DNA of 64,000 nt from Hyphomicrobium sulfonivorans (GTDB lineage Bacteria > Pseudomonadota > Alphaproteobacteria > Rhizobiales > Hyphomicrobiaceae), in the NCBI RefSeq assembly GCF_013306565.1, contig NZ_PZPO01000001.1, positions 620,001-684,000 on the forward strand, written 5' to 3'. The number at the start of each line of letters is the position of its first letter. Position 1 is the first letter of the stretch. Made by a program: the position numbers and the translations under genes. This document shows positions 1 through 64,000 of the stretch, piece after piece. Under the pieces are notes generated by a model. It did not search any database and had not been told where the DNA came from. It worked only from the letters and a program-made list of their open reading frames with translations.

Positions 1-1205
1 CCAGCGGCGAGATCGTCGCCCACGTGGGTTCGGCCGGATATCTGGATGGCACACGGGCTGGTGCTATTGATATGGTCAGCGCCGTGCGTTCACCGGGTTC
101 GACGTTGAAGCCGTTTATTTATGGCCTCGCATTTGAAGCCGGGCTTGCCCATCCCGAGACACTGATTGAAGACCGCCCGGTGCGTTTCGGCTCCTACGCG
201 CCCAAGAATTTCGACGAAGATTTTCACGGCACCGTCACCATCCGCCACGCGCTGTCGCAATCGCTGAACATTCCGGCGGTGAAGGTGCTGGCCGCTGTTG
301 GCCCCGGCAAACTGGCCGGACGGTTCCGCAAGGTTGGCGCCGAAACGGTATTCCCCGACGCAACGCAACCGACGCTGGCTATGGCACTCGGTGGCGTTGG
401 CCTGACCTTGCGCGACGTTGCAACGCTTTACACGGGGCTGGCGCGGGGCGGCGATGTTATCCAGCTGACGCATCGGCGCGCCGACGCGGAAGCTGCTGCC
501 AAGGCATTGCTTCACGGGAAACAGCGCAAGCATGAAACGCTGCTGTCACCGGTTGCGACCTGGTATGTGAGCGACATTCTGAAGGATGCGCCGCCGCCAT
601 TGAATGCGCGTGCGGGTCGTTTCGCCTACAAAACCGGTACATCCTACGGCTATCGCGACGCCTGGGCTGTTGGCTATGATGGCAAGTATACCATCGCGGT
701 GTGGGTGGGCCGCCCCGATGCCGCATCGACGCCGGGCCTTACCGGCCGCCTTGCAGCCGCGCCCATTCTGTTTGATGCCTTCGCTCGCATCGGCGAAAAA
801 CGCGTGCCGCTTGCGGGCGCACCGGCCGGCGCGTTGCGCGTTTCGGGATCGGATCTGCCACCACCACTGAAGCGCTTCCGCGAGGGCGGCGCCGAGACGG
901 TGCAAGGCCCGTTTCTGGAGCCGCGCGTTGTGATCTCTTATCCGCCGGACCGATCCGAGGTTGAGACCGAGAGCGAGGATGCGCTGCTGCTTAAAGCCAG
1001 CGGCGGCGTGCTGCCGCTGACGTGGCTGGTGAACGGCGCGCCGATTGAATCCGATCCGCGCACACGCGAGGTGATCTGGCAGCCCGATGGCGATGGCTTC
1101 GTCAGGCTGTCGGTGGTGGATGCGAAGGGCCGCGTTGATCGCGTCACAGTGCGCCTCAAATCACCCGAAATGGCGGCCGTTTTTCTGCCCGACCACGGGG
1201 AATGA
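1..1205 (+). CDS. pbpC: Penicillin-binding protein 1C, C-terminal part (5' end outside window)
   Basis: This is the 3' part of a bifunctional peptidoglycan glycosyltransferase/transpeptidase; the reading frame is open back to base 3, so the N-terminal glycosyltransferase domain lies upstream of the window. The visible part is the transpeptidase: the active-site SxxK is in 'SPGSTLKPF' (about bases 88-114), the SxN motif is in 'SQSLNIP', and the KTG triad is in 'YKTGTSYGYRDAW'. After the catalytic domain comes a beta-rich tail of about 100 residues matching the PBP1C C-terminal domain (BiPBP_C type). PBP1C cross-links murein in the periplasm and is anchored by an N-terminal membrane helix not seen here. 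The partner alpha-2-macroglobulin gene that often precedes pbpC would lie off the window. The identity is secure; the true length cannot be judged. Confidence 0.93.
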   Translation, partial: SGEIVAHVGSAGYLDGTRAGAIDMVSAVRSPGSTLKPFIYGLAFEAGLAHPETLIEDRPVRFGSYAPKNFDEDFHGTVTIRHALSQSLNIPAVKVLAAVGPGKLAGRFRKVGAETVFPDATQPTLAMALGGVGLTLRDVATLYTGLARGGDVIQLTHRRADAEAAAKALLHGKQRKHETLLSPVATWYVSDILKDAPPPLNARAGRFAYKTGTSYGYRDAWAVGYDGKYTIAVWVGRPDAASTPGLTGRLAAAPILFDAFARIGEKRVPLAGAPAGALRVSGSDLPPPLKRFREGGAETVQGPFLEPRVVISYPPDRSEVETESEDALLLKASGGVLPLTWLVNGAPIESDPRTREVIWQPDGDGFVRLSVVDAKGRVDRVTVRLKSPEMAAVFLPDHGE

Positions 1206-1362
1206 AGCATGAGGCCGCGCAGGCCTGCTATGGTTTGCACTCGCGTCCCACGCGCAATGCTGCAAAAGCACAGCACCAGCGGCGATTTATGTGTTGGAAA
1301 ACCGGTTTCCACCTCAACGCAAGCGCTTTAGGCTGCCGCTATAGATACAGCGAACCCATGCG

Positions 1363-2430
1363 ATGATGCCACGACTGATACCGGCCGCTCTCTTTGCCGT
1401 TGCGGCATTGCTTTCCGGCTGCGGTGAGCAGCCCGCCGACACCCTGCCTGCGCTCGGCGCCCAGCGCGATACAACCTCCGTGTCCGGAATTTCGTCCGGC
1501 GCATACATGGCGGGGCAGTTTCAGTTCGCGCACGGCAAGGATGTCATCGGCGCTGGCATCATCGCGGGCGGACCATACGGTTGCTCGCAAAGCGTATTCG
1601 CCGACCTCATTCCCGGCCCGGGCATGGCGCTGCTGAACCTGAACAAGGCCATCAACGGCTGCATGCTGAATGCGCTGCAGGCCTTTGGCGTTCCAGACCC
1701 GGAGCTGTTGGCGCAGCGTGCCGAACGCCTTGCCGAGAAGGGCCGCATCGATCCGATCAGCGCGACGCAATCGGACCGCATCTATTTGTTCTCGGGCAAG
1801 AATGACAGCACCGTTGTGCCCGCGATTGTCGAGGCCGCGAACAGGTTCTATGCGGAAATCGGCGTGCCCAAGGAACAGATCGAGTTCGTTGGCGACATGC
1901 CGGCGGGGCATGCGTTTGTCACCGTCGATCGTGGCGCAGCGTGCGATTACACCGGCAAGCCGTACATCGTCGATTGCGACTACGATCAGGCCGGCGCGCT
2001 GCTGCGGCACATCTATGGTGCGCTGAATGCACCTGCTGCCGACATCACCGGACGCTTTCTGCTGTTCGATCAGGAGCGTTTCACCGACGATCTTTCCAAC
2101 CACGGCATGGACGATGAAGGCCTCGCCTACATACCTAAGAGCTGTGAAGGCGATGCGGCGTGCCGGGTGCACATAGCCTTCCACGGCTGCGGCCAGAACC
2201 GGACCTTTGTCGGCGATACGTTCGCGCGCGATTCCGGCTTCGCCCGTTGGGCCGATACCAATAATCTGATCATCCTGTTTCCGCAGACGAGCGCATCGCC
2301 GCTGAACCCGCAGGGGTGTTGGGACTGGTGGGGCTTCACCGGATCGGACTATCTGACCCGCGACGCGCCGCAGATCACGGCTGTGTACCGGATGCTGGAG
2401 CGCCTTGCGTCGCCGCAGCCTTCGTCCTGA
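1363..2430 (+). CDS. Poly(3-hydroxybutyrate) depolymerase-family lipoprotein
   Basis: A secreted or periplasmic esterase of the PHB depolymerase family (alpha/beta hydrolase), 355 aa. The N-terminus is a lipoprotein signal ending in the lipobox 'LLSGC' with Cys20 as the likely lipidated residue. The nucleophile is Ser44 in 'GISSG'. A candidate acid is the Asp of 'SGKNDSTV' and a candidate His is in 'PAGHAF'. The second half carries 'HGCGQN' and 'LIILFPQ', typical of this family. It probably hydrolyses PHB or short hydroxyalkanoate oligomers outside the cytoplasm; the real substrate cannot be read from sequence. Two ATGs are adjacent (1363 and 1366) and either may start it. It stands alone, with 157 bases between pbpC and its start and no neighbouring pha genes. 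A lipid-anchored PHB depolymerase-like enzyme is somewhat unusual. Confidence 0.8.
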   Translation: MMPRLIPAALFAVAALLSGCGEQPADTLPALGAQRDTTSVSGISSGAYMAGQFQFAHGKDVIGAGIIAGGPYGCSQSVFADLIPGPGMALLNLNKAINGCMLNALQAFGVPDPELLAQRAERLAEKGRIDPISATQSDRIYLFSGKNDSTVVPAIVEAANRFYAEIGVPKEQIEFVGDMPAGHAFVTVDRGAACDYTGKPYIVDCDYDQAGALLRHIYGALNAPAADITGRFLLFDQERFTDDLSNHGMDDEGLAYIPKSCEGDAACRVHIAFHGCGQNRTFVGDTFARDSGFARWADTNNLIILFPQTSASPLNPQGCWDWWGFTGSDYLTRDAPQITAVYRMLERLASPQPSS

Positions 2431-2573
2431 GGCAGATCGGCCCCGACGCGGCAACGGAGCACACCGCCTGCACAAGCGGGCGATTGGCGCGGGGGCGGCG
2501 CTCGCCTAGGTTGGGCATGGACGGATAATCGGCTGCGCCGTACAACCGCTGGCGATACGCAGTCGGAAGAATA

Positions 2574-3551
2574 ATGGGGGAACAGCCGGTGACACAGCTA
2601 CTTTCAATCGGCTGGGCAGCTCAAACGTCGGCCCAGGCAGGCCGCCGCACGCCAGACCGCCGCCTGATCGACATGATGGCGGCCATCGCTGCCGGTGTTC
2701 TGATCACGGGGCAGACCGCCGCCGGTATATTCGAGCAGGCGCAGCTGGACGGCGAGCAGTCGGCGACGGAAATCAGCAACGGTGACGGGACTGCGCAGCA
2801 CATCGGCCGCGAGACGATGCTGGGCGCCTATAGCGGCGCGCCGTACACTTATCCGAGCCCGGTTCGCATCGAGATCCCCTCCGAGCAGCCGACCGACTTC
2901 ACCATCGACAAGGTGGACTGGTTCACACTGCCGTTCAAAAGCCCGATCTATTACGGCGCGCGCGTGACGCAGTGGTTCACCGGTGGCATTGCCGGCGGTG
3001 GGGTGGATTTCATCCACTCGAAGGCGCTTGCGCCGCTGAACGACGAGGCCAGTTTTTCCGGCACGCTGAACGGCGAGGAACTGCCCGCGCGGACGCGCAT
3101 CGGCGACATCGTCAGCAAGCTTGAGTTCTCGCACGGCCACAACATGCTGCTGCTGACCGGGTTTGTGCGGTTGCCGAGTATTGGTCCGCGCATCAGTCCG
3201 TACGTGGGGCTGGGTGGCGGCGCGCTGCTGCCGCATACGGAATTCGAGCTGGCGCAGAACCCGCGTCCGCGAACGTATGAATATAACTACGCCGGGCCTG
3301 CCGGACAGGCGCTGTTCGGCTTCGAGTTCCGGCTGTCGAAGGTTTCGTTCTTCCTCGAATACAAGTTCACGTTCGCCGACTATGAGGCGCCGCTGAGCGA
3401 AGAGGAAGGCAGCTGGCTGCCGCTGGATCTGTGGCGGCAGGCGCAGCGCTGGCTTGCGGGGCAGCAGCCCGCCGGTGGCCACATCACGACGCAGGTGGTG
3501 AGCCATCAGGTTGTCGGCGGCCTGCAGGTGCGCATCGCACCGGTGCGGTAA
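2574..3551 (+). CDS. Outer-membrane beta-barrel protein, LpxQ-like (lipid A oxidase family)
   Basis: A predicted outer-membrane beta-barrel of 325 aa. The central and C-terminal parts alternate hydrophobic and polar residues in strands ('GARVTQWF', 'GVDFIHSKAL', 'PYVGLGGGAL', 'FFLEYKFTF'). The combination 'YYGARVT..GVDF.HSKA..LEFSHGHN' resembles the family annotated as lipid A oxidase (LpxQ) in rhizobia, which oxidises the proximal glucosamine of lipid A. A hydrophobic signal-like segment lies at about residues 34-50. The start at 2574 is preceded by a good ribosome binding site (GGAAG, 6 nt away). An alternative ATG at 2673 would give a more conventional signal peptide. The gene is followed after 12 nt by a palindromic repeat and then by a convergent gene. 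Function is inferred from family resemblance; a generic porin-like barrel is the alternative. Confidence 0.6.
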   Translation: MGEQPVTQLLSIGWAAQTSAQAGRRTPDRRLIDMMAAIAAGVLITGQTAAGIFEQAQLDGEQSATEISNGDGTAQHIGRETMLGAYSGAPYTYPSPVRIEIPSEQPTDFTIDKVDWFTLPFKSPIYYGARVTQWFTGGIAGGGVDFIHSKALAPLNDEASFSGTLNGEELPARTRIGDIVSKLEFSHGHNMLLLTGFVRLPSIGPRISPYVGLGGGALLPHTEFELAQNPRPRTYEYNYAGPAGQALFGFEFRLSKVSFFLEYKFTFADYEAPLSEEEGSWLPLDLWRQAQRWLAGQQPAGGHITTQVVSHQVVGGLQVRIAPVR

Positions 3552-3561
3552 GAGATTGCTT

Positions 3562-3603
3562 TTGCACCGGCGACTCCGCTGCGCGGAGCCGGCCGCCGGT
3601 GCA
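3562..3603 (+). repeat. Gene-end palindromic element, copy A
   Basis: An imperfect double palindrome 12 nt after the stop of the LpxQ-like gene, in the same orientation. The outer arms are GCACCGGCG (3564-3572) and CGCCGGTGC (3594-3602). The inner hairpin is CTCCG/CGGAG (3574-3588). Between inner hairpin and right arm is the conserved CCGGC-type linker. It is preceded by TTTT. It shares its layout with copies at 11176, 12554, 30336-30480 and 32063. Confidence 0.8.
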
Positions 3604-3617
3604 GGGAAACACTCTGA

Positions 3618-6335
3618 TTAGAAGCGGCGCAGCAGACGCTCGTAATAATCGAGCTCGTCGGTTGGACGGGCGGGCTGCGCTAGGCGACGGCGCAGCTCCT
3701 CGAGGATGGCGCGGGCACGCTGCATGTCGATTTCGTCCGGAACCTTCACCGAGTTGCCAGCATCGGGGCCGTTGAAGCGCTGCGGACGACCCAGCGGATC
3801 GCGTGACTGCTCGCCGTTCTGGCCGTAACGGGCCTGGCCTTCCTTGGCCATGCTTTCAGCCATGCGTTGCGCGCCCTGGCGCATCTGGTCGAGCGCTTCG
3901 GACTGATCCTGGATCGCGGTGTCGTTGCGGCCTTCTTCCAGCGAATTGCGCGCGTTCTCCATCGCCTCGCGCGCCCGGTTGAACTCTTCCGAGCCCGAGC
4001 CCATCGCACCGAGTTCCTGCCCGAGCCGCTCCAGATCCTGCTTCAGCGCTTCCTGCTGGTCGCTCAGGCTGCCGCGCCCCTGCTGCTGGCCCTGTTGGCC
4101 TTGCATGCCCTCACCTTGCATGCCTTGGCCCTGCTCACCGAACTGCTGCTGGCCTTGCGACCCCTGCTGTCCCTGACCTTGACCCTGCTGCCCACCGGGC
4201 TGCTGGCCCGGCTGTTGACCGCGTTGCTGACCTTGCTGCTGGCCGCCCTGCTGCTGACCCTGCTGGCTCTCCTGCCCTTGCTGGCCCTGCTGCTGCTGAC
4301 GGCGATCACCGCGCTTCTCGCGATAGGTCTCATCCATCAGACGCTGCTGACGGCCGATCAGGTCGCCCAGCTCATTCATTTTCTGCTGCATCTGCTGGCC
4401 GCGCTCGGCCTGCTGCTGCGAGCCCTGGCCAGACTGCAAACGCTCAAGCAGATCGCGCAACTGCGCCATCGCCTGCTCGGCCTGCTCGCGCGAGCCGGAT
4501 TTCATCTGCTCCTGCAGATCCTTCAACATCTGCTCCAGATCCTGCTGGCTCAGTTGCTGGTTCTGCTGATCCATGCCTTCCGGCGGAGCCTGGTTCTGTG
4601 CGTTCTTGGTGAGCTGCTCGACATACTTCGACAGCGCCTCGCGCAGCTCCTGCATCAGCTGGTCGATCTCGGAATCCGACGCGCCGTTCTCCAGCGCTTC
4701 GGCCAGCTTATCCTGCGCGTCGCGGAGCTGCTTTTCAGCCTCCGAAAGATCGCCGTCCTCGATGCGCAGCGCCAGATCCCACATGCCGTCGACGACGCTC
4801 TTCAGGCCTTCGCGCGAGGTGTTGCGCTCAAGCCCGCGGCTGGCAGCGCGCAGGCCCAGATAAACGGCGGTTGAATCGATGAAGCCATCGGGTTCAAGCG
4901 TCAGCGCATCGAGCGCTCGCTTGGCCAGCGGTGCATAGCGCGGATCGTCCATCAGCTTGGCGCGCTGCTCAACGACGGCGCGGGCCAGCGGCTTGGTGAA
5001 GGTGCGCTGCGGCAGCACGATCTTCATCGGCACCGCTTTGCCGACATTGCCGGCGACGTCCTTCGCCTCAAGCGTCATGATGACTTCACGACCGGCAAAG
5101 GGATGCGGCGCGAAATCGATGTAGGTCTGCGCTTCCTTCTGCGGCGCGCGCGGCAGGCGCAGCGTTATCTCGGGCGGGCGTTCGTATGGCGGACGCGGGC
5201 CTTTCAAAACCTCGGGCGTAGTCCAGTCGAACTCAGGCCCGCGCGGCTTTGCGTTTTCCGCATCCCGATCGCGCCTCACCTCGGCACCCGCCGAAGCGAC
5301 GCCGTAATCATCCTCGACCGAATAGGTGAGCTTCATCGCGCCACGACGCGTCCGCTCCGGCGCCTTGGTGACGGCGATGACCGGCGGCTTGTCCGGTTTC
5401 ACGTAAAACGCCCAGCGCGCCAGCTCCGAACCGCCCGACAGCACGCGAACTTCAGCCGAGTTCAGCAGCTCATAGCGGATCTCGGAAATGTCGGCGCGCG
5501 CAGCGGTAGACTGTCCGGCCTCCGGCGCCTTGGCTTCGACGAGCTGCTTCTCCGCCGAGCCCTCGGCAAAAACCTCCAGCGACGGCGCGCCGAGCCCTTT
5601 GCCCGATGTGCGCACGATCAGCACGCTGCGCTCCGGCACCTCGACCAGCTTCGGCTGATCATCCGAAGGAGCGGCGGGACCACGGGCGCCATCGGCAAGC
5701 ATGATGGGCGGGCGGGCCGTATAGCCGGGCGGCGCAACCCATGCATCTAGGCGGGCTTCGGCCAGCGCGACAGCGGAATTGAAACGGAATGCGGAGCGCA
5801 GACGGTCCGCCGCGCTGTCACCCACCAATGAGAACAGCGCTACGACGCCAAGGATGAGCAGGCCGCGCAGTGCGATTGGATCCTGACGGTCGGCGCGCGG
5901 TTGCGGCGGCCCAACCTTCAGCCGCGCCAGTGCAGCCGCGAGCCGCGCGCGGTGCGCCTGCCAGATGGCTGCCGTGCGCGGATCGTCGGCATTGGCGGTG
6001 ACGGTATCCTCATAGGACGAGGCCGGCCGGTGCGGCACGCCGGAAACGCGCTCAATGCGGCGCACGGCTTCATCGCGCGGCGGAAACGGCGTGCGCAGAA
6101 TGTGGAACAACGCGCCGACACCGGCGACGCCGAACAGCGCCAGCACGGCATAATGGACGGTGTCGGAAAGCAGCGGCCACAGGCCGGCGAGCGACACCAG
6201 CAGGAACAGGCCGACGAGGCCGAGGATGAGCCAGACGCGCGGCCACAACCGCTCAAAATAGAGCGCCCAGCGGCTGGCGCGGACCTTGCGCGCAAATTTT
6301 GCGTCGACCGGGGAGGCGGCCTTGGTATCCGACAT
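3618..6335 (-). CDS. TIGR02302 family protein, Gln-rich membrane protein
   Basis: A 905-aa protein of the alphaproteobacterial TIGR02302/DUF4175 family, of unknown function. The first about 180 residues hold membrane helices (about 38-56, 60-80 and 160-175). A periplasmic beta-rich middle part follows, then a helical region. A striking low-complexity stretch of Gln and Gly runs at about residues 590-770 (bases about 4020-4570 on the complement). The C-terminus returns to ordinary composition with 'RARAILEELRRRLAQ'. In related genomes this gene lies downstream of lysA, as here (118 nt gap, same strand), so it is probably in the argH-lptM-lysA transcription unit. The repetitive DNA encodes long antisense open frames, which I treat as shadows. 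The family assignment is firm; no biochemical role can be stated. Confidence 0.9.
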   Translation of the reverse strand: MSDTKAASPVDAKFARKVRASRWALYFERLWPRVWLILGLVGLFLLVSLAGLWPLLSDTVHYAVLALFGVAGVGALFHILRTPFPPRDEAVRRIERVSGVPHRPASSYEDTVTANADDPRTAAIWQAHRARLAAALARLKVGPPQPRADRQDPIALRGLLILGVVALFSLVGDSAADRLRSAFRFNSAVALAEARLDAWVAPPGYTARPPIMLADGARGPAAPSDDQPKLVEVPERSVLIVRTSGKGLGAPSLEVFAEGSAEKQLVEAKAPEAGQSTAARADISEIRYELLNSAEVRVLSGGSELARWAFYVKPDKPPVIAVTKAPERTRRGAMKLTYSVEDDYGVASAGAEVRRDRDAENAKPRGPEFDWTTPEVLKGPRPPYERPPEITLRLPRAPQKEAQTYIDFAPHPFAGREVIMTLEAKDVAGNVGKAVPMKIVLPQRTFTKPLARAVVEQRAKLMDDPRYAPLAKRALDALTLEPDGFIDSTAVYLGLRAASRGLERNTSREGLKSVVDGMWDLALRIEDGDLSEAEKQLRDAQDKLAEALENGASDSEIDQLMQELREALSKYVEQLTKNAQNQAPPEGMDQQNQQLSQQDLEQMLKDLQEQMKSGSREQAEQAMAQLRDLLERLQSGQGSQQQAERGQQMQQKMNELGDLIGRQQRLMDETYREKRGDRRQQQQGQQGQESQQGQQQGGQQQGQQRGQQPGQQPGGQQGQGQGQQGSQGQQQFGEQGQGMQGEGMQGQQGQQQGRGSLSDQQEALKQDLERLGQELGAMGSGSEEFNRAREAMENARNSLEEGRNDTAIQDQSEALDQMRQGAQRMAESMAKEGQARYGQNGEQSRDPLGRPQRFNGPDAGNSVKVPDEIDMQRARAILEELRRRLAQPARPTDELDYYERLLRRF

Positions 6336-6453
6336 GGCCTGACGATAGCCGGAACTGCGGCCGTGGCCTAGCGGGCGCGTGCGGCCAGCATGATTAAACT
6401 TTCGTCATTCTGGGGACGACAGGACCGGATGAACTGTGGTCGTCCGTTGCGAT

Positions 6454-7722
6454 TTAACCCAGCCAATCCGGCAGCTTATCCAGCCCGATGAGCTGCTCGA
6501 TGCCGAAGCGCGGGCGCACCACGGCATAGGCATCACCGTGCACCAGAACCTCCGGCACCAGCGGGCGGGTATTGTAGCTGGAGGACATGACGGCACCATA
6601 GGCACCGGCCGTCATAACCGCGATGAGGTCACCGGAAGACAGCGGCGGCAGCTTGCGGTCCAGCGCCAGATAATCGCCGGTCTCGCAAACCGGGCCGACG
6701 ATGTCCTGCACCACCGGCGGCATCGAAAGCTTGTCTTCCTTCACCGGCCAGATCTCGTGCAGCGCCTCATAAAGCGTGGGGCGGATGAGGTCGTTCATGG
6801 CGGCGTCGACAACGGTGAAGGTTTTGTCGACGCCCTCCTTGCAGTAGACCACCTGCGTGACGAGCACGCCCGCATTGCCCGCGATGACCCGGCCCGGTTC
6901 CATCACGATCTTGAGGCCAAGCCCGGCCAGTTCTTCGCGCACGATCTGCGCATACGCCGACGGCGGCGGGGCAACCTCGCCCTCGGACACATACGGCACG
7001 CCGAGGCCGCCGCCGATGTCGAGGTGCTGCAGCTTGTGGCCATCGGCGATGAGTTGCTCGGCCATCTCGCGCATCAGGCGGAACGCGTTGCGGAACGGAT
7101 CGAGCTGCGTGATCTGGCTGCCGATGTGCATGTGGATGCCGGTGGCGGCGATGCCCGGCAGCTTGGCAGCCTCGGCGTAGAGTTCGCGTGCCTGCGCATA
7201 GGGAATGCCGAACTTGTTTTCCGCCTTTCCGGTGGAAATCTTGGCGTGGGTTTTGGCGTCGACATCGGGATTGACGCGCAGCGCGACGTGCGCGGTCTTG
7301 CCTAGCGCTGATGCCACCTCGCTAAGCGCGCGCAGCTCCGGCTCGCTTTCAACGTTGAAGCCGAGGATGCCAGCTTCGAGCGCGAACGCCATCTCGGACC
7401 GCGTTTTGCCGACGCCCGCGAAAATGATACGGGAGGCGGGGACGCCGACGGCGAGCGCGCGGCGCAGTTCGCCCTCGGACACGACATCCATGCCGGCGCC
7501 GAGACGGGCCAGCGTTGCCAGCACCGCCTGATTGGAGTTGGCTTTGACCGCAAAGCAGATGAGCGCGTCCTGACCGGCAAAGGCTTCGGTAAGCACTCGG
7601 TAGTGCCGTTCCAGCGTCGCGGTCGAATAGCAGTAGAACGGCGTGCCCACCTCTTCGGCGATCCGCGCCAGGCTGACGCCCTCGGCATGCAACACGCCGT
7701 CGCGATACTCGAAATGGTGCAT
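6454..7722 (-). CDS. lysA: Diaminopimelate decarboxylase
   Basis: PLP-dependent decarboxylase that converts meso-diaminopimelate to L-lysine, the last step of lysine synthesis, in the cytoplasm. The 422-aa length is normal. The PLP-binding lysine is Lys60 in 'CFAVKANSN'. The phosphate-binding glycines are in 'DIGGGLGVPY', the substrate contact region is 'EPGRVIAGNAG', and the C-terminal Tyr-containing segment is 'SGDLIAVMTAGAYGAVMSS'. The order argH, lptM, lysA, TIGR02302 is common in Hyphomicrobiales. Here a methyltransferase gene on the opposite strand separates lptM from lysA, so lysA must have its own promoter in the interval before 7944 or be read through that gene. It works with dapD and dapE at 13-17 kb in the succinylase branch. 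Confidence 0.97.
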   Translation of the reverse strand: MHHFEYRDGVLHAEGVSLARIAEEVGTPFYCYSTATLERHYRVLTEAFAGQDALICFAVKANSNQAVLATLARLGAGMDVVSEGELRRALAVGVPASRIIFAGVGKTRSEMAFALEAGILGFNVESEPELRALSEVASALGKTAHVALRVNPDVDAKTHAKISTGKAENKFGIPYAQARELYAEAAKLPGIAATGIHMHIGSQITQLDPFRNAFRLMREMAEQLIADGHKLQHLDIGGGLGVPYVSEGEVAPPPSAYAQIVREELAGLGLKIVMEPGRVIAGNAGVLVTQVVYCKEGVDKTFTVVDAAMNDLIRPTLYEALHEIWPVKEDKLSMPPVVQDIVGPVCETGDYLALDRKLPPLSSGDLIAVMTAGAYGAVMSSSYNTRPLVPEVLVHGDAYAVVRPRFGIEQLIGLDKLPDWLG

Positions 7723-7943
7723 GGCTGGATCTCTTGTTATGTAGCGGGCTGCACTAGACCGGGATTGCCTCGAACCTATCAGGGTACGCAGCGTGAATCA
7801 TCGGTCCCATCAAATGGTTAGAGCGGCGTCGCGGCTTGGTTGCACGCGATCGTGCTCTAGGGATTCGTCGCCGCTAATAGCGGCAGACGACGGGAGAATG
7901 CAATGGCGGGACGACGGACAGCGACAGTCGGCGGGCGGATTTG

Positions 7944-8627
7944 ATGCCGATAACGGGTGCCACACAGCCGCCGCCAACCGAAATCGCCGGGGTGCCGCTG
8001 AAGGTTTTCAGCTTCGAGATCGGTGGCCGGACGTGGAACGTCCATGCGGCGGAGGACCATGCATCGCTGCTGGCCGTCTCGGACGATTTCGTGGCGTTTC
8101 CGTTCGGGCTGCTGCTATGGGAAGCCGCCTGCGCGCTTGCCCAGGCGTTGACCGAGGATAAAGACGGCTTTGCGGGGCAGTCGGTGCTGGAGTTGGGCGC
8201 GGGCGTCGGCCTGCCGGGCATCGTCGCCCGTCATCTGGGGGCGGACCCGGTGCGGCAGACGGACCACATCTCCCAGGCGCTGGATCTGTGCCGGTTGAAT
8301 GCGGCGGCGAATGGGGTCAGCGGCATTGAGCTGGCGCTGGCCAACTGGGACGCCTGGAACGATAGCCGGAGCTACGACCTGATCATTGGCTCGGACGTGA
8401 TTTATGAGCGACAGGCCCATGCCCCGCTGGCAGCGATCCTGGAACGCAATCTGGCAGCGGGCGGCCGTGCCCTGTTTGCCGATCCGGGTCGGCAGGATAC
8501 GCCGCTGTTTAGACAGCAGATGATCGAGCGCGGCTGGCAGGTCAGCTCGACCGCCTATCCGGCGCTGTCGATGTTTCCGAGCGGGCCGGAAGTGGTGACT
8601 GTCGATATCATTGAAGTGCGCCGCTAG
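7944..8627 (+). CDS. Class I SAM-dependent methyltransferase (Methyltransf_16-like)
   Basis: A 227-aa Rossmann-fold methyltransferase. Motif I is 'VLELGAGVGLPGIVA' (about residues 79-93) and the post-motif acidic position is 'VRQTDHISQAL'. 'YDLIIGSDVIYE' matches motif IV of the lysine-methyltransferase-like family (PF10294), in which the [D/N]xx[Y/W]-type segment follows strand 4. The substrate is unknown; protein lysine methylation is only a family-level suggestion. TTG at 7941 directly precedes ATG at 7944, and I prefer the ATG. It lies on the + strand between lptM and lysA, both on the - strand, and ends convergent with lptM. This breaks the usual lptM-lysA adjacency and suggests a lineage-specific insertion. 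Confidence 0.78.
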   Translation: MPITGATQPPPTEIAGVPLKVFSFEIGGRTWNVHAAEDHASLLAVSDDFVAFPFGLLLWEAACALAQALTEDKDGFAGQSVLELGAGVGLPGIVARHLGADPVRQTDHISQALDLCRLNAAANGVSGIELALANWDAWNDSRSYDLIIGSDVIYERQAHAPLAAILERNLAAGGRALFADPGRQDTPLFRQQMIERGWQVSSTAYPALSMFPSGPEVVTVDIIEVRR

Positions 8628-8724
8628 AGCCACGGCCAGCTGCGCCGGTCAGGTGACGATCGGCGCGGCAAGGCCGTGCGCAACACGCAAGGCTGAGCGC
8701 AAAAAGCAGCGTTGAAATATAGGT

Positions 8725-8946
8725 TTAGCGCAGCAGAGGGTCGAGCACGAAGCCCTCGTGCGGCTTCTCCGGCGCGACTGACTCTGGCTGGGTACCTGCG
8801 GCTTCAGCCGAGCGGGCTGTGCCGGCAGCGGCGGCTGAAGGCGGCGGATCAAGCGAGCCACGGACACCGCAGCCGCCCAGCCCGAGGCACAGCCCGGCCG
8901 CCAGCAATGCGGCAAGCGTTGCCTTGGGTGTCATCGATACGCGCAT
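8725..8946 (-). CDS. lptM: LPS translocon maturation chaperone LptM-like lipoprotein
   Basis: A 73-aa outer-membrane lipoprotein. The signal peptide ends in 'GLGGC' and mature Cys is followed by 'GVRGSLDPPP', the short motif of the LptM (YifL) family. The C-terminal 'FVLDPLLR' is typical of the alphaproteobacterial forms. In E. coli LptM helps mature the LptD-LptE translocon; the same role here is inferred from family. I place the start at the ATG at 8946, with GGACAGG 8 nt upstream; a GTG at 8964 is also open. It lies 76 bases downstream of argH on the same strand, the usual neighbour, and is likely cotranscribed. The middle is Ala/Pro-rich and probably disordered. Confidence 0.85.
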   Translation of the reverse strand: MRVSMTPKATLAALLAAGLCLGLGGCGVRGSLDPPPSAAAAGTARSAEAAGTQPESVAPEKPHEGFVLDPLLR

Positions 8947-9022
8947 ATCCCCGACCTGTCCCACGCGGAAAGTTCAGCAGCTACGGGCCGCACCGATGGG
9001 GTGCAGCCACGCATTGCCTAAT

Positions 9023-10432
9023 CTAGCCCTTCGGCTGGTCGATTTCCAACCGCTTCCGCCAGCCAGCCGCCATTTTCACAACGTTCTGTGGCGCGGTTCC
9101 ACCATGGCTGACCCGGCTCTCCACCGACTGCTCGGGGCTTAAAACCGTTAGCACGTCGGCAGTTATGCGCGGCTCGACAGCCTGCATGTCGGCCAGCGGC
9201 AACTTATCCAACGGTAAGTTTTGCGCTTCCGCCGCCGCAACGATGCGACCGGTGACGTGGTGCGCATCGCGGAACGGCATCTTGAGCACGCGCACCAGCC
9301 AGTCGGCCAGATCGGTGGCGGTGGAATAGCCACTACCCGCCGCCGCCAGCAGTGTTGCGGGCTGAGGTTGCATGTCGTCCACCATGCCCGTCGTGGCGGC
9401 AATGGCCAGCGTCAGGCTGTCGAGGGCGTCAAACGCGACCTCTTTGTCTTCCTGCATGTCCTTGGAGTAGGCCAGCGGCAGGCCCTTCATCACCATCAGC
9501 AGGCTCTGGAACGCGCCGGCGATGCGGCCAACCTTGGCGCGCGTCAGCTCGGCGGCGTCCGGGTTGCGCTTCTGCGGCATGATGGAAGAGCCGGTCGTAA
9601 ACTTGTCCGACAGCTTGATGAAGCCGAACTGCGGCGTCGACCACAGCACGATTTCCTCGGCGAAGCGCGACAGGTGCACGGCGCAGATGGAAGCGGCGGC
9701 CAGCGTTTCGAGGATGAAATCGCGATCCGACACGCTATCCAGCGAATTGTCGGTCGGCTTCGAAAAGCCAAGCGTCTCAGTCGTCAGATGCCGGTTGATC
9801 GGGAACGAAGTGCCGGCCAGCGCGGCGGCACCGAGCGGGCATTCATTGAGGCGTGCACGCGCATCGGCGAGACGGCCACGGTCGCGGCCCAGCATCTCGA
9901 CATAGGCCAGCATGTGATGGCCGAACGTTACCGGCTGGGCGGGCTGCAGATGGGTGAAGCCCGGCATCACCGTGGCGGCGTGCTCCTCGGCTTTGCGCAC
10001 CATGGCAAGCTGCAGCATCGCCAGCGCGGCGTTCAGGGCGTCGATGCGGTCACGGACGTAAAGCTTGAAGTCTGTCGCCACCTGATCGTTACGCGAACGC
10101 GCGGTGTGCAGGCGTCCCGCCGGAGTGCCGATCAGCTCCTTCAGGCGGCTTTCGACGTTCATGTGCACGTCTTCCAGCGCGCGCGAAAAAGCAAACTTGC
10201 CCTCGGCGATCTCGGCCCCCACCTTATCGAGGCCTTCGATGATGGCGGCGGCATCGGCCTTTTCGATGATGCCCGTTTCGGCCAGCATCGCGGCGTGCGC
10301 CTTCGAGGCGGCAATATCCTGCGGGGCTAGTCGCTTGTCGAAGCCGATGGAGGCGTTAATCTCCTCCATGATCTCAGCCGGAGAGGCTGAAAACCGGCCA
10401 CCCCACATGCTATTAGCTGGCTTGTCCGTCAC
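9023..10432 (-). CDS. argH: Argininosuccinate lyase
   Basis: Cleaves argininosuccinate to arginine and fumarate, the last step of arginine synthesis; a homotetramer of the fumarase/aspartase superfamily in the cytoplasm. The signature loop '[12 protein letters not shown]' carries the catalytic Ser. The conserved N-terminal 'MWGGRFS' and 'HTARSRNDQ' are present. I choose the GTG at 10432 (469 aa), which gives '[13 protein letters not shown]' like other family members; an upstream ATG at 10534 would add a 34-residue tail and overlap the divergent tlpA. An ATG at 10408 is also possible. The gene is divergent from tlpA with about 56 bases between starts, so the two promoters are back to back, and it is followed by lptM. 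Confidence 0.95.
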
Positions 10433-10488
10433 GGCGTTTCGAGCTCCGTACAGGCGGCAGACCGATTGGATCGGCATAAGGAAAAAGA

Positions 10489-11163
10489 ATGAGCAAGCGG
10501 CCGCAGAAGAAAAAGCCCGACCACCCCTCGACATACATCTGGGCTGCTGCGCTCTCTGCGCTGGCCGCCTTCGCGGCGGTATACGTCACGTTGGCCGTCT
10601 CTGACAATCAAACGCCTGCGGCTTCTTCGCCCTCAGCAGCGTCAAATTCCGTCACAAACGGGGCTGCCACCGATGCTGCGCCGGACGATAGCGCCAGGGC
10701 GCTCGCTACCGGCAAGATGGCGACATTCGTGTTCAAGAAGACGCCCGCCGACCTGACGGACGTAGCGTTCCTGACGCCGGATGGCGCGACGACCAACCTG
10801 TCCGCATTCAAGGGCAAGGTTGTATTGCTCAATCTGTGGGCCACCTGGTGTGCGCCGTGCCGCGAGGAAATGCCGGCGCTGGACAAGCTGGAGAAAGAGC
10901 TCGGCTCGGACAAATTTCAGGTGGTGGCGCTGTCGATCGACAAATCGGGCGTCGATGGCGCGCGCAAATTCCTGGATGACATCGGCGCAACCAGCCTGAA
11001 GCCCTACGCCGACCCGACTTCGAAGGAAGGCACGCGGCTGGGCGTGATCGGCATGCCGACGACGCTGCTGATCAACGCTGACGGCAAGGAGATCGGGCGC
11101 CTGATCGGCCCGGCTGAATGGGACAGCGCCGACGCGCGCCGCCTGATCGAAAAATTTTTGTAG
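10489..11163 (+). CDS. tlpA: TlpA family thiol:disulfide reductase
   Basis: A membrane-anchored periplasmic thioredoxin-like protein of 224 aa. A basic N-terminus is followed by one transmembrane helix (about residues 17-36), an Ala/Ser linker, and a thioredoxin fold with 'WATWCAPC' (Cys121 and Cys124). The cis-proline is in 'IGMPTTLLI'. TlpA proteins reduce apo-cytochrome c or the Cu-A site of cytochrome oxidase. Divergent pairing with argH is common in this order. A ribosome binding site (AAGGAAAA) lies just before the ATG. The stop is followed by T6 and a palindromic repeat. Confidence 0.93.
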
Positions 11164-11166
11164 GAT

Positions 11167-11216
11167 TTTTTGTTGGGCGTCGGCGACTGCCCTCCGGGCA
11201 GCCGGCCGCCGACGCC
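11167..11216 (+). repeat. Gene-end palindromic element, copy B
   Basis: It follows tlpA in the same orientation after a T-rich stretch (11165-11173). The outer arms are GGCGTCGGCG (11176-11185) and CGCCGACGCC (11207-11216), a fully paired 10-bp stem. The inner hairpin is CTGCCC/GGGCAG (about 11187-11200). Compared with copy A the outer arms differ at several positions, with matching changes on both sides. It forms the left border of the low-GC socAB island. Confidence 0.82.
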
Positions 11217-11304
11217 GGACGAATAGAGTTACATACGGATCAGAATGATCGAAATCTCTGAATGCCCAGTAGAACTAGCCTTCAAAGCAAAGTAAGTCAC
11301 GTCT

Positions 11305-11853
11305 ATGCACGATCCTCGCGCCATCGCCAACATGATCATTGAAGAGGGCCAGCGAACCCAAAAGCTGGTGACGAACCTTGCTCTTCAAAAGCTATTATAT
11401 TTTGCACATGCTCTGTTTTTAGTTGAGCGGAAGCAGCCACTAGTTTCAGGTCATTTCGAGGCATGGAAATATGGCCCTGTGCACCCAACAGCTTATCAAG
11501 CTTTTAGGTCTGCGGGAGATCAACCCATTACATTCCGAGCGACTGCTATCGATGCGCTGACGGGAGAGCGACGCCCTCTACCATCACTCACCGACCAAAT
11601 CATTGCGCGGCACATCGAACGCATTCTGAGCTCCTACGGTGAGCTCTCACCGGGTCGGCTCGTCGATATCTCTCATGCTAAAGGTGCTCCTTGGCACTTC
11701 GTCGTTGAGAGTGCTAAGGCTACGGTTTCGCTAGGCTTACGAATCTCCGATGATGTGATCTTAGAGCGCTTCAAATTCCATAAGGTGAGCGTAGCGGCAG
11801 CACCCCTAGTTGGAGAGCCAGGTGACGACAGCCCCATTCTTGCCCGAGATTGA
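11305..11853 (+). CDS. socA: SocA-like antitoxin (Panacea / DUF4065 domain)
   Basis: A 182-aa protein of the Panacea (DUF4065, GepA-like) family. It shows the family hallmarks 'LQKLLYFAHALFL', 'FEAWKYGPVHP' and 'SHAKGAPWH'. In Caulobacter SocA delivers the toxin SocB to ClpXP for degradation; more widely Panacea domains neutralise varied toxins. The next gene overlaps this one, as expected of an antitoxin-toxin operon with the antitoxin first. Base composition is clearly more AT-rich than the neighbours, with rarer codons such as TTA and ATA, which indicates recent acquisition. Palindromic repeats lie on both sides of the island. The antitoxin role is inferred from family and context. Confidence 0.78.
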   Translation: MHDPRAIANMIIEEGQRTQKLVTNLALQKLLYFAHALFLVERKQPLVSGHFEAWKYGPVHPTAYQAFRSAGDQPITFRATAIDALTGERRPLPSLTDQIIARHIERILSSYGELSPGRLVDISHAKGAPWHFVVESAKATVSLGLRISDDVILERFKFHKVSVAAAPLVGEPGDDSPILARD

Positions 11854-12514
11854 TCTCGCGAATATCGCCCCATTGCCGATTGAAGCGAAATGGAAGGCTT
11901 TGCAAGGATTCAAGCAAGGAAGGCCACCATACTCTTATAAGCCCTTAAGGCAGAGTCTTAGTGATCTTTTGCGCCTTGAGACCCCCCTGTTCGGCGCCCC
12001 TCCAGAGACTTCATTCCAGCAGTTGGCTGCCATAATTAGACGCAACTCAAGATCGACGGCCGAAGCTGAAGCGAATATCCGCGTTGCAGCGAGCATATAT
12101 GCCGCCCGCTGGAAAGGGCGACCTCAGCACTTCCATTCGATGGGTACAACAATCGGCCACCGATTAGAGTATTGGACGCCTGCAGTACTCAATATTGATG
12201 GGCGCGCAGTCGTTCCGTACTTCAATCCTCGCCGAAGTGGTATGTCCCCTCACGCCCGAAGGTTCGTGTTCTCGATGATGCACGAACAGATCAGGAAGCC
12301 CGACCCCGACTACGCTGCCGTTGCGTTCTGCATCAACCATTTTTCATCTCCCAAAAATGGTCCTCGCGAAATGCGAACCACTTTTGATGACGGCGTAGCT
12401 CTATACGAATTCGATGAGCTGCAAGCGATGGTGGCCGAAACTTACTCTATTTGGATAGAAGTTTGGGCGGGCCGAATTGCGGAGGTTAGACGGAGTGGGA
12501 ATGGCGCGCGTTAG
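11822..12514 (+). CDS. socB: SocB-like toxin (DNA replication inhibitor family)
   Basis: A 230-aa protein paired with the Panacea antitoxin. The opening 'FLPEIDLANIAPLP', the middle 'FNPRRSGMSPHARRFVFSMMHEQIR' region (bases about 12222-12300) and the C-terminal 'YEFDELQAMVAETYSIW' fit my recollection of the SocB family, whose Caulobacter member binds the beta sliding clamp DnaN and halts replication forks. I prefer the GTG at 11822, preceded by GGAGAG; a TTG at 11810 is in frame. Either way the 5' end overlaps socA by at least 32 nt, which implies translational coupling. A segment 'SFQQLAAII' could be a clamp-binding peptide but is not a clear consensus. AT-richer than the flanking genes. Another toxin class attached to a Panacea antitoxin is the alternative. 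Confidence 0.62.
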   Translation: MTTAPFLPEIDLANIAPLPIEAKWKALQGFKQGRPPYSYKPLRQSLSDLLRLETPLFGAPPETSFQQLAAIIRRNSRSTAEAEANIRVAASIYAARWKGRPQHFHSMGTTIGHRLEYWTPAVLNIDGRAVVPYFNPRRSGMSPHARRFVFSMMHEQIRKPDPDYAAVAFCINHFSSPKNGPREMRTTFDDGVALYEFDELQAMVAETYSIWIEVWAGRIAEVRRSGNGAR

Positions 12515-12553
12515 GCGCATCAGGTCACCTTCGATAGATGCAGCCCATAAACT

Positions 12554-12592
12554 GCGCTGGCGGCCGGCTGCCCGCAGGGCAGTCGCCAGCGC
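12554..12592 (-). repeat. Gene-end palindromic element, copy C
   Basis: It begins at the base after the stop codon of the leftward coiled-coil gene (12593-13195) and has the orientation of that gene. The outer arms are GCGCTGGCG (12554-12562) and CGCCAGCGC (12584-12592); the inner hairpin is CTGCCC/GGGCAG (12568-12582). The outer stem differs from copies A and B by compensatory changes. It is the right border of the socAB island and is inverted relative to copy B. Confidence 0.82.
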
Positions 12593-13195
12593 CTAAATAA
12601 AGAATCTGGAGGCGAGGGCGAGCGCGGCGAGCGCGAGGGCGCCGAGGAACAGCGCTTCGTTGCGGCGGGCGGCATGCTCGACGCGATCGATGTGCAGCTT
12701 CAGCCCGCCCAGCTCCGCCAGCTTGCGGTCCATGTCGACGAACGACTTGTAGGTGATGTTCGGATAGGCCTTGCGGTCGCCTTCCATGCGCTCGACACGC
12801 GTTTTCAGATCGCGACCTGAGCGCTGCAGCTCGGAAATTTTGTAATTGCGGGAATTTTCCAGGCTCTGGTCGAAAGCGGCCAGCCGATGACTGCGGTGCA
12901 CCTCTTCCGTCATCTCGGCAATGGTGGCGCGCGCCTTCTCCAGCTCACGCTCAAGCCGGGCGACGGTGCCATTGATCCGGTCGAACTGCACGGCCGCTTC
13001 GGCGACGAAGCCCTCGTGCGCAATCCACTTTCCACTGGCCTTGCCACCCGTATGGGCAGCAGTGACCGATACAATCCGCTCGCTCTGCAACACGACCCAA
13101 CCCCTTGGTACGTCTCTTTTCCCGGCACCGATTGGGGTATTATCCGGCGTGAGATTTAATGGGACGTATCCAATTGATGCAAAAAACGAAACCAT
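12593..13195 (-). CDS. Coiled-coil protein with C-terminal membrane anchor, function unknown
   Basis: A 200-aa protein I do not recognise. About residues 70-180 are charged and helical with heptad-like spacing ('RINGTVARLERELEKARATI', 'LKTRVERMEGD'), suggesting a coiled coil. The last about 18 residues ('ALFLGALALAALALASRFFI') form a single transmembrane helix, so it looks tail-anchored with the coiled coil in the cytoplasm. The N-terminal 50 residues are of ordinary globular composition. The start at 13195 is the first ATG; a later start is possible. It diverges from dapD with 74 bases between. Its stop codon touches palindromic copy C. No enzymatic motif is seen. Confidence 0.6.
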   Translation of the reverse strand: MVSFFASIGYVPLNLTPDNTPIGAGKRDVPRGWVVLQSERIVSVTAAHTGGKASGKWIAHEGFVAEAAVQFDRINGTVARLERELEKARATIAEMTEEVHRSHRLAAFDQSLENSRNYKISELQRSGRDLKTRVERMEGDRKAYPNITYKSFVDMDRKLAELGGLKLHIDRVEHAARRNEALFLGALALAALALASRFFI

Positions 13196-13269
13196 TCGTT
13201 CGCATTGACAGTATTTCCCCCTCGGGCGACAACGCGGACCGCTAACGAAATCTGAACCGAGGGCCCCCG

Positions 13270-14124
13270 ATGTCAGCCAATGTAAACAGCGCCGAACTTG
13301 CCACCGCCATCGACGCCATGTGGGAAGAGCGCGATGGGATCAGCGTCGGCACCACGGGCGTGATCCGCGACACGGTGGAGACAGCCCTCAACCTGCTGGA
13401 CAAGGGCGAAGTGCGGGTGGCCGAGAAGGGCGCCGACGGCTGGACGGTGAACCAGTGGCTGAAGAAGGCCGTGCTGCTGTCGTTCCGCCTCAACGATATG
13501 GCTGCGATCTCCGGCGCACCGGGCGGCGCGAACTGGTGGGACAAGGTGCCCTCGAAGTTTGCCGGCATGACCGATGACGATTTCCGCCGTGCGGGCTTCC
13601 GCGCCGTGCCCGGCAGCATCGTGCGCCGCTCAGCCTACATCGCGCCGACCGTTGTGCTGATGCCGTCGTTCGTGAACCTCGGCGCCTATGTCGACGCTGG
13701 CACGATGGTCGACACCTGGGCGACGGTGGGCTCGTGCGCGCAGATCGGCAAGAACTGCCACATCTCCGGCGGCGCTGGCATTGGCGGCGTGCTTGAGCCG
13801 CTGCAGGCCGGCCCGGTCATCATCGAAGACAACTGCTTCATCGGCGCGCGCGCCGAGGTGGCCGAGGGCGTGATTGTCGGCGAAGGCTCGGTGCTGTCGA
13901 TGGGCGTTTATCTCGGTGCTTCGACCACCATCATCGACCGCGCGACCGGCGAGAAGTTCTTCGGCAAGGTGCCGCCGTACTCGGTGGTGGTATCGGGATC
14001 GATGGCGGGCAAGCCGCTGCCGGATGGTACGCCCGGCCCGAACCTCTACTGCGCCGTGATCGTGAAGAAGGTGGACGCGAAGACGCGCTCCAAGACCTCG
14101 ATCAACGAGCTGCTGCGCGACTGA
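13270..14124 (+). CDS. dapD: 2,3,4,5-tetrahydropyridine-2,6-dicarboxylate N-succinyltransferase
   Basis: Transfers succinyl from succinyl-CoA to tetrahydrodipicolinate in the succinylase branch of DAP/lysine synthesis; cytoplasmic trimer. The 284-aa length fits. An N-terminal helical domain (about residues 1-105) precedes a left-handed beta-helix made of hexapeptide repeats ('[20 protein letters not shown]', '[19 protein letters not shown]'). The C-terminal '[18 protein letters not shown]' is conserved. It shares the pathway with dapE 1.7 kb downstream. The 3' end is followed by a very strong bidirectional hairpin. Confidence 0.97.
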
Positions 14125-14155
14125 TCCGCGGCCGCTGCAAGCCTGCTTCACCAAG

Positions 14156-14203
14156 CAAACAACAAACGCCGCGGCATGGAAGTGCCGCGGCGTTTGTTGT
14201 TTG
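14156..14203. terminator. Bidirectional 21-bp hairpin terminator after dapD
   Basis: A perfect inverted repeat with 21-nt arms at 14156-14176 and 14183-14203 and a 6-nt loop. The stem core is GC-rich (CGCCGCGGCA), while the base of the stem is AAAC/GTTT-rich on both strands. It lies between the convergent genes dapD (+) and the secreted hypothetical at 14241 (-), so it can stop transcription from both sides. Confidence 0.85.
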
Positions 14204-14240
14204 GAAACTGCTTGAACCACTGGCGAGGCGGATGCTTCGA

Positions 14241-14639
14241 TTACAGCTCGTCCTTGGAGCGTTCGCCATCCTGATCCTTCAGCTCGATCTGATACTGCGC
14301 GTTGGCGCTCAGCGTGATTGAGTTGTCATCGGGACGTGCGCGCGCCGCGTTGGTCTGCACGTTGAGGCTTGCGAGCCGGCAGCTGGATGCCAGCGTCGCC
14401 ATCAAAGCTGCGCACTCGCGCGCGCTCATGGCGTAAAGCGCCTTGCGCCCCTCTTCCATGGCCGTCTGCTGTTCCGCCAGGCCATCGCTTTTGAGCGGCA
14501 GGCGCAGGACATACTGGACCGTAATGGTCGTTGGGCGCTGCTGGAAGTTTCGGGTTTGCGCGTCGGCGGGCGCCGACAATGCGGCCAGGGACAAAAACGC
14601 GAGCAAGCGGCCACAGGGCAGGGCGGGCGCCAAGCGCAT
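14241..14639 (-). CDS. Secreted protein of unknown function
   Basis: A 132-aa protein with a cleavable Sec signal (about residues 1-27, ending 'SAPADAQ'). The mature part has 'TTITVQYVLRLPLKSDG' and a C-terminal 'SITLSANAQYQIELKDQDGE', a beta-strand pattern. Two cysteines ('ECAALMATLASSC') could form a disulfide. It is exported, probably to the periplasm. I do not recognise a family; a weak resemblance to SIMPL-type beta proteins is not enough to assign. It is convergent with dapD across the strong hairpin. Confidence 0.6.
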   Translation of the reverse strand: MRLAPALPCGRLLAFLSLAALSAPADAQTRNFQQRPTTITVQYVLRLPLKSDGLAEQQTAMEEGRKALYAMSARECAALMATLASSCRLASLNVQTNAARARPDDNSITLSANAQYQIELKDQDGERSKDEL

Positions 14640-14918
14640 CGGGAAACCTCATCAAAAAAAGCCGGAGATCAAGAATCTGAGCAATGAAACGAGGATCACA
14701 GTAGCTCCGATTGCGGCCGATGTTGGGGGGCCTGACCGATTGCACATTAACTGAGGCACGGGCGACACCGCAGGCCCGCGCCGTAAACCATCGCATCAGC
14801 CGGTCGCAATCAAACCCCGCTGATGCCTTGCGGGCGACGATGTCTGGCTTCTAAATTCGGCACCCCAGCGCGAACAAAGCTGGCGGCATATTTCAAAACA
14901 CATTCCGGGGAGCGGGCT

Positions 14919-15674
14919 ATGTACCGCAGCCTTTCCAGCGACAAGATCATCGGCACCATCGAAACACTGCAGGCGCGCATCGACGACCGGTTCCCCAACT
15001 CCGGGCTGGCCACCGTATGCGCCGAGGTGGAGCAGATTGCGCGCCAGACCTCCAAGCGGATCATCGCCGTGTCACGGCCGATCTGGGGCCTGCGGCTGAC
15101 GCTGCTTGGCCTGCTGATCGCCGTTGTGCTGACGGCGGTCATGCTGGCGATCGAGGCATCGTCGCTGAAAACATCCGATGAACTGTCGGAGATGATGCAG
15201 GGCGTCGACGCAGGCGTGAACCTCGTCATCGTGCTGGGCGGCGCGGCGTACTTTCTGGCCTCGTTGGAGACGCGCTGGAAGCGGGATCGGGCGCTGAAGG
15301 CACTGCATGAGCTGCGCTCGATCATCCACGTCATCGACATGCATCAGCTGACCAAGGACCCAAGCATGCTGGGCCATATCAGCACGCGGTCGTCGCCCGA
15401 CCGCCCGCTGACGCCATTCATGCTGATGCGCTATCTCGACTACTGTTCGGAGATGCTGTCGCTGACGGCGAAATGCGCGGCGCTCTATGCGGAGAAGCTG
15501 AGCGATCCGGTGGTTGTCGATACGGTTGGCGATGTGGAGCGCCTGACATCCGACCTTTCCAACAAGATCTGGCAGAAGATTACGATTATCGAGGGCCTCG
15601 CCCAACCCGATGCCGGCGCTTCAACCCGGGCGCTGTCCGCCGCCATGCCATCCGGCGCATTTGAAAACACCTGA
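14919..15674 (+). CDS. Two-helix membrane protein of unknown function
   Basis: A 251-aa protein. After an N-terminal helical segment of about 50 residues come two transmembrane helices (about residues 56-76 and 97-117) and a large cytoplasmic helical domain. I chose the ATG at 14919 because GGGGAG lies 7 nt upstream and the extension back to 14823 looks non-coding. No catalytic motif is seen. The preceding 279 bases (14640-14918) hold no recognisable gene. The following 175 bases lead to dapE on the same strand. Confidence 0.6.
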   Translation: MYRSLSSDKIIGTIETLQARIDDRFPNSGLATVCAEVEQIARQTSKRIIAVSRPIWGLRLTLLGLLIAVVLTAVMLAIEASSLKTSDELSEMMQGVDAGVNLVIVLGGAAYFLASLETRWKRDRALKALHELRSIIHVIDMHQLTKDPSMLGHISTRSSPDRPLTPFMLMRYLDYCSEMLSLTAKCAALYAEKLSDPVVVDTVGDVERLTSDLSNKIWQKITIIEGLAQPDAGASTRALSAAMPSGAFENT

Positions 15675-15849
15675 CGCATACGCCAAATATTTACAGGCAT
15701 GGTGGATGCCCACAGCCAAGCCGATGCGGCGCAGCCATGCGGGCTTGCGGGCGGGATGTCAGGAACCGCAATAATACCGAAACGCTTTAGTGATGGTGAT
15801 TACTCTAGCGGCGATCCGCCAGCCGTCACATGCAAGGAATGACCGACAC

Positions 15850-17016
15850 ATGACGACCCCCGCTGACCCGGTAGCATTGGCGCAGGCACTCATCCGCTGC
15901 GAAAGCGTAACCCCGGCTGAGGGCGGTGCGCTGACACTGCTGGAGGGCATCCTTTCCGCTGCGGGCTTTGAGTGCCATCGCATGACGTTTTCGGAGCCGG
16001 GCTTTGCCGATGTCGAGAACCTCTATGCGCGGCTCGGCAACTCAGGTCCCAACCTGTGCTTTGCCGGGCATACCGATGTGGTGCCGGCGGGTGATGTGGA
16101 CGCGTGGACTTCGCCACCGTTCGCAGCCGAAATCCGTGACGGCATTCTTTACGGGCGCGGCGCGGTCGACATGAAGGGCGAGATCGCCTGCTTCATCGCG
16201 GCGGTGCATCGCATACTGGCGCGCGGCGACAAGATACCGGGCTCGATTTCGCTGCTGATAACGGGCGACGAGGAAGGCGACAGCATCAACGGCACCGCCA
16301 AGCTGCTTGGCTGGCTGAAGGAACGCGGCGAAATTCTGCACGACTGCATCGTCGGCGAACCCTCCAGCAAGGATGTGGTGGGCGATGAGATCAAGATCGG
16401 CCGTCGCGGTTCGCTGAATTGCGAACTGATCGTCGAGGGCAAACAGGGACACGCCGCCTATCCGCATCTGGCCGATAATCCGGTGCCGAAGATTGCGCGC
16501 ATGATCGACCGGCTTTCCGCGCTGATGCTGGATGAAGGCACGACGCACTTTGAACCATCACGATTGAACGTCACCGTAATCTCGGTGCCGAACACCGCGA
16601 CCAACGTGATCCCTGGCCTGGCGCGCGCGCGCTTTAACGTGCGTTACAACGAAGCACACACGCGCCCCGATCTTGAGGCGCGACTGCGCGATGTGTGCGA
16701 TGCGGCGGCGCTGGAAGTCGATGCGCGTTATACGATCAAGTTTTCCGGCACCGGCGACGTGTTCCTGACCCAGACCGGACCGCTGATGGAAACAGCGCAG
16801 CTTGCGGTGCGTGAAGTGACCGGCGCTGCTCCGCGGCTGTCTACCGGTGGCGGAACATCGGACGCGCGTTTCATCAAGGATCATTGTCCCGTCATTGAAC
16901 TGGGGCTGACGAACGCCACCATTCATCAGGTGGATGAACGCGTGCCGGTGGCGGAACTGGAAACGCTGACCCGCATCTATGAGCGTTTCGTCACGCTTTA
17001 TTTTGCACGGTCCTGA
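15850..17016 (+). CDS. dapE: Succinyl-diaminopimelate desuccinylase
   Basis: Zn-dependent M20 peptidase-family amidohydrolase that removes succinate from N-succinyl-LL-DAP. Metal and catalytic residues are visible: His74 and Asp76 in 'CFAGHTDVVPAGD', the Glu pair in 'GDEEGDSINGT', and the C-terminal metal His in 'NATIHQVDERV'. 'STGGGTSDARFIKDHCPV' is a signature stretch of DapE. I start at the ATG at 15850 (388 aa), preceded by AAGGAATG; the frame stays open to 15790 but that extension is unlike the family. It follows dapD in the pathway, although two genes lie between. Confidence 0.96.
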   Translation: MTTPADPVALAQALIRCESVTPAEGGALTLLEGILSAAGFECHRMTFSEPGFADVENLYARLGNSGPNLCFAGHTDVVPAGDVDAWTSPPFAAEIRDGILYGRGAVDMKGEIACFIAAVHRILARGDKIPGSISLLITGDEEGDSINGTAKLLGWLKERGEILHDCIVGEPSSKDVVGDEIKIGRRGSLNCELIVEGKQGHAAYPHLADNPVPKIARMIDRLSALMLDEGTTHFEPSRLNVTVISVPNTATNVIPGLARARFNVRYNEAHTRPDLEARLRDVCDAAALEVDARYTIKFSGTGDVFLTQTGPLMETAQLAVREVTGAAPRLSTGGGTSDARFIKDHCPVIELGLTNATIHQVDERVPVAELETLTRIYERFVTLYFARS

Positions 17017-17108
17017 CACCGCCACGTGCCGCAAGACCCCTCTACTCAGCGACCTGAATTTCGTTTAAGATGATTTCTTTATCTTGCGTTTTTCAGGACA
17101 TCAGATCC

Positions 17109-17474
17109 GTGTCCAGAATAATTTTTGATATCTCCGTACTGTCGCGGTGCGATATGCCGCTACGCCAATTTGCTGCCAACTCGCCTGTCTTCTGCAGAAA
17201 CGACGCGAGCACGGCAATGTATATCGTGTGTAGTGGAACCGTCGAAATAACCGACGGTGCGACCCGGCAGTTTCAAATAGGGCCGGGGGAGATCTTCGGC
17301 GAGTTGGCGCTCATGGAAGAGAGCCACCGCAAGGAGAGCGCGACGGCATGCACTGCGACTGAGGTTGCTGTTGTCAACAGGGCTATGTTCCTGAAGCTGA
17401 TAGCAACCGAGCCGGAGCTTGCGTTGCAAATCATGCAGGCGATAGCCGAGCGGGTGCGTGGCGGCCTTGCCTGA
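17109..17474 (+). CDS. Single-domain cyclic nucleotide-binding protein
   Basis: A short protein consisting almost entirely of a CRP-type cNMP-binding beta-barrel. It shows 'MYIVCSGTVEI' and the phosphate-binding cassette 'PGEIFGELALMEESHRKESATA', where Glu and the Arg-equivalent (here 'RKESA') sit as in cAMP-binding domains. The last about 25 residues form the C helix. No helix-turn-helix or kinase domain is attached. The GTG at 17109 has AGGA 10 nt upstream; an ATG at 17070 and one at 17154 are alternatives. Similar stand-alone domains occur in many alphaproteobacteria with unknown partners. Ligand binding is inferred only. Confidence 0.7.
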   Translation: MSRIIFDISVLSRCDMPLRQFAANSPVFCRNDASTAMYIVCSGTVEITDGATRQFQIGPGEIFGELALMEESHRKESATACTATEVAVVNRAMFLKLIATEPELALQIMQAIAERVRGGLA

Positions 17475-17547
17475 TGATTAGCGGCGCGCCTTGTGTCAGA
17501 TCGCGTCTGCGCACCGGCGCAGCGTGGTGCGATATCGTTCCTGCGCG

Positions 17548-18171
17548 CTATTCCTTGCGCCGGTCCACCACTTCAGCCGCGATGGTGTAACCGGTGTCGG
17601 CAAGCCCTGTGATCGCGGGCTCGGTCGTGATCGTCCCCGTCACCCAGACCGGATCGAACTGACCGGCGACTTCAAAGCCTTCCTCAGACTTCACATAAAT
17701 TATCTGGTTGGCAGGCGGTGGCGGCACGTGAATGCAGGCGCCGACAAACGGCACCAGCAGAAACTCCTTGATGGTCGTCGCTTCGAAATCCAGCGGCACG
17801 ACATAACCGCCGATGCGCACGCGCTTGCCATCCAGCTCCTTCACGACGCGAGGCGGGAGATTGGCGCCGGGCTGACGGCGCTTCATCGACATGAAGGCAC
17901 CCTCCTGATAGCTCGACGGAGGCAGCGGGCCATCGTGTTCTCCGCCTGCGGGTTGGTCAGGCATCGGCGGCTGATTGGCGGCCTGCGCGTTCATTTCAGC
18001 CTGCGGCGTGGCGCCGGAAAAGAACGTCTTTGGCTTGCGCTGCGCAGGGTCGATCGGCGGCATCAGCTGCGACCATTTAAGATCAACCGGCGCATCCGCA
18101 TGCGCGCCCGCCGCAAGCACGATCGGCAGCGCTACGAAGGCCAGCACAACTGCAGCAAAATGATGCTTCAT
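17548..18171 (-). CDS. DUF3299 periplasmic protein
   Basis: A 207-aa exported protein with a Sec signal (about residues 1-25, ending 'AGAHA'). The C-terminal half is the DUF3299 domain, with 'VRIGGYVVPLDFE', 'EFLLVPFVGACIHVPPPPANQ' and 'VWVTGTI'. The conserved Cys-x-His pair in 'GACIHVPPPP' may bind metal. The middle is Pro/Gln-rich and probably disordered. In many proteobacteria DUF3299 genes accompany the ZrgA-like protein and a MacB/FtsX-type ABC transporter, exactly the order here. It is the last gene of that operon, 13 nt after the permease. A role in metal handling is inferred from context. Confidence 0.85.
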   Translation of the reverse strand: MKHHFAAVVLAFVALPIVLAAGAHADAPVDLKWSQLMPPIDPAQRKPKTFFSGATPQAEMNAQAANQPPMPDQPAGGEHDGPLPPSSYQEGAFMSMKRRQPGANLPPRVVKELDGKRVRIGGYVVPLDFEATTIKEFLLVPFVGACIHVPPPPANQIIYVKSEEGFEVAGQFDPVWVTGTITTEPAITGLADTGYTIAAEVVDRRKE

Positions 18172-18184
18172 CTCTCACACTCCA

Positions 18185-19459
18185 TCACGTGCGCACCGTC
18201 ATGCCATCGGCAAGTGACATGCGATAGGCGCGCAACGCCGGTAACAATCCTGCCAGAAAACCAGCAACGACAATGCCACCAAGCATCATCCACTCGCGCG
18301 CGGTGGGCGGATCAATGGCCAGCGTGATGCCATACGTTGCATCCACCCACGGTCGCAGGGCCAGCAGCACGCCATAGAGCATTGCGACGCCGAGCGCGAC
18401 TCCGGCCAGCGTGAGCAAGCCTGCTTCCGTCGCCAGCAGGCCAAGCACGGTTGTGGGTCGAGCACCGACGGAACGAAGGATCGCCATCTCGCGCCGTCGC
18501 TCGTTCAGCGTTGTCAGGATCATCGTCACCATACCGAGCAGCGCAGTTGCAACCACCATCATCGACACGACCGCGAGCGCAGTTTCAGCGGTGCCGACAA
18601 GACTCCACAGTTCCTGCAGCGCCGCGCCGGGCATGATGGCCGATAGCGGCTCCTGCCGGTACTCGTTGATGGCGCGCTGAAGCTGGAAGGTGGCCAGCTT
18701 CGACTTGAGGCCGACGAGCGCGGCGGTAATCGACTTCGGCGTCAGATCCATCTGCCGCACTTCGTCGGCCGTGATGTTCTCGCCCGGCATCGGCATGCCG
18801 GTTTGCCAGTCAACGTGGATCGCCTCGATGCCTTCGAGGCTGACATGCACGGTGCGATCGACCGGCGTACCAGTCTTCTCCAGAATGCCGACGACGCGGA
18901 AAGGCTTGTCTTCGTGCTCGACGAATGAAACCGAACCGAGCCCGTGCGCGACGACGATCGGATCGCCGACCTTGTAGCCCAGCGCCTTGGCAACGTCGGC
19001 GCCGATCACCGCGTCGAACAGATCCGCGAACGGCTTGCCTTCAGCGAACGTGAGGCCTTGGCCGCGACGATACTTGTAGCGCTCGAAGTATTCAGGCGTG
19101 GTGCCGAGCACGCGGAAACCGTGGTGGCTGTCACCCAGCGACAGCGGCACCGACCACGCAACCTCCGGCCGGTTGGTGATGTCCTGATAGCTTTTCCAGG
19201 TGACGTTGTTGGTGGCGTTGCCGATGCGGAAAATGGAATACAGCAGCAGCTGAATGTTGCCGCTGCGCGCACCGACAATGAGATCGGTGCCGGATATGGT
19301 GTTGGCGAAACTCTGGCGCGCGCCGTTGCGCACCTTTTCAACGCCCAGCAGCAGCATCACCGAGAACGCAATGGCGAGCACGGTGAGAAACGCGGTGAGC
19401 GCACGATTGCTGAGCGACTGCATCGCAAGGCGCGGAACGATCAGACGGGGCGCACTCAT
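18185..19459 (-). CDS. ABC transporter permease, MacB/FtsX type
   Basis: A 424-aa permease with the FtsX/MacB layout: one N-terminal transmembrane helix (about residues 17-38), a large periplasmic domain of about 230 residues, and three C-terminal helices (about 295-320, 340-375 and 390-415). The start overlaps the ATPase stop by 4 nt (ATGA), so translation is coupled. Such permeases usually do not pass the substrate through the membrane but transmit ATP hydrolysis to the periplasm. With the ZrgA-like protein and DUF3299 it forms a metal-linked system of unproven mechanism. Confidence 0.88.
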   Translation of the reverse strand: MSAPRLIVPRLAMQSLSNRALTAFLTVLAIAFSVMLLLGVEKVRNGARQSFANTISGTDLIVGARSGNIQLLLYSIFRIGNATNNVTWKSYQDITNRPEVAWSVPLSLGDSHHGFRVLGTTPEYFERYKYRRGQGLTFAEGKPFADLFDAVIGADVAKALGYKVGDPIVVAHGLGSVSFVEHEDKPFRVVGILEKTGTPVDRTVHVSLEGIEAIHVDWQTGMPMPGENITADEVRQMDLTPKSITAALVGLKSKLATFQLQRAINEYRQEPLSAIMPGAALQELWSLVGTAETALAVVSMMVVATALLGMVTMILTTLNERRREMAILRSVGARPTTVLGLLATEAGLLTLAGVALGVAMLYGVLLALRPWVDATYGITLAIDPPTAREWMMLGGIVVAGFLAGLLPALRAYRMSLADGMTVRT

Positions 19460-20211
19460 GCTGCTGCACTCCCCCGCTGCGCACGACAGATTTCGTCGAG
19501 ACGCACAACCTGATCGAAGCGCGTGCCGAGCTCTTCCTCGTGGCTGACCATGATAACGGCAGCACCAGCCTTGTCCGCTTCGGCAAAAAGCAGATCGAGG
19601 AATGCAAGCTGGCGATTGCGATCGAGCGCGGAGGTCGGCTCGTCGGCGACGATGATCTCCGGTGCACCGATCAATGCGCGGGCCGCCGCGACGCGCTGCT
19701 GCTGCCCGACACTGAGCGCGGCGGTGGAGTGATTGGCGAACTGATGCGCATCGAGGCCGAGGCTATCGAGCAAACGACGTGCTTCAGCTTCCACCGTACC
19801 GCCCTGAGATGCACGCCGCGCACGCACCGATGAGAAGCTGAGCGGCAACATCACATTATCCAGCACCGAGCCATAGGGCAGCAGGTTGAACATCTGGAAG
19901 ATGATGCCGAAATGCTCGACGCGGAAGCGATCGCGCGCGCTGTGCGACAGCCGGGTGAGGTCGGTGCCCATCACTTCGAGCGTGCCCGATGACGGCGCAA
20001 CGATGCCGCACAACAGACTGAGGAAGGTGGACTTGCCGGTGCCGGACGGCCCGACCAGCAGCACCTTCGCGCGTGCTGGCAGGGTGAAGCTGTCAATCTG
20101 CAGGCCGAAGCCGCGCGCACCGGGCCAACGGAACTTCACGTCCCGCATGCGCACGACATCATCGGCATTGCTGGCAGCCGACGCCGGGCTGGCAATCGTA
20201 GCGGCCGACAT
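19456..20211 (-). CDS. ABC transporter ATP-binding protein, LolD/MacB type
   Basis: A 251-aa ATPase. Walker A is 'GPSGTGKST', the Q-loop is in 'IIFQMFNLLPYGSV', the ABC signature is 'LSVGQQQRVAAARAL', and Walker B is 'IIVADEPTSALD'. The H-loop is in 'MVSHEEEL'. It energises the permease encoded next. Its ATG shares one base with the TAA of the upstream ZrgA-like gene, showing a tightly packed operon. Confidence 0.92.
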   Translation of the reverse strand: MSAATIASPASAASNADDVVRMRDVKFRWPGARGFGLQIDSFTLPARAKVLLVGPSGTGKSTFLSLLCGIVAPSSGTLEVMGTDLTRLSHSARDRFRVEHFGIIFQMFNLLPYGSVLDNVMLPLSFSSVRARRASQGGTVEAEARRLLDSLGLDAHQFANHSTAALSVGQQQRVAAARALIGAPEIIVADEPTSALDRNRQLAFLDLLFAEADKAGAAVIMVSHEEELGTRFDQVVRLDEICRAQRGSAAA

Positions 20212-20927
20212 TACATCAGCCCGCCCAGATCAATGCTCGGCTTGTCGCGCGTGGCTTCAAAGGTGCTCTGGCTTTTTTCGCTGATGGCGTTGACGCCCAG
20301 CGACTGCGCACCGGCAAAGCTCTTGAAGTAATCGAATGCAAGCGACGTCAGCGCGGCCGGCGTGGTGCATTCAAGCGTGTACTTGGCGTGAAACTCGGTG
20401 TGGCCGCTGTCGTCTGCGTGATCATGCTTATGGTCCGCATGGTCGTGGCCGTCATGTTTGTGATCATCGTGCTTGTGATCGGCATGATCATGTTTGCCGT
20501 GATCGTGACCATCATCATGTTTGTGCTCGGCGCCAGCGTGATCATCGTCCTTCGCGCCATGCAGGTGCACGTCGGTTTCAGAAACGGAACAACCGGCGGC
20601 GGCAGGGAGGGTGAACAGCTCCAGCGGCTTTGCGAGCGTGGCTTTAGCCTTCTCTACCGCGGCCTTCTGCGCATCACTGGACGGCGCGCTTTCGAAGCCG
20701 ACGATATCCATGCCGGGCGCCTTTAGCTCCAGCGCCACGCGGTTGCCTTCGATGGCGATGTTGAACGTGCCACGTCCGTGCACGTGCGCGCCGAGTTCGC
20801 GGTGTTCGTGGCCGCTGTGATCATGGCCGTCGTGCTTGTGATCCTTGTCGTGATCGTGGGCGGCGGCGGTTGTCGCGATCGCTGCCACAGCGATCATCGC
20901 AATCGAGGAACGAAGTGACGTGCGCAT
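20211..20927 (-). CDS. zrgA: ZrgA-like (DUF2796) histidine-rich periplasmic metal protein
   Basis: A 238-aa exported protein with a signal peptide (about residues 1-22, cut near 'TTAAAHD'). The N-terminus of the mature form is His-rich, followed by the DUF2796 core ('GAHVHGRGTFNIAIEGNRVALELKAP' spans bases about 20715-20795 on the complement). A second, longer block of His and Asp runs at about residues 123-178, and the C-terminal part has the family 'HAKYTLECTTPAALTSL'. The His blocks suit binding of zinc or similar metals. In Vibrio, ZrgA belongs to a Zur-regulated zinc uptake system; I see no clear Zur box here. It is the first gene of the operon with ABC ATPase, permease and DUF3299. The frame is open far upstream, but the ATG at 20927 begins a proper signal peptide. 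Confidence 0.85.
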   Translation of the reverse strand: MRTSLRSSIAMIAVAAIATTAAAHDHDKDHKHDGHDHSGHEHRELGAHVHGRGTFNIAIEGNRVALELKAPGMDIVGFESAPSSDAQKAAVEKAKATLAKPLELFTLPAAAGCSVSETDVHLHGAKDDDHAGAEHKHDDGHDHGKHDHADHKHDDHKHDGHDHADHKHDHADDSGHTEFHAKYTLECTTPAALTSLAFDYFKSFAGAQSLGVNAISEKSQSTFEATRDKPSIDLGGLM

Positions 20928-21048
20928 GGTGTGGTCCTCACTTGGGCCCGCGCGGCTTCGGCCAGCGTCATGGGCGGAATTCAGGTTGCAGGGGACGAGA
21001 TAGCAGCGGCATGCGAAGACGGTCCGCGCGCACGCACAGAAATCGGGC

Positions 21049-21465
21049 CTATGCTGACGGCGGCCCGCGCGCATCGAAATCAGCCGTGCTGTAGATGATG
21101 GCAAGTGGCGTGGACAGCGGAGCGACCGCAATGGCAACGCGATCGGCACGCGGCTGCAACGCACTGACCACCGGAAGCATGCCACCGCTGGCGGTCGCCG
21201 TGATCCAGCACAGCGAACAATCATGGTTCTCGTCACGTACCGGAGCATCGTTGCAGCTCTTGTGCTGCACGATGGCGCGGCACGCCAACGCCGGCGACTT
21301 ACGATGTGCGCTAGCGTGGTCAGCTGCTGAATGATGGATGTGCCCGGCGGCGTGCTGGCGCGCATGCATGAGGGCATGGCTCTGACCCAGAACGAGCGCG
21401 ACCTGCACCGCCGCGACAAGCGCGAGCAGGGGAACCGGACGCATGAATTTGCGAAAACGGCGCAT
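21049..21465 (-). CDS. DUF2946-like exported protein
   Basis: A 138-aa protein with an N-terminal signal or membrane helix (about residues 10-30). It is rich in His and Cys in the middle ('HAAGHIHHSAADH', 'CRAIVQHKSCND', 'DCSLCW'); the CxxC with preceding His residues resembles DUF2946 proteins, often found beside metal or TonB systems. It lies 121 bases upstream of the ZrgA-like gene on the same strand, and GGAG stands 8 nt before the ATG. A metal-binding role is plausible from composition and neighbours but not shown. Confidence 0.65.
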   Translation of the reverse strand: MRRFRKFMRPVPLLALVAAVQVALVLGQSHALMHARQHAAGHIHHSAADHASAHRKSPALACRAIVQHKSCNDAPVRDENHDCSLCWITATASGGMLPVVSALQPRADRVAIAVAPLSTPLAIIYSTADFDARGPPSA

Positions 21466-21677
21466 GGAGTCTCCAGAGGCGACAACAATACGCGCACAAA
21501 TGCGGCGGCGGGAAGGTGTGCGATTGCCCCAAAGACCTGCTCGGCGCGGCAGACCTGCGACCCGATGAACGCCAAAAGGCCTAACAGAACCTTACCGCGC
21601 TGAAGCTTTGACCGGATTGTGAATGGGAGCACGCGGGCTAAGGCAAAGGTGCCGCAGGCTCGTCCTGCACGGCGCGG

Positions 21678-21983
21678 CTAATCGGTTGCTTCGGGCGTAA
21701 TGGGCGCGGGCGGCTTGCCGGTGCCGCCATGCAGGAACGTCATGGTGACATAGGCACCGATCCACGACCCGACGGCGGCAAAAACAACGTAGACCCAGTT
21801 GTTGGTGTAGCTGATGACCGCGAACGAGGAGAGCGTGTACCAGAGCGCGCTCCAGTTGGCTGCGGCCACCCGTTTGCGCGCGATGACCGATGACGTGAAC
21901 ATGACGTAGACGGCGTCTGTCGCCGCAGTCGCGACCACGACACCCAACGCCAGCCACGGATCGATACCCGCCAGGAGTTCCAT
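21678..21983 (-). CDS. Small integral membrane protein, unknown function
   Basis: About 101 aa with three hydrophobic stretches: 'WLALGVVVATAATDAVYVMF', 'ALWYTLSSFAVISY' and 'WVYVVFAAVGSWIGAYVTM'. The conserved-looking 'YTNNWVYVVFAA' and 'SWIGAY' recall a family of small membrane proteins seen in Rhizobiales, with no known role. I start at ATG 21983; the frame stays open to 22058. It lies between the DUF2946-like gene and the hybrid kinase, all on the same strand. No other functional hint. Confidence 0.6.
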   Translation of the reverse strand: MELLAGIDPWLALGVVVATAATDAVYVMFTSSVIARKRVAAANWSALWYTLSSFAVISYTNNWVYVVFAAVGSWIGAYVTMTFLHGGTGKPPAPITPEATD

Positions 21984-22102
21984 CGCGTCAGCATAACTGA
22001 CGGCGTTTAACGAACGGATGATGCGCCGAGTTGCAGCAGCCGCTGCATGCCAGATCATTCGGAATGGGCGTGGCGCTGAAAGTCGCCGGCACCAGGGGCT
22101 AT

Positions 22103-24559
22103 CTACTGAGCCCTGGCGAGGGACAACTGACCGAACCAGCGGTCCAGCAACGCTTCCAGATCGCGCCGGTCAAATGGCTTGGCCAGATAGTCGTCCATTC
22201 CGGCTTCGCGATAACGGGCCTGATCCTCGGCAAAGGTGTTTGCCGTCAACGCTACCACCGGCGGAGAAACAACCGGCAGCGGGCAATCGGCATAAAGCGC
22301 CTTGATGGTGCGGGTGGCCTCGATGCCGTCAACCTCCGGCATGAAGACGTCCATCAGAATGAGATCGTAGGCTTTGGTTTCGCCACTCAGTGTTTCACGC
22401 ACAGCGGCGATGGCTTCGGCGCCGTTGCGCGCGCAAATATAATCGCAGGCGCATTTCTCAAGCACGCGGCTGGCCAGCAGAGCGTTGATCTCGTTGTCCT
22501 CAACCAGCAACACCCGACGGGGCGAGGCCGGGCGCGCTGTGATGCCGTGCTGATCGCGAGAAATGGCCAGCGGAAGCTGCGGTGTTGCGGCCTGGGTGGC
22601 GGCCACCGGACGCAAGCCGAGATGCATCAGCATGGACGACGGGCGCACAGGCCGAACGAGGTAAGCATCGAAACCAAGGGCGCGGAAATCGGCCAGGTCG
22701 GCGCGAGTGAACACGTCGATCAGCACGGCGCCCAGAACCTTGCCCTGGCGATTGAAGCCACGGGCAGTCGCGAGCAACGTACCCGCGGCCGATGGCCCGA
22801 CACTGCCATCGATGATGATGCGGTCGAAAGGTGCGTCGGCCTGCGCAGCCGCTTCGAGCGCTGCGATGGCGCCTTCAAACTCGCACTCCGCAGCGGTGAC
22901 TCCCACCTGCATCAACGCCTCTGACAGCGCGCGTCGCTCCAGAGAACGATCGAACGCCAGCAGCACGCGCGCGTCATGGTGATGGGCGGCATCCAGCGGC
23001 TGCAATGCCTGCGCGTGCTCCACCTCTGGCGTGCGCTTGACATGCAGGCTGGCGGTGAACACCGAACCGTTGCCGGGCTCACTCCTGACGCTGACATCTC
23101 CGCCCATTGCCTGCGCCAGCTGCATCGAGATTGCCAGGCCGAGCCCTGTTCCGCCCTTGCCATGACGGACAGCAGCTTCGGTCTGCTCAAACTCAGCGAA
23201 TACAGCTTCCGCTTCGGCTGCGGTGAGGCCAATGCCGGTGTCCTGCACTTCAACAATGAGGGGGATATCGGCGCTGCTCAACGACGAGCCCGGCACCGGC
23301 ATGACGCGCACACTGACGCCACCCTTGTCGGTGAACTTGACGGCGTTGGACAGCAGATTGAGCAATATCTGGCGCACGCGCGTTTCGTCGCCGACAATCA
23401 ATTCCGGCAGAAGACCGCTTACCGACCAAGCAATCTCGAGCCCTTTTTCATGGGCTTTCGGCGCGAGAAGCTCGACCGCATCCTGCACGCAATTGGACAG
23501 GTTGAACGGGGCTTCGAGCAGGACAAGCTTGCCGGCTTCGATTTTCGAGAAGTCGAGGATGTCACCGATCAGCGCGAGCAGATTACGCGCGGAATGATCA
23601 ATCGCCTTGATGTAGGTTTCCTGCTCAGGCGTGTGCGGGGTATCGTGCAGCAGACCCGACATACCGATGATGCCATTCATCGGCGTGCGGATCTCATGGC
23701 TTACGGCAGCCAGAAAGCGGCTCTTGGCGCGGCTTGCCGCTTCAGCCTGATCGCGTGCCTCCGCCAGATCCATTTCCCAGCGCCGCTGCTCGGTGACGTC
23801 GCGCCCGACGCCCTGCACTTCATAGCCGCCATTGCCGCCGGGCGCGGTTACGACCTGCTCTTCCCACGCGATCCAGCGCTCGCCCGATGTCGTGATTGCG
23901 TGCTGCATATAACGCTTGGAGCGTACACCATCGGCAGCCGACAGCGGCGCGCTGTTGTCGTCGGCACTGACGGCGATTGCAAACGGCTGGCCTTCAACAA
24001 CTTCGCCAGCGTTGGAAAACATCTCGCGGAATGCGCGATTGGCAAACGTGACATTGCCGCTTGCGTCCCGCCTGACGATGGCCTGCTCCTGCGTATCGAG
24101 CAGCGCGCGGTAGCGGGCTTCGTTCTCGCTCAATTCCCAGCGCGCATCATGCAGGCATTCGAGATCGCTGTTGATGCCACCGTTAGGCGATTGCCGCTTT
24201 TGCGCGCGTCTGTCTGCAACCCAGCGCAGGGCGAAGAAAATACCGCAGCCTGTCAGCGCACCACCCAGCACACCGATGATCTGCAATAGTGATAGCGGAT
24301 TGGGCAGCAAGGCGAGCATCAGCCCGATGCATCCAAGGCCGGCAATCAGCAGAGCGCAAACGTAGGCGAGAGAATTGCCCGGTTGCAGCCATGCGCGGCG
24401 TGGACCTGCTGGGGCGAGCGCGGACACATCGTGATCGGAACGCCCGGACAGTGCAGCTTCGGCGCCATCGACGGCCGGCGATGCCGCCTCTTCGCCCACG
24501 CGGTTGTGAGCGAGCGGGTCATCTGACGCGCCAGAAGAATGCAAACCTTTGTCGCCCAC
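22103..24559 (-). CDS. Hybrid sensor histidine kinase with PAS and receiver domains
   Basis: An 818-aa membrane hybrid kinase. In order: a disordered N-terminus, two transmembrane helices (about residues 65-85 and 90-112), a PAS domain (about 145-260), HisKA with '[17 protein letters not shown]' (phosphorylated His in 'SHE'), and an HATPase with N box '[12 protein letters not shown]' and G boxes 'DTGIGL' and '[12 protein letters not shown]'. A degenerate receiver-like segment is at about 535-645. The terminal receiver has '[13 protein letters not shown]', the phosphorylated Asp in '[14 protein letters not shown]', and the Lys in 'YLAKPFD'. The start is a GTG at 24559. No DNA-binding output is attached, so phosphate is presumably passed to another protein. 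The signal sensed is unknown. Confidence 0.92.
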
Positions 24560-24746
24560 GCCAACGCACCCGAACGCCCACCAAAATCAGGCGCGAGCAT
24601 CCGACGGCGCGCGTTTCAAAACGCTGAAGCAGCTTGGTTAACCGAAGGCTCTACTGTCGCAGCGAACAGATCCGCCGAGGCTGCTGCCGTTTCGAAAATG
24701 GCCAACGGGCGCCCAGCAACGGCACAGCGGCAACGTTGAACATTGC

Positions 24747-24968
24747 TCAATCGCGCGGCGACTGATCCAGTTCGCGAGCATCTTCCATACGCATGCGCGG
24801 AATGCCGTCGCGGATCGGAAATGCCAGACCCGCGGCACGGCTTATCAGCTCCTGCGCAGCGGCATCATATTCAAGCCGGGTTTTCGTCAGCGGGCAAACC
24901 AGCAGCTCAAGCAGCTTGCGATCGACACTGTGCTCCGGGATGTCTGAGCTATCGGTGCTATCCGACAT
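24747..24968 (-). CDS. Trm112 family protein
   Basis: A 73-aa protein of the Trm112/YcaR family: '[20 protein letters not shown]' and '[20 protein letters not shown]'. In eukaryotes Trm112 activates methyltransferases; bacterial members are uncharacterised in most species. The usual second Cys pair of the zinc knuckle is absent, leaving one Cys in 'VCPLT', as in most proteobacterial forms. It follows the LON-domain gene by 74 bases on the same strand, a common arrangement. Confidence 0.9.
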
Positions 24969-25042
24969 GGAGACGCTACCTTATCTTCCGGCCATTGACC
25001 TATTCGCAGAAGCAGGGCGCAGCAGCGATCAGGCCAATGACG

Positions 25043-25723
25043 TTATTGCAATGTGGTGCCGCTGCCGCCGCCTGACGCCAGCTCCATCTCTGCCAGCGCC
25101 ACCAGCACTTCAGCCCGACTTTTCAAGTCGGCGGCTTCCAGCAGCGCCTGCTTTTCTTCCACGCCATAGGGGGACATGACGCATAACGCGTTGATGAGGA
25201 ACTCGCTGGATGCGCGCTGAATCGCGGCCCAGTCTGCCTCCAGCTTGTTGGCGTCGAGATAAGCCCGCAGCACCCGCAGCAGATTGGGGCGATCGACATA
25301 TTCCTCGCCCAGCCCCTCGGTGAGATCGCTGGCGTAGCGATCATAACTTACGCTCATGACGCGATAGGGCCGATCCGTCAGCGCTTCGTCGATGATGTCG
25401 TAACGCGTGACGCCGGTGAGCGTGATCGACAGGCGGCCGTTGTCGACCTCCTGATAGGACGTGACGCGGCCGACGCATCCGATGGAGCGCAGCGGCACAA
25501 TCTCACGCGGGCTTTCCTCATCGTCGCTGCCCTGACCGGCCGGCTGAATGATGCCGATCAGGCGATCGCCCGCCATCACATCTTCCAGCATTTCAAGGTA
25601 GCGCGGCTCAAACACGTTCAGCGGCAGCGTGGCGCGAGGCAACAGAATGGCGCCTCGTAGCGGGAAAACAGGAATCCGGGGCGGAAGGTCTGCAGGGCGC
25701 CGGTAACGATCGGTCGGTGACAC
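25043..25723 (-). CDS. LON peptidase substrate-binding domain protein
   Basis: A 226-aa protein made of the N-terminal substrate-binding domain of Lon without ATPase or protease. The signature 'IPVFPLRGAILLPRATLPLNVFEPRYLEML' spans residues about 18-47, and 'GCVGRVTSYQEVDNGRLSITLTGV' follows. Such stand-alone proteins are common in alphaproteobacteria beside thioredoxin and Trm112 genes, as here; their role is not established. It is separated by 49 nt from the thioredoxin gene upstream, so the three probably form one operon. Confidence 0.92.
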   Translation of the reverse strand: MSPTDRYRRPADLPPRIPVFPLRGAILLPRATLPLNVFEPRYLEMLEDVMAGDRLIGIIQPAGQGSDDEESPREIVPLRSIGCVGRVTSYQEVDNGRLSITLTGVTRYDIIDEALTDRPYRVMSVSYDRYASDLTEGLGEEYVDRPNLLRVLRAYLDANKLEADWAAIQRASSEFLINALCVMSPYGVEEKQALLEAADLKSRAEVLVALAEMELASGGGSGTTLQ

Positions 25724-25772
25724 AGGTCATAATCCTTCCGCCTCCGATGAGGCTTTGCATCGACAAAATCAA

Positions 25773-26684
25773 TCAGGCGAAAAGCAGCGAAGAAAGCCTC
25801 CGGCGTCCTTCGATTGCCGCGGGGTCTTTGAAGCCCCAGGCCTCGAAAAATTGCACGAGCTGTTTGCGCGCGGCCTCATCGTTCCATTTCCGGTCACGAC
25901 GCACAAGTTCAAGCAGATGCTCGACTGCATCGGCCTTCTTGTTCTGTGCGGCCAGCGCCACCGCGAGATCGAAACGCGCCTGATGATCGGCGGGATTGGC
26001 CTCGACGCGCTGCACCAGCACACCGAGCTCACCGGAATCGCCAGCCTTGCGAGCCAGCTCCAGCGCTGCCTTCACCTGCTGCACGGCGGGAATGGAAGCT
26101 TCGGCCTGTGGCACCAGAGCGATCATCTGATCGGCGCGATCGATGTCGCCTGTCTGCAGATAGCAGCGCGCCAGACCGGCCAGCGCAGTGGCGTTGTCCT
26201 TATGCTGCTGCAGCACCGCCGCATAGATTTCAGCCGCCGCCTGCACATCGCCTTCCTCAAGCGTCTGCTCGGCCGTCGCGAGAATGGTGGCGATGTCGGC
26301 TTCCTCGTCGGCGCCAAGCAAGCGCTCAACAAATGCTTTGACGGCGCTTTCCGGCTGGGCGCCCATGAACCCATCCAGCGGGCGGCCATCGCGGAACGCA
26401 TAGACCGTCGGCAGGGACTGAACGCGGAGCTGACCGGCGATGCCGGGATGCTCATCGACGTTCACCTTCACCAGCCGCACCTTGCCGTTGTAGCTGCGAA
26501 CAACTTTCTCAAGGATCGGGGTGAGCTGCTTGCAGGGCCCGCACCAGGACGCCCAGAAGTCGACAATGACCGGAACGCTGCGCGATGCCTCAAGCACGTC
26601 CTTGGCAAAAGTCGCCGTGGTTGAATCTTTGATGATGTCAGCACCACCGCCGCCTGCGGCCGATGCCGTCAAATCAAATTCCAT
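25773..26684 (-). CDS. CnoX/YbbN-type thioredoxin with tetratricopeptide repeats
   Basis: A 303-aa cytoplasmic co-chaperone. The thioredoxin domain (about residues 15-125) has 'WASWCGPC' (Cys48 and Cys51) and the cis-proline in 'QSLPTVYAF'. The C-terminal half is TPR-like helices ending in the conserved 'RKQLVQFFEAWG'. E. coli CnoX protects substrates from oxidation and hands them to GroEL; the CGPC form here should be redox-active. The ATG at 26684 has a strong GAGGAG 10 nt upstream; an upstream in-frame start at 26738 lacks that support. It leads the thioredoxin-LON-Trm112 set. Confidence 0.92.
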   Translation of the reverse strand: MEFDLTASAAGGGGADIIKDSTTATFAKDVLEASRSVPVIVDFWASWCGPCKQLTPILEKVVRSYNGKVRLVKVNVDEHPGIAGQLRVQSLPTVYAFRDGRPLDGFMGAQPESAVKAFVERLLGADEEADIATILATAEQTLEEGDVQAAAEIYAAVLQQHKDNATALAGLARCYLQTGDIDRADQMIALVPQAEASIPAVQQVKAALELARKAGDSGELGVLVQRVEANPADHQARFDLAVALAAQNKKADAVEHLLELVRRDRKWNDEAARKQLVQFFEAWGFKDPAAIEGRRRLSSLLFA

Positions 26685-26871
26685 ACTTTGTTTCTCCTCG
26701 CGGCGCGTCAGTAAGCCTGTCACCAGTGCGCAACTCAATACAAAAACTTCACCAGCGGCTCAATTCCACATGGCGGCCAGCCCCGGAACTAAGCCCCAGA
26801 TCGTCATGCACCGCTTCTGTTACAAGCGGCACCGTTTCTCTCAGCTGCCAATGCTGTCCAGCCAAGCCATC

Positions 26872-27417
26872 TCACGGCGGCGGGCGATCTTCCACCCGGC
26901 TCAACGTCTCAATCGTCAACTGGTGCCCACCGGCACGTATGAAGCGCAGCAGATCTTCGCGGGCAATGCTGGTGGTGGCAGTGTTTTCCAGCGGATGACA
27001 GTTGATGGTGTCATGCGCCATCAAGGCGGCGTCGATTATCACGCGGACCCTGAGCGCATCATCGTTCATCACCGCGAATGCCGTGACCGAGCCAGGCGTG
27101 ACGCCCAGCACCTCAAGCAGCAGCTCCGGCTTGCCGAAACTGAAGCGACCAGCTCCGAATTGCCGTGACAATCCCTTCAGATCGACTTTTGTCGTCGATT
27201 GAGCGACCACCAGAAACAGCGCGCCCTTGTCGTCCTTGAGGAACAGATTTTTGGTGTGTGCGCCGGACAGCTCGCGCTCCAGATCAGCGCTGTCAGCCAC
27301 CGTGAACAGCGGCCGATGCTCAACCGTGACGGTCTCGATGCCGAGCTCGGCCAGCCGCTCAAACAACTTCTGGCGGGAAGCGGGCTGTATGATTGTGACT
27401 GCTGCTGGATCGGTCAT
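26872..27417 (-). CDS. Prolyl-tRNA editing protein, ProX/YbaK family
   Basis: A 181-aa trans-editing deacylase that hydrolyses mischarged aminoacyl-tRNAs, in ProX-type enzymes mainly Ala-tRNAPro. The hallmarks are 'THKNLF'-like 'AHTKNLFLKDDKGALFLVV', the catalytic-loop Lys in 'TKVDLKGLSRQ', and 'GVTPGSVTAFAVMND'. The C-terminus has 'HPLENTATTSIAREDLLRFI', as in ProX proteins. I start at ATG 27417; the frame stays open to 27459. It lies on its own, upstream of the thioredoxin gene with 187 bases between. Confidence 0.9.
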   Translation of the reverse strand: MTDPAAVTIIQPASRQKLFERLAELGIETVTVEHRPLFTVADSADLERELSGAHTKNLFLKDDKGALFLVVAQSTTKVDLKGLSRQFGAGRFSFGKPELLLEVLGVTPGSVTAFAVMNDDALRVRVIIDAALMAHDTINCHPLENTATTSIAREDLLRFIRAGGHQLTIETLSRVEDRPPP

Positions 27418-27674
27418 GGATTGTCGAGGCCAGGGCGATGGATCTGAAGCAATTGGCAAAGCGATGCGGCAGTATATAGGCCCAGCATTTGCATATTAGA
27501 GGTGAAGAGCGCGCCACTGCTGCGCCGCAGATAACGCGTAGCTCGCCCTTACGCCGCCAAACCATCCTGCAAACTCAACGCCCTGGCCAATCCGGTTAGC
27601 ATAGTGTTGAGCGATGTCTTGATACGGGACTGAGCCGGCCCTAGCATCCGCCTGCCCTGAATGCAGGAAACCCG

Positions 27675-28091
27675 ATGCGCCGAAGTGCCCTTCTATCCAT
27701 CCCGATAACCGTTGCCGCCACGCTGGGCTTTGTCGCGTTCGGATCAGCGCCTCTCGCGGGGACTGAGGAGCGTTGGGCGGCATTTGCGCCGAATCTGGAA
27801 AATTCCGCCCAGGTCGTCTGGGGGGCAACCCAAGACGAAGCCAAGGAAAAAGCGGCCAGCTCCTGTCGTGCCTCATCCGCGACTTGCGCCGCCAAGCCAG
27901 CCAACACCAACGGGCTTGGGCACGTCTTCGCCCTGATGTGCTGCACCGCGCCGCAACAGGGCTGCGCGGCAACCGTGGGCGAAACCCGTCAGATCGCCCT
28001 GCACGAAGTGAAGCGTTTGTTTGCCGATGCGGGCTATAGCCAGTGCCGCCTGCAGGGTTATTTCAGCGCCGCCACCGGCCAAAAGGGCTGA
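27675..28091 (+). CDS. Exported cysteine-rich protein, DUF4189-like
   Basis: A 138-aa secreted protein with a signal peptide (about residues 1-28). The mature part begins 'RWAAFAPNLENSAQVVWGATQDEAKEKAASSC', with bases about 27770-27870, the pattern of DUF4189 (a W/A-rich strand followed by EA..A..C). Seven cysteines, including an adjacent pair in 'ALMCCTAP', suggest disulfides in the periplasm. Function unknown. Preceded by 257 bases without another gene and followed by tRNA-Gly. Confidence 0.6.
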   Translation: MRRSALLSIPITVAATLGFVAFGSAPLAGTEERWAAFAPNLENSAQVVWGATQDEAKEKAASSCRASSATCAAKPANTNGLGHVFALMCCTAPQQGCAATVGETRQIALHEVKRLFADAGYSQCRLQGYFSAATGQKG

Positions 28092-28218
28092 AAATAGGCC
28101 AAAATTGCATCGGGCGATCCGGTCGCACCCGGTGTTGTTGAAGACGCTTGCAAAGCCCGCGGAGTTGCGCCATAACGCGGCCTCCGCTGCACTTCGCGGC
28201 GTTGATACCCAAATGGAA

Positions 28219-28293
28219 GCGGGCGTAGCTCAGGGGTAGAGCATTACCTTGCCAAGGTAAGGGTCGTGAGTTCGAATCTCATCGCCCGCTCCA
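28219..28293 (+). tRNA. tRNA-Gly (GCC)
   Basis: A complete cloverleaf of 75 nt with encoded CCA. The acceptor stem GCGGGCG pairs with CGCCCGC. The D stem is GCTC/GAGC, the anticodon stem TTACC/GGTAA has loop TTGCCAA with anticodon GCC at 28251-28253, and the T loop is TTCGAAT. Confidence 0.97.
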
Positions 28294-28603
28294 ATTAACT
28301 CACTGCACAAGCTGGTTTAAATCGCGACGGGACACCCCGGCGATTGCCGGCCTGCGCGTGAGTTCTGATGTGCGCCGAGTGTGCGCCCGTGCCTGAGATT
28401 TGCTGCCTCAACGCAGCGGCTGCTGAACCTCTACGAACTTGAGCCTGCTTTTGAATGCTGGCATTCCCAGCGCGCCGCGCTTGCCTGATGCCGCCGTGCT
28501 GGGCGCACCCCTGCACGCTCTATCTGCTGTGCCGAGGGTGCCGCGCGCCGCTTTGGCTTTTCTTGACAAGATTCGGCGCGACATCCTAAATCCGCCAACG
28601 ACC
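28294..28603. other. Intergenic region between two tRNA genes, no gene seen
   Basis: 310 bases between tRNA-Gly and tRNA-Ala. Open frames here are short and lack family features. 'CTTGACAAG' at about 28562-28570, 34 bases before the tRNA-Ala, contains a TTGACA -35 box and could belong to its promoter. Nothing else is recognised. Confidence 0.6.
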
Positions 28604-28679
28604 GGGGCCGTAGCTCAGATGGGAGAGCGCTGCAATCGCACTGCAGAGGTCAGGGGTTCGATTCCCCTCGGCTCCACCA
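28604..28679 (+). tRNA. tRNA-Ala (CGC)
   Basis: A 76-nt cloverleaf with encoded CCA. The acceptor GGGGCCG pairs with CGGCTCC and includes the G3:U70 wobble that specifies alanine, with discriminator A73. The anticodon stem is CTGCA/TGCAG, loop ATCGCAC, anticodon CGC at 28637-28639, reading GCG codons. The T loop is TTCGATT. Confidence 0.95.
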
Positions 28680-28900
28680 ACTTTATTTGCGCTTAGCCGC
28701 CACGCCAACCCTGCGCGCGTTTTTCTCTCTCAGCTCACGCGCCTGAAGGCGCTCCGCATATGGGCGGCGCTAATAAGCGCTTAGGTCGCCTTGCGAGCTG
28801 AGCCCTACGGGCTGATTTTCAAACGCTCCGGCGGCCACATCGCAGCCATACGTGTTCTTCAATACCTCCGCCCCTGAATGAATGGTGCGGAGCTTGCACA

Positions 28901-29710
28901 ATGGTTCTGTCCGATCGGGCGATTGTCTATCTGCATGGCTTTCCCGGCGGGCCATCGGAGCTGCAGCTATTCGGCCGTCCGCCCGCGGCGCTAAACGGCA
29001 CGTTCGCGCCCGATCGCGCGAACGACAGACCAGACCTCGACGCCGTGGCCTACGCCGATGATCTCGCCGGCCGCGTGCAGGCCTATGCCGACAACCGGCC
29101 GGTGCACCTGATCGGATTTTCGCTCGGCGCCAGAACCGCGCTGGAATTGGCGGGCCGCATCGGGCCGGAAGTGGCGCAGATCGATTTGATCTCGCCGGCC
29201 GGTCCGCTGGATGGCAGCGACCACATCAACGCGATGGCGGGCCGGGCGATATTCAGCATGGCGGCGGCGCGCCCGAAGCTGTTTCGGCTGCACAGCGCCA
29301 TGCAGGGCTGGTTCGCCCGCCGCTGTCCGGGCCTGCTGTATCGCGCGTTGTTCGCCGATGGGTCTGAAAGCATGGCCCGGAATGCAGAATTCCGTCGCAC
29401 GATGGAAGGCATTCTGAAACAATGCTTTGCGAACGGTAGCGCCGGCTATCGGCGCGAAATTCTGGCCTATGTGGGACCGTGGTCGAGCCTGCCGACACGG
29501 GTCAAGACGCCAACAATCATCTGGCAGGGCGGCCGCGACAGCTGGACACCGCCGATAATGTCGGAGCGGCTGGCGACGCTGCTGCCGAATGCAGAGCGTC
29601 ATCTGCTGCCCGAGCTTGGCCACTACGGCGCGCTGCAACATGCCCTGCATGCGATCTGCGACCAACGGCAGTTACAGATCCCACGATCGCCGCATGATCA
29701 CTCTCGATAA
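28901..29710 (+). CDS. Alpha/beta fold hydrolase
   Basis: A 269-aa cytoplasmic hydrolase. The oxyanion strand is 'IVYLHGFPGGPSE', the nucleophile Ser is in 'LIGFSLGART', the acid is probably Asp in 'IIWQGGRDSWTP', and the base His is in 'LPELGHYGAL'. A helical cap lies between about residues 110 and 185. The substrate is unknown. No signal peptide. It stands alone between tRNA-Ala and a small hypothetical gene. Confidence 0.85.
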   Translation: MVLSDRAIVYLHGFPGGPSELQLFGRPPAALNGTFAPDRANDRPDLDAVAYADDLAGRVQAYADNRPVHLIGFSLGARTALELAGRIGPEVAQIDLISPAGPLDGSDHINAMAGRAIFSMAAARPKLFRLHSAMQGWFARRCPGLLYRALFADGSESMARNAEFRRTMEGILKQCFANGSAGYRREILAYVGPWSSLPTRVKTPTIIWQGGRDSWTPPIMSERLATLLPNAERHLLPELGHYGALQHALHAICDQRQLQIPRSPHDHSR

Positions 29711-29917
29711 TTCCGCCCGGCATGTGCAGGCCGGCGCGGGCGCCTGAAAACGGTTGATGTGATCGTCTCCAACCTCCACTGACAACCCGGCGCGCCCCAA
29801 AAGTCACTTTCACACGGATTTGCAGTGCGTTACGTCGATTCCTACCGATCTTGCGGTGTACTGGCGCTGGAAAGCCGCTAAACTGCCGCCGGGGAACGTC
29901 AGGCGCGGAGGGGCGGG

Positions 29918-30325
29918 ATGGCAGGCAATATCGATGCAGTTATCGCTGCTTTGCGCGTGGTGCTGGACGCCGCCGAGGAAAGCGATGAGCCGTTCGTGAA
30001 GGTTGAAGCGGCCAACCGCTGGATCAAGCAACTTCCCGGCACCTGGACCGGCCGCTGGCGCAAGCTGATGCTGAAGGGCGATGGCTCGGGCGATGCGCGC
30101 CGCGACGAGTTCGTGGGTCATGTGCGCGCCGTGCTGGCCTTCCTTGAATCGAACAGCAAGGAAACACCTGCGACGCGCAAGTGGTGGTCTCTGCGTCGCC
30201 GAAGCGGACAGCAGCAGCCGGCAGCGCCCGTCGCAGCACAGGCCGCAGCGGCTGCGGCAAAGCCCGTAAAGGCGCGCCCAGTGAACCTGCTGCGCGTACG
30301 CAAGCCGATGCCCGGCGTGCACTGA
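29918..30325 (+). CDS. Hypothetical protein with basic, Ala-rich tail
   Basis: A 135-aa protein I do not recognise. The first about 85 residues look helical and globular ('MAGNIDAVIAALRVVLDAAEES', 'WTGRWRKLMLKGD'). The rest is rich in Ala, Gln, Pro, Lys and Arg and probably disordered, ending 'LLRVRKPMPGVH'. GGAGGGG lies right before the ATG, supporting translation. The stop is followed by T7 and three tandem palindromic repeats. No signal peptide or membrane segment. A basic tail could contact nucleic acid, but this is only a composition-based guess. Confidence 0.55.
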   Translation: MAGNIDAVIAALRVVLDAAEESDEPFVKVEAANRWIKQLPGTWTGRWRKLMLKGDGSGDARRDEFVGHVRAVLAFLESNSKETPATRKWWSLRRRSGQQQPAAPVAAQAAAAAAKPVKARPVNLLRVRKPMPGVH

Positions 30326-30330
30326 ATACT

Positions 30331-30480
30331 TTTTTTGCACCGGCAACACCCCTTCGGGGAGCTGGCCACAGGTGAGGGTCCTTTCGCACGGGCGACACCC
30401 CTCCGGGGAAGTTGGCCGCCGGCCGCCGGTGAGGGTCTTTTTACACCGGCGACTCTCCTCCGGGAAGCAGGCCGCCGGTG
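30331..30480 (+). repeat. Cluster of three gene-end palindromic elements, copies D1-D3
   Basis: Three degenerate copies in tandem after the stop of the 29918 gene, all in its orientation. D1 (30336-30374) follows T7 and has CACCGGC, inner CCCC/GGGG and right arm ending CAGGTG. D2 (30387-30433) has inner CCCC/GGGG and a duplicated GGCCGCC. D3 (30442-30480) follows T5, with CACCGGCG and CGCCGGTG as perfect outer arms. Each is preceded by a T-tract (TTTTTTT, CTTTC, CTTTTT). Bases 30481-30741 beyond it hold no gene. Confidence 0.75.
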
Positions 30481-30741
30481 AAATAGATAAATAATCTGCA
30501 TTCTGATTAAATCATCGCCATCGACTTCATCGTAGAATTGCCATGGCGCAGCACTTGTCTGCGGCATGCGACTGCATACGTCAAAGATGCGCGGGTCGGC
30601 TGCCCTTGCCTGTGATCTGGTCGACCTCGACCGCACACGTTACTGGAAGCGCTCACAGCATCCATCGGGCCGCAAAATTGCGGCGAACGCAGCCATAGCA
30701 ACGGGACGCTTCCTCAGATCCGAACTCGGAGGATGGCACTC

Positions 30742-31947
30742 ATGGCGAAGATACTCACCGTACTTTATCCTGATCCCGTCGACGGGCAGCCGAAGTCCTA
30801 TGCCCGCGACGACATCCCAAAGCTCGATCACTATCCCGGCGGGCAGACACTGCCGACGCCGAAGAAAATCGACTTCAAGCCCGGCGAATTGCTCGGCAGC
30901 GTTTCAGGCGAACTTGGCCTGCGCAAATTTCTCGAGGATCAGGGCCACACGTTTATTGTGACCTCGGACAAGGATGGCCCGAATTCGGTTTTTGAAAAGG
31001 AACTGCCCGACGCCGATATCGTGATCTCGCAACCGTTCTGGCCTGCGTATCTCACCGAGGAGCGGCTGAAGAAAGCGAAGAAGCTTAAGCTGGCGATTAC
31101 AGCAGGCATCGGATCGGATCATGTCGATCTGGACGCCGCGATGAAGAACGGCGTTACCGTTGCGGAGGTGACGTACTCGAACTCGATCAGCGTCGCCGAG
31201 CATGTGGTGATGATGATCCTGTCGCTCGTGCGCAATTATCTTCCGTCGTATGAATGGGTGAAGAAGGGCGGCTGGAATATCGCCGACTGCGTGGAGCGCT
31301 CATACGATCTGGAAGGCATGAACGTCGGCACGGTGGGCGCAGGGCGCATCGGATTGGCAGTTCTGCGTCGCCTGAAACCTTTTGACGTGAAGCTGCACTA
31401 TACCGACCGGCATCGCCTGCCTAAGGAAGTCGAGAAAGAACTTGGTCTGATCTATCACAAGGACGTCGAGTCGCTTGTGAAAGTTTGCGATGTGGTGACA
31501 ATCAACGCGCCGCTGCATTCGGAAACCGAGCATCTGTTCGACGCCAAGATGATCTCGAAGATGAAGCACGGCGCATACCTCATCAACACGGCGCGGGCGA
31601 AAATCGTTGACCGTGACGCGGTGGTGAAGGCGCTGGAAAGCGGACAGCTTGCTGGATACGCGGGCGATGTCTGGTTCCCGCAGCCCGCGCCAAAGGATCA
31701 TCCGTGGCGGAAGATGCCGCATCACGGCATGACGCCCCACATCTCCGGCACGTCGCTTTCGGCGCAGGCACGCTACGCCGCCGGCACCCGCGAAATTCTG
31801 GAGAACTACTTCGCGGGCAAACCGATCCGGACCGAGTATCTGATCGTCGACAAGGGCAAGCTTGCCGGAACGGGCGCGCATTCCTACAGCGGTGGCGATG
31901 CGACGAAGGGCGTTGACGAGCCGATCAAGTATCGCAAGAGCGCGTGA
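30742..31947 (+). CDS. fdh: NAD-dependent formate dehydrogenase
   Basis: Oxidises formate to CO2 with NAD+ reduction; a metal-free homodimer of the D-2-hydroxyacid dehydrogenase superfamily. The 401-aa length is that of Pseudomonas sp. 101 FDH. The coenzyme motif is 'GTVGAGRIGLAVLRRL', and Asp222 in 'YTDRHRLP' marks NAD+ over NADP+ preference. The active site has the Asn in 'TYSNSISVAEH', Arg in 'NTARAKIVD' and His in 'MTPHISGT'. The characteristic ending 'AGTGAHSYSGGDATKG' is present. I start at ATG 30742, with GGAGG 9 nt upstream; the ATG at 30733 overlaps that box. No molybdenum-type formate dehydrogenase genes are adjacent. It gives energy or detoxification from formate. Confidence 0.97.
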   Translation: MAKILTVLYPDPVDGQPKSYARDDIPKLDHYPGGQTLPTPKKIDFKPGELLGSVSGELGLRKFLEDQGHTFIVTSDKDGPNSVFEKELPDADIVISQPFWPAYLTEERLKKAKKLKLAITAGIGSDHVDLDAAMKNGVTVAEVTYSNSISVAEHVVMMILSLVRNYLPSYEWVKKGGWNIADCVERSYDLEGMNVGTVGAGRIGLAVLRRLKPFDVKLHYTDRHRLPKEVEKELGLIYHKDVESLVKVCDVVTINAPLHSETEHLFDAKMISKMKHGAYLINTARAKIVDRDAVVKALESGQLAGYAGDVWFPQPAPKDHPWRKMPHHGMTPHISGTSLSAQARYAAGTREILENYFAGKPIRTEYLIVDKGKLAGTGAHSYSGGDATKGVDEPIKYRKSA

Positions 31948-31987
31948 TAGCGGCTGACGTGACTTGATACCTTGGTGCGATAAAAAC

Positions 31988-32023
31988 AGGCGGTGCTGCT
32001 CCAACAGGGCGGCCCGCCTTTTT
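31988..32023 (+). terminator. Rho-independent terminator after fdh
   Basis: Arms AGGCGG (31988-31993) and CCGCCT (32014-32019), with further GC-rich pairing inside, followed by TTTTATTTT. It lies 41 nt after the fdh stop on the same strand. Confidence 0.65.
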
Positions 32024-32033
32024 ATTTTGGTTT

Positions 32034-32124
32034 GCACCGGCGGCTTGCTTCATCCCAACCATGCACCGGCGGCCGGCTGCCCGAAGGGCAGTCGCCGGTG
32101 CAAAAGGGAGGGAGCCGCCGGTGC
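32034..32124 (-). repeat. Gene-end palindromic element, copy E, nested in outer arms
   Basis: The core is 32063-32101 with arms GCACCGGCG and CGCCGGTGC and inner hairpin CTGCCC/GGGCAG (32077-32091). Read on the - strand it follows the GMC oxidoreductase stop (32129) in the same orientation, preceded by CTTTTG. A second pair of half-arms, GCACCGGCGG at 32034-32043 and CCGCCGGTGC at 32115-32124, encloses the core, so the whole 91-bp unit is a nested palindrome. Confidence 0.8.
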
Positions 32125-32128
32125 GTGA

Positions 32129-33820
32129 TTACGCGGCGAGGAACGGTGACAGATCCTGCGGCGTTGCACGCACGCCCTGCAGCGGTTCGGCATCGAATGA
32201 CAAACCGAAATCCTGCTGCATCAGCAGCAACGTTCGCTCCGCCAGCGCGGTGATCGTCAGCAGCGGATTGACGCCGAGCGAACGGGGCATCACCGAACCG
32301 TCGACGACGTAAAGCCCCGCGTGCACATCACCCGTGCCGTGACCTGCTCCGGTGTCGAACACCTGCCCCTTGTGATTGATGACGCCCGTCCCGCTATCGC
32401 GCCCCATACCCGCGCCACCGAGCGGATGCGCGGTGGCGGGCTGATGGCCCATCACCGTGCCGGACAGCGGGTTCTTGACGTAACTGCCGCCGGACTGCGC
32501 CACGACCTTGGACAGAATTTCATCGAGACGCGCATAGACAGGCTCGTTCTTTGCGTCCGGCCAGCGCAACGAAAGGCGATCATCATCGAGCACAAAGCGG
32601 CCTGACGCACTGTCGTGCGACACCGCAAAGAAGGTTTGCAGACGCGCGAATGGTCCTTTGTAGACGCCGTTGACGAGGCTCTGCAGTGCGCCGAGCAAAC
32701 GCCCGTTGGGGAGGAACAGCACCGGCAGCACGGGAGCGATCGCCGATGGCAGCACGCCTTCCTGCACGCGCAGTTCGTTGGCCAGCACGCTATCGTCGTC
32801 AATTTCGAGCTGACCCGAAACGGCTGCACCAATCTCAACGCCTTCCAGCTTGGCTGGATACCCAATCCCGACCGCGTTCACCGGCTCGCGCGCGCCATAG
32901 CCGAAGGCGATGATGTCACCGTTAGCCGAGAAGCTGGCGCCCGCGCGATCTGAAAGCGCCAGGCCGTGCGCGCGGGAACGGAGCAAAATCTCGCTGGTGC
33001 CAAGCGTGCCCGCAGAGAGGATCACAATATCGGCGCGCAGCACAATTTCGTCGCTGTCATCTTTACGGTCCAGACGGCGCACATGCACAGCCCACGTACC
33101 ATCCGGCTGTTTGCGCACATAACGCACGCCAGCATGGGTGAACAACTCAGCGCCATGGCGCACCGCGTCGGGCAGATACGTCAGCGCGACGGAATTCTTT
33201 GCGCCGACGTTACAACCGCCGCAGCAATCGCCGCAACGGGTGCAGCCCGGCTGCTCGACGCCGACGACATTGGTCTGCGGCTCGAAGCTGACTGTGATGG
33301 TGGGCCGCACAATTGAATGACCCAGCGCGGCGCCTGCGGATTGCAGCGTGCGATATTTGGTGAAACTGTCAGCGCGCGGATCTGGCTGCGGATTGAGCCA
33401 TAAACGGGCGCGGCGAAAGCCTTCATCTAGCAGCCCGTCGCGCGCAACTTCATCCGGCCAGCATGGATCTTCGAACACGCGATCATCCGGGCGCAGCGCG
33501 ACACCGGCGTTGATCAGCGAGCCGCCGCCCAGCCCGCAGCCGACGAGAACGTGCATGTCTTCGCCCAGACGCACATCGTAAAGCGCGGAAGATGGACCGG
33601 TGCGGAGCTTCTTGCCCGTCACCTGCATTTCGTTTTTCAGATCGGGAAAGCGGGAAGGAAAACCACCTGCGAGCACCTCGCGCCCGCGCTCGAGCACGGC
33701 AACCGATTTGCCTGCGCGCGCCAGACGGGAGGCGGAAACGCCGCCGCCGTAACCGGAACCGACAACGATCACGTCATAGCGATCGCGTGCATGCTCAAGG
33801 GTGCGCGAAAGGCCAGTCAT
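32129..33820 (-). CDS. GMC family oxidoreductase (cholesterol-oxidase-like)
   Basis: A 563-aa FAD enzyme. The dinucleotide-binding motif is 'DVIVVGSGYGGGVSASRLARAG' split over residues about 15-36, followed by 'VLERGREV'. 'VLVGCGLGGGSLINAGVALRP' is the second FAD contact. A four-Cys cluster, 'GCTRCGDCCGGCNVGAKN', is shared with many bacterial members related to cholesterol oxidase and may hold a metal or disulfides. The C-terminal 'GVNPLLTITALAERTL' with 'AHPLGGAGMGRD' forms the active-site region. No signal peptide is evident, so it is probably cytoplasmic. The substrate cannot be given; alcohols or sterol-like compounds are family possibilities. It is convergent with fdh. Confidence 0.88.
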   Translation of the reverse strand: MTGLSRTLEHARDRYDVIVVGSGYGGGVSASRLARAGKSVAVLERGREVLAGGFPSRFPDLKNEMQVTGKKLRTGPSSALYDVRLGEDMHVLVGCGLGGGSLINAGVALRPDDRVFEDPCWPDEVARDGLLDEGFRRARLWLNPQPDPRADSFTKYRTLQSAGAALGHSIVRPTITVSFEPQTNVVGVEQPGCTRCGDCCGGCNVGAKNSVALTYLPDAVRHGAELFTHAGVRYVRKQPDGTWAVHVRRLDRKDDSDEIVLRADIVILSAGTLGTSEILLRSRAHGLALSDRAGASFSANGDIIAFGYGAREPVNAVGIGYPAKLEGVEIGAAVSGQLEIDDDSVLANELRVQEGVLPSAIAPVLPVLFLPNGRLLGALQSLVNGVYKGPFARLQTFFAVSHDSASGRFVLDDDRLSLRWPDAKNEPVYARLDEILSKVVAQSGGSYVKNPLSGTVMGHQPATAHPLGGAGMGRDSGTGVINHKGQVFDTGAGHGTGDVHAGLYVVDGSVMPRSLGVNPLLTITALAERTLLLMQQDFGLSFDAEPLQGVRATPQDLSPFLAA

Positions 33821-34056
33821 CTGCTCTTCCTGTTACCCTTTCCTCAGCTAACCGATTTGCGGCCCTAACGCCACCCGTTCGACGCGGTGTGATTGCTGAC
33901 ACGCAGTGTCACCAAAAGATCGAACCGCGCTTTAATTCCGCCGGAATTGCCGATTTACTGCAAGGCTTGTTGAAGGCCATGTGTACGGACTCGCTGAGCT
34001 CCGTCTGGCGCGCGCCGCGTTGCGGATTGCGTGTTCCGCGTTCAACAGAAAGAGCC

Positions 34057-34129
34057 GAGGCCGTAGCTCACCGGTAGAGCACCCGGTCAGACCGGGAGGA
34101 AGGGGGTTCAATTCCCTTCGGCTTCTCCA
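34057..34129 (+). tRNA. Atypical tRNA-like gene with 5-nt anticodon loop
   Basis: 73 nt including encoded CCA. The acceptor GAGGCCG pairs with CGGCTTC over 7 bp, with G3:U70 as in tRNA-Ala but discriminator U73. The D arm is GCTC/GAGC with loop ACCGGTA, the T arm is GGGGG/CCCTT (two G-U pairs) with loop TTCAATT, and the variable loop has 5 nt. The anticodon arm is CCCGG/CCGGG (34082-34086/34092-34096), closing a loop of only 5 nt, TCAGA, two short of normal. If the arm is opened to a 7-nt loop, the anticodon would be CAG (Leu), which clashes with the class I shape. Either a decayed tRNA or a non-decoding tRNA-like RNA. Confidence 0.6.
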
Positions 34130-34130
34130 C

Positions 34131-34198
34131 ACGACCGCTCAATGGTTGAGCACAAGAATAGGGATCTTGCTGTGCGGGTTCGAATCCCGCGAATGCCT
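34131..34198 (+). pseudogene. Degenerate tRNA-like element without acceptor stem
   Basis: Directly after the atypical tRNA. It has a perfect D stem (34137-34140/34148-34151, loop AATGGTT), anticodon stem CAAGA/TCTTG (34153-34157/34165-34169) with 7-nt loop ATAGGGA, and T stem GCGGG/CCCGC with loop TTCGAAT (34174-34190). The flanking bases that should form the acceptor stem do not pair and no CCA follows. The anticodon would read AGG. Three intact arms without an acceptor suggest a tRNA remnant or a tRNA mimic. Confidence 0.5.
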
Positions 34199-34470
34199 TC
34201 GAAGCATCATCTTGAACTTGGGGAAGCCGGTCTGCTTTCCGGCCCTTCGGGGCAACACTTGAGGCGCTTTGCGCCATGGCGGATACCGCCTGACCGCAAT
34301 GCCGGAGCACGGGCACCGGCGCTGTTCCAACCATCCGGAGAGCAGCGGCCGCAACCCGGCGCAGAAGGCGGCGCGGCCTGGCTCAAGCCGTGGCCCGTGC
34401 TTCTTGATGTGGTTAGCGGACCGGCAACCTTCGCGGCTTCGATTGGGCCGATATTTGATTGGATAGTATT

Positions 34471-35640
34471 ATGCGGAAGTTCGGCTTCTGGTTCGACATT
34501 ACAGTGCGCGACGATGAGCGCGCGTTTCTTTACCGCGACGGCCGCTTTGAGCGCCTGCTGGCGCCAGGACGCACAATTGCGTTCGATCCGCTGCGCCAGC
34601 TCAGCGCTGAAATTGTGAAGGTGGTCCGTACGGAACTGAACGCCGAGCGCGCGCTGCTGCTTCAGCGCACGCACCGCGCGGTTGCCGAGCAGAACCTGGA
34701 GCTGGTGCAGACCAGCCCGACCGAAGTTGCGATTGTTTCACTCGACGGGACGCCGCGCCATCTGGTGCCCCCCAACAGCACACGTGCGTTCTGGCGCGTG
34801 CTGACGGCCGTTGATATCGAAGTGATCGACACCGCTGACGAACTGCGCGTGGCAAAGCAGCATATCAATCGGATTGACCTCGCCAACGCGACCAAGCTGG
34901 TCGTGTTTGCGATTGTCGACGCGCACGAGACCGGCCTGCTGACCGTCGATGGCGAGCTGAAGGAGCGGCTGTCGCCGGGCTTCCACGCGTTCTGGCAGAT
35001 TGGGCGCACGGTGAAGATCGCGAAGGTGGACATGCGTCCGCAGCCGCTTGAGGTGACGGCGCAGGAGATCCTGACCAAGGATCGCGTTGCCATCCGCATC
35101 ACTCTGACGGCGTTCATCAAGGTGACCGATCCGGAGAAAGCAACCAAGGCAGCGGCGGATGTCGCGGGCACGCTTTATCGGCTGGTGCAGTTTGCCATTC
35201 GCGAAGCCGTGGCGACGCGGACGCTGGATGAAATTCTGGCAGCGCGCGACACGATCGATCGCGAGGTGCAAACCTTCGTCGCCGAGCGAGCTGCGGATCT
35301 GGGCGTCGAGATCGGGGCAATTGGCGTCAAGGACATCATCCTGCCGGGTGACGTGCGCGAGCTGCTGAACAAGGTTGTAGAGGCGGAGCGTCTGGCGAAG
35401 GCCAACCTGATCCGCAGGCAGGAGGAGACAGCGGCAACACGCTCGCTGCTGAACACCGCGAAGCTGATGGAGGACAATCCGCTGCTGCTGCGGCTGAAGG
35501 AGCTGGAGGCGCTAGAGAAGCTGGTCGAGAAGGTGGGGCGGATCGATCTGCACACCGGCGGCAACGGCGGCGGTGCCGGCCTCGATGCTTTGCTGCAGAA
35601 CCTCTATCGCCTGAGCCGCGAGAAGCCGGATAACACCTGA
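34471..35640 (+). CDS. Slipin family SPFH-domain protein
   Basis: A 389-aa protein of the slipin branch of the stomatin/prohibitin (SPFH) superfamily. The N-terminal part is unusual, beginning 'MRKFGFWFDITVRDDERAFL' with a stretch of sensor-like beta strands, then the SPFH core ('LSPGFHAFWQIGRTVKIAKVDMRPQPLEVTAQEILTKDRV', bases about 34970-35090). The C-terminal helix 'VVEAERLAKANLIRRQEETAATRSLLNTA' is coiled-coil forming. No clear N-terminal membrane anchor is present, so it may lie at the membrane by other means or be soluble. Stomatin-like proteins scaffold membrane proteases; the partner here is not visible. The ATG at 34471 is weakly preceded by GGATAG. Confidence 0.82.
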   Translation: MRKFGFWFDITVRDDERAFLYRDGRFERLLAPGRTIAFDPLRQLSAEIVKVVRTELNAERALLLQRTHRAVAEQNLELVQTSPTEVAIVSLDGTPRHLVPPNSTRAFWRVLTAVDIEVIDTADELRVAKQHINRIDLANATKLVVFAIVDAHETGLLTVDGELKERLSPGFHAFWQIGRTVKIAKVDMRPQPLEVTAQEILTKDRVAIRITLTAFIKVTDPEKATKAAADVAGTLYRLVQFAIREAVATRTLDEILAARDTIDREVQTFVAERAADLGVEIGAIGVKDIILPGDVRELLNKVVEAERLAKANLIRRQEETAATRSLLNTAKLMEDNPLLLRLKELEALEKLVEKVGRIDLHTGGNGGGAGLDALLQNLYRLSREKPDNT

Positions 35641-35693
35641 CATCGGCAGCGTGCTGGTGCGCATCCTGCTGCTTCGATGCTGCGTTCGAAAAC

Positions 35694-35731
35694 AAAAGAG
35701 GCGCTCGGAATGTTCCGGGCGCCTCTTTTTT
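35694..35731. terminator. Bidirectional rho-independent terminator
   Basis: A long hairpin between the slipin gene (+) and the SGNH hydrolase gene (-). The left arm runs 35694-35710 and begins AAAAGAGGCGC; the right arm runs 35713-35731 and ends GCGCCTCTTTTTT. The A-tract on one side and T-tract on the other allow termination in both directions. Confidence 0.88.
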
Positions 35732-35763
35732 GATTCAGCCGTTGGCCGTCTCAGTGACGATGA

Positions 35764-36666
35764 TCAGCGCAGCGGCGCCTTCAGCGTGCCAGCGCGCTTG
35801 GCGGTTTCGGCAGGATACTTCATCTGCACTACTGCCTTTTGCGGCGTGAAAGCATCGCCCACTTCATCCTGCAGCGCTTCGGCCACGATGCGGCCCAGGC
35901 AGCCATAACCGGCATCGCTGAGGTGGAAGCCATCGGCCGCCAACAGCTGCTGCGCCGTGTATTGGGCCGAGCTGACCAGATGCTTCATGATCGCATAGCG
36001 CCGCAGCACCGGGATGCCGCGTTGCTCCGCAATCTGGCGAATGGAAGCCAGATAGAGCGGGAAGCTGCTGACCTTTTCGGAGCGCGGATAATACTGCATG
36101 TCGAGCAGCACGATGTCGATGCCGGCCTGCTGCATCTGCTCGATGCCCGCCACTACGGTGGCGCGGAACTTGTCGAGCGGAACGCCGCGCAGTGCATCGT
36201 TGACGCCCGTCTGCCAGATGACCAGCGTGGGCTTGCGCGCGATCACATCCTTTTTGATGCGCTTCAGCATATGCGTGGCGAGCTGACCGCCGACGCCCAT
36301 GTTCTCGACCTTGATGGTGCTGCCCGGAAAGCGACGGCGCAGTTCTGCCTGCAGCTTTACCGGATAACTGGCGTTGGGGCTGGAGGCGCCAACACCCTGC
36401 GTGCTCGATGAACCCAGAGCGATGATGCTGACAGGCTTGCCATCAGCGAGCGCCGCCGTGAACTTCGGTAGCGGCGCTTTGAAACGCACCAGCGTATCCG
36501 GTGCTTCACAGGTGGCGTTGGCTGACGCGGGCGAAACCAACGCCAGCGAGACAGCTATGCTTGCAATTGCTGCGAAGGCGCAGCGGATCGACGGACGGTT
36601 GCAAACCGGCGCAGCGATGGCACGAAGCCAAAATCGGTGCTGCGGTTGCGCTGCGCTACTATCCAT
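35764..36666 (-). CDS. SGNH/GDSL hydrolase, exported
   Basis: A 300-aa exported esterase. The N-terminus contains a signal peptide (hydrophobic core at about residues 31-46, cut near 'SPASANA'). Block I is 'SIIALGSSSTQGVG' with catalytic Ser, block II has Gly in 'NMGVGGQL', block III has Asn in 'IWQTGVNDAL', and block V 'DGFHLSDAGYG' supplies Asp and His. Its first 112 nt overlap the 3' end of opgC in another frame, which implies translational coupling. Next to an OpgC-type acyltransferase, a deacylase or acyl transfer role on a periplasmic glucan is a reasonable inference. No in-frame ATG lies after the overlap, which supports the long overlap as real. Confidence 0.85.
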   Translation of the reverse strand: MDSSAAQPQHRFWLRAIAAPVCNRPSIRCAFAAIASIAVSLALVSPASANATCEAPDTLVRFKAPLPKFTAALADGKPVSIIALGSSSTQGVGASSPNASYPVKLQAELRRRFPGSTIKVENMGVGGQLATHMLKRIKKDVIARKPTLVIWQTGVNDALRGVPLDKFRATVVAGIEQMQQAGIDIVLLDMQYYPRSEKVSSFPLYLASIRQIAEQRGIPVLRRYAIMKHLVSSAQYTAQQLLAADGFHLSDAGYGCLGRIVAEALQDEVGDAFTPQKAVVQMKYPAETAKRAGTLKAPLR

Positions 36667-37745
36667 GCAGTCCCCAACAGTATCCCGATACCCACGGTGT
36701 TGATCAGGATCTGTAGAGCAAGTCCCTTACCGAGTTCAACCATTACAATCCAACCGATAAATGACAGGATTGTGCCAACGCAGAAGACTTCCAATGAGTG
36801 ACGGCCACAGCGACCTATAGCCATCGCCCAAGGACGCGTAAGAAACGCACTTTGAGGGGCCATCAGCACCAGAACGAGATAGCCAAGTGCTACAACGTTC
36901 ATAAGACGCCAAAGAGAGACGTAAGTTTTATCCATATGCCCGAGCGGATTCGCCGCAAGCAAACGCGTCTGTTCCAAGCCCGGAATCTGCGTCCATGGCG
37001 CGATAGCGATAAACGCAAAAGCGAGATAAGCAGCAGCGAGCGCAACGAGTGGGCGCGAAGCCTGCACCGTTACTTTGCGCGTGAAGTGCGCCGTCAACGC
37101 GCCGACAGTTATGATGAGCTGCCAGGCAAACGGGTTGAATACCCAACCTCGCGAATGCTGCATGCTCGGCAGGTTCATCGTCACCACGTTGGCGACGGCC
37201 CACAGACCAAACGACAGCACCAGCGCCTGCCATGGATTGCGATGGATGAGCCAAAGCACAAGCGGCATCCAGAACATCAGCAACACAATGTAGAGCGGCA
37301 GGATGTTGAGCAGGTTCGGCTGATTGGCGAGCAACGCCGCCTGCACCGCTGAGCGCAGCGGATCGATAGAGAAGACATGTACGCCGATATTCTTGGCGTA
37401 TGAGAACTTGCCGAAGTAGGCCGCCGCGAGCGTGAGGCCGATGCCGCAGATAACAATCAGCGCAAGGTGCCAGAAATAAATGTCGCGCACGCGCTCATAG
37501 ACCCGCAGCGTGCCGGCCTTGAATCCCTGATGCTCGAACGTGCGGCTGTAAGCCAGCACAGCGGAGAAGCCCGCAAGCAGCACGAACACTTCCGCAGCAT
37601 CCGCGAAACCGAAATTCCGCAGGGTGAATTTCGCGAACACGTTGTCCGGCACGTGATCCACGAAGATGAAGATCAGCGCCAGGCCGCGAAAAAAGTCGAT
37701 TCTGAGGTCGCGCCGTGAAAGAGAGCTTATTTCGCCCTTCGGCAT
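36555..37745 (-). CDS. opgC: OpgC-family membrane acyltransferase
   Basis: A 396-aa polytopic protein with about ten transmembrane helices. The start 'RRDLRIDFFRGLALIFIFVDHVPDNV' contains the conserved Arg, Asp and His of OpgC proteins, which transfer succinyl groups onto osmoregulated periplasmic glucans. The pattern 'FFRG', 'DH' and 'FVLLAGFSAVLAY' matches the family. I take ATG 37745, with a GTG at 37754 as an alternative. Its end overlaps the SGNH hydrolase gene by 112 nt. The two genes form a small operon, likely modifying glucans at the cell envelope. Confidence 0.88.
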   Translation of the reverse strand: MPKGEISSLSRRDLRIDFFRGLALIFIFVDHVPDNVFAKFTLRNFGFADAAEVFVLLAGFSAVLAYSRTFEHQGFKAGTLRVYERVRDIYFWHLALIVICGIGLTLAAAYFGKFSYAKNIGVHVFSIDPLRSAVQAALLANQPNLLNILPLYIVLLMFWMPLVLWLIHRNPWQALVLSFGLWAVANVVTMNLPSMQHSRGWVFNPFAWQLIITVGALTAHFTRKVTVQASRPLVALAAAYLAFAFIAIAPWTQIPGLEQTRLLAANPLGHMDKTYVSLWRLMNVVALGYLVLVLMAPQSAFLTRPWAMAIGRCGRHSLEVFCVGTILSFIGWIVMVELGKGLALQILINTVGIGILLGTAWIVAQRNRSTDFGFVPSLRRFATVRRSAAPSQQLQA

Positions 37746-38084
37746 GGTTCCCACCTAAGCCGCTGATAGGAAAGTGACACCGGAACGGGCACACTGCACG
37801 TTCCAGTTAACCCAAACAACGCGACACGACAGTCGCCAGTTCCTGAAAGGTAATTGCGGCGCGACGGGGGCCTCGCAGGACAACCTGCCTTGAGACGACA
37901 ACCAACTCTGCATAGTCCGACGTCCAATGGCACCCGGAGCGTACTGACCGGAGAGGATCAGCGATTCCGCCTGAACGCCACATGAACCGCGCGTTAGGGA
38001 TGAAAATCGGGCCATCGCCCGCGCGCGAAATTGTCCAGGGACGAGGCCAACGCAGCCCAGCGAAGCACCTCGCCAACCTGCGTC
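37746..38084. other. Intergenic region, no gene seen
   Basis: 339 bases between opgC (-) and the end of bioZ (-). Open frames are short and look like composition shadows. No clear hairpin terminator for the bio operon is seen, and no palindromic element of the gene-end family. The opgC promoter should be in the part next to 37746, but I see no convincing boxes. Confidence 0.6.
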
Positions 38085-39071
38085 TCAGCAGCGGTAGACG
38101 ACCGCGCCACCGGTGAGGCCCGCTCCCGCTGCGCACATCAGCAGCGACTGCCCCGGTTGCACCTGCCCCGCCTCCATCGCCAGTGAGAGCGTGAAGGGTA
38201 TGGTTGCCGCCGAACTGTTGCCGAAGGCCGCGACGCTGCTCAGCACCCGTTCGCTCGGCATGCCGAGTTGCTTCGACACAGCCGCGATGATCCGGCCATT
38301 GGCCTGGTGCGGCACAAGCCAGTCCATCTGGCCCAGCTCGAGCGCCGACATCGCGAGCGCCTTCTGCGATGCATCGGACATCATCTCAACGGCCCGCACG
38401 AACACCGCCTTGCCATCGGTGATGGTCATCAGCGTTTCTTCGATAGGCAGGTCAGCGGCGAACGGCCGACGGCTGCCGCCGCCAGCAATCTGGATCAGCC
38501 CGTAGGCGCTGCCATCGGTGGCGAGACTGACGCCGAGCACACCGGTGTCGGCGCGATCGGTTGGCAGCAGCACGACGGCGCCAGCGGCATCGGCGAATAA
38601 AACAGAGCTGGCCCTCTCCGCCGGATTGATGCGGCGGGAAAGAATGTTCGCCGCCACCACCAGCACGGGCGCCCGGTGAATGCGTGCGAAGCTGTCGCCC
38701 AGCGCAAGCGCATAAAGGAAGCCGCCGCAGGCGCCGGCCATGTCGATGCCGCCGGAGTTGGTGAGGCCGAGCTTATGCGTGAGCAGCGGCGCCGATGGCG
38801 GTAGCGGATTATCCGGCGTGCTGGTGGCCAGCAGCGTCAGCGCGACGGCAGCGCGATCGATGCCGGCATTACGCAGCGCCATGTCGGCGGCCGGGAAGGC
38901 GATGTCGGTGAGCGCCTGCTCCGGCGCTGCATAACGGCGCTCTTCGATGCCGGTGCGCCGCTTGATCCACCCGGGCTCAAGACCCAGGCGCTGTTCGATC
39001 TCGGCGTTAGTGACGCGCTGCTCCGGCGCATAATGTCCGGCGCCTGCGATTGTTGTTCCAGCGATGCTCAT
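38085..39071 (-). CDS. bioZ: Beta-ketoacyl-ACP synthase III-like BioZ
   Basis: A 328-aa FabH-fold ketosynthase. The catalytic Cys is Cys115 in 'MAGACGGFLYAL', His is in 'VPHQANGRI' and Asn in 'FGNSSAAT'. As the last gene of bioBFDA it matches BioZ of Agrobacterium, Brucella and Mesorhizobium, which condenses glutaryl-CoA with malonyl-ACP to start pimelate synthesis and so replaces the BioC-BioH route. The ATG at 39071 overlaps the bioA stop (ATGA); a longer frame to 39092 lies inside bioA. The role is inferred from operon position; a housekeeping fabH would usually sit with plsX. Confidence 0.92.
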   Translation of the reverse strand: MSIAGTTIAGAGHYAPEQRVTNAEIEQRLGLEPGWIKRRTGIEERRYAAPEQALTDIAFPAADMALRNAGIDRAAVALTLLATSTPDNPLPPSAPLLTHKLGLTNSGGIDMAGACGGFLYALALGDSFARIHRAPVLVVAANILSRRINPAERASSVLFADAAGAVVLLPTDRADTGVLGVSLATDGSAYGLIQIAGGGSRRPFAADLPIEETLMTITDGKAVFVRAVEMMSDASQKALAMSALELGQMDWLVPHQANGRIIAAVSKQLGMPSERVLSSVAAFGNSSAATIPFTLSLAMEAGQVQPGQSLLMCAAGAGLTGGAVVYRC

Positions 39072-40345
39072 GCGGTTTGCCTCGCCAGCCAATCCGGCGC
39101 GTCGGCAATGGCGCTGTACACGAGATCAAGCTCCTGCCCGGTGATGCAATAGGGGGGCATGACGTAAATGGTATTGCCCAGCGGCCGCAGCAATACGCCG
39201 CGCTCAAGGAAGTAGCGCGACAGCGCGGGCGCCACGCTGGCGAGATAACCGCCGTCGGCCACCTTAAAATCAAGCGCTGCGATGGTGCCGAGCTGACGAA
39301 CATTTTCGAAATGCGGATTGTCTCGGAACGCTGCCAGGCGCGCGGCGTGCGCATCGACCAATGCGGCCAGACGATCGACAACCGGCTCATCGCGCCAGAT
39401 TTCGAGATTGGCGACCGCAGCCGCGCAGGCGATCGGGTTGGCGGTGTAGGAACTGGAATGGAAGAACATGCGCGAACGGTCATGCGAACGGTGCGCGTCA
39501 AAAATCGGCGCCGTGCACAGCGTCGCCGCCAGCGGCATCGACCCGCCGGTGATGCCCTTGGCGAGACACATGATGTCCGGCGCAATGGTAGCAACATCGC
39601 ACGCCAGCATCCGGCCCGTACGGCCCCAGCCGGTCATCACCTCGTCGGCAATCAGCAGCACACCATGGGCATCGGCGACACGGCGCAATTCACGCAGCAC
39701 GCTTGCGTCGTACATCAGCATGCCGCCCGCGCCTAGGATCAACGGCTCAACGATCAGCGCGGCAACATCGCCGGCAGCGCACGCGGCTGCAAACGCATCG
39801 ATGGTGAGCTGCTCGTTGCCAGCGGATGGAAACGGAATGCGCAGCACATCGAACAACAGCGGCTCATATGGGCTGCTGAACACCCCGCGCGCGCCGACCG
39901 ACATGCTGCCAACCGTGTCGCCGTGATAGGCATGCTCAAACGCAACGATGCGGCTGCGCGCTTCGCCAATGTTGCGGAAGTAGCCGAGCGCCATTTTCAA
40001 CGCGACCTCGACCGACGTTGAGCCGCTGTCAGAAAAAAAGACGTGTTCAAGTCCGCGCGGCGCAAAATCAATCAGGCCGCGGGCCAGCGTCTCGGCGGGC
40101 TCGTGCGTGAAACCGGCGAAGATCACCTGATCCAGCGTCTGCGCCTGCTGCGAAATGGCATCGACAATTTTTGGATGGCAGTGCCCGTGCGTGATCACCC
40201 ACCACGACGAAATCGCATCCAGCAACTTCGTGCCGTCGCGCGTTTCAAGCCAGGCGCCGGAAGCTGACGCAATCGGCATCATCGACGGCAGCAGGCCGTG
40301 CTGCGTGAATGGATGCCAGATCGGACTGCCGGACCTGTTCGTCAT
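39068..40345 (-). CDS. bioA: Adenosylmethionine--8-amino-7-oxononanoate transaminase
   Basis: PLP enzyme that makes 7,8-diaminopelargonate (DAPA) from KAPA with S-adenosylmethionine as amino donor. The 425-aa length is normal. It shows '[15 protein letters not shown]', '[12 protein letters not shown]', the Asp in '[15 protein letters not shown]', and the Schiff-base Lys in '[13 protein letters not shown]'. The start overlaps the bioD stop by 4 nt and the end overlaps bioZ by 4 nt, so translation is coupled along the operon. Confidence 0.97.
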
Positions 40346-41025
40346 GGCGCGGACGGGTGCGCAGACGATGGCGGCGCAACAGGAGCAGCTGCGATAAAAT
40401 CAGCGGTACGGAAGTTGGCAGCAAATGCAGCGGAAAGCGAGGCGGGCGAAAGCTCATCGAGATGCGGCAGGCGACCCAAGCGACGCGTGCCGCCCATGGT
40501 GACAATGGTGCTTTCCGAATCCGACATGCTGTCGCCAATGAAAGCGACGCCGAGCAACGGAACGCCACGACGCTGCAGTGCTTCGATGGACAACAGGCTG
40601 TGATTGATTGTGCCCAGCCGGGTTGAGGCGACGAGCACGACTGGCAATTGCCAGCGCGCATAAAGATCAAGCTGCAGGTAGTCACGCCGCAGCGGCACCA
40701 TCAAACCACCGGCGCCTTCAATGACAAGCGGTGTGCCACGGGGCGTGGCGGGAATGGCCGAAAGAGTTTCGACGTCGATCTCTATGCCATCGCGCTCGGC
40801 TGCAAGATGCGGCGATGCCGGCGTCTTCAGACGATAGGTTTCAGGCAGAATGTTTTCCCTATCGGCCGCTGCCAGACGGCGAACGGTTTCGCTGTCGGTC
40901 GGTCCGGACAAACCAGCTTGCACCGGCTTCCAGTAAGCGCCGCCCAGGGCCGAAACCAATGCAGCTGAAAACACCGTCTTGCCGATGCCCGTATCGGTCC
41001 CCGTCACGACGATTGTCGCGCTCAT
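40342..41025 (-). CDS. bioD: Dethiobiotin synthase
   Basis: ATP-dependent carboxylation and ring closure of DAPA to dethiobiotin. The 227-aa protein opens with the P-loop '[17 protein letters not shown]'. 'YWKPVQAGL' supplies the substrate-binding Lys, and '[15 protein letters not shown]' and '[17 protein letters not shown]' are standard motifs. It overlaps bioF by 4 nt and bioA by 4 nt. Confidence 0.96.
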
Positions 41026-42155
41026 GACTGCAGCCTCTCCAACTCCTCGGCGAGCGCATCGATCACAGCGGCGACCTGCGCTTCATCAACGTTCAACGTC
41101 AGCATCAGGCGTAGTCGCGCGGTGCCCTCCGGCACGGTTGGCGGACGCACGGCGCGGATGTCGAACCCACGCTGCTGCATGGCGGAGGCAAGACGCGTTG
41201 CGCGCTCGTCCGAGCCGACAATGACAGGCTGAATATGCGTGCCGGAAACCGGCAGACCGCAACGCTCGTTCAATCGCGCGCCAGCAAACGCAACCAGCGC
41301 AGCCAGCTTATCGCGCCGTGCCGCGCCGAAGCGGCTGACAAGCAGAGACGCGCGCACAACCGATGTAATCAGCGGCGACGGCGCAGTGGCATAAATGAAG
41401 GGGCGCGATCGATTGATGATGTAGTCGCAAAGGATTTTGGGGCCGGTGACCAGCGCACCCATGGCGCCCAGCGCCTTGCCGCACGTGTGCAGAGCGACGA
41501 CGTTTTCGCGCCCTTCAAGCGCCGCACCCAGCCCCCGCCCCATTGGCCCCATAACGCCGGTGGCGTGTGCTTCGTCGATGACGAGAACACCGCTGTGGCG
41601 GTCGGCAATGGCGATGAGCTCATCCAGCGGCGCGGCATCGCCGTCCATGCTGTAAAGGCTCTCAACAGCAATCCAGGGCGTGCCCGTGCCACCGTTGGCG
41701 CGCCAATGCGTGATCGCGTCCTCGACCGCCTGGGCATCGTTATGACGGGCCGGGACGCAATCCGCTTTGCCCAGCCGCATTCCATCGTGAACCGATGCAT
41801 GGATCAGTTCGTCGTAAACAACCAGATCGCCGCGCTGAGGCAGCGTTGAGAAGATCGCAAGATTGGCCAGAAAGCCACCGCCGAAAAACAGCGCGCACTC
41901 AGCACCAAAGAATGCTGCCGCTTCTGCTTCCAGCGCTTCGTGTTCGCGATCGTTACCGCGCAACAGCCGCGATCCGCCGGAGCCAATGGAAACATCGCGC
42001 AGCACAGCTGAACGCGCAGCATCGCGCAACTCAGTTGAGCGCGCGAGTGCGAGGTAATCGTTAGAGCTGAAATCAAGGCCGGTTGCCGGTGCGAGCGCCC
42101 GAAGGCGCCCGCGTCGCGTCAGCGCTTCAAGCGCACGCTCATGGCTCTTGTACAT
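41022..42155 (-). CDS. bioF: 8-amino-7-oxononanoate synthase
   Basis: PLP-dependent condensation of pimeloyl-ACP (or CoA) with alanine to give KAPA. The 377-aa protein has 'FSSNDYLAL', '[11 protein letters not shown]', '[15 protein letters not shown]' and the Schiff-base Lys in '[11 protein letters not shown]'. It overlaps the 3' end of bioB by 17 nt. It takes the pimeloyl chain started by BioZ. Confidence 0.96.
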
Positions 42156-43185
42156 CGCCCTGCTCGCCCGCTCCGTTCTTGAGTTCGAGCGGCTTCAAGC
42201 CCAGCTTTTCAAACAGCACGGCATCGCTGTCTTCGCCGGGGTTGTCAGTTGTCAGCAGCGTGTCGCCAATGAAGATGGAATTGGCGCCGGCGAAGAAACA
42301 CAGAGCCTGCGTCTCGTCGCTCATCTCGGTACGGCCAGCGGACAGACGGACAAACGACTGGGGCATCATGATGCGTGCAAGTGCGATGGTGCGCACGAAA
42401 TTGATACCGTCGATCTTTTCCGCATCCGCCATCGGCGTACCCGGAATGGGGATCAGCATGTTGATCGGCACGCTTTCCGGATGCTCGGGAAGGTTGGCCA
42501 GCGTCAACAGCATGTCGACGCGATCTTCCGGCTCCTCGCCCATGCCGACGATGCCACCACAGCAGACCTTGATGCCGGCCTCACGCACACGCGACAGCGT
42601 ATCGAGGCGATCGGCGAACGTGCGCGTCGTGATGACCTTGTCGTAGTAGCGCTCGGACGTGTCGATGTTGTGGTTGTAGTAATCGAGACCGGCGTGCTTG
42701 AGCTGCATGACGTCATCGTCGGACAACATGCCGAGCGTCATGCAAGTCTCCATGCCCATCTCCTTCACGCCCTCAACCATCGCGCACAGCGTTTCCATGT
42801 CGCGGTTCTTGGGCGAACGCCACGCAGCACCCATGCAGTAGCGGGTAGCGCCCTGCTCCTTGGCCTTGCGCGCTTCGGAGAGAACGCGCTCCACCTGCAT
42901 CAGCTTGCTGGCCTTGAGGCCGGACGAGTGATGCGCTGACTGGCTGCAGTAACCGCAGTTTTCCGCACAGCCGCCGGTCTTGATCGACAGCAGCCGGCTG
43001 CACTGCACAGAGTTGGGTTCGAAATATCGACGGTGAATCGTGTGAGCCTTGAACAACAGGTCGTTGAACGGCGCATCATAAAGAGCCTGCGCTTCCTCGC
43101 GTGACCAGTCATGGCGCACCGAGCGGTCGGCAGATTGGCTCGTCCCTACGGATGCATGGGACGTCCGCAGCTCCATTATTTGCAT
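42139..43185 (-). CDS. bioB: Biotin synthase
   Basis: Radical SAM enzyme that inserts sulfur into dethiobiotin. The 4Fe-4S cysteines are Cys73, Cys77 and Cys80 in '[13 protein letters not shown]', and '[13 protein letters not shown]' and 'GGIVGMGE' are family motifs. I start at ATG 43185 (348 aa), with GGAGGA 6-11 nt upstream; the open frame runs to 43359 but that part is unlike BioB. It is the first gene of the operon bioB-F-D-A-Z, all overlapping. The promoter must lie in 43186-43731; an inverted repeat sits 33 nt before the start. Confidence 0.97.
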
Positions 43186-43217
43186 AAAGCTTCCTCCAAG
43201 GCCGGCCATCTGCAGCC

Positions 43218-43234
43218 AACAACGCCCCGTTGTT
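43218..43234 (-). promoter_or_regulatory. Inverted repeat in the bioB leader
   Basis: Perfect 7-bp arms AACAACG and CGTTGTT around CCC, 33 bases before the bioB start codon and just before its ribosome binding site. It could be an operator or an mRNA hairpin. It does not match the BioR box (TTATNNATAA type). Confidence 0.5.
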
Positions 43235-43537
43235 TGCACCGGGCTGAAAATACCCGCAAGGGCGAAAGGACGAACCGATACGCTGTGTCGCCAATAATAC
43301 TTGTAGCCGCCGCTTGCTCCGAGCGAAACGCAGCCTCTGCCGCAACCCCAGATCATCAATCCGGACTACCAAACAAAAACAATCGAAACATGGAACATAG
43401 TTAACGTAACAACATTTGCGCCGTGCACGTATTAGTTTTGCGGGGCGCATGTCGATATTGCGCCCGCGTGTCGCACCTTTAAGTTGAGTAGCTGAAATAG
43501 ACGTGGACAACCCCAGTGCAACATGACCTAATGCGGG

Positions 43538-43556
43538 TTATAGTTAATCGCGATTA
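43538..43556. promoter_or_regulatory. Operator-like palindromes between bioB and gntR
   Basis: In the 546-base divergent region (43186-43731). TTATAGTTAA at 43538-43547 differs by one base from the BioR consensus TTATAGATAA. It overlaps TAATCGCGATTA at 43545-43556, a perfect 12-bp palindrome. Between them and gntR, an imperfect inverted repeat AGTGCACAT/ATATGCACT lies at 43573-43581 and 43609-43617. No gene is seen in the region. The binding protein is unknown. Confidence 0.4.
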
Positions 43557-43731
43557 TTATACAGTACTTCGAAGTGCACATGGTTTTGAAGATAATGGCG
43601 TACGCGTCATATGCACTGCAAAGGTTTCGTATTTCGCGTTGCCGGACATTGGCGGGCCAGAGGCGGGGCCAACAAATGCTCCATAGTTCCTTTGGCTCGG
43701 AGGCAAGTCACTCAAACCTTCGAGGCTCCCT

Positions 43732-44454
43732 ATGACAGCGGTAGGACGGTTCTCCACACGGCCCCTTTATCTGCAAGTTAAGGACACCCTGATCCAACGC
43801 ATTGCGGCAGGCGCGTGGAAACCGGGAGCGGCAATTCCGAACGAAATTGAGCTTTCGCGAGAATTGGGAATAAGCGTCGGCACGGTGCGCAAAGCACTGG
43901 ATGAAATGGAATGCGAGCGGCTGATTTCCCGACGCCAGGGCCGCGGTACATTTGTAATAGATCAAACTTCCAACGAGCATGCCGTCCGCTTCAGCAATAT
44001 CCGCGAGCGCGACGGATCAAAAATAGTTGGCGATGCAGAAAGCTCGTCTGTGCTCGAAGGCACCGCAAGTGAATGCGAGGCGCGCAACCTACAGTTGCGA
44101 ATTGGCGAACCGGTTTATCGGATACGCCGCGTTCTTTCTCACAAAGGCGCACCATTGCTGACTGAAGAATCAACCGTTTCGCAGTCGCGCTTTCCCGGCC
44201 TTTCACATGCCGATGACATTTCACCTAGCATTGTCGTGCTTTCCCATCACTACGGTGTGCTGCTGGGGCGCGCTGAAGAAAAGGTCGCCGTCACAACAGC
44301 GAGCGATGTCGACGCACAATTACTGAAGGTGGCCGAGGGCACACCGCTGCTTACGCTGGACAGCATAGTGTTTGCGATCGACGGAAAGCCGGTTGAGTGG
44401 CGGCAAGCCAAGTGCAATCTGGCCGGCTATCACTACTACGCTGAAATGAATTAG
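43732..44454 (+). CDS. GntR family transcriptional regulator, HutC/UTRA type
   Basis: A 240-aa repressor-type protein. The winged helix is N-terminal ('PLYLQVKDTLIQRIAAGAW', 'ELSRELGISVGTVRKALDEM', 'LISRRQGRGTFV'). The UTRA ligand domain fills residues about 95-235, with 'YRIRRVLSHKGAPLLTEES' and the final 'KPVEWRQAKCNLAGYHYYAEM'. It diverges from bioB with 546 bases between. The known biotin regulator BioR of alphaproteobacteria belongs to a different GntR subgroup (FCD), so control of the bio operon by this protein is not implied by family. Its ligand is unknown. Confidence 0.88.
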   Translation: MTAVGRFSTRPLYLQVKDTLIQRIAAGAWKPGAAIPNEIELSRELGISVGTVRKALDEMECERLISRRQGRGTFVIDQTSNEHAVRFSNIRERDGSKIVGDAESSSVLEGTASECEARNLQLRIGEPVYRIRRVLSHKGAPLLTEESTVSQSRFPGLSHADDISPSIVVLSHHYGVLLGRAEEKVAVTTASDVDAQLLKVAEGTPLLTLDSIVFAIDGKPVEWRQAKCNLAGYHYYAEMN

Positions 44455-44510
44455 CCCGCCTGTAGGTTAATTTATTTTGTACTTTGCAATGCACGGATAT
44501 GTTTGAAGAC

Positions 44511-46289
44511 TTACTTCGCTAGGCCTAGCGCTAGCGCTCGTGCAATCGCACGAAATACGTAAGTGTTGTCAACGCGTCCGCGAAAAGCATCCGCGCCGGG
44601 GCCGTCTGCGGTCAGCAGGACGTCATCGGCTGCGTGAACTCCGCTGCGTGCAGTAATCGGGAGATTGCCGATCTTTCGGGCTTCCCCCGGCGCGCAATAG
44701 GTTGGGGTCTCAGCCGCAGCCGCCTTTTCTCCTCGCCGATCCCCTGCGCGCGCTCCCGCCGCACCAGCAGCAATGGTCGGAACGTTCTCCCCACCAAGGT
44801 GAGGACGCCCGGCATCGCAGTGGTCGGGATAGGCGGCGAACACCATCGCCAGTCGCCGCTCGACATCAACGCGCGGCGGATAGCCAGCTTCGTCCGGCGC
44901 CGGGTAATCCGGAAAGCCGGCGGACGCATAGGTCTGCAGCCGCTCGCGCAGTTCATCGCCCTTGCGGTCGTCATACGTGCCGATGATCGACACCGGATGC
45001 GCGTGATCGGGCACGACGATCACGAGTGCATCATTGCTGCGGGCCGCATATTCCTTGGCCACTGCCACTGCGTTATCGAACATGATGGTGTCGTAGACCG
45101 CGCGCTCCCAATCGAGCGAATGGCTGTATTTGTCGATGCGCCCAGCTTCAACCAGAAGCAAGAAGCCCTGATCATTGCGCGACAGCACCTGCAACGCCGC
45201 GCGAACGCTGTCGGTAAGATCCGGCTGATCGGGGAATTTGGCGACCGTGCCCTTCTTCAGAAATCGGCGATCAAGCGCGCCATCGATGTTGCGATCATTG
45301 AACAGCCCCAGCAGCCGGCGCGTTTCAGGCCGTGCCGCGACATCGCCAAGCGTCGTTGCAGTATCGACGAACGCATATCCGGCATGCTGAAATTTCTGGA
45401 TGTAGTCCTGACCGTCGCGACGCTTGCCACGATCAACGCCAGCCGGCCGGAAGAATTGCGCACCACCGCCAAGAACAACATCGGGCTGCAGACCGAAGTA
45501 CATCTCCACGATGTCTTCATAATCTGAACGGGCGCGCGTGTGCGCGACAAATCCAGACGGCGTTGCGTCCTGGATTTCAGTGTCAGTTACGATGCCAACG
45601 GCCAATCCAAGCTTGCGCTTTGCAAGCTCGGCGATCGTCTCGAACTGCGGATGCTGATGGTTCTCGCGATTCGACGCGCAATAAACACCCAGCGCATTCA
45701 CGCACGACTTATGTCCGGTTGCATAGGCGGTGATCGAATTCGCACTGTCGGTCACGATTGAATCAGTACCGGAGGTTGAAACCAGCGCCATGTTGGACAT
45801 CGAGTCCATCGCAAGCTCGCCGTGATATTTGCCCTGCGAGATGCCCTTCGACAGCATGCGCGCTGCCGTTCGGTGCGCGATTGAAAGACCATCTCCGACC
45901 AGCAAAATGACGTTGCGGGCAAGCCTGCCATCGGGCGTGCCGAACACATCCCACGTGACGCGCGCTGTTGAACCACCGGCCGATGCTTCGACGACAACCG
46001 GCCCGCTACCGGACAGTTCAGCATTCCTGATCCAGTAGGCAGTCCGCGCAGCTCCGTCCTCGCGCTCGACAACGGTCGCTTCCTTGCCAAGCACCTTGCC
46101 CGCGTCTTCGCCGTTGATGATTACGCGCAGATCGCCCGCTGGCGGCGCTCCGGGAAACTCGACCTTCAGATCGAATTTGGCGCCTTGCAGTATCTGCGCC
46201 CGGTCTATCGGGTAAATCGTTTGGGCGGCGGCCACGCCACTCCACACCAGCGCCGCAATGACGATTACGAGGCGAACGGGCGATGTCAT
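44511..46289 (-). CDS. Alkaline phosphatase, exported
   Basis: A 592-aa periplasmic phosphatase (PF00245 fold). A signal peptide is at residues 1-23 ('SGVAAAQ'). An N-terminal beta domain of about 100 residues precedes the catalytic part, as in larger alkaline phosphatases. Metal and nucleophile motifs: 'NVILLVGDGLSIAH', the nucleophile region 'TDSANSITAYATGHKS', 'LVEAGRIDKYSHSLD' and 'VVPDHAHPVS'. A Gly/Ala-rich insert of about 60 residues with two cysteines lies before the end. I start at ATG 46289; the frame stays open to 46397. It hydrolyses phosphate esters; a Pho box is not evident. Not linked to a pho operon here. Confidence 0.9.
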   Translation of the reverse strand: MTSPVRLVIVIAALVWSGVAAAQTIYPIDRAQILQGAKFDLKVEFPGAPPAGDLRVIINGEDAGKVLGKEATVVEREDGAARTAYWIRNAELSGSGPVVVEASAGGSTARVTWDVFGTPDGRLARNVILLVGDGLSIAHRTAARMLSKGISQGKYHGELAMDSMSNMALVSTSGTDSIVTDSANSITAYATGHKSCVNALGVYCASNRENHQHPQFETIAELAKRKLGLAVGIVTDTEIQDATPSGFVAHTRARSDYEDIVEMYFGLQPDVVLGGGAQFFRPAGVDRGKRRDGQDYIQKFQHAGYAFVDTATTLGDVAARPETRRLLGLFNDRNIDGALDRRFLKKGTVAKFPDQPDLTDSVRAALQVLSRNDQGFLLLVEAGRIDKYSHSLDWERAVYDTIMFDNAVAVAKEYAARSNDALVIVVPDHAHPVSIIGTYDDRKGDELRERLQTYASAGFPDYPAPDEAGYPPRVDVERRLAMVFAAYPDHCDAGRPHLGGENVPTIAAGAAGARAGDRRGEKAAAAETPTYCAPGEARKIGNLPITARSGVHAADDVLLTADGPGADAFRGRVDNTYVFRAIARALALGLAK

Positions 46290-46500
46290 CGGGCCTAATT
46301 CCGTTGAGACATGGAACTCCAGCTTCGCGCTTAGCCCGCGTGAATGAAGGCTATGTGACAGCAACCCAGCGTCATTTTTGCTCCGCCATAGGATCATTGG
46401 TAACTATTTGGTAATGAATAGTATCGGCAAGCATTGAAATAGATCGGATTCGATTCAACTCTCGCGCATCGCCAGCAGGGGAAGTTCGTGGGGGGCTGCG

Positions 46501-46752
46501 ATGAGAGAAGACAAAAAGCAACGGCTGTTCGAGCTGCTGCGATCGAATGAAATTCTGAAAATCAAAGGCTACTCGCTGGCCTATGACGGCGGCGGCATCA
46601 TTGTCGATCGCGCCGGCCATGTGCATGGCATCTGGAGCCACGATGCGCGCAGCTATACGTGGATCTCACCTGGCAACACTGAGCCGCGCTTCCGCACTGA
46701 AGATGTGAGGTCGGCCGTGCTCTATACCGTGGTGGTGCTCGCGCAAACGTGA
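46501..46752 (+). CDS. Small protein of unknown function
   Basis: An 83-aa protein, not recognised. It begins with a charged helix ('MREDKKQRLFELLRSNEIL') followed by a beta-rich part ('GYSLAYDGGGIIVDRAGHVHGIWS', 'SYTWISPGNTEPRF'). A G-rich stretch (GTGGGGGGC) precedes the ATG and may act as ribosome binding site. No signal peptide. It is convergent with the DUF1178 gene. Confidence 0.55.
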   Translation: MREDKKQRLFELLRSNEILKIKGYSLAYDGGGIIVDRAGHVHGIWSHDARSYTWISPGNTEPRFRTEDVRSAVLYTVVVLAQT

Positions 46753-46805
46753 TGAGCGCGCACGAACCCGCCTGTGACGCTCCGGTCCTAGATCCCAGAC
46801 CAGCG

Positions 46806-47231
46806 TCAGTTCGCTTCTTCGGGCAGATCCGGCAGCGGAACGATCGCAATGCCTTCTTCCAGAAGACTACGAACTTCGTCCGCCGAAGCCGTGCCTCGGA
46901 TCGCACGCTGTTCAACTTCGCGATAGTGGATCGCGCGTGCTTCGTCCGGGAAGCGGTCGCCCACGTTTTCCGATTGCGCCTCAACCATCTGGCGCACTTC
47001 CCGCATCAACGCGCGAACCTTGGCCGCGGTATCTTCGTTCGGTGAAGGCATTTCTGCAGAACGGCCGCTTACGGCGACATTGGGCGCCATGATCGATTTT
47101 TCGACCTTGCGGCTAGCACATACCGGACAGACAACATCGCCTGCTGCCGCCTGGGCATCATATGATGCGCTGGAAGCAAACCACGCTTCAAACTCGTGGT
47201 CGCCTGCACACCTGAGACTGTATCTGATCAC
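46806..47231 (-). CDS. DUF1178 family protein
   Basis: A 141-aa protein with an N-terminal zinc-ribbon-like part: 'MIRYSLRCAGDHEFEAWF' and the CxxC in 'VVCPVCASRKVEKSIMAP'. The rest is acidic and helical, ending 'LPDLPEEAN'. DUF1178 proteins follow a nitrilase-family gene in many alphaproteobacteria, as here with a 4-nt ATGA overlap. The role is unknown. Confidence 0.93.
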   Translation of the reverse strand: MIRYSLRCAGDHEFEAWFASSASYDAQAAAGDVVCPVCASRKVEKSIMAPNVAVSGRSAEMPSPNEDTAAKVRALMREVRQMVEAQSENVGDRFPDEARAIHYREVEQRAIRGTASADEVRSLLEEGIAIVPLPDLPEEAN

Positions 47232-48097
47232 GTCGCAGCACCGCCCTGACGTGGAGGCGGCGACTTGACCAGATCGAACGGACGATCATTGCGCAGCGAT
47301 GGCACCTGCTGGCGAATTTGCTCAAGCCGCAGAAGATCGATGTCGGCAACGATAACGCCGGGCTCGACATCGCCCTCGCCCAGAATTTCACCCCACGGCG
47401 AAATGATGAGGCTGTGCCCAAATGTTTCGCGGCCGTCTTCGTGCTTGCCGCCCTGCGCCGCCGCGAACACATAGCATTGGCACTCAATCGCCCGCGCCCG
47501 CAGCAGTGTATGCCAGTGCGCGGCGCCGGTTGGCCGGGTGAATGCAGCCGGAACCGCCAGGAATTGCGCGCCGCCGTGCGCAAGCGTGCGATGCAGGTGC
47601 GGGAAGCGCAGATCGTAACAGATCGTCATGCCCAATCCGCCCCACGGCAGCTGCGCCAGAACCGCAGTTTTACCGGGCTCGTAACTGGCGCTCTCGCGAT
47701 AGCTCTCGCCGTTCGCGAGATCGACATCGAACATATGGATCTTGTCGTAGCGGGCGACGATCTCGCCTGCGGGCGAAAACAGGATGGAGCGATTTACGGG
47801 TTTTCCAGCCTCGCCCAGCAGCGCCAGAGAGCCGATGTGCAGCCACACACCCAGCTCCCGCGCCAGCTCGCCGAAGCGATGAATTGCCGGGTTGTCAGCT
47901 TCCGGACGCAACGCATCCGGCAAGCGGGTGCGATCGATCTCCAGAATGTTGGTCATCTCAGGCGTCTGGATGTATTGCGCGCCATCACCCGCCGCCTGCC
48001 GGATCAGGGCACACGCAGCGTCAATATTCGGCGCGACGGTTCTGCCCGAACACATCTGCACGAGGCCGACGCGAAACTTCTCTGGCGCGACCGACAT
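47228..48097 (-). CDS. Carbon-nitrogen hydrolase (Nit1-like amidase)
   Basis: A 289-aa nitrilase-superfamily amidase with the catalytic triad Glu47 ('TPEMTN'), Lys119 ('RYDKIHMFD') and Cys160 ('TICYDLRFP'). The sequence resembles Nit1/NitFhit-type enzymes, which repair deaminated glutathione; that activity is inferred from family. I start at ATG 48097; the open frame continues to 48313 through sequence overlapping grxC. It stands in the order grxC, amidase, DUF1178, a common alphaproteobacterial cluster and consistent with a glutathione link. Confidence 0.92.
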   Translation of the reverse strand: MSVAPEKFRVGLVQMCSGRTVAPNIDAACALIRQAAGDGAQYIQTPEMTNILEIDRTRLPDALRPEADNPAIHRFGELARELGVWLHIGSLALLGEAGKPVNRSILFSPAGEIVARYDKIHMFDVDLANGESYRESASYEPGKTAVLAQLPWGGLGMTICYDLRFPHLHRTLAHGGAQFLAVPAAFTRPTGAAHWHTLLRARAIECQCYVFAAAQGGKHEDGRETFGHSLIISPWGEILGEGDVEPGVIVADIDLLRLEQIRQQVPSLRNDRPFDLVKSPPPRQGGAAT

Positions 48098-48143
48098 CGG
48101 ATGCCACCTTCGTGAAATTTGGTTTGCTGCCGCCGTCTGATTG

Positions 48144-48401
48144 CTACACGGCGAGCAATCCGTCCAGCTTGCCGTCGCGGTCGAGGGCATAGAGATCATC
48201 GCAACCGCCGACGTGCTGATCGCCGATCCAGATCTGCGGGACCGTATGCCGGCCGCCGGCCTTCTCGCGCATCTGCGCCCGCACGTCCTGCTGGCTGGCG
48301 TCGATTTCCTCAAACGCGGTGATGCCCTTCTTGCGCAGCAGCTCTTTGGCCATGTGGCAATAAGGGCAAAAACGGGTGGTATAGACGGTGATCTTTGGCA
48401 T
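48144..48401 (-). CDS. grxC: Glutaredoxin 3
   Basis: An 85-aa glutathione-dependent dithiol oxidoreductase with active site 'RFCPYC' (Cys12 and Cys15). 'HTVPQIWIGDQHVGGCDDL' holds the cis-Pro and the GSH-binding 'GGCDD'. Cytoplasmic. It is 46 nt upstream of the amidase gene on the same strand and 187 nt downstream of comF. Confidence 0.96.
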   Translation of the reverse strand: MPKITVYTTRFCPYCHMAKELLRKKGITAFEEIDASQQDVRAQMREKAGGRHTVPQIWIGDQHVGGCDDLYALDRDGKLDGLLAV

Positions 48402-48588
48402 GGGCTTAAGATGCGTCCCCTTTCATGCGCCCGCCCGCTCTAGAGTCATTCAGCGGTTTCGTTGAAGCACTCTAAGCGACGACGCACCGCCATTTTAATG
48501 CTTTCGCGGCGCGGCGCAAATCGCGACGAATACTAGACATTTCCGGAAAAGAATTGCCGCGAACCGGGCAACGGTTTCCTGGGTGATC

Positions 48589-49359
48589 TCAGGGCGGCAG
48601 CAGCGCCTCGTCGGTAACGATTGCCAGCGCCAGAACATCCACCCGCGCGGCGCCGGCATTCTTCAGGGCGCGGGCGCACGCACGGACCGTTGCGCCGGTG
48701 GTGATAACGTCATCCACCAGCACGATCCGGGCGCCTTCAAGTTTACCGCGCGCGCTGGCGGAAACCGCGAAGGCGCCGGCGACATTATCGCGACGCTGCA
48801 CACGCGTAAGCCCCACCTGCGGCTGCGTTTTCCGGCTGCGGACGAGGGCCGCCGGCAAGTACCGCAGCCCCGTATTGCGGGCAATCTCCTGTGCCAGCAC
48901 CGCCGATTGATTGAACCGACGCCCGAGCAGACGCCAGCGGGTGAGCGGCACCGGGATCAGGGCATCGGCATCTGACAGCAGTTCGGCCCCAGCCGACGCC
49001 AGGACACGCCCGAAAAACTGGCGCCCGCCGTGCTGGTCGCGAAACTTCAGGCCGTGCACCAACTCGCGCATGACGCCGTCAAAACGGGCGACAGCACGGG
49101 CGCGGTCATATTCGGGCGGGTCGGCAGCCGCTGCAGCGGATATGGCCGGGGCACCGATATCGATGGCGAGCGGGGTGCCGAGGCGGTCGCAAACAGGCTG
49201 GCGGATAAAATCGACCCGGCTCCAGCATTGCGCGCACAGCGCCCCGTGCTGGGCGATCGGAGCATGGCAGGCCAGACACAGCGGCGGCACGAGAAAATCC
49301 GACACCGCGCGCGCGGCCCGGCGCATCGGCGCAGTTGTGCTATTCCATGCTGCAGACAT
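48589..49359 (-). CDS. comF: ComF family phosphoribosyltransferase-like protein
   Basis: A 256-aa protein with an N-terminal zinc-binding cluster ('PPLCLACHAPIAQHGALCAQCW') and a C-terminal phosphoribosyltransferase-type domain. The PRPP loop is 'IVLVDDVITTGATVRAC'. ComF proteins are needed for DNA uptake in competent bacteria, yet they are widespread in non-competent alphaproteobacteria. The first ATG is at 49359; one at residue 12 is also plausible. It diverges from the methyltransferase gene with 119 bases between. Confidence 0.92.
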   Translation of the reverse strand: MSAAWNSTTAPMRRAARAVSDFLVPPLCLACHAPIAQHGALCAQCWSRVDFIRQPVCDRLGTPLAIDIGAPAISAAAAADPPEYDRARAVARFDGVMRELVHGLKFRDQHGGRQFFGRVLASAGAELLSDADALIPVPLTRWRLLGRRFNQSAVLAQEIARNTGLRYLPAALVRSRKTQPQVGLTRVQRRDNVAGAFAVSASARGKLEGARIVLVDDVITTGATVRACARALKNAGAARVDVLALAIVTDEALLPP

Positions 49360-49478
49360 AGGTTAAGGCCGAAATTCAGCAAGTTGCCATCTCTCCGATG
49401 GTAACGTGCCGGCACGCGAGAGGCGACACGCTTTTAATTCGGCCGCACGCAGGGCCGTCATCGATCCGGATTTAGCCG

Positions 49479-50384
49479 TTGCAATCCCAGCCCGAACCCT
49501 CCCGCATTTTCGACCGCCCGCTGCTGGCCCGGCGGCGGCGGCGCTTTGCCGGCCGCGTATCCGAGCACGACTTTCTGCTCCAGCGGGTAGCGGACGATCT
49601 GGCCGAGCGGCTGGCAATCGTGCGGCGTACGCTGCCGTTGGCGGCGAATATCGGCGCGCATCACGGCTTGTTGAGCGAACGTATCCGTGGGCTGGCGGGG
49701 GTCGAACGGATCATCGATCTCGACCCGGTGGCAGCGCTGCTGGCGCGGAGCCCGGCCGACCTGCGCGTCGTTGCCGACGAAGAAGCGCTTCCCTTCGGCG
49801 ACGGCACGCTCGACCTGGCGGTGTCGGCGCTGTCGCTCCAGCTCGTCAACGATCTGCCGGGTACGCTGATCCAGATCCGCCGCGCATTGCGGCCGGACGG
49901 GCTGTTACTGGCTTCCGTGCTCGGCGGCACAACACTGCATGAGCTGCGCGCGGCTTGGCTGGCGGCGGAGGCTGAAGTTTCGGGCGGCGCATCACCGCGC
50001 GTAGCTCCATTCGCCGACGTGCGCGACATGGGTGCGCTGCTGCAACGGGCTGGCTTTGCGCTGCCGGTGGTCGATTCCGAAACCGTGACCGTCACCTATT
50101 CCGATCCGCTCAGCCTGATGCGGGAAATCAAGGCGATGGGCGCCAGCAACATGCTTATCGCGCGGCGCAAGACGCCGGTGACGCGAAGCCTGTTGCTGCG
50201 CGCAACGGAGATTTACATCGAACGCTATGCGCAATCCGATGGCCGCATTCCGGCGACGTTTGAAATCCTGACGCTGACCGCGTGGGCACCGGACGAAAGC
50301 CAGCCTAAACCGCTGCGGCCCGGATCTGCGTCGGCGCGGCTTGCGGAAGCATTAGGCGTGCCGGAACGGAAGCTGGACGAATAG
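49479..50384 (+). CDS. BioC/NDUFAF5-like SAM methyltransferase-fold protein
   Basis: A 301-aa protein. It begins 'IFDRPLLARRRRRF', typical of the NDUFAF5/BioC-like group, whose mitochondrial member hydroxylates an arginine of complex I subunit NDUFS7. The SAM site is degenerate ('LPLAANIGAHHGLLSERI'), lacking the usual DxGxGxG, as often in this group. The motif 'LDLAVSALSLQLVNDLPGTL' follows. The start must be TTG at 49479 or later, since an in-frame TAG lies two codons upstream. Placement opposite comF-grxC is usual in the order. It is unlikely to be a BioC because the bio operon uses BioZ. Confidence 0.85.
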   Translation: MQSQPEPSRIFDRPLLARRRRRFAGRVSEHDFLLQRVADDLAERLAIVRRTLPLAANIGAHHGLLSERIRGLAGVERIIDLDPVAALLARSPADLRVVADEEALPFGDGTLDLAVSALSLQLVNDLPGTLIQIRRALRPDGLLLASVLGGTTLHELRAAWLAAEAEVSGGASPRVAPFADVRDMGALLQRAGFALPVVDSETVTVTYSDPLSLMREIKAMGASNMLIARRKTPVTRSLLLRATEIYIERYAQSDGRIPATFEILTLTAWAPDESQPKPLRPGSASARLAEALGVPERKLDE

Positions 50385-50472
50385 CAGTTGGTATTGCTGC
50401 CGACTGAAGCATGGCTCTAGGCCGCGCGCCCCGGCACACACCGCACGCGCATCGCGTTGACTACTGTAGCGG

Positions 50473-50880
50473 TTAGCGGAGCAGATCACGCAATGCCGGA
50501 ATGAGCGGCACATCGGCGGGCGGCATCGGATAATCCTTCAGCCGTGTCGCCCTAACCCATGCAAGCTCCTGCCCCTCCAGCGCGGCAACCATGCCGTCCC
50601 ACTGCCGGATCAGAAACAGCGGCATCAGCAGGTGAAACTTCTCGTAGGTGTGGCTGGCGAAGGTGATCGGGTGCAGGCACTCGGCGCAGACATCAATGCC
50701 CAGCTCCTCGAACAGTTCGCGCCGTAATGCAGCTTCCGGCGTCTCGCCCGGCTCCACCTTGCCGCCAGGAAACTCCCACAGGCCGGCCATGTCCTTGCCG
50801 GGCGGGCGACGGGTGAGAAGTATCCGATTATCGGTATCGACGAGCGCCGCTGCTGCGACGAGGAGTATGGGCTGGCTCAT
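50473..50880 (-). CDS. mutT: NUDIX hydrolase, MutT (8-oxo-dGTP diphosphatase)
   Basis: A 135-aa sanitising pyrophosphohydrolase that removes 8-oxo-dGTP from the nucleotide pool. The Nudix box 'GGKVEPGETPEAALRRELFEELGI' spans residues about 36-59 and matches GX5EX7REUXEEXGU. The start ATG at 50880 gives the normal 'MSQPILLVAAAALVD'. The open frame extends to 51003 without a good start. The initiation region lies inside a perfect 15-bp hairpin with the ATG in the loop. No clear Shine-Dalgarno stands before it. It follows hutX on the same strand after 124 bases and may share that transcript. Confidence 0.92.
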   Translation of the reverse strand: MSQPILLVAAAALVDTDNRILLTRRPPGKDMAGLWEFPGGKVEPGETPEAALRRELFEELGIDVCAECLHPITFASHTYEKFHLLMPLFLIRQWDGMVAALEGQELAWVRATRLKDYPMPPADVPLIPALRDLLR

Positions 50881-50897
50881 AAAGCCAGCCCATACTC
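50863..50897 (-). promoter_or_regulatory. 15-bp hairpin enclosing the mutT start codon
   Basis: Perfect inverted repeat with arms GAGTATGGGCTGGCT (50863-50877) and AGCCAGCCCATACTC (50883-50897) and a 5-nt loop CATAA. On the - strand the loop holds the mutT ATG (50880-50878). The downstream arm is coding (codons 2-6), so the upstream arm is its exact complement. A transcript would hide the start region. Confidence 0.85.
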
Positions 50898-51004
50898 TAG
50901 GACGCGCCTGCTGCATAGGGGAACTGGGAGGTTGCTCCCTTAGGCGGCGCCAAAGGACAGGCGTCGTAGGCCGTCTGCCCAATCTTTTTTTTGCGACCTG
51001 CACT

Positions 51005-51538
51005 TCAGACAGGCCGCGCAGGGTTTACGCCGAGTAGCGCGCGCAGCGCTTCGAACTTCTGCACCTGCTCCGGAATAAGCTCCCGGTTCTCATCACGGCC
51101 GACGAAGATCTTGAACACAGCTTCGCCCGCGCCGTTATAAAACTGCACCGACATGCTGATGCGCTTCAAACCGCGTGCAACGAATGCAATAGCCTTGCAG
51201 TTGTCAGCCTTGATGTGACCGCCGATCGGGCTGTCGCCATGGATGTTGTAATAGCCATGGCCGAACGTGCCCTGCGGAACCTTGCCGGTGCACTCAAGCA
51301 CGATATCGCTATTGTGAATGAGGAACAGAACATCGCCCCACGAGGAGATGTCCTGCATGATGTCGGCAAAGGCATCGCCTGAAACGACCACGCCCTGATC
51401 GGCCGGCAAATTGCGCACAACCTCCAGCGTGCTGACGCCATATTCGCGCGCGATCTGCTCCAGCAGATCTCCGGCACCGGCGGCGACACGCTCCGCCAGC
51501 GGCGGACGTTCAGTTGTGGCGGCTGCAGCGGTTTCCAT
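51005..51538 (-). CDS. hutX: Haem utilisation cytosolic carrier protein HutX
   Basis: A 177-aa intracellular haem-binding protein of the HutX/ChuX family, thought to receive haem after import and pass it to a degrading enzyme. Hallmarks are 'VSTLEVVRNLP', 'WGDVLFLIHN', 'GKVPQGTFGHGYYNIHGDSPIGGHI', bases about 51210-51285, and the late 'FKIFVGRDENREL'. It is 17 nt downstream of the haem oxygenase-like gene and belongs to the receptor-led leftward operon. Cytoplasmic. Confidence 0.93.
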   Translation of the reverse strand: METAAAATTERPPLAERVAAGAGDLLEQIAREYGVSTLEVVRNLPADQGVVVSGDAFADIMQDISSWGDVLFLIHNSDIVLECTGKVPQGTFGHGYYNIHGDSPIGGHIKADNCKAIAFVARGLKRISMSVQFYNGAGEAVFKIFVGRDENRELIPEQVQKFEALRALLGVNPARPV

Positions 51539-51555
51539 GATCTCAGCTCCGCCGA

Positions 51556-51915
51556 TTATTCCGCCGCCACGGGCGTCTTGGAGGTGCCGTCGTTCGTCTG
51601 CTCCATCAGAACGGTGAAGCCTTCGAATTCCGGATGACCAACATAAAGCGGCTTCACGTCACCGCTGCCCGCGCGTGCATGCGCCTTGCGGAACTGCTCC
51701 GACTTGGTCCAGGCCTCGAAGTCTTCCTTGGAGCGCCAGACAGTGTGGGAGGAATAAAGCACATGGTCTTCGCGCTCCGGCCCCTTGAGCAAATGGAACT
51801 CAACAAAACCGGGCAGCTCGTGCAGATGCGTCTCGCGCGAAAGCCAGACGTGCTCGAAGTCTTTTTCGGAACCCTTCTGCACCTTGAAGCGGTTCATGGC
51901 GATGAACTTGGACAT
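51556..51915 (-). CDS. hmuQ: IsdG/HmuQ-type haem-degrading monooxygenase
   Basis: A 119-aa antibiotic-biosynthesis-monooxygenase (ABM) fold protein. The IsdG triad can be matched: Asn8 in 'FIAMNRFKV', Trp in 'FEAWTKSEQF' and His in 'RKAHARAG'. Such enzymes open the haem ring and release iron; HmuQ and HmuD of Bradyrhizobium are the closest described relatives. The ATG at 51915 has GGGAGG upstream; the open frame to 51948 lacks that. It lies between the outer-membrane receptor and hutX, fitting the sequence of uptake, transfer and breakdown. Confidence 0.88.
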   Translation of the reverse strand: MSKFIAMNRFKVQKGSEKDFEHVWLSRETHLHELPGFVEFHLLKGPEREDHVLYSSHTVWRSKEDFEAWTKSEQFRKAHARAGSGDVKPLYVGHPEFEGFTVLMEQTNDGTSKTPVAAE

Positions 51916-52042
51916 TCTATTTGCCTCCCATGGGCGTGTTGAACTCACATCGGCGGATACATGGTACCCGCCGATGTCGATGCCTAGGTGTCGCTGACAT
52001 ATGCCAACAGGTTTATCACGGCATCAAGCCGAGCCAACCCTG

Positions 52043-54328
52043 TCAGAACTGCGCGCGCGTGGTGAGAAGGAACGTACGTCCGCGGCCGCTTGCGGGTGAC
52101 GGGGGGCAAGCTCCCGGAATAAACGAACCGCAAGATGACGACGGCGCAGTACCCAGGATAGGCGTGTACGTCGCGTCGAACACGTTGGTCACCGTGCCAC
52201 CGAACGTAATGCTTTCCGAGTAACGGTAGTTCGCAAACAGATCCATCAGATCATATCCCGGACTGCGGCCGCTTGCATTTGCTGGGTCTTCAGCACTGGA
52301 GACAAAGTACCCACGTGCGCCGATCTCAAGATCCTGATCGAAGAAGCGCAAGCCGCCGGTCAGAACGAGGTTGTTGTCCGGCATGAACTGACTGGCGCCA
52401 AACCCCGGCGTCTGCGCCGGAAGCTTGCTATTAAGATAGGTGTAGGTCATGCCAGCAAACAGGAAGCCTGCATCGTAATTGCCCTGCAGTTCAACACCGC
52501 TTACCTCGCTGGTGCCAGGAGCATTGCAGAAATAGAACACGGCCCCCATGCAGGTGACGATGTAGTTTTCGATGTCCATATTAAAATAGGCGGCCTTGAA
52601 GCCGAACCTGTCGTTCGCAGTGAAGATCCGATCCTGCAGAATATTGGCGCCAATCTCGAAACCTTTGGACACCTCTGCGTTCAGGAACGGATTGGCAATG
52701 TAGCTTGCAGATCCGCCGCCAGGATGATCACCGCCGACGAGCATTTCCGTAACCGTCGGTGCGCGCATGGTCTCAGAATACGTGCCGTAGACTTGCAGCC
52801 AATCCAGTGGTTTTGCAGCAAGGGTGATCTTCGGGTCGATGCGGCCGTCATTCTTGTCGACCGTATAGGCACCTATTGGCATCGGCCCGCCAGCAGCGAT
52901 GACCGTACCATTGCCTTCGATGCCATAGAAATCGTATCGCAAGCCGACGATCAGATCGAGAATACCCCGGGAGAAGGTGGTTTCAGAGAACACACCACCA
53001 ACCGAGTTCTGTCCCGCAGGGTTCACTGCACCTCTCGTGACCCTGAAGTCGTCAACGAAATACTCAACACCGTATGTTGAGCTGACGCGAACGTCTCCCA
53101 GGTAGAAGCGGGAGGTATTGGAGATGTCGAAGCCCGCGCCCTTATCTTCGATTTTGCGGCCGGCCTGGGTAGCAACGGCGTTCAGCCCGCGGAGATACGT
53201 CATCTCAACGTTGCTGTACTGCACACCCATGTTCAGATTGACGAGCTGATTGTCGGAGGGCGCATATCTGAAGCGCGACGTCACAATGCTCGAGCGTAGA
53301 TTCTGGTAGTAGGAATTGGCCGAGAAGTCGTTGTCGTAGAACACACCGCCGACGTCGAGGCGCGCTTCCGGCGAGAAGTAGCCATAGCCTTTCACGAGTC
53401 CTGAGACGATGTCCTGATCGGTAAACGGCACGGTTTGACCGCTGCCGTTTTTGTAGTTGCTCTGATTTGTTTTCGCGATGGCCGCGGCCACGCCGACACT
53501 TTCGGTCCGCATACCGGCAGCAATCATCTCCGACCAGCCAACTCCGTTGCTGCCCCACGACACCGCGGTCAACACGCCGGAATCCTGACCATCCTTGATG
53601 ATGTCGGAAACGCCTAAAGTGCGGAAGTTTGCAGCACCCGCCAGCGCACCGGCGCCACCGGCGGTTGAGATTGCGCCACGTTGAATATCGATGCCTGCAA
53701 GCAGCATCGGATCGACGTAGGTGAAGCCACCGGCTTCATGGCCAAGAAAGCGGAAGTTCTGGCGGACGCCGTCAATCATCATGTTGACGCGGCCCATGCC
53801 CTCGAAACCGCGGATATTGACTGCGATGCCAGGATTGCCAGCGCTCTCACGCGTGAACGTGCCAGCTTGTGCGCGCAGTACGTTATCAAGGCGAGTTTGG
53901 CCGAACGTGTCGATTTCGCCCACGCCCACCACACTGACGCCAGCGGGTACCGTGTAAGGTATCTCGGAGGCTTGGATGGTGCTCTCGTTTGCAGCCGCCG
54001 ACGCGTTAAACTGCTGCTGTTGCGGAGGTTGTGTCGCAACAGTAGCCGGAGCTGCCTTCTTCGCCGCTGCCTTCTTCTGTGCAGGCTTCTTTGCCTGATT
54101 TCCCTCAACTGTCAGCGGCGGAAGCTGATTTTCCTGAGCGGACGCATCGCTGCTTACATTTACTGCGATGGCAGACACGCCAAGCAGAAGCAAAGCTCGC
54201 ACAAGCTGCCGTCCGGCAGGAGTACGACGCACCGCGGCTCTGGCCGTGTCTGGCTTATTGCACTCTGAGACAAGTGTGGGCGAGATCACAGCCGCGATCT
54301 CGCTCGTAACGCTACGCGCATGCATCAT
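52043..54328 (-). CDS. hmuR: TonB-dependent haem receptor
   Basis: An outer-membrane gated barrel of about 761 aa. A signal peptide ends near 'SSDASAQ', followed by a Lys/Ala/Gln-rich linker of about 50 residues, a plug domain ('PAGVSVVGVGEIDTFGQTRLDNVL', 'NIRGFEGMGRVNMMIDGVRQ') and 22 predicted strands ending in Phe ('LLTTRAQF'). The haem receptor box is visible: 'MRAPTVTEML' for FRAP, then a His in 'GGDHPGG', then 'NPFLNAEVSKGFE' for the NPNL box. I start at ATG 54328, with a GGGGG stretch upstream; the frame is open to 54439. Divergent from hemP with an iron-box-like site between. TonB itself is not in the window. Confidence 0.93.
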   Translation of the reverse strand: MMHARSVTSEIAAVISPTLVSECNKPDTARAAVRRTPAGRQLVRALLLLGVSAIAVNVSSDASAQENQLPPLTVEGNQAKKPAQKKAAAKKAAPATVATQPPQQQQFNASAAANESTIQASEIPYTVPAGVSVVGVGEIDTFGQTRLDNVLRAQAGTFTRESAGNPGIAVNIRGFEGMGRVNMMIDGVRQNFRFLGHEAGGFTYVDPMLLAGIDIQRGAISTAGGAGALAGAANFRTLGVSDIIKDGQDSGVLTAVSWGSNGVGWSEMIAAGMRTESVGVAAAIAKTNQSNYKNGSGQTVPFTDQDIVSGLVKGYGYFSPEARLDVGGVFYDNDFSANSYYQNLRSSIVTSRFRYAPSDNQLVNLNMGVQYSNVEMTYLRGLNAVATQAGRKIEDKGAGFDISNTSRFYLGDVRVSSTYGVEYFVDDFRVTRGAVNPAGQNSVGGVFSETTFSRGILDLIVGLRYDFYGIEGNGTVIAAGGPMPIGAYTVDKNDGRIDPKITLAAKPLDWLQVYGTYSETMRAPTVTEMLVGGDHPGGGSASYIANPFLNAEVSKGFEIGANILQDRIFTANDRFGFKAAYFNMDIENYIVTCMGAVFYFCNAPGTSEVSGVELQGNYDAGFLFAGMTYTYLNSKLPAQTPGFGASQFMPDNNLVLTGGLRFFDQDLEIGARGYFVSSAEDPANASGRSPGYDLMDLFANYRYSESITFGGTVTNVFDATYTPILGTAPSSSCGSFIPGACPPSPASGRGRTFLLTTRAQF

Positions 54329-54452
54329 TCCAAGCCCCCAATCAATTTCTAACGGACTGGCTGGCTCGTGCACGCAACGCGTACTGGCGGGCTTGTCTCG
54401 TACCGGTGCATTCCCCAAGGACTGCGGGACGCACCACAATCCGGCGTACCGG

Positions 54453-54489
54453 ACTTGTACAAGTTAACGTTTTATGACTATTAAAGTCA
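54453..54489. promoter_or_regulatory. RirA-like iron box and adjacent palindrome
   Basis: Between the divergent haem operons. TGACTATTAAAGTCA at 54475-54489 fits the IRO box TGA-N9-TCA of the rhizobial iron regulator RirA and is itself an inverted repeat (TGACT/AGTCA). ACTTGTACAAGT at 54453-54464 is a perfect 12-bp palindrome. Their position lets both control hmuR and hemP-hmuTUV. The RirA link is inferred from consensus and context. Confidence 0.65.
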
Positions 54490-54576
54490 AGAAATGTGTT
54501 CGGGCGCAAATCTGCCACAAACGCCGCACCGCTCGCATTTTGAGGCCATCTTCAAAAAAGCCATGGAGCGCAGGTC

Positions 54577-54771
54577 ATGAAGGCCGCTGCCAAAGAAGAA
54601 ACCTATCCCGATGCGGCCGTAGAACATATTACAGGCTCTAAAGGCGAACGCAAAGTACGCGTTGCGGTGACGGATATTCTGAAAGGCGGCCGCGAGGCCA
54701 TACTTGAGCACGACGGCATGGAGTACCGTCTGCGCATCACCGCCAACGGCAAGCTCATCCTGACAAAGTGA
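54577..54771 (+). CDS. hemP: Hemin uptake protein HemP
   Basis: A 64-aa small protein of the HemP family: 'TDILKGGREAILEHDGMEYRLRITANGKLILTK' is the conserved core, bases about 54667-54768. HemP is found at the head of haem-uptake operons and in some species acts as a positive regulator of the receptor gene. GGAG lies upstream of the ATG. It precedes hmuT by 7 nt. Confidence 0.93.
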   Translation: MKAAAKEETYPDAAVEHITGSKGERKVRVAVTDILKGGREAILEHDGMEYRLRITANGKLILTK

Positions 54772-54778
54772 GATATCA

Positions 54779-55717
54779 ATGTTTCGCAGCTATCTGATAC
54801 GCGCTTGCGCCTCTTCCCTCCTGCTTGCATCTGGCATTGCCCTGTCGGCAACTTCTACGCTGGCCGATCAATCGATCCTGGATGGCAGCGGGCGCGACGT
54901 AAAAGTGAGCGACACGTCACGCATTCTCTCCGTCGGCGGCGATGTAACCGAAATTCTCTATGCGCTGCGCGCCGATGACAAAATCATCGCCATTGATTCA
55001 ACAAGCCAGTTTCCCGGCGACGCGCTGCAGAAGAAGACCGATGTAGGTTATCTGCGCGCACTGTCTGCCGAGGGTGTGCTTTCAACCAATCCTTCAGTCA
55101 TCATTGCCTCATCGGATGCCGGCCCGCCTCCGGTCATTGAGGTGCTGAAGTCATCGTCTGTGCCTTATGTGGTGGTGCCCGATGACAAGACGCCTGAGGG
55201 TGTGGCCAACAAGATCCGCTTCATCGCGAAAGTTGTCGGCCTGGAAGCCGCAGGCGAAGCTCTGGCTAAAGATGTCGAGCGCGACTTTGCGCTGCTGGCA
55301 GAGCAGCGCGCCAAGATTACGAAGCCGAAGCGCGCGCTGTTCGTGCTGAGCGTGCAGAGCGGCAAGGCCACCATTGGCGGCGCGGGAACCGGTGCCGATG
55401 CGATGATCCAGCTTGCCGGCGCGGTGAATGCCGGAGCTTCGGTGCCGGGCTATAAGCCCATGACCGATGAAGCCGGCGTCGAGCTTGCACCGGACGCAAT
55501 CCTAACCATGCAGCACAGTGCTGGTGGCATGCCATCCGATCGCATAAAAACCGTCCCGTCACTCGCGGGCAGCCCAGCCATGAAAAATGGCGAGATCATC
55601 GAGATGAACGGCCTTTACCTGCTCGGTTTCGGACCACGCTGTGCGCGCGCTGCCCGTGAGCTGATGGCCGCGCTTTATCCCGAGCTGGTGCAGAAGAAGG
55701 CGAGCGCTGCCGAATGA
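54779..55717 (+). CDS. hmuT: Haem ABC transporter substrate-binding protein
   Basis: Periplasmic haem-binding protein of 312 aa with a signal peptide (residues 1-29, 'STLADQ'). Two lobes joined by a long helix (class III fold). The likely axial ligand is Tyr91 in 'DVGYLRALSAEG', at the position of the haem Tyr in ShuT and PhuT. 'SVGGDVTEILYAL' and 'GGAGTGADAMIQLAG' are family motifs. The stop overlaps hmuU by 4 nt. Confidence 0.95.
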   Translation: MFRSYLIRACASSLLLASGIALSATSTLADQSILDGSGRDVKVSDTSRILSVGGDVTEILYALRADDKIIAIDSTSQFPGDALQKKTDVGYLRALSAEGVLSTNPSVIIASSDAGPPPVIEVLKSSSVPYVVVPDDKTPEGVANKIRFIAKVVGLEAAGEALAKDVERDFALLAEQRAKITKPKRALFVLSVQSGKATIGGAGTGADAMIQLAGAVNAGASVPGYKPMTDEAGVELAPDAILTMQHSAGGMPSDRIKTVPSLAGSPAMKNGEIIEMNGLYLLGFGPRCARAARELMAALYPELVQKKASAAE

Positions 55718-56805
55718 CGAGTGAAGCGCTTCACCTCTCGGGCAGCCGGGCGGGGAAAACCCACCGCATGAGCCCTGCCCAAGTCATCATTGGCAGCGCT
55801 GTGCTCCTGGCTGTTGCAATAGTTGCGTCGCTTTCCCTTGGGCCCACCGGCATCACACTGTCATCGTTGCCGCGTGTGCTCTCCGCCGCTATCAGCGGCA
55901 CAACCGATGCCACCATCGCCCGCGAACAACTGGTGTTGCTGGATATCCGGCTGCCGCGCACATTGCTCGGCATCTTCGTCGGCGCGAGCCTGGCGATTGC
56001 CGGCGCCATCATGCAGGGCCTGTTCCGCAACCCGCTGGCTGATCCTGGCCTCGTCGGTGTGTCATCGGGCGCAGCACTCTTCGCCGTCGCAACCATCGTG
56101 CTGGGCAATGGTATTGCCGCGCCGATACTCGCGCCCCTCGGCATCTACGCATTGCCTGTTGCCGCGTTCTTCGGCGGCATGGTGACGACGCTGATACTTG
56201 TCACGATCGCCGGACGTCACGGTCAGCTCATGATTGGCACCTTGCTGCTTGCGGGCATCGCGCTTGGTGCTCTTTCAGGTGCGCTAACCGGCCTGCTCGC
56301 ATACGCCAGCGACGACCGCCAGCTACGCGACCTCACCTTCTGGTCCATGGGTAGCCTCGGCGGTGCAAACTGGCCCAAGATTCTTGCCATACTGCCATTC
56401 GGCATTTTGATTGCACTGCTGACGCCGCTGCTGATCCGCGGCCTCAACGGCTTCCTGCTGGGCGAAGCCGAAGCGTTTCACCTGGGCATCAACGTCGAGC
56501 GCACCAAACGCATCGCGATTGTGGCCACCGCCGCGTCCGTCGGCGCCGCCGTCGCGATGGCTGGCGTCATCGGCTTCATCGGCATCGTGGTGCCGCATAT
56601 CATTCGCCTGCTCGCCGGGCCGGATCATCGCGTCGTGCTGCCGGGCAGCGCGCTGTTTGGCGCGGCGCTGCTGCTGTTTGCCGACATCATCGCGCGGCTC
56701 ATCGTACGCCCGGCGGAGCTGCCCATCGGCATCGTGATGGCTGCGATAGGAACGCCCGTGTTCCTGCATCTGGTGATGAAACGCGGCATCGGCGGCTCGG
56801 AGTAG
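55714..56805 (+). CDS. hmuU: Haem ABC transporter permease
   Basis: A 363-aa FecCD-type permease with about ten transmembrane helices. Motifs: 'DIRLPRTLLGIFVGASLAIAG' near residues 75-95, 'QGLFRNPLADPGLVGVSSGA', and the coupling segment 'GFIGIVVPHIIRLLAGPDHR'. It forms the inner-membrane channel for haem with HmuV. ATGA overlap with hmuT and a 3-nt gap to hmuV. Confidence 0.95.
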   Translation: MTSEALHLSGSRAGKTHRMSPAQVIIGSAVLLAVAIVASLSLGPTGITLSSLPRVLSAAISGTTDATIAREQLVLLDIRLPRTLLGIFVGASLAIAGAIMQGLFRNPLADPGLVGVSSGAALFAVATIVLGNGIAAPILAPLGIYALPVAAFFGGMVTTLILVTIAGRHGQLMIGTLLLAGIALGALSGALTGLLAYASDDRQLRDLTFWSMGSLGGANWPKILAILPFGILIALLTPLLIRGLNGFLLGEAEAFHLGINVERTKRIAIVATAASVGAAVAMAGVIGFIGIVVPHIIRLLAGPDHRVVLPGSALFGAALLLFADIIARLIVRPAELPIGIVMAAIGTPVFLHLVMKRGIGGSE

Positions 56806-56808
56806 ACA

Positions 56809-57609
56809 ATGCTGACTGCACACGCCGCCGCGTTTCAGATCAACGGCAAGACGCTCGTCTCCGACATCAACATGGCGATCCCGCCGGGCAAGCTGGTTGC
56901 ACTTGTCGGCCCGAATGGTGCTGGCAAATCCACGCTGCTGAAGCTGCTATCGGGCGAGATCAAGCCAACCTCAGGTGCGATCACGCTGGACGGCCGCGCG
57001 CTGTCCAGCTTCACCGCGCTGGATCTGTCCCGCCGTCGCGCCGTCGTGCCGCAATCGACGGCACTCTCGTTTCCGTTCAGCGTGCGCGAAGTGGTTCTGC
57101 TGGGCGCAACCGTTCCCGGCTTCGCAGAGCCACCGGAGCATATCGAGCGCATGGCGCTGGACTGCCTGCGCACTGTGGGCCTGCTGGCGCTTGAACATCG
57201 CCTGTTCACCAATCTTTCCGGCGGCGAACGCCAGCGCGTACACATTGCGCGCGCGCTCTTGCAGCTTGCGATGGCGAAGCGCGCTGAAAACGAACCGGGC
57301 ATTCTGTTGCTGGATGAGCCGACCGCCAGCCTCGATCTCGCCCATCAGGGCGTTGTGCTGGAAGAGGCCCTGGAGCAGGCGCGCAAGGGGCTTGCGGTTA
57401 TGGCCATTCTGCATGACCTCAATCTGGCCGCCGTGTTTGCCGACGAACTCGTGCTACTCAGTGCCGGGCGGATAACCGCGCGCGGAACGCCGGCCGAAGT
57501 GCTGAAGGACGATGTGTTATCGCGAGCCTATGGCTGCGAAGTGCGCACCAACAGGACGCCATCGGAAGGCGTGCCATTCATTCTGCCGCATTACATCCGC
57601 GCGCGCTGA
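56809..57609 (+). CDS. hmuV: Haem ABC transporter ATP-binding protein
   Basis: A 266-aa ATPase with Walker A 'GPNGAGKST', signature 'LSGGERQRVHIARAL', Walker B 'ILLLDEPTASLD' and the H-loop in 'AILHDLNLAA'. The insertion between signature and Walker B ('QLAMAKRAENEPG') is typical for HmuV. Last gene of hemP-hmuTUV, followed by a hairpin. Confidence 0.95.
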   Translation: MLTAHAAAFQINGKTLVSDINMAIPPGKLVALVGPNGAGKSTLLKLLSGEIKPTSGAITLDGRALSSFTALDLSRRRAVVPQSTALSFPFSVREVVLLGATVPGFAEPPEHIERMALDCLRTVGLLALEHRLFTNLSGGERQRVHIARALLQLAMAKRAENEPGILLLDEPTASLDLAHQGVVLEEALEQARKGLAVMAILHDLNLAAVFADELVLLSAGRITARGTPAEVLKDDVLSRAYGCEVRTNRTPSEGVPFILPHYIRAR

Positions 57610-57621
57610 CAAACAGAGACG

Positions 57622-57660
57622 TCATCGCAGCGCTCCCCAAACTGAGGCGCGCTGCGATGA
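57622..57660. terminator. Hairpin between convergent hmuV and GST genes
   Basis: Perfect 12-bp stem TCATCGCAGCGC (57622-57633) with GCGCTGCGATGA (57649-57660) and a 15-nt loop. No T-tract follows, so it may act with Rho or as an mRNA 3' stabiliser. Confidence 0.6.
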
Positions 57661-57675
57661 TCGCCAGCATCAAAA

Positions 57676-58368
57676 TCAATCGCGCTTGGCAGTCTGGCCG
57701 AACAGCACCTGCTTATCCTGCTCCGACATGACCGCGTTTGCATTCACCGTCTCGGCCAGCGCGTATGCCTGCTGCACCGCCGGACGCGCTGCAATGGTTT
57801 CCAGCCAGCGCGCCAGATGCGGGAAATCCGCAAGGTTTTGACGCTGCCGCTCGTGCGGTACGATCCATGGATAACAGGCCATATCGGCGATTGAATATTC
57901 GCCGGCAATGAACTCGCGATCGGCCAGACGGCGGTTCAACACACCATAAAGGCGGTTCGTTTCCTTCACGTAGCGCTCGATCGCATACGGCACATTTTCA
58001 CTGGCGTACTGCACGAAGTGGTGGTTCTGCCCCGCCATCGGTCCGAGGCCACCCACCTGCCAGAACAGCCATTGATCCACGTCAACCCTTGCGCGCTCTT
58101 CCTGCGGATAGAACAGCCCAGTCTTGCGGCCCAGATACTGAAGAATGGCACCGGATTCAAAAATGCTGATCGGCTCGCCGCCGTCGCCCGGTGAGTGATC
58201 GACGATTGCCGGAATGCGGTTGTTGGGTGCGTGGCGCAGAAACGCGGGATCGAACTGCTCGCCCTTGCCGATATTGACCGGGAGCAGGCGGAACGAAACA
58301 TCCGCCTCCTCAAGAAATATCGTGATCTTGTGGCCATTGGGCGTGGCCCAATAATAGAGATCTATCAT
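57676..58368 (-). CDS. Glutathione S-transferase, YfcG/Nu-class-like
   Basis: A 230-aa GST. The N-terminal thioredoxin-like domain starts 'MIDLYYWATPNGHKITIFLEEA', where 'TPNGHK' holds the Thr and Asn of Nu-class enzymes, and has 'IPAIVDH' and 'SIFESGAIL' for glutathione binding. The all-helical C domain includes 'GEYSIADMACYPWI'. Nu-class enzymes reduce disulfides with glutathione. The ATG at 58368 is chosen over 58404. Cytoplasmic. Not in an operon. Confidence 0.92.
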   Translation of the reverse strand: MIDLYYWATPNGHKITIFLEEADVSFRLLPVNIGKGEQFDPAFLRHAPNNRIPAIVDHSPGDGGEPISIFESGAILQYLGRKTGLFYPQEERARVDVDQWLFWQVGGLGPMAGQNHHFVQYASENVPYAIERYVKETNRLYGVLNRRLADREFIAGEYSIADMACYPWIVPHERQRQNLADFPHLARWLETIAARPAVQQAYALAETVNANAVMSEQDKQVLFGQTAKRD

Positions 58369-58514
58369 GTTTTCCGTTGTCGCTGCATTGATCCGCCGGC
58401 GCATCTTATGGGATCAAAACCAGTCGCTTACAACGCCAGCACTCGCAATTGCCCGCTGGTTTCCTTAAATATCGCTGGCGACGCCATCAGCCGCCACAGA
58501 TTGCGAGGTTTTAT

Positions 58515-58775
58515 ATGCTGGTCATCCAGAATAACGGACAAACGACGGTCGTTTCCGGATGGCGTGCATGGCTGCTGTTGGCGGGGCTCGTCATCGGTTC
58601 GATCGCAGGACTGATTTTGGCGGCGTTTTTCCTGGTGGGAGCGGCGCTGATAATCGGCATCCTGCTGCTGGTCGCAATTCCGGTTGGCGTCGCGCTCTCG
58701 CTCAACAGCAGATGGCGCGGACAGCGCACGTACGTAGAACCAAGCACGCGATTGCCGCCGTACGAAAACCGGTAA
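58515..58775 (+). CDS. Small membrane protein, unknown function
   Basis: About 86 aa with two close hydrophobic helices ('WLLLAGLVIGSIAGLILAAFF' at about 18-38 and 'AALIIGILLLVAIPVGVAL' at about 43-62) and a short basic tail. I start at ATG 58515, with GCGAGG upstream; an earlier start at 58449 has less support. Similar small proteins occur in related genomes without known function. It is divergent from the GST gene and convergent with the RND adaptor gene. Confidence 0.6.
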   Translation: MLVIQNNGQTTVVSGWRAWLLLAGLVIGSIAGLILAAFFLVGAALIIGILLLVAIPVGVALSLNSRWRGQRTYVEPSTRLPPYENR

Positions 58776-58815
58776 TCCGCACTGCGCGAGCGCTGGCGCA
58801 ACTTAGTGGCGTCGC

Positions 58816-60033
58816 TTACTGGCGCGCCATACCCACCTGCGCTGACGGTTGTGCAATTTCCACCTGATCACCCGGACGCAACAGCGCATTCGGGCTGACG
58901 ATCACCTGATCGCTTACCGTCAAACCGGCAGCGATCACTACGCTGCCCCCCAGATCGCGCGCAACGCGCACCGTTTTCCATTGCACCTTGCTGTGCGCAT
59001 CAACCACTGCGACGACCTGCTTGCCGGCGCGCGTCATCAACGTATTTGAAGGCACGTTGACAGCGCCCTTCTCGGCCTCGACGTGGATCGATACCTGCCC
59101 ATTCAGACCCGCCGGAATTCTGCCCGCAGGGTTATTCATCAGCAGCTCTGCGCGCATGGTGCTCGATGAAGCATCGATCTGGCTGGCAACCCGCACCACT
59201 TTAGCTTCCAGCTCCTGCGGCCACTCTGCAAACTGAACCTTGGCCGCAGAACCGGGAACAACGACAAGCGAGGATGACTGCGGCACATCCACTTCAATGC
59301 GCAGCTCATCCAGCCTGCCGATACGCAGCAGGTAGCCGCTTTGCTGACCCGACTCGCCCGACACCTTGTCCCCCCGCTCAACGTGCCGCGCGATGATGGT
59401 GCCATCGAACGGCGCGCGAATAGTCTGGAAGCCGGCCACTTCCTCCAACCGCTTCACCTCCGCAGCGGCGGCGGCAACGTCGGCCTTGGCAATCAGTTCC
59501 GCCGCGCGCCTTTCATCGACCGTCTGCATCGACGTGTGCCCCTTGCCGACAAGACTTTCCGAGCGTTCAAGGTTCACGCGCGCCAGCGTCAGCCTAGCCT
59601 TTGCCTGATCCACAGCCGCACGGGCACGGCGTAGCTCCTGCTCCACCTCCGGCGCATCGATGACGATCAGCACATCGCCGGCCTTGACCTTGTCGCCAAT
59701 GTCGACCCGGCGTTCCGACACGATGCCACTGGCACGCGACGACAGCAGCGCCTGCTCGACCGGCGCTGTCCGGCCGGACAGCGTCAGCACAACAGATTCA
59801 GGCGCCGCCACCGGCGCGATCACGCGCACCTCGCGAACCCGCTGCGCATCGGCCTTTGTCTGTTGCGCCGGGTTGGCATGCGCGTTGTTTGCCAGCCCCG
59901 CATAACGCAGCGCATCGGCCAGCAACGCACCGTTATCGGCGCGCGTGAACACGTAAACACCGGTGCCGCACACCGAAACCACCGCAAGCGCGATCGCCAG
60001 ACGTTTCAGGCCCATGACTTGCTCCATCCTCAT
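58816..60033 (-). CDS. RND efflux periplasmic adaptor subunit
   Basis: A 405-aa membrane-fusion protein. One N-terminal membrane anchor (about residues 9-29), a lipoyl half ('GIVSERRVDIGDKVKAGDVLIVIDAPEVE'), bases about 59640-59730, a long helical hairpin ('RARAAVDQAKARLTLARVNLERSE'), then 'IRAPFDGTIIARHVERGDKV' and a beta-barrel and proximal domain. It links the pump to an outer-membrane channel; no channel gene lies nearby. It overlaps the permease stop by 4 nt. Confidence 0.92.
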   Translation of the reverse strand: MRMEQVMGLKRLAIALAVVSVCGTGVYVFTRADNGALLADALRYAGLANNAHANPAQQTKADAQRVREVRVIAPVAAPESVVLTLSGRTAPVEQALLSSRASGIVSERRVDIGDKVKAGDVLIVIDAPEVEQELRRARAAVDQAKARLTLARVNLERSESLVGKGHTSMQTVDERRAAELIAKADVAAAAAEVKRLEEVAGFQTIRAPFDGTIIARHVERGDKVSGESGQQSGYLLRIGRLDELRIEVDVPQSSSLVVVPGSAAKVQFAEWPQELEAKVVRVASQIDASSSTMRAELLMNNPAGRIPAGLNGQVSIHVEAEKGAVNVPSNTLMTRAGKQVVAVVDAHSKVQWKTVRVARDLGGSVVIAAGLTVSDQVIVSPNALLRPGDQVEIAQPSAQVGMARQ

Positions 60034-63000
60034 TCCGCCGGGACGCCGCTGAGCGACGTAGGTGCGATTTCCTGTTTCTGACCTGAGTGATGATCGCTCG
60101 CCGCCTGCTTGCGTCGACCAATGCCGGCCAAAGTCGCAAACAGAAACGGAACGAACGTCAGCGTCGCGCAGGTGCCGAAGATGAGTCCGCCGACTACCGC
60201 ACGCCCGAGCGGCGCATTCTGCTCGCCGCCGTCACCGTGACCGAGCGCCATCGGCAGAATGCCGACGATCATCGCCGTCGCCGTCATCAATACCGGTCGC
60301 AAACGCGTGCGCGCAGCCTCTATCGCGGCCTGACGTGGCGCTATGCCTTCAAGCAAAAGGTCACGCGCGAAACTCGTCACCAGAACGCTGTTTGCGGTCG
60401 AAACACCGATCACCATGATGAGGCCGGTCAACGCCGGCACCGAAACCGCTGTGCCCGTCAGCAGCAACGCGAACAATGCGCCCGATATCGCCACCGGCAA
60501 TCCACCCATGGCGATGGCCGGCATGATCCACGACTGGAAGTTCACCACCATCACCAGATAAACGAAGATGGACGCCATCAGCAGACCGCCCAGCATTTCC
60601 GCATAGGCCTGCTGCATAGATTGCGCTTGTCCGGCGATGACGATGCGGTTGCCGGGCTTCAGGCGCGCGCGCGCCTCATCGACCAGCGCAGCCACATCGC
60701 CATAGACGCCGCCGAGATCGCGCCCTTCCACATTCGCAAGAATGGTGATGGTGGGCTGCAGTGTCGTGCGATCGATGTTGGCCGCAATTTCGCGCATCTG
60801 CAGCGATGCAAATGTACGCAACGCAACCGGCTCACCGCCAGCCGATGGGCGCACGGGCGTATTCAAAAGCTGCTCAAGCGAAGTGAGATTGGCCGGCGGC
60901 GCCACAACCTGCACCGTGTAGGCCGCGCCTTGCTCGGGGTCTGACCAGAAGCTGGGCGACACCGTTCCCGACGCGCCGAGCGCAGCCAGCAATGCAGTGG
61001 CGGCATCCTGCGGTGTTACACCAATCTGCAACGCGCGCACGCGGTCGATTTCGAGATAATATGACGGCAGGTCCGTCACCTGTCGCTGAGCGACATCCAC
61101 TGCGCCAGGAATATCGTGCATGCGCGTCATGAGCTCGTGCGCGATTTCGGCATTGCCTGCACGATCGCGACCGATGAGGCGCACCTCAATCGCCGTTTGT
61201 GCCGAACCCGCCAGCGTTTGCGAGGTTGCATCGGCAGGCCGGAAATACGCGACCATCTGCGGGAATTTCTCCGTCAGCATCTGACGGATCTTGCGCACGT
61301 ACATCTCCGTGGGTGCGTGCGCATGACTGAGCTGCACCAGCATTTCGCCATCGAACGAACCGATCACGCCGCTTTCAACCCAGCCGAGATTGATCGGTTC
61401 AGGGCTGCCAATATTCTCGGCGATGAACTCCACCTCGTCGGGCGGAATGATCTCCAGTATCTCGCGCTGCACGTCGGCGAAACGCACGGCCGTCTCTTCC
61501 AGCCGCAGCCCCGTTTGCGCGCGCAGATAAATGCGGATCATGCCCGCGTCGGTTTCTGGGAAGAACTCGCGCCCGAGATTTGCGGCCGACCAACCGCCAA
61601 GGCCAAGCGCCACCACAAGCCCAGCGAGCGGAATAAACTTCCAGCGCAACAGCAGCGCGGCGATGGCTGCGATCATACGCTCTAACGCGCCCAGCAGCTT
61701 GTCGACACCACGCGCAATGAAGCCGAACAAGCCGCCCGGCGCGTGATGGGGACCGGCATGAAGCATCAGCGAAGCCAGCGTCGGCACCAGCGTGCGTGAC
61801 AACACATATGACGCGATCATTGCGAACACGACCGCCAGCGCCAGCGGCACAAATACGAAGGCGGCCGTGCCGGTGAGCAGGAACAACGGCGAAAACACGA
61901 TGCAGATCGAAAGCGTCGAGACGAACTCCGGGAACGCCACCTCGCTGGCGCTCTTGAGGATCGCTTCATTCAGCGGCAATCCCATTTCGAGATTGCGGTT
62001 GATGTTTTCGATCTCGACCAGCGCGTTATCGACCAGAATACCGATGGCCAGCATTAAGCCGCCCAGCGTCATCAGGTTGAAGGTGTTTCCGGTTAGCGCC
62101 AGACCGGCAATAGAGGCCAGCAATGCCAGCGGAATTGACGTCAGCACGATAAGCGACGAGCGCCAGCTGCCGAGAAACACGAGCACCACAAGCGCAACCA
62201 GCAGGCCAACGATCACGGCCTCGACCATCACGTTGTTGATCGCATTGACGACAAACACCGACTGATCGAACACCGGCGCAATCGTGATGCCTTCGGGAGC
62301 CGCGGCGCGCAGCTCCGGCATGCGCGCATGAATCTGTTGCACGATGTCGAGTGTCGATGCGTCGCCCAGCTTCAGGATCTGCACGATCACAGCGTTCTGG
62401 CCATCGAGCCGCGCAATGTTGGTCTGCACCGCCTGACCGTCGCGCACGCTGGCGACATCGGAAACGCGCACCACCCGGCCATCCACCGAACGCAACGGAA
62501 GATCGGCAAAATTAGCCACCGTCTCCGGACTTGCATTGGTGGTGATGGTGATGTCGCGTTCATCGACGCGCAGCGAACCGGAAGGCAGCGTCAGATTTTG
62601 TGTTGCCGTTGCGCGCGCAATATCGCCGGCGGAAATGCCGTATGCCTGCAGCGCCTCGGGCTTCAGATCGATCATGACCTGCCGCGAAGCACCACCATAC
62701 GGCAGCGTCAGGCGGATGCCGGGTATCGACTGTATCTGTGCGCGCAACGCGAGACGCGCGTAGTCATAAAGCGCGCCATCGGTGAGCGTATCAGAGGCAA
62801 GCACAAGCTGGATGATCGGCACACTCGACGGCACATACGGCACGATCAGCGGCGGATTTGTGCCGGGCGGCATACGGCGCAGAATGGTCTGACTGACGGA
62901 TGTTACCTGCGCGAACGCATCCGTGACATTGGTGCCCGGCTGAAACGTGACTCGCACGATGCCGACGCCATTCACGGTTTCGGAGCGCACCTCGCGGATG

Positions 63001-63230
63001 TTGTCGACATTATTCATCACCGCAAGCTCACTGAACGACGTCAGCTTGCTGGCCATCTCCTGCGGATTAAGGCCCTGATAGGTCCAGATCAGATTTATGG
63101 CCGGAATGTTCACCGCGGGCAGGATGTCGGTCGACATGCCGCGTCCGCCCAGCCCGCCGAGCAACAGCAGTAACAGCGCCAGAACGCCGATGCTGTGGCG
63201 ATGGCTCAGCGCATATCTCACGATCCACAT
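60030..63230 (-). CDS. RND family efflux permease (HAE/AcrB-like)
   Basis: A 1066-aa proton-driven inner-membrane pump with 12 transmembrane helices and two large periplasmic loops. It starts 'MWIVRYALSHRHSIGVLALLL'; helix 4 has 'LMLAIGILVDNALVEIENINR' with the Asp of the proton relay, and the second half has 'LTGLIMVIGVSTANSVLVTSFARDLL'. The pair of acidic residues expected in helix 4 is reduced to one Asp in 'GILVDNA', as in other members of this subgroup. Substrate unknown. It follows the histidine kinase gene by 57 nt on the same strand. Confidence 0.93.
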   Translation of the reverse strand: MWIVRYALSHRHSIGVLALLLLLLGGLGGRGMSTDILPAVNIPAINLIWTYQGLNPQEMASKLTSFSELAVMNNVDNIREVRSETVNGVGIVRVTFQPGTNVTDAFAQVTSVSQTILRRMPPGTNPPLIVPYVPSSVPIIQLVLASDTLTDGALYDYARLALRAQIQSIPGIRLTLPYGGASRQVMIDLKPEALQAYGISAGDIARATATQNLTLPSGSLRVDERDITITTNASPETVANFADLPLRSVDGRVVRVSDVASVRDGQAVQTNIARLDGQNAVIVQILKLGDASTLDIVQQIHARMPELRAAAPEGITIAPVFDQSVFVVNAINNVMVEAVIVGLLVALVVLVFLGSWRSSLIVLTSIPLALLASIAGLALTGNTFNLMTLGGLMLAIGILVDNALVEIENINRNLEMGLPLNEAILKSASEVAFPEFVSTLSICIVFSPLFLLTGTAAFVFVPLALAVVFAMIASYVLSRTLVPTLASLMLHAGPHHAPGGLFGFIARGVDKLLGALERMIAAIAALLLRWKFIPLAGLVVALGLGGWSAANLGREFFPETDAGMIRIYLRAQTGLRLEETAVRFADVQREILEIIPPDEVEFIAENIGSPEPINLGWVESGVIGSFDGEMLVQLSHAHAPTEMYVRKIRQMLTEKFPQMVAYFRPADATSQTLAGSAQTAIEVRLIGRDRAGNAEIAHELMTRMHDIPGAVDVAQRQVTDLPSYYLEIDRVRALQIGVTPQDAATALLAALGASGTVSPSFWSDPEQGAAYTVQVVAPPANLTSLEQLLNTPVRPSAGGEPVALRTFASLQMREIAANIDRTTLQPTITILANVEGRDLGGVYGDVAALVDEARARLKPGNRIVIAGQAQSMQQAYAEMLGGLLMASIFVYLVMVVNFQSWIMPAIAMGGLPVAISGALFALLLTGTAVSVPALTGLIMVIGVSTANSVLVTSFARDLLLEGIAPRQAAIEAARTRLRPVLMTATAMIVGILPMALGHGDGGEQNAPLGRAVVGGLIFGTCATLTFVPFLFATLAGIGRRKQAASDHHSGQKQEIAPTSLSGVPAE

Positions 63231-63287
63231 GGGCCGTTCTTCCGTGTTTTCATTTCCGGTCGATAGTCGATGGACTGACGCGCGCGC

Positions 63288-64000
63288 CTATCCAGTGCGC
63301 GCAATGTCCGACTGGCTTTCGCCGGCATCTGGCACGGTGATGTCGATGACGAACCGCTCGACAGCAAAGGCGATCTGCGCCCGCAAACCGGCCTCTGGCG
63401 CGCGGTTCTCAAGGTGCAGGTCCAGTCCGTCCTTCTCCAGCGCCGTGTGCGCGATGGACAGACCCAACCCGCTACCGATTGCGCTTTTGTGACGGCCGCG
63501 GAAAAAGCGATTGCGCACCAGGGCCAGTTCATCCTCAGGGATGCCGGGGCCGCTGTCTTCCAAGGTCAACAGCAGTGCGTGCTCCGCCACCACCATCGAC
63601 CAGCGCACGGCACCCGCGCCACCGGAGTGCTGCATGGCATTCTCGGTGAGATTACGCGCCACCATGTGAAACGCATCTGGATTGACCTGAATGCGGCAGT
63701 CGTACAGTGCCGCTTCAATCGTCACATTTGGCTGCGTGTCCGAACGGCGCAATTCATCACAGATGCCCTTCAGGCGAGCGCCAACGTTTATCCATTCCTG
63801 AGGCGCACGCGTTTCGGTTGCATCAACCTGCGCCATTGCCAGCAATTGCCCGGCCATACGCGTCGTGCGGTCGGCTGCGGTAAGCGCACTGCGTAGTGCA
63901 TTGTAACGGATGGTGGCATCGGACGCCGCCAACGCGATCTGCACCTGAGTGCGCAACCCGGCAAGCGGCGTGCGCAGTTCGTGCGCGGCAAACGCCGTCA
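63288..64000 (-). CDS. Sensor histidine kinase, C-terminal part (5' end outside window)
   Basis: The kinase core of a two-component sensor; the frame runs off the right edge of the window. The H box is read from the last bases as 'FAAHELRTPLAGLRTQV', with the phosphorylated His at about base 63985. The N box is 'MVARNLTENAMQHSG', the G boxes are 'EDSGPGIPEDE' and 'GSGLGLSIAHTAL'. The sensor and membrane part, and probably a response regulator gene, lie beyond the window. It is followed by the RND pump genes on the same strand and likely controls them. Confidence 0.9.
   Translation of the reverse strand, partial: TAFAAHELRTPLAGLRTQVQIALAASDATIRYNALRSALTAADRTTRMAGQLLAMAQVDATETRAPQEWINVGARLKGICDELRRSDTQPNVTIEAALYDCRIQVNPDAFHMVARNLTENAMQHSGGAGAVRWSMVVAEHALLLTLEDSGPGIPEDELALVRNRFFRGRHKSAIGSGLGLSIAHTALEKDGLDLHLENRAPEAGLRAQIAFAVERFVIDITVPDAGESQSDIARTG

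Follow-up and report, generated by a model that had tools for sequence, protein, structure and literature searches.

T-tagged, REP-like hairpin repeats past gene ends in Hyphomicrobium sulfonivorans and their one-strand placement on chromosomes of a sister genus

The closest described systems are the two REP superfamilies, tagged GTAG and CGTC, in which head-to-head dimers prevail and head-to-tail ones are rare, according to the parts of PMC3733652 and PMC6006769 drawn on here. In those same parts, the GTAG-tagged REPs, which go with RAYT, appear as short, multi-copy extragenic palindromes with an unpaired foot motif that lie mostly between convergent and tandem genes. The CGTC-tagged REPs of alphaproteobacteria are described (PMC3733652, in part) as extragenic, mostly head-to-head dimers with stems of 8-9 bp and loops of 4-5 bases, for which no dedicated transposase is known. 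The repeats of Hyphomicrobium sulfonivorans reported here resemble the GTAG-tagged REPs as numerous short extragenic palindromes with an unpaired motif at the foot and a preference for convergent and tandem gaps, and the CGTC-tagged ones in being alphaproteobacterial, extragenic and with no dedicated transposase known; they differ from the latter in stem, loop and dimer orientation, and from the former in their T-rich tag, in a free arm sequence joined to a near-invariant neck, in their head-to-tail neighbours and in the lack of a Y1_Tnp match in the host. Among the matches listed in the open-licence literature, no paper deals by title with such repeats in Hyphomicrobium, and the terms sought are absent from PMC2267715.

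The window, that is, the whole 64-kb stretch analysed, spans positions 620,001-684,000 of the forward strand of contig NZ_PZPO01000001.1 (GCF_013306565.1), and the positions below are counted within it. All seven copies that the first-pass annotation had listed were recovered with a core pattern and a covariance model, R1, and are given here with the arms of a larger palindrome:

3549..3605, plus strand: element copy (R1 63.3 bits; fold z -2.96), arms GCACC/GGTGC, inner stem CTCCGC/GCGGAG, 11 nt 3' of a plus-strand gene in a convergent gap
11162..11218, plus strand: element copy (R1 72.7 bits; fold z -4.30), arms GGCGTC/GACGCC, inner stem CTGCCC/GGGCAG, with a TlpA-like gene ending 12 nt before it and a SocA-family gene of the same orientation after it
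12551..12607, minus strand: element copy (R1 65.0 bits; fold z -2.41), arms GCGCT/AGCGC, touching the stop codon of ORF 12593-13195 (minus strand)
30322..30378, plus strand: decayed element copy, first in a head-to-tail triplet (R1 22.8 bits; fold z -0.54)
30391..30427, plus strand: variant core, second in the triplet (core pattern only, no R1 match; fold z +0.61), with extra bases separating the inner hairpin from the right arm
30432..30484, plus strand: element copy, third in the triplet (R1 38.4 bits; fold z -3.35)
32034..32044, plus strand: left outer arm GCACCGGCGGC of a larger palindrome around the 32060 copy, a perfect complement of 32114-32124
32060..32116, minus strand: element copy (R1 63.6 bits; fold z -3.60), arms GCACC/GGTGC, between a formate dehydrogenase gene (plus) and an oxidoreductase-like gene (minus)
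32114..32124, plus strand: right outer arm GCCGCCGGTGC of the same palindrome

Four copies are good (63.3 to 72.7 bits), and the cluster at 30322-30484 consists of three poorer ones, two of which fold no better than shuffles. The 29-base core pattern occurs without mismatch in three window copies and was met in none of 100 shuffles. The minus-strand copy lies inside the 11-bp arm pair at 32034-32124, which looks like the nesting of one copy within another, and a weak plus-strand R1 match (32019-32104, 22 bits) overlaps the same site. Rfam families at gathering score gave four tRNA matches in the window and nothing else.

The 3.55 Mb host genome contains 104 instances of the core GGCGAC-hairpin-GCCGGCCGCC (reversed control, 0) and 142 R1 matches; the family, of some 140 short repeats able to form hairpins, is real. 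In each unit (~49-58 bp) a T-rich tag (about TTTTTGNTTG) precedes an imperfect hairpin. The arm of this hairpin, 5-6 bp long, is free in sequence and its neck (GGCG/CGCC) nearly invariant; there follow a single unpaired A facing CCGGC and a short inner hairpin. The T-rich 5' motif, held at constant spacing, is part of the element: across three sets of 90 (the host's own), 102 and 145 copies, T occupies positions -15 to -11, -8 and -7, each in 0.49-0.90 of copies, and TTTT lies upstream in 41, 50 and 57 copies and downstream in 11, 6 and 13, respectively. This upstream T-run rules out an intrinsic terminator, as the first-pass annotation had rightly argued, and since the tag keeps to the same side of the core, flipping in place within the arms is not favoured either. 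Neighbours within 200 bp share their orientation, head-to-tail, in 40 of 46 pairs in the host and 26 of 31 in G045, a genome of g10, the sister genus of the host genus that includes H. facile. An integron attC site seems unlikely because the copies are dispersed.

The first-pass annotation had also claimed compensatory change in the stems, and this is borne out by covariation scores above shuffled and slid controls. In an alignment of 30 of the host's copies, 94.0% of stem cells are paired, and both sides have changed in 91 cells (shuffles 32.1). The covariation score reaches 0.488; shuffling gives 0.157, and sliding the partners no more than 0.164. Counts of pairs and of pair types in the same copies show no excess, being reached by 88 and 79 of 500 shuffles. 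With alignments fitted to the structure, the score is 0.486 against 0.152 for 125 host matches and 0.576 against 0.135 for 95 matches of G045. The kind of change is that of folded DNA rather than RNA. Stem cells hold 67 G.T and 78 A.C, whereas 34 tRNAs hold 28 and 3 (Fisher p 5e-6), and when the outermost pair and the T-A/A.C pair are left aside the counts are 47 and 48 (p 4e-5); the tRNA pairs were assigned by position and ARAGORN prefers paired stems, hence this control leans towards few A.C. The wobble tolerance expected of cis-acting 3'-UTR RNA helices would appear as an excess of G.T over A.C, and none was seen. Template-switching repair of palindromes could nevertheless remove wobbles even from a hairpin that acts as RNA.

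The placement of the copies bears on the same question. Of 113 host copies examined, 111 are intergenic, which bears out the view of a dispersed family adjoining gene ends, and they lie mostly between convergent genes: occupancy is 41 of 97 for convergent gaps, 24 of 295 for tandem gaps and 1 of 115 for divergent gaps. This sample covers 113 of 136 host copies (the 142 R1 matches less the six weakest, mostly partial) and 94 of 111 copies of G045, taken from selected sequence stretches, some of those from G045 picked for element content and others not; gap types are approximate, because the in-house gene-calling script overlooked one or more real genes, among them the SocA-family antitoxin at 11305-11853. 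At the five window sites the gap is convergent in three, or in four by that caller, which missed the SocA gene there. With sites mostly convergent, some gene always shares the direction of the element, so that orientation with the upstream gene, put forward as a rule in the first-pass annotation, tests nothing there and only tandem gaps are informative. In these, the rule is weak in the host (15 sense, 6 antisense, 3 mixed; by copies 23 against 12, p 0.09) and reversed in G045 (3, 16 and 3; by copies 8 against 29). A lack of orientation bias had been named beforehand as telling against that annotation: relative to genes this is nearly the case in the host, whereas relatives show a stronger bias that is linked to the chromosome.

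The earlier proposal of an RNA element in the 3' UTR, taken here as one that would protect or process the 3' ends of mRNA, would account for a strong hairpin, for the many copies found 0-20 nt past stop codons, for the avoidance of divergent gaps in the host and for some sense bias in its tandem gaps. The balance of G.T and A.C lends it no support, the antisense majority in G045 opposes it, separate terminator-like hairpins stand beside copies at two sites (judged by eye), and across an inverted block orientation went with the chromosome. We therefore consider an RNA element rather improbable.

The REP-like reading of the same annotation holds as to habit, since the copies are short, numerous, extragenic palindromes dispersed beside gene ends; the REP-associated TnpA that it suggested looking for did not turn up in the host. 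A search of 397 genomes of the order restricted multi-copy carriers to the host's family, and in the host genus only two of eight genomes (G000 and G036) have many copies. Y1_Tnp (Pfam) matched 14 of 103 family genomes and 1 of 22 g10 genomes, and none of the eight genus genomes, host included, which rules out RAYT as the agent in the host. Could these be classical REPs whose RAYT has since been lost? Size, extragenic habit and the imperfect hairpin are similar, and the carriers G079, G095, G096 and G049 do have a Y1_Tnp match. Yet GTAG stands by the 5' foot in just 1 of 90, 0 of 102 and 0 of 145 copies (shortly after the arm in 8, 5 and 4), neighbours are head-to-tail instead of head-to-head, and G000 and G036, the genomes richest in core matches, have no Y1_Tnp; a lost RAYT is accordingly improbable. 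CGTC on either side is likewise confined to 1, 1 and 6 copies of the three sets. As to gain and loss, 8 comparisons (5 gaps) show the host and G045 both carrying copies at a given gene end, against 13 with copies in the host only and 19 in G045 only. Four of five one-sided gaps between G060 and G045 could be aligned, none cleanly, and no target-site duplication was seen in these alignments; there being no clean empty site, we infer movement from the nested copy, the tandem units and the differences between lineages.

Strand placement was examined in five g10 genomes. One chromosomal strand carries 69 of 75 clusters in G045, 26 of 28 in G060 and, among the matches listed, 19 of 21 in G043, in both arms alike; further stretches of G043 agree (25 plus, 1 minus, leaving out three weaker matches, two plus and one minus). 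Polarity is weaker in G044 (20 of 27 clusters; 20 plus, 6 minus, 1 tie) and G040 (21 of 30; 21, 8 and 1), and absent in the host and its relative G036; in the host, the G-rich strand has 38 clusters and the C-rich strand 43, with 6 tied or unplaced, so that no link to the replichore shows. In a block inverted between species, the copies kept the polarity of the chromosome (p 0.007, or 0.015 when the weaker minus match of G043, a partial one of 19.5 bits within the block, is included). In these g10 chromosomes GC skew is confined to one arm, and in 4 of 4 measured its sign agrees with the repeats. In G045, G060, G040 and the host the origin was set at parS-like sites, allowing one mismatch; the terminus was placed by GC skew itself, as were both ends in G043.

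KOPS and Chi are strand-biased chromosome motifs too, flipping at origin and terminus; the repeats do not flip in G045, G060 or G043, where their standing on the same strand in both arms rules out replichore-linked insertion. Inversion of a whole arm in an ancestor is not favoured as the source of the uniform strand, though conceivable: three C6 blocks of the host lie about as far from the origin as they do in G045 (74-81 vs 95-104 kb, 428-441 vs 411-428, 523-530 vs ~602-609), others have moved (540 vs 888 kb; one block on the other arm), and G060 and G045 are collinear where sampled. One-strand placement in both arms of three g10 genomes, polarity kept across the inversion and the matching one-armed skew would suit a polar chromosome-maintenance site serving a one-way process and positioned by selection, not transposition. 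Against such a site, the host and G036 are without polarity, and the KOPS-like GGGNAGGG flips between arms (G045 30/8 and 8/33; G060 14/4 and 4/12), so that ordinary segregation polarity is kept in these two genomes; we hold it very improbable. Placement on a single strand round the whole chromosome is not predicted by standard accounts of bacterial repeats. One-directional compositional polarity is reported for unidirectionally replicating chromids, shown for secondary replicons in the parts of PMC7858055 used here, a survey of 77 replicons; here the contigs measure 3.4-4.6 Mb and skew is confined to one arm. Hyphomicrobium is not named in the main text of that survey.

Taken together, our analyses point to a REP-like, T-tagged, non-autonomous family of DNA-hairpin elements, placed by some polar process, as the probable explanation. 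The hairpin would act in the form of folded DNA, or an enzyme would recognise and copy it in that form, and copies would persist where they do least harm, past stop codons and chiefly between convergent genes. We count against this reading that neither a mobilising enzyme nor a clean empty site was found, that many copies occur in only two of the eight genomes of the host genus, and that polarity is absent in the host and weaker in G044 and G040; a DNA hairpin could also be a selected binding site without mobility. In g10, copying or retention of these elements may be coupled to a process that travels round the chromosome in a single direction. Hyphomicrobium facile-type bacteria bud and pass their chromosome through a hypha, and one may speculate, tentatively, that a regular, one-directional, full-circle process alongside bidirectional replication sets the strand of folded-DNA elements everywhere on the g10 chromosome. 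Candidates would be a round of replication that proceeds in one direction or by rolling circle, or a polar transfer of single strands, and such a process would leave skew in one arm and cancel it in the other.

The family adds a T-tagged, transposase-less, REP-like kind beside the two known superfamilies, and the counting of G.T against A.C offers a simple test separating DNA hairpins from RNA hairpins. Finally, a repeat held on a single strand through both arms, together with skew in one arm, makes an unusual mode of replication or transfer in budding bacteria testable by sequencing coverage.

All seven gene-end double palindromes that the first-pass annotation had described in the window, as either a 3'-UTR RNA element or a REP-like repeat, are indeed present. 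A 29-base core pattern matched three window copies with zero mismatches and nothing in 100 shuffles; across the 3,551,730 bases of the host genome (the window being C6:620001-684000) the core pattern gave 61 forward and 43 reverse matches against none for the reversed control, one listed match (C7:102930) having no hairpin. The covariance model that the annotation had called for, R1, was built from 30 copies and found 142 matches in the host genome at a threshold of E 0.01. Rfam at gathering scores matched no family in the window except tRNA; two of the tRNA matches lie near each other at 34057-34190, and the second (34137-34190) spans model positions 10-63 only.

The element opens with a T-rich stretch (positions -15 to -11); after two variable bases and TTG come a left arm of free sequence, usually 5-6 pairs, near-invariant GGCG and a single A without a partner. 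Next is a 6-pair inner hairpin closed by a loop of 3 bases, and on its 3' side CCGGC, CGCC and the matching arm. The T tag is part of the element because its spacing is the same in the host genome (90 copies), in four genomes of the sister genus g10 (102) and at named loci (145). Neighbouring copies run head-to-tail, commonly 48-58 bp apart; at 32034-32124 of the window one copy is nested within the arms of another palindrome, and in G060, a g10 genome, one full antisense copy is preceded by a truncated sense half while two copies also adjoin, by eye, a terminator-like hairpin. Some host copies (stretches L001, L006, L024 and L026) share a longer downstream extension starting GATTGGTGCG, which suggests a composite element. 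Within g10 a few inner hairpins recur at unrelated sites, such as TCGCGTTCCGCGA in 20 of 102 copies, and orthologous copies with the same arms can carry different inner hairpins (G060 2575572 versus G045 1788571). Two window copies flank 11305-12514, where a SocA-family antitoxin gene (NCBIfam NF047745, 254.9 bits against a cut-off of 190) and the 234-aa ORF after it are possibly a type VI toxin-antitoxin pair.

Against 84,980 species genomes, about 70 of the 97 tight-core matches listed belong to Hyphomicrobium or Hyphomicrobiaceae, and the remainder to Proteobacteria, Alphaproteobacteria, Rhizobiales or Hyphomicrobiales bins. At order level the fixed-length core occurs in 55 of 397 genomes, 13 inside the family and 42 outside with one or two matches each, a hairpin being seen by eye only in that of G140. 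A loose pattern matched 87 of 103 family genomes, many matches lacking the hairpin and controls frequently matching as well; at least 11 matches per genome occur in genera g1, g6, g9, g10, g14, g19, g20, g21 and g23, and in only two of eight genomes of the host's genus, the host and Hyphomicrobium sp. D-2.

The compensatory stem changes claimed for the window copies hold up, since cells changed on both sides number 91 against 32 in shuffles of 30 host copies, and 393 against 146 (host) and 340 against 100 (G045, from g10) in two larger sets. Helices maintained as RNA tolerate G.U far more than A.C, as in the 34 distinct tRNAs from fetched loci (28 to 3). The RNA-element reading is not supported here, wobbles being no commoner than A.C in the element stems (G045 17 to 23, host 50 to 55, together 67 to 78), or 47 to 48 once the outermost pair and the T-A/A.C pair are excluded (Fisher p 4e-5 against the tRNA counts). 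With a balance so unlike that of tRNA, the helices look like DNA palindromes, maintained either through selection on their folded DNA form or through some DNA process that renews them.

In fetched stretches, 111 of 113 host copies are intergenic: 72 lie in convergent gaps, tandem gaps have 23 in sense and 12 in antisense orientation, 1 is in a divergent gap, and 3 have one neighbouring gene beyond the stretch. Among host gaps of at least 60 bp, copies are present in 41 of the 97 convergent, in 24 of the 295 tandem and in just 1 of the 115 divergent ones (convergent versus divergent, p 1e-15). In G045, 86 of 94 copies fall between genes: 34 in convergent gaps, 11 in divergent ones, 29 antisense and 8 sense in tandem gaps, and 4 open, with 22 of 71 convergent, 22 of 254 tandem and 8 of 105 divergent gaps occupied, a weaker avoidance of divergent gaps than in the host. 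Occupied tandem gaps with sense, antisense and mixed orientation number 15/6/3 in the host and 3/16/3 in G045. Therefore, gene-end placement stands and the proposed orientation with the upstream gene does not: copies either home in on gene ends or persist there, and their orientation is not that of the gene.

In three g10 genomes nearly all copies follow the chromosome instead. R1 matches on the 4,056,580-base contig of G045 number 111, from 3 kb to 4.01 Mb, 101 minus and 10 plus; its 75 clusters split into 69 minus, 4 plus and 2 ties (p 2e-16), minus to plus being 29:2 for the arm right of a parS-like site, 40:2 for the opposite arm. On the single 4.6 Mb contig of G060, 26 of 28 clusters are plus, with 1 minus and 1 tie (arms 18:0 and 8:1), and the 21 clusters among the matches listed for G043 divide into 19 plus and 1 minus with 1 tie (12:0 and 7:1). 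The bias is 20 plus to 6 minus with 1 tie among 27 clusters in G044 (p 0.009) and 21 plus to 8 minus with 1 tie among 30 in G040 (p 0.02). In H. facile DSM 1565 four contigs are mostly plus and one minus, the contigs not being oriented relative to one another; summed over contigs, several of the remaining g10 genomes are mixed. No significant strand bias of copies was found on the host contigs, and Hyphomicrobium sp. D-2 is mixed (29 forward, 43 reverse). The KOPS-like control GGGNAGGG changes strand preference from one arm to the other in G045 (30/8, 8/33) and G060 (14/4, 4/12); for G043 (9/7, 13/0) and G040 (10/1, 7/7) such a flip is not clear. Some copies (L213 near 604.6-605 kb; G045 sites) adjoin another repeat, CGTCATCCTCGGC...GGGGATCCAGCG, which is similar to CGTC-tagged REPs; its 13 matches in all (2/2, 0/1, 2/6) are too few for polarity.

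In sampled stretches G060 and G045 are collinear, and G043 has inverted blocks relative to both. Where G043 603-616 kb meets G045 2985-2999 kb, the backbones are opposite, yet the genes lie on the same strand in both contigs; copies are 8 plus and 0 minus in G043, 2 plus and 6 minus in G045 (p 0.007, or 0.015 with a weak partial minus match included), and one gene end in the block has a sense copy in G043, an antisense one in G060. Because copies follow the chromosome strand there, at least one g10 inversion was followed by a re-setting of element orientation. A second inverted block has one plus copy in G043 and two minus in G045. Five gaps are occupied in host and G045 alike; orientation agrees in three, is opposite in one (host C6:600253) and is mixed in one.

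GC skew per arm is -0.002 and -0.047 in G045, -0.004 and +0.069 in G043, +0.040 and -0.007 in G060, and +0.052 and +0.005 in G040, thus confined to one arm in all four (stretches L158-L229, L270-L289 and L296-L315); AT skew is one-armed in three, G043 being the exception. In all four genomes, which are related and not independent, most elements all round the chromosome lie on whichever strand is G-rich in the skewed arm; the G060 pattern was recorded before its skew was calculated. As only two lineages are involved, the link between skew and polarity is suggestive. Host skew flanking parS-like sites takes both signs, at -0.032 on one side and, over just 80 kb, +0.044 on the other.

Most likely, the units are copied or moved by an enzyme that recognises, on folded DNA, the T tag together with the mismatched neck, gene ends being targets that would be tolerated. 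The annotation had pointed to a REP-associated TnpA; Y1_Tnp, sought as the mobilising enzyme, is absent from the host and 21 of 22 g10 genomes and so is not the enzyme in these. The polarity in g10 would require a process with a single direction round the circle, and it is tempting to propose that replication is unidirectional in some of the cycles, which would leave one arm flat and the other skewed, with segregation signals still able to flip.
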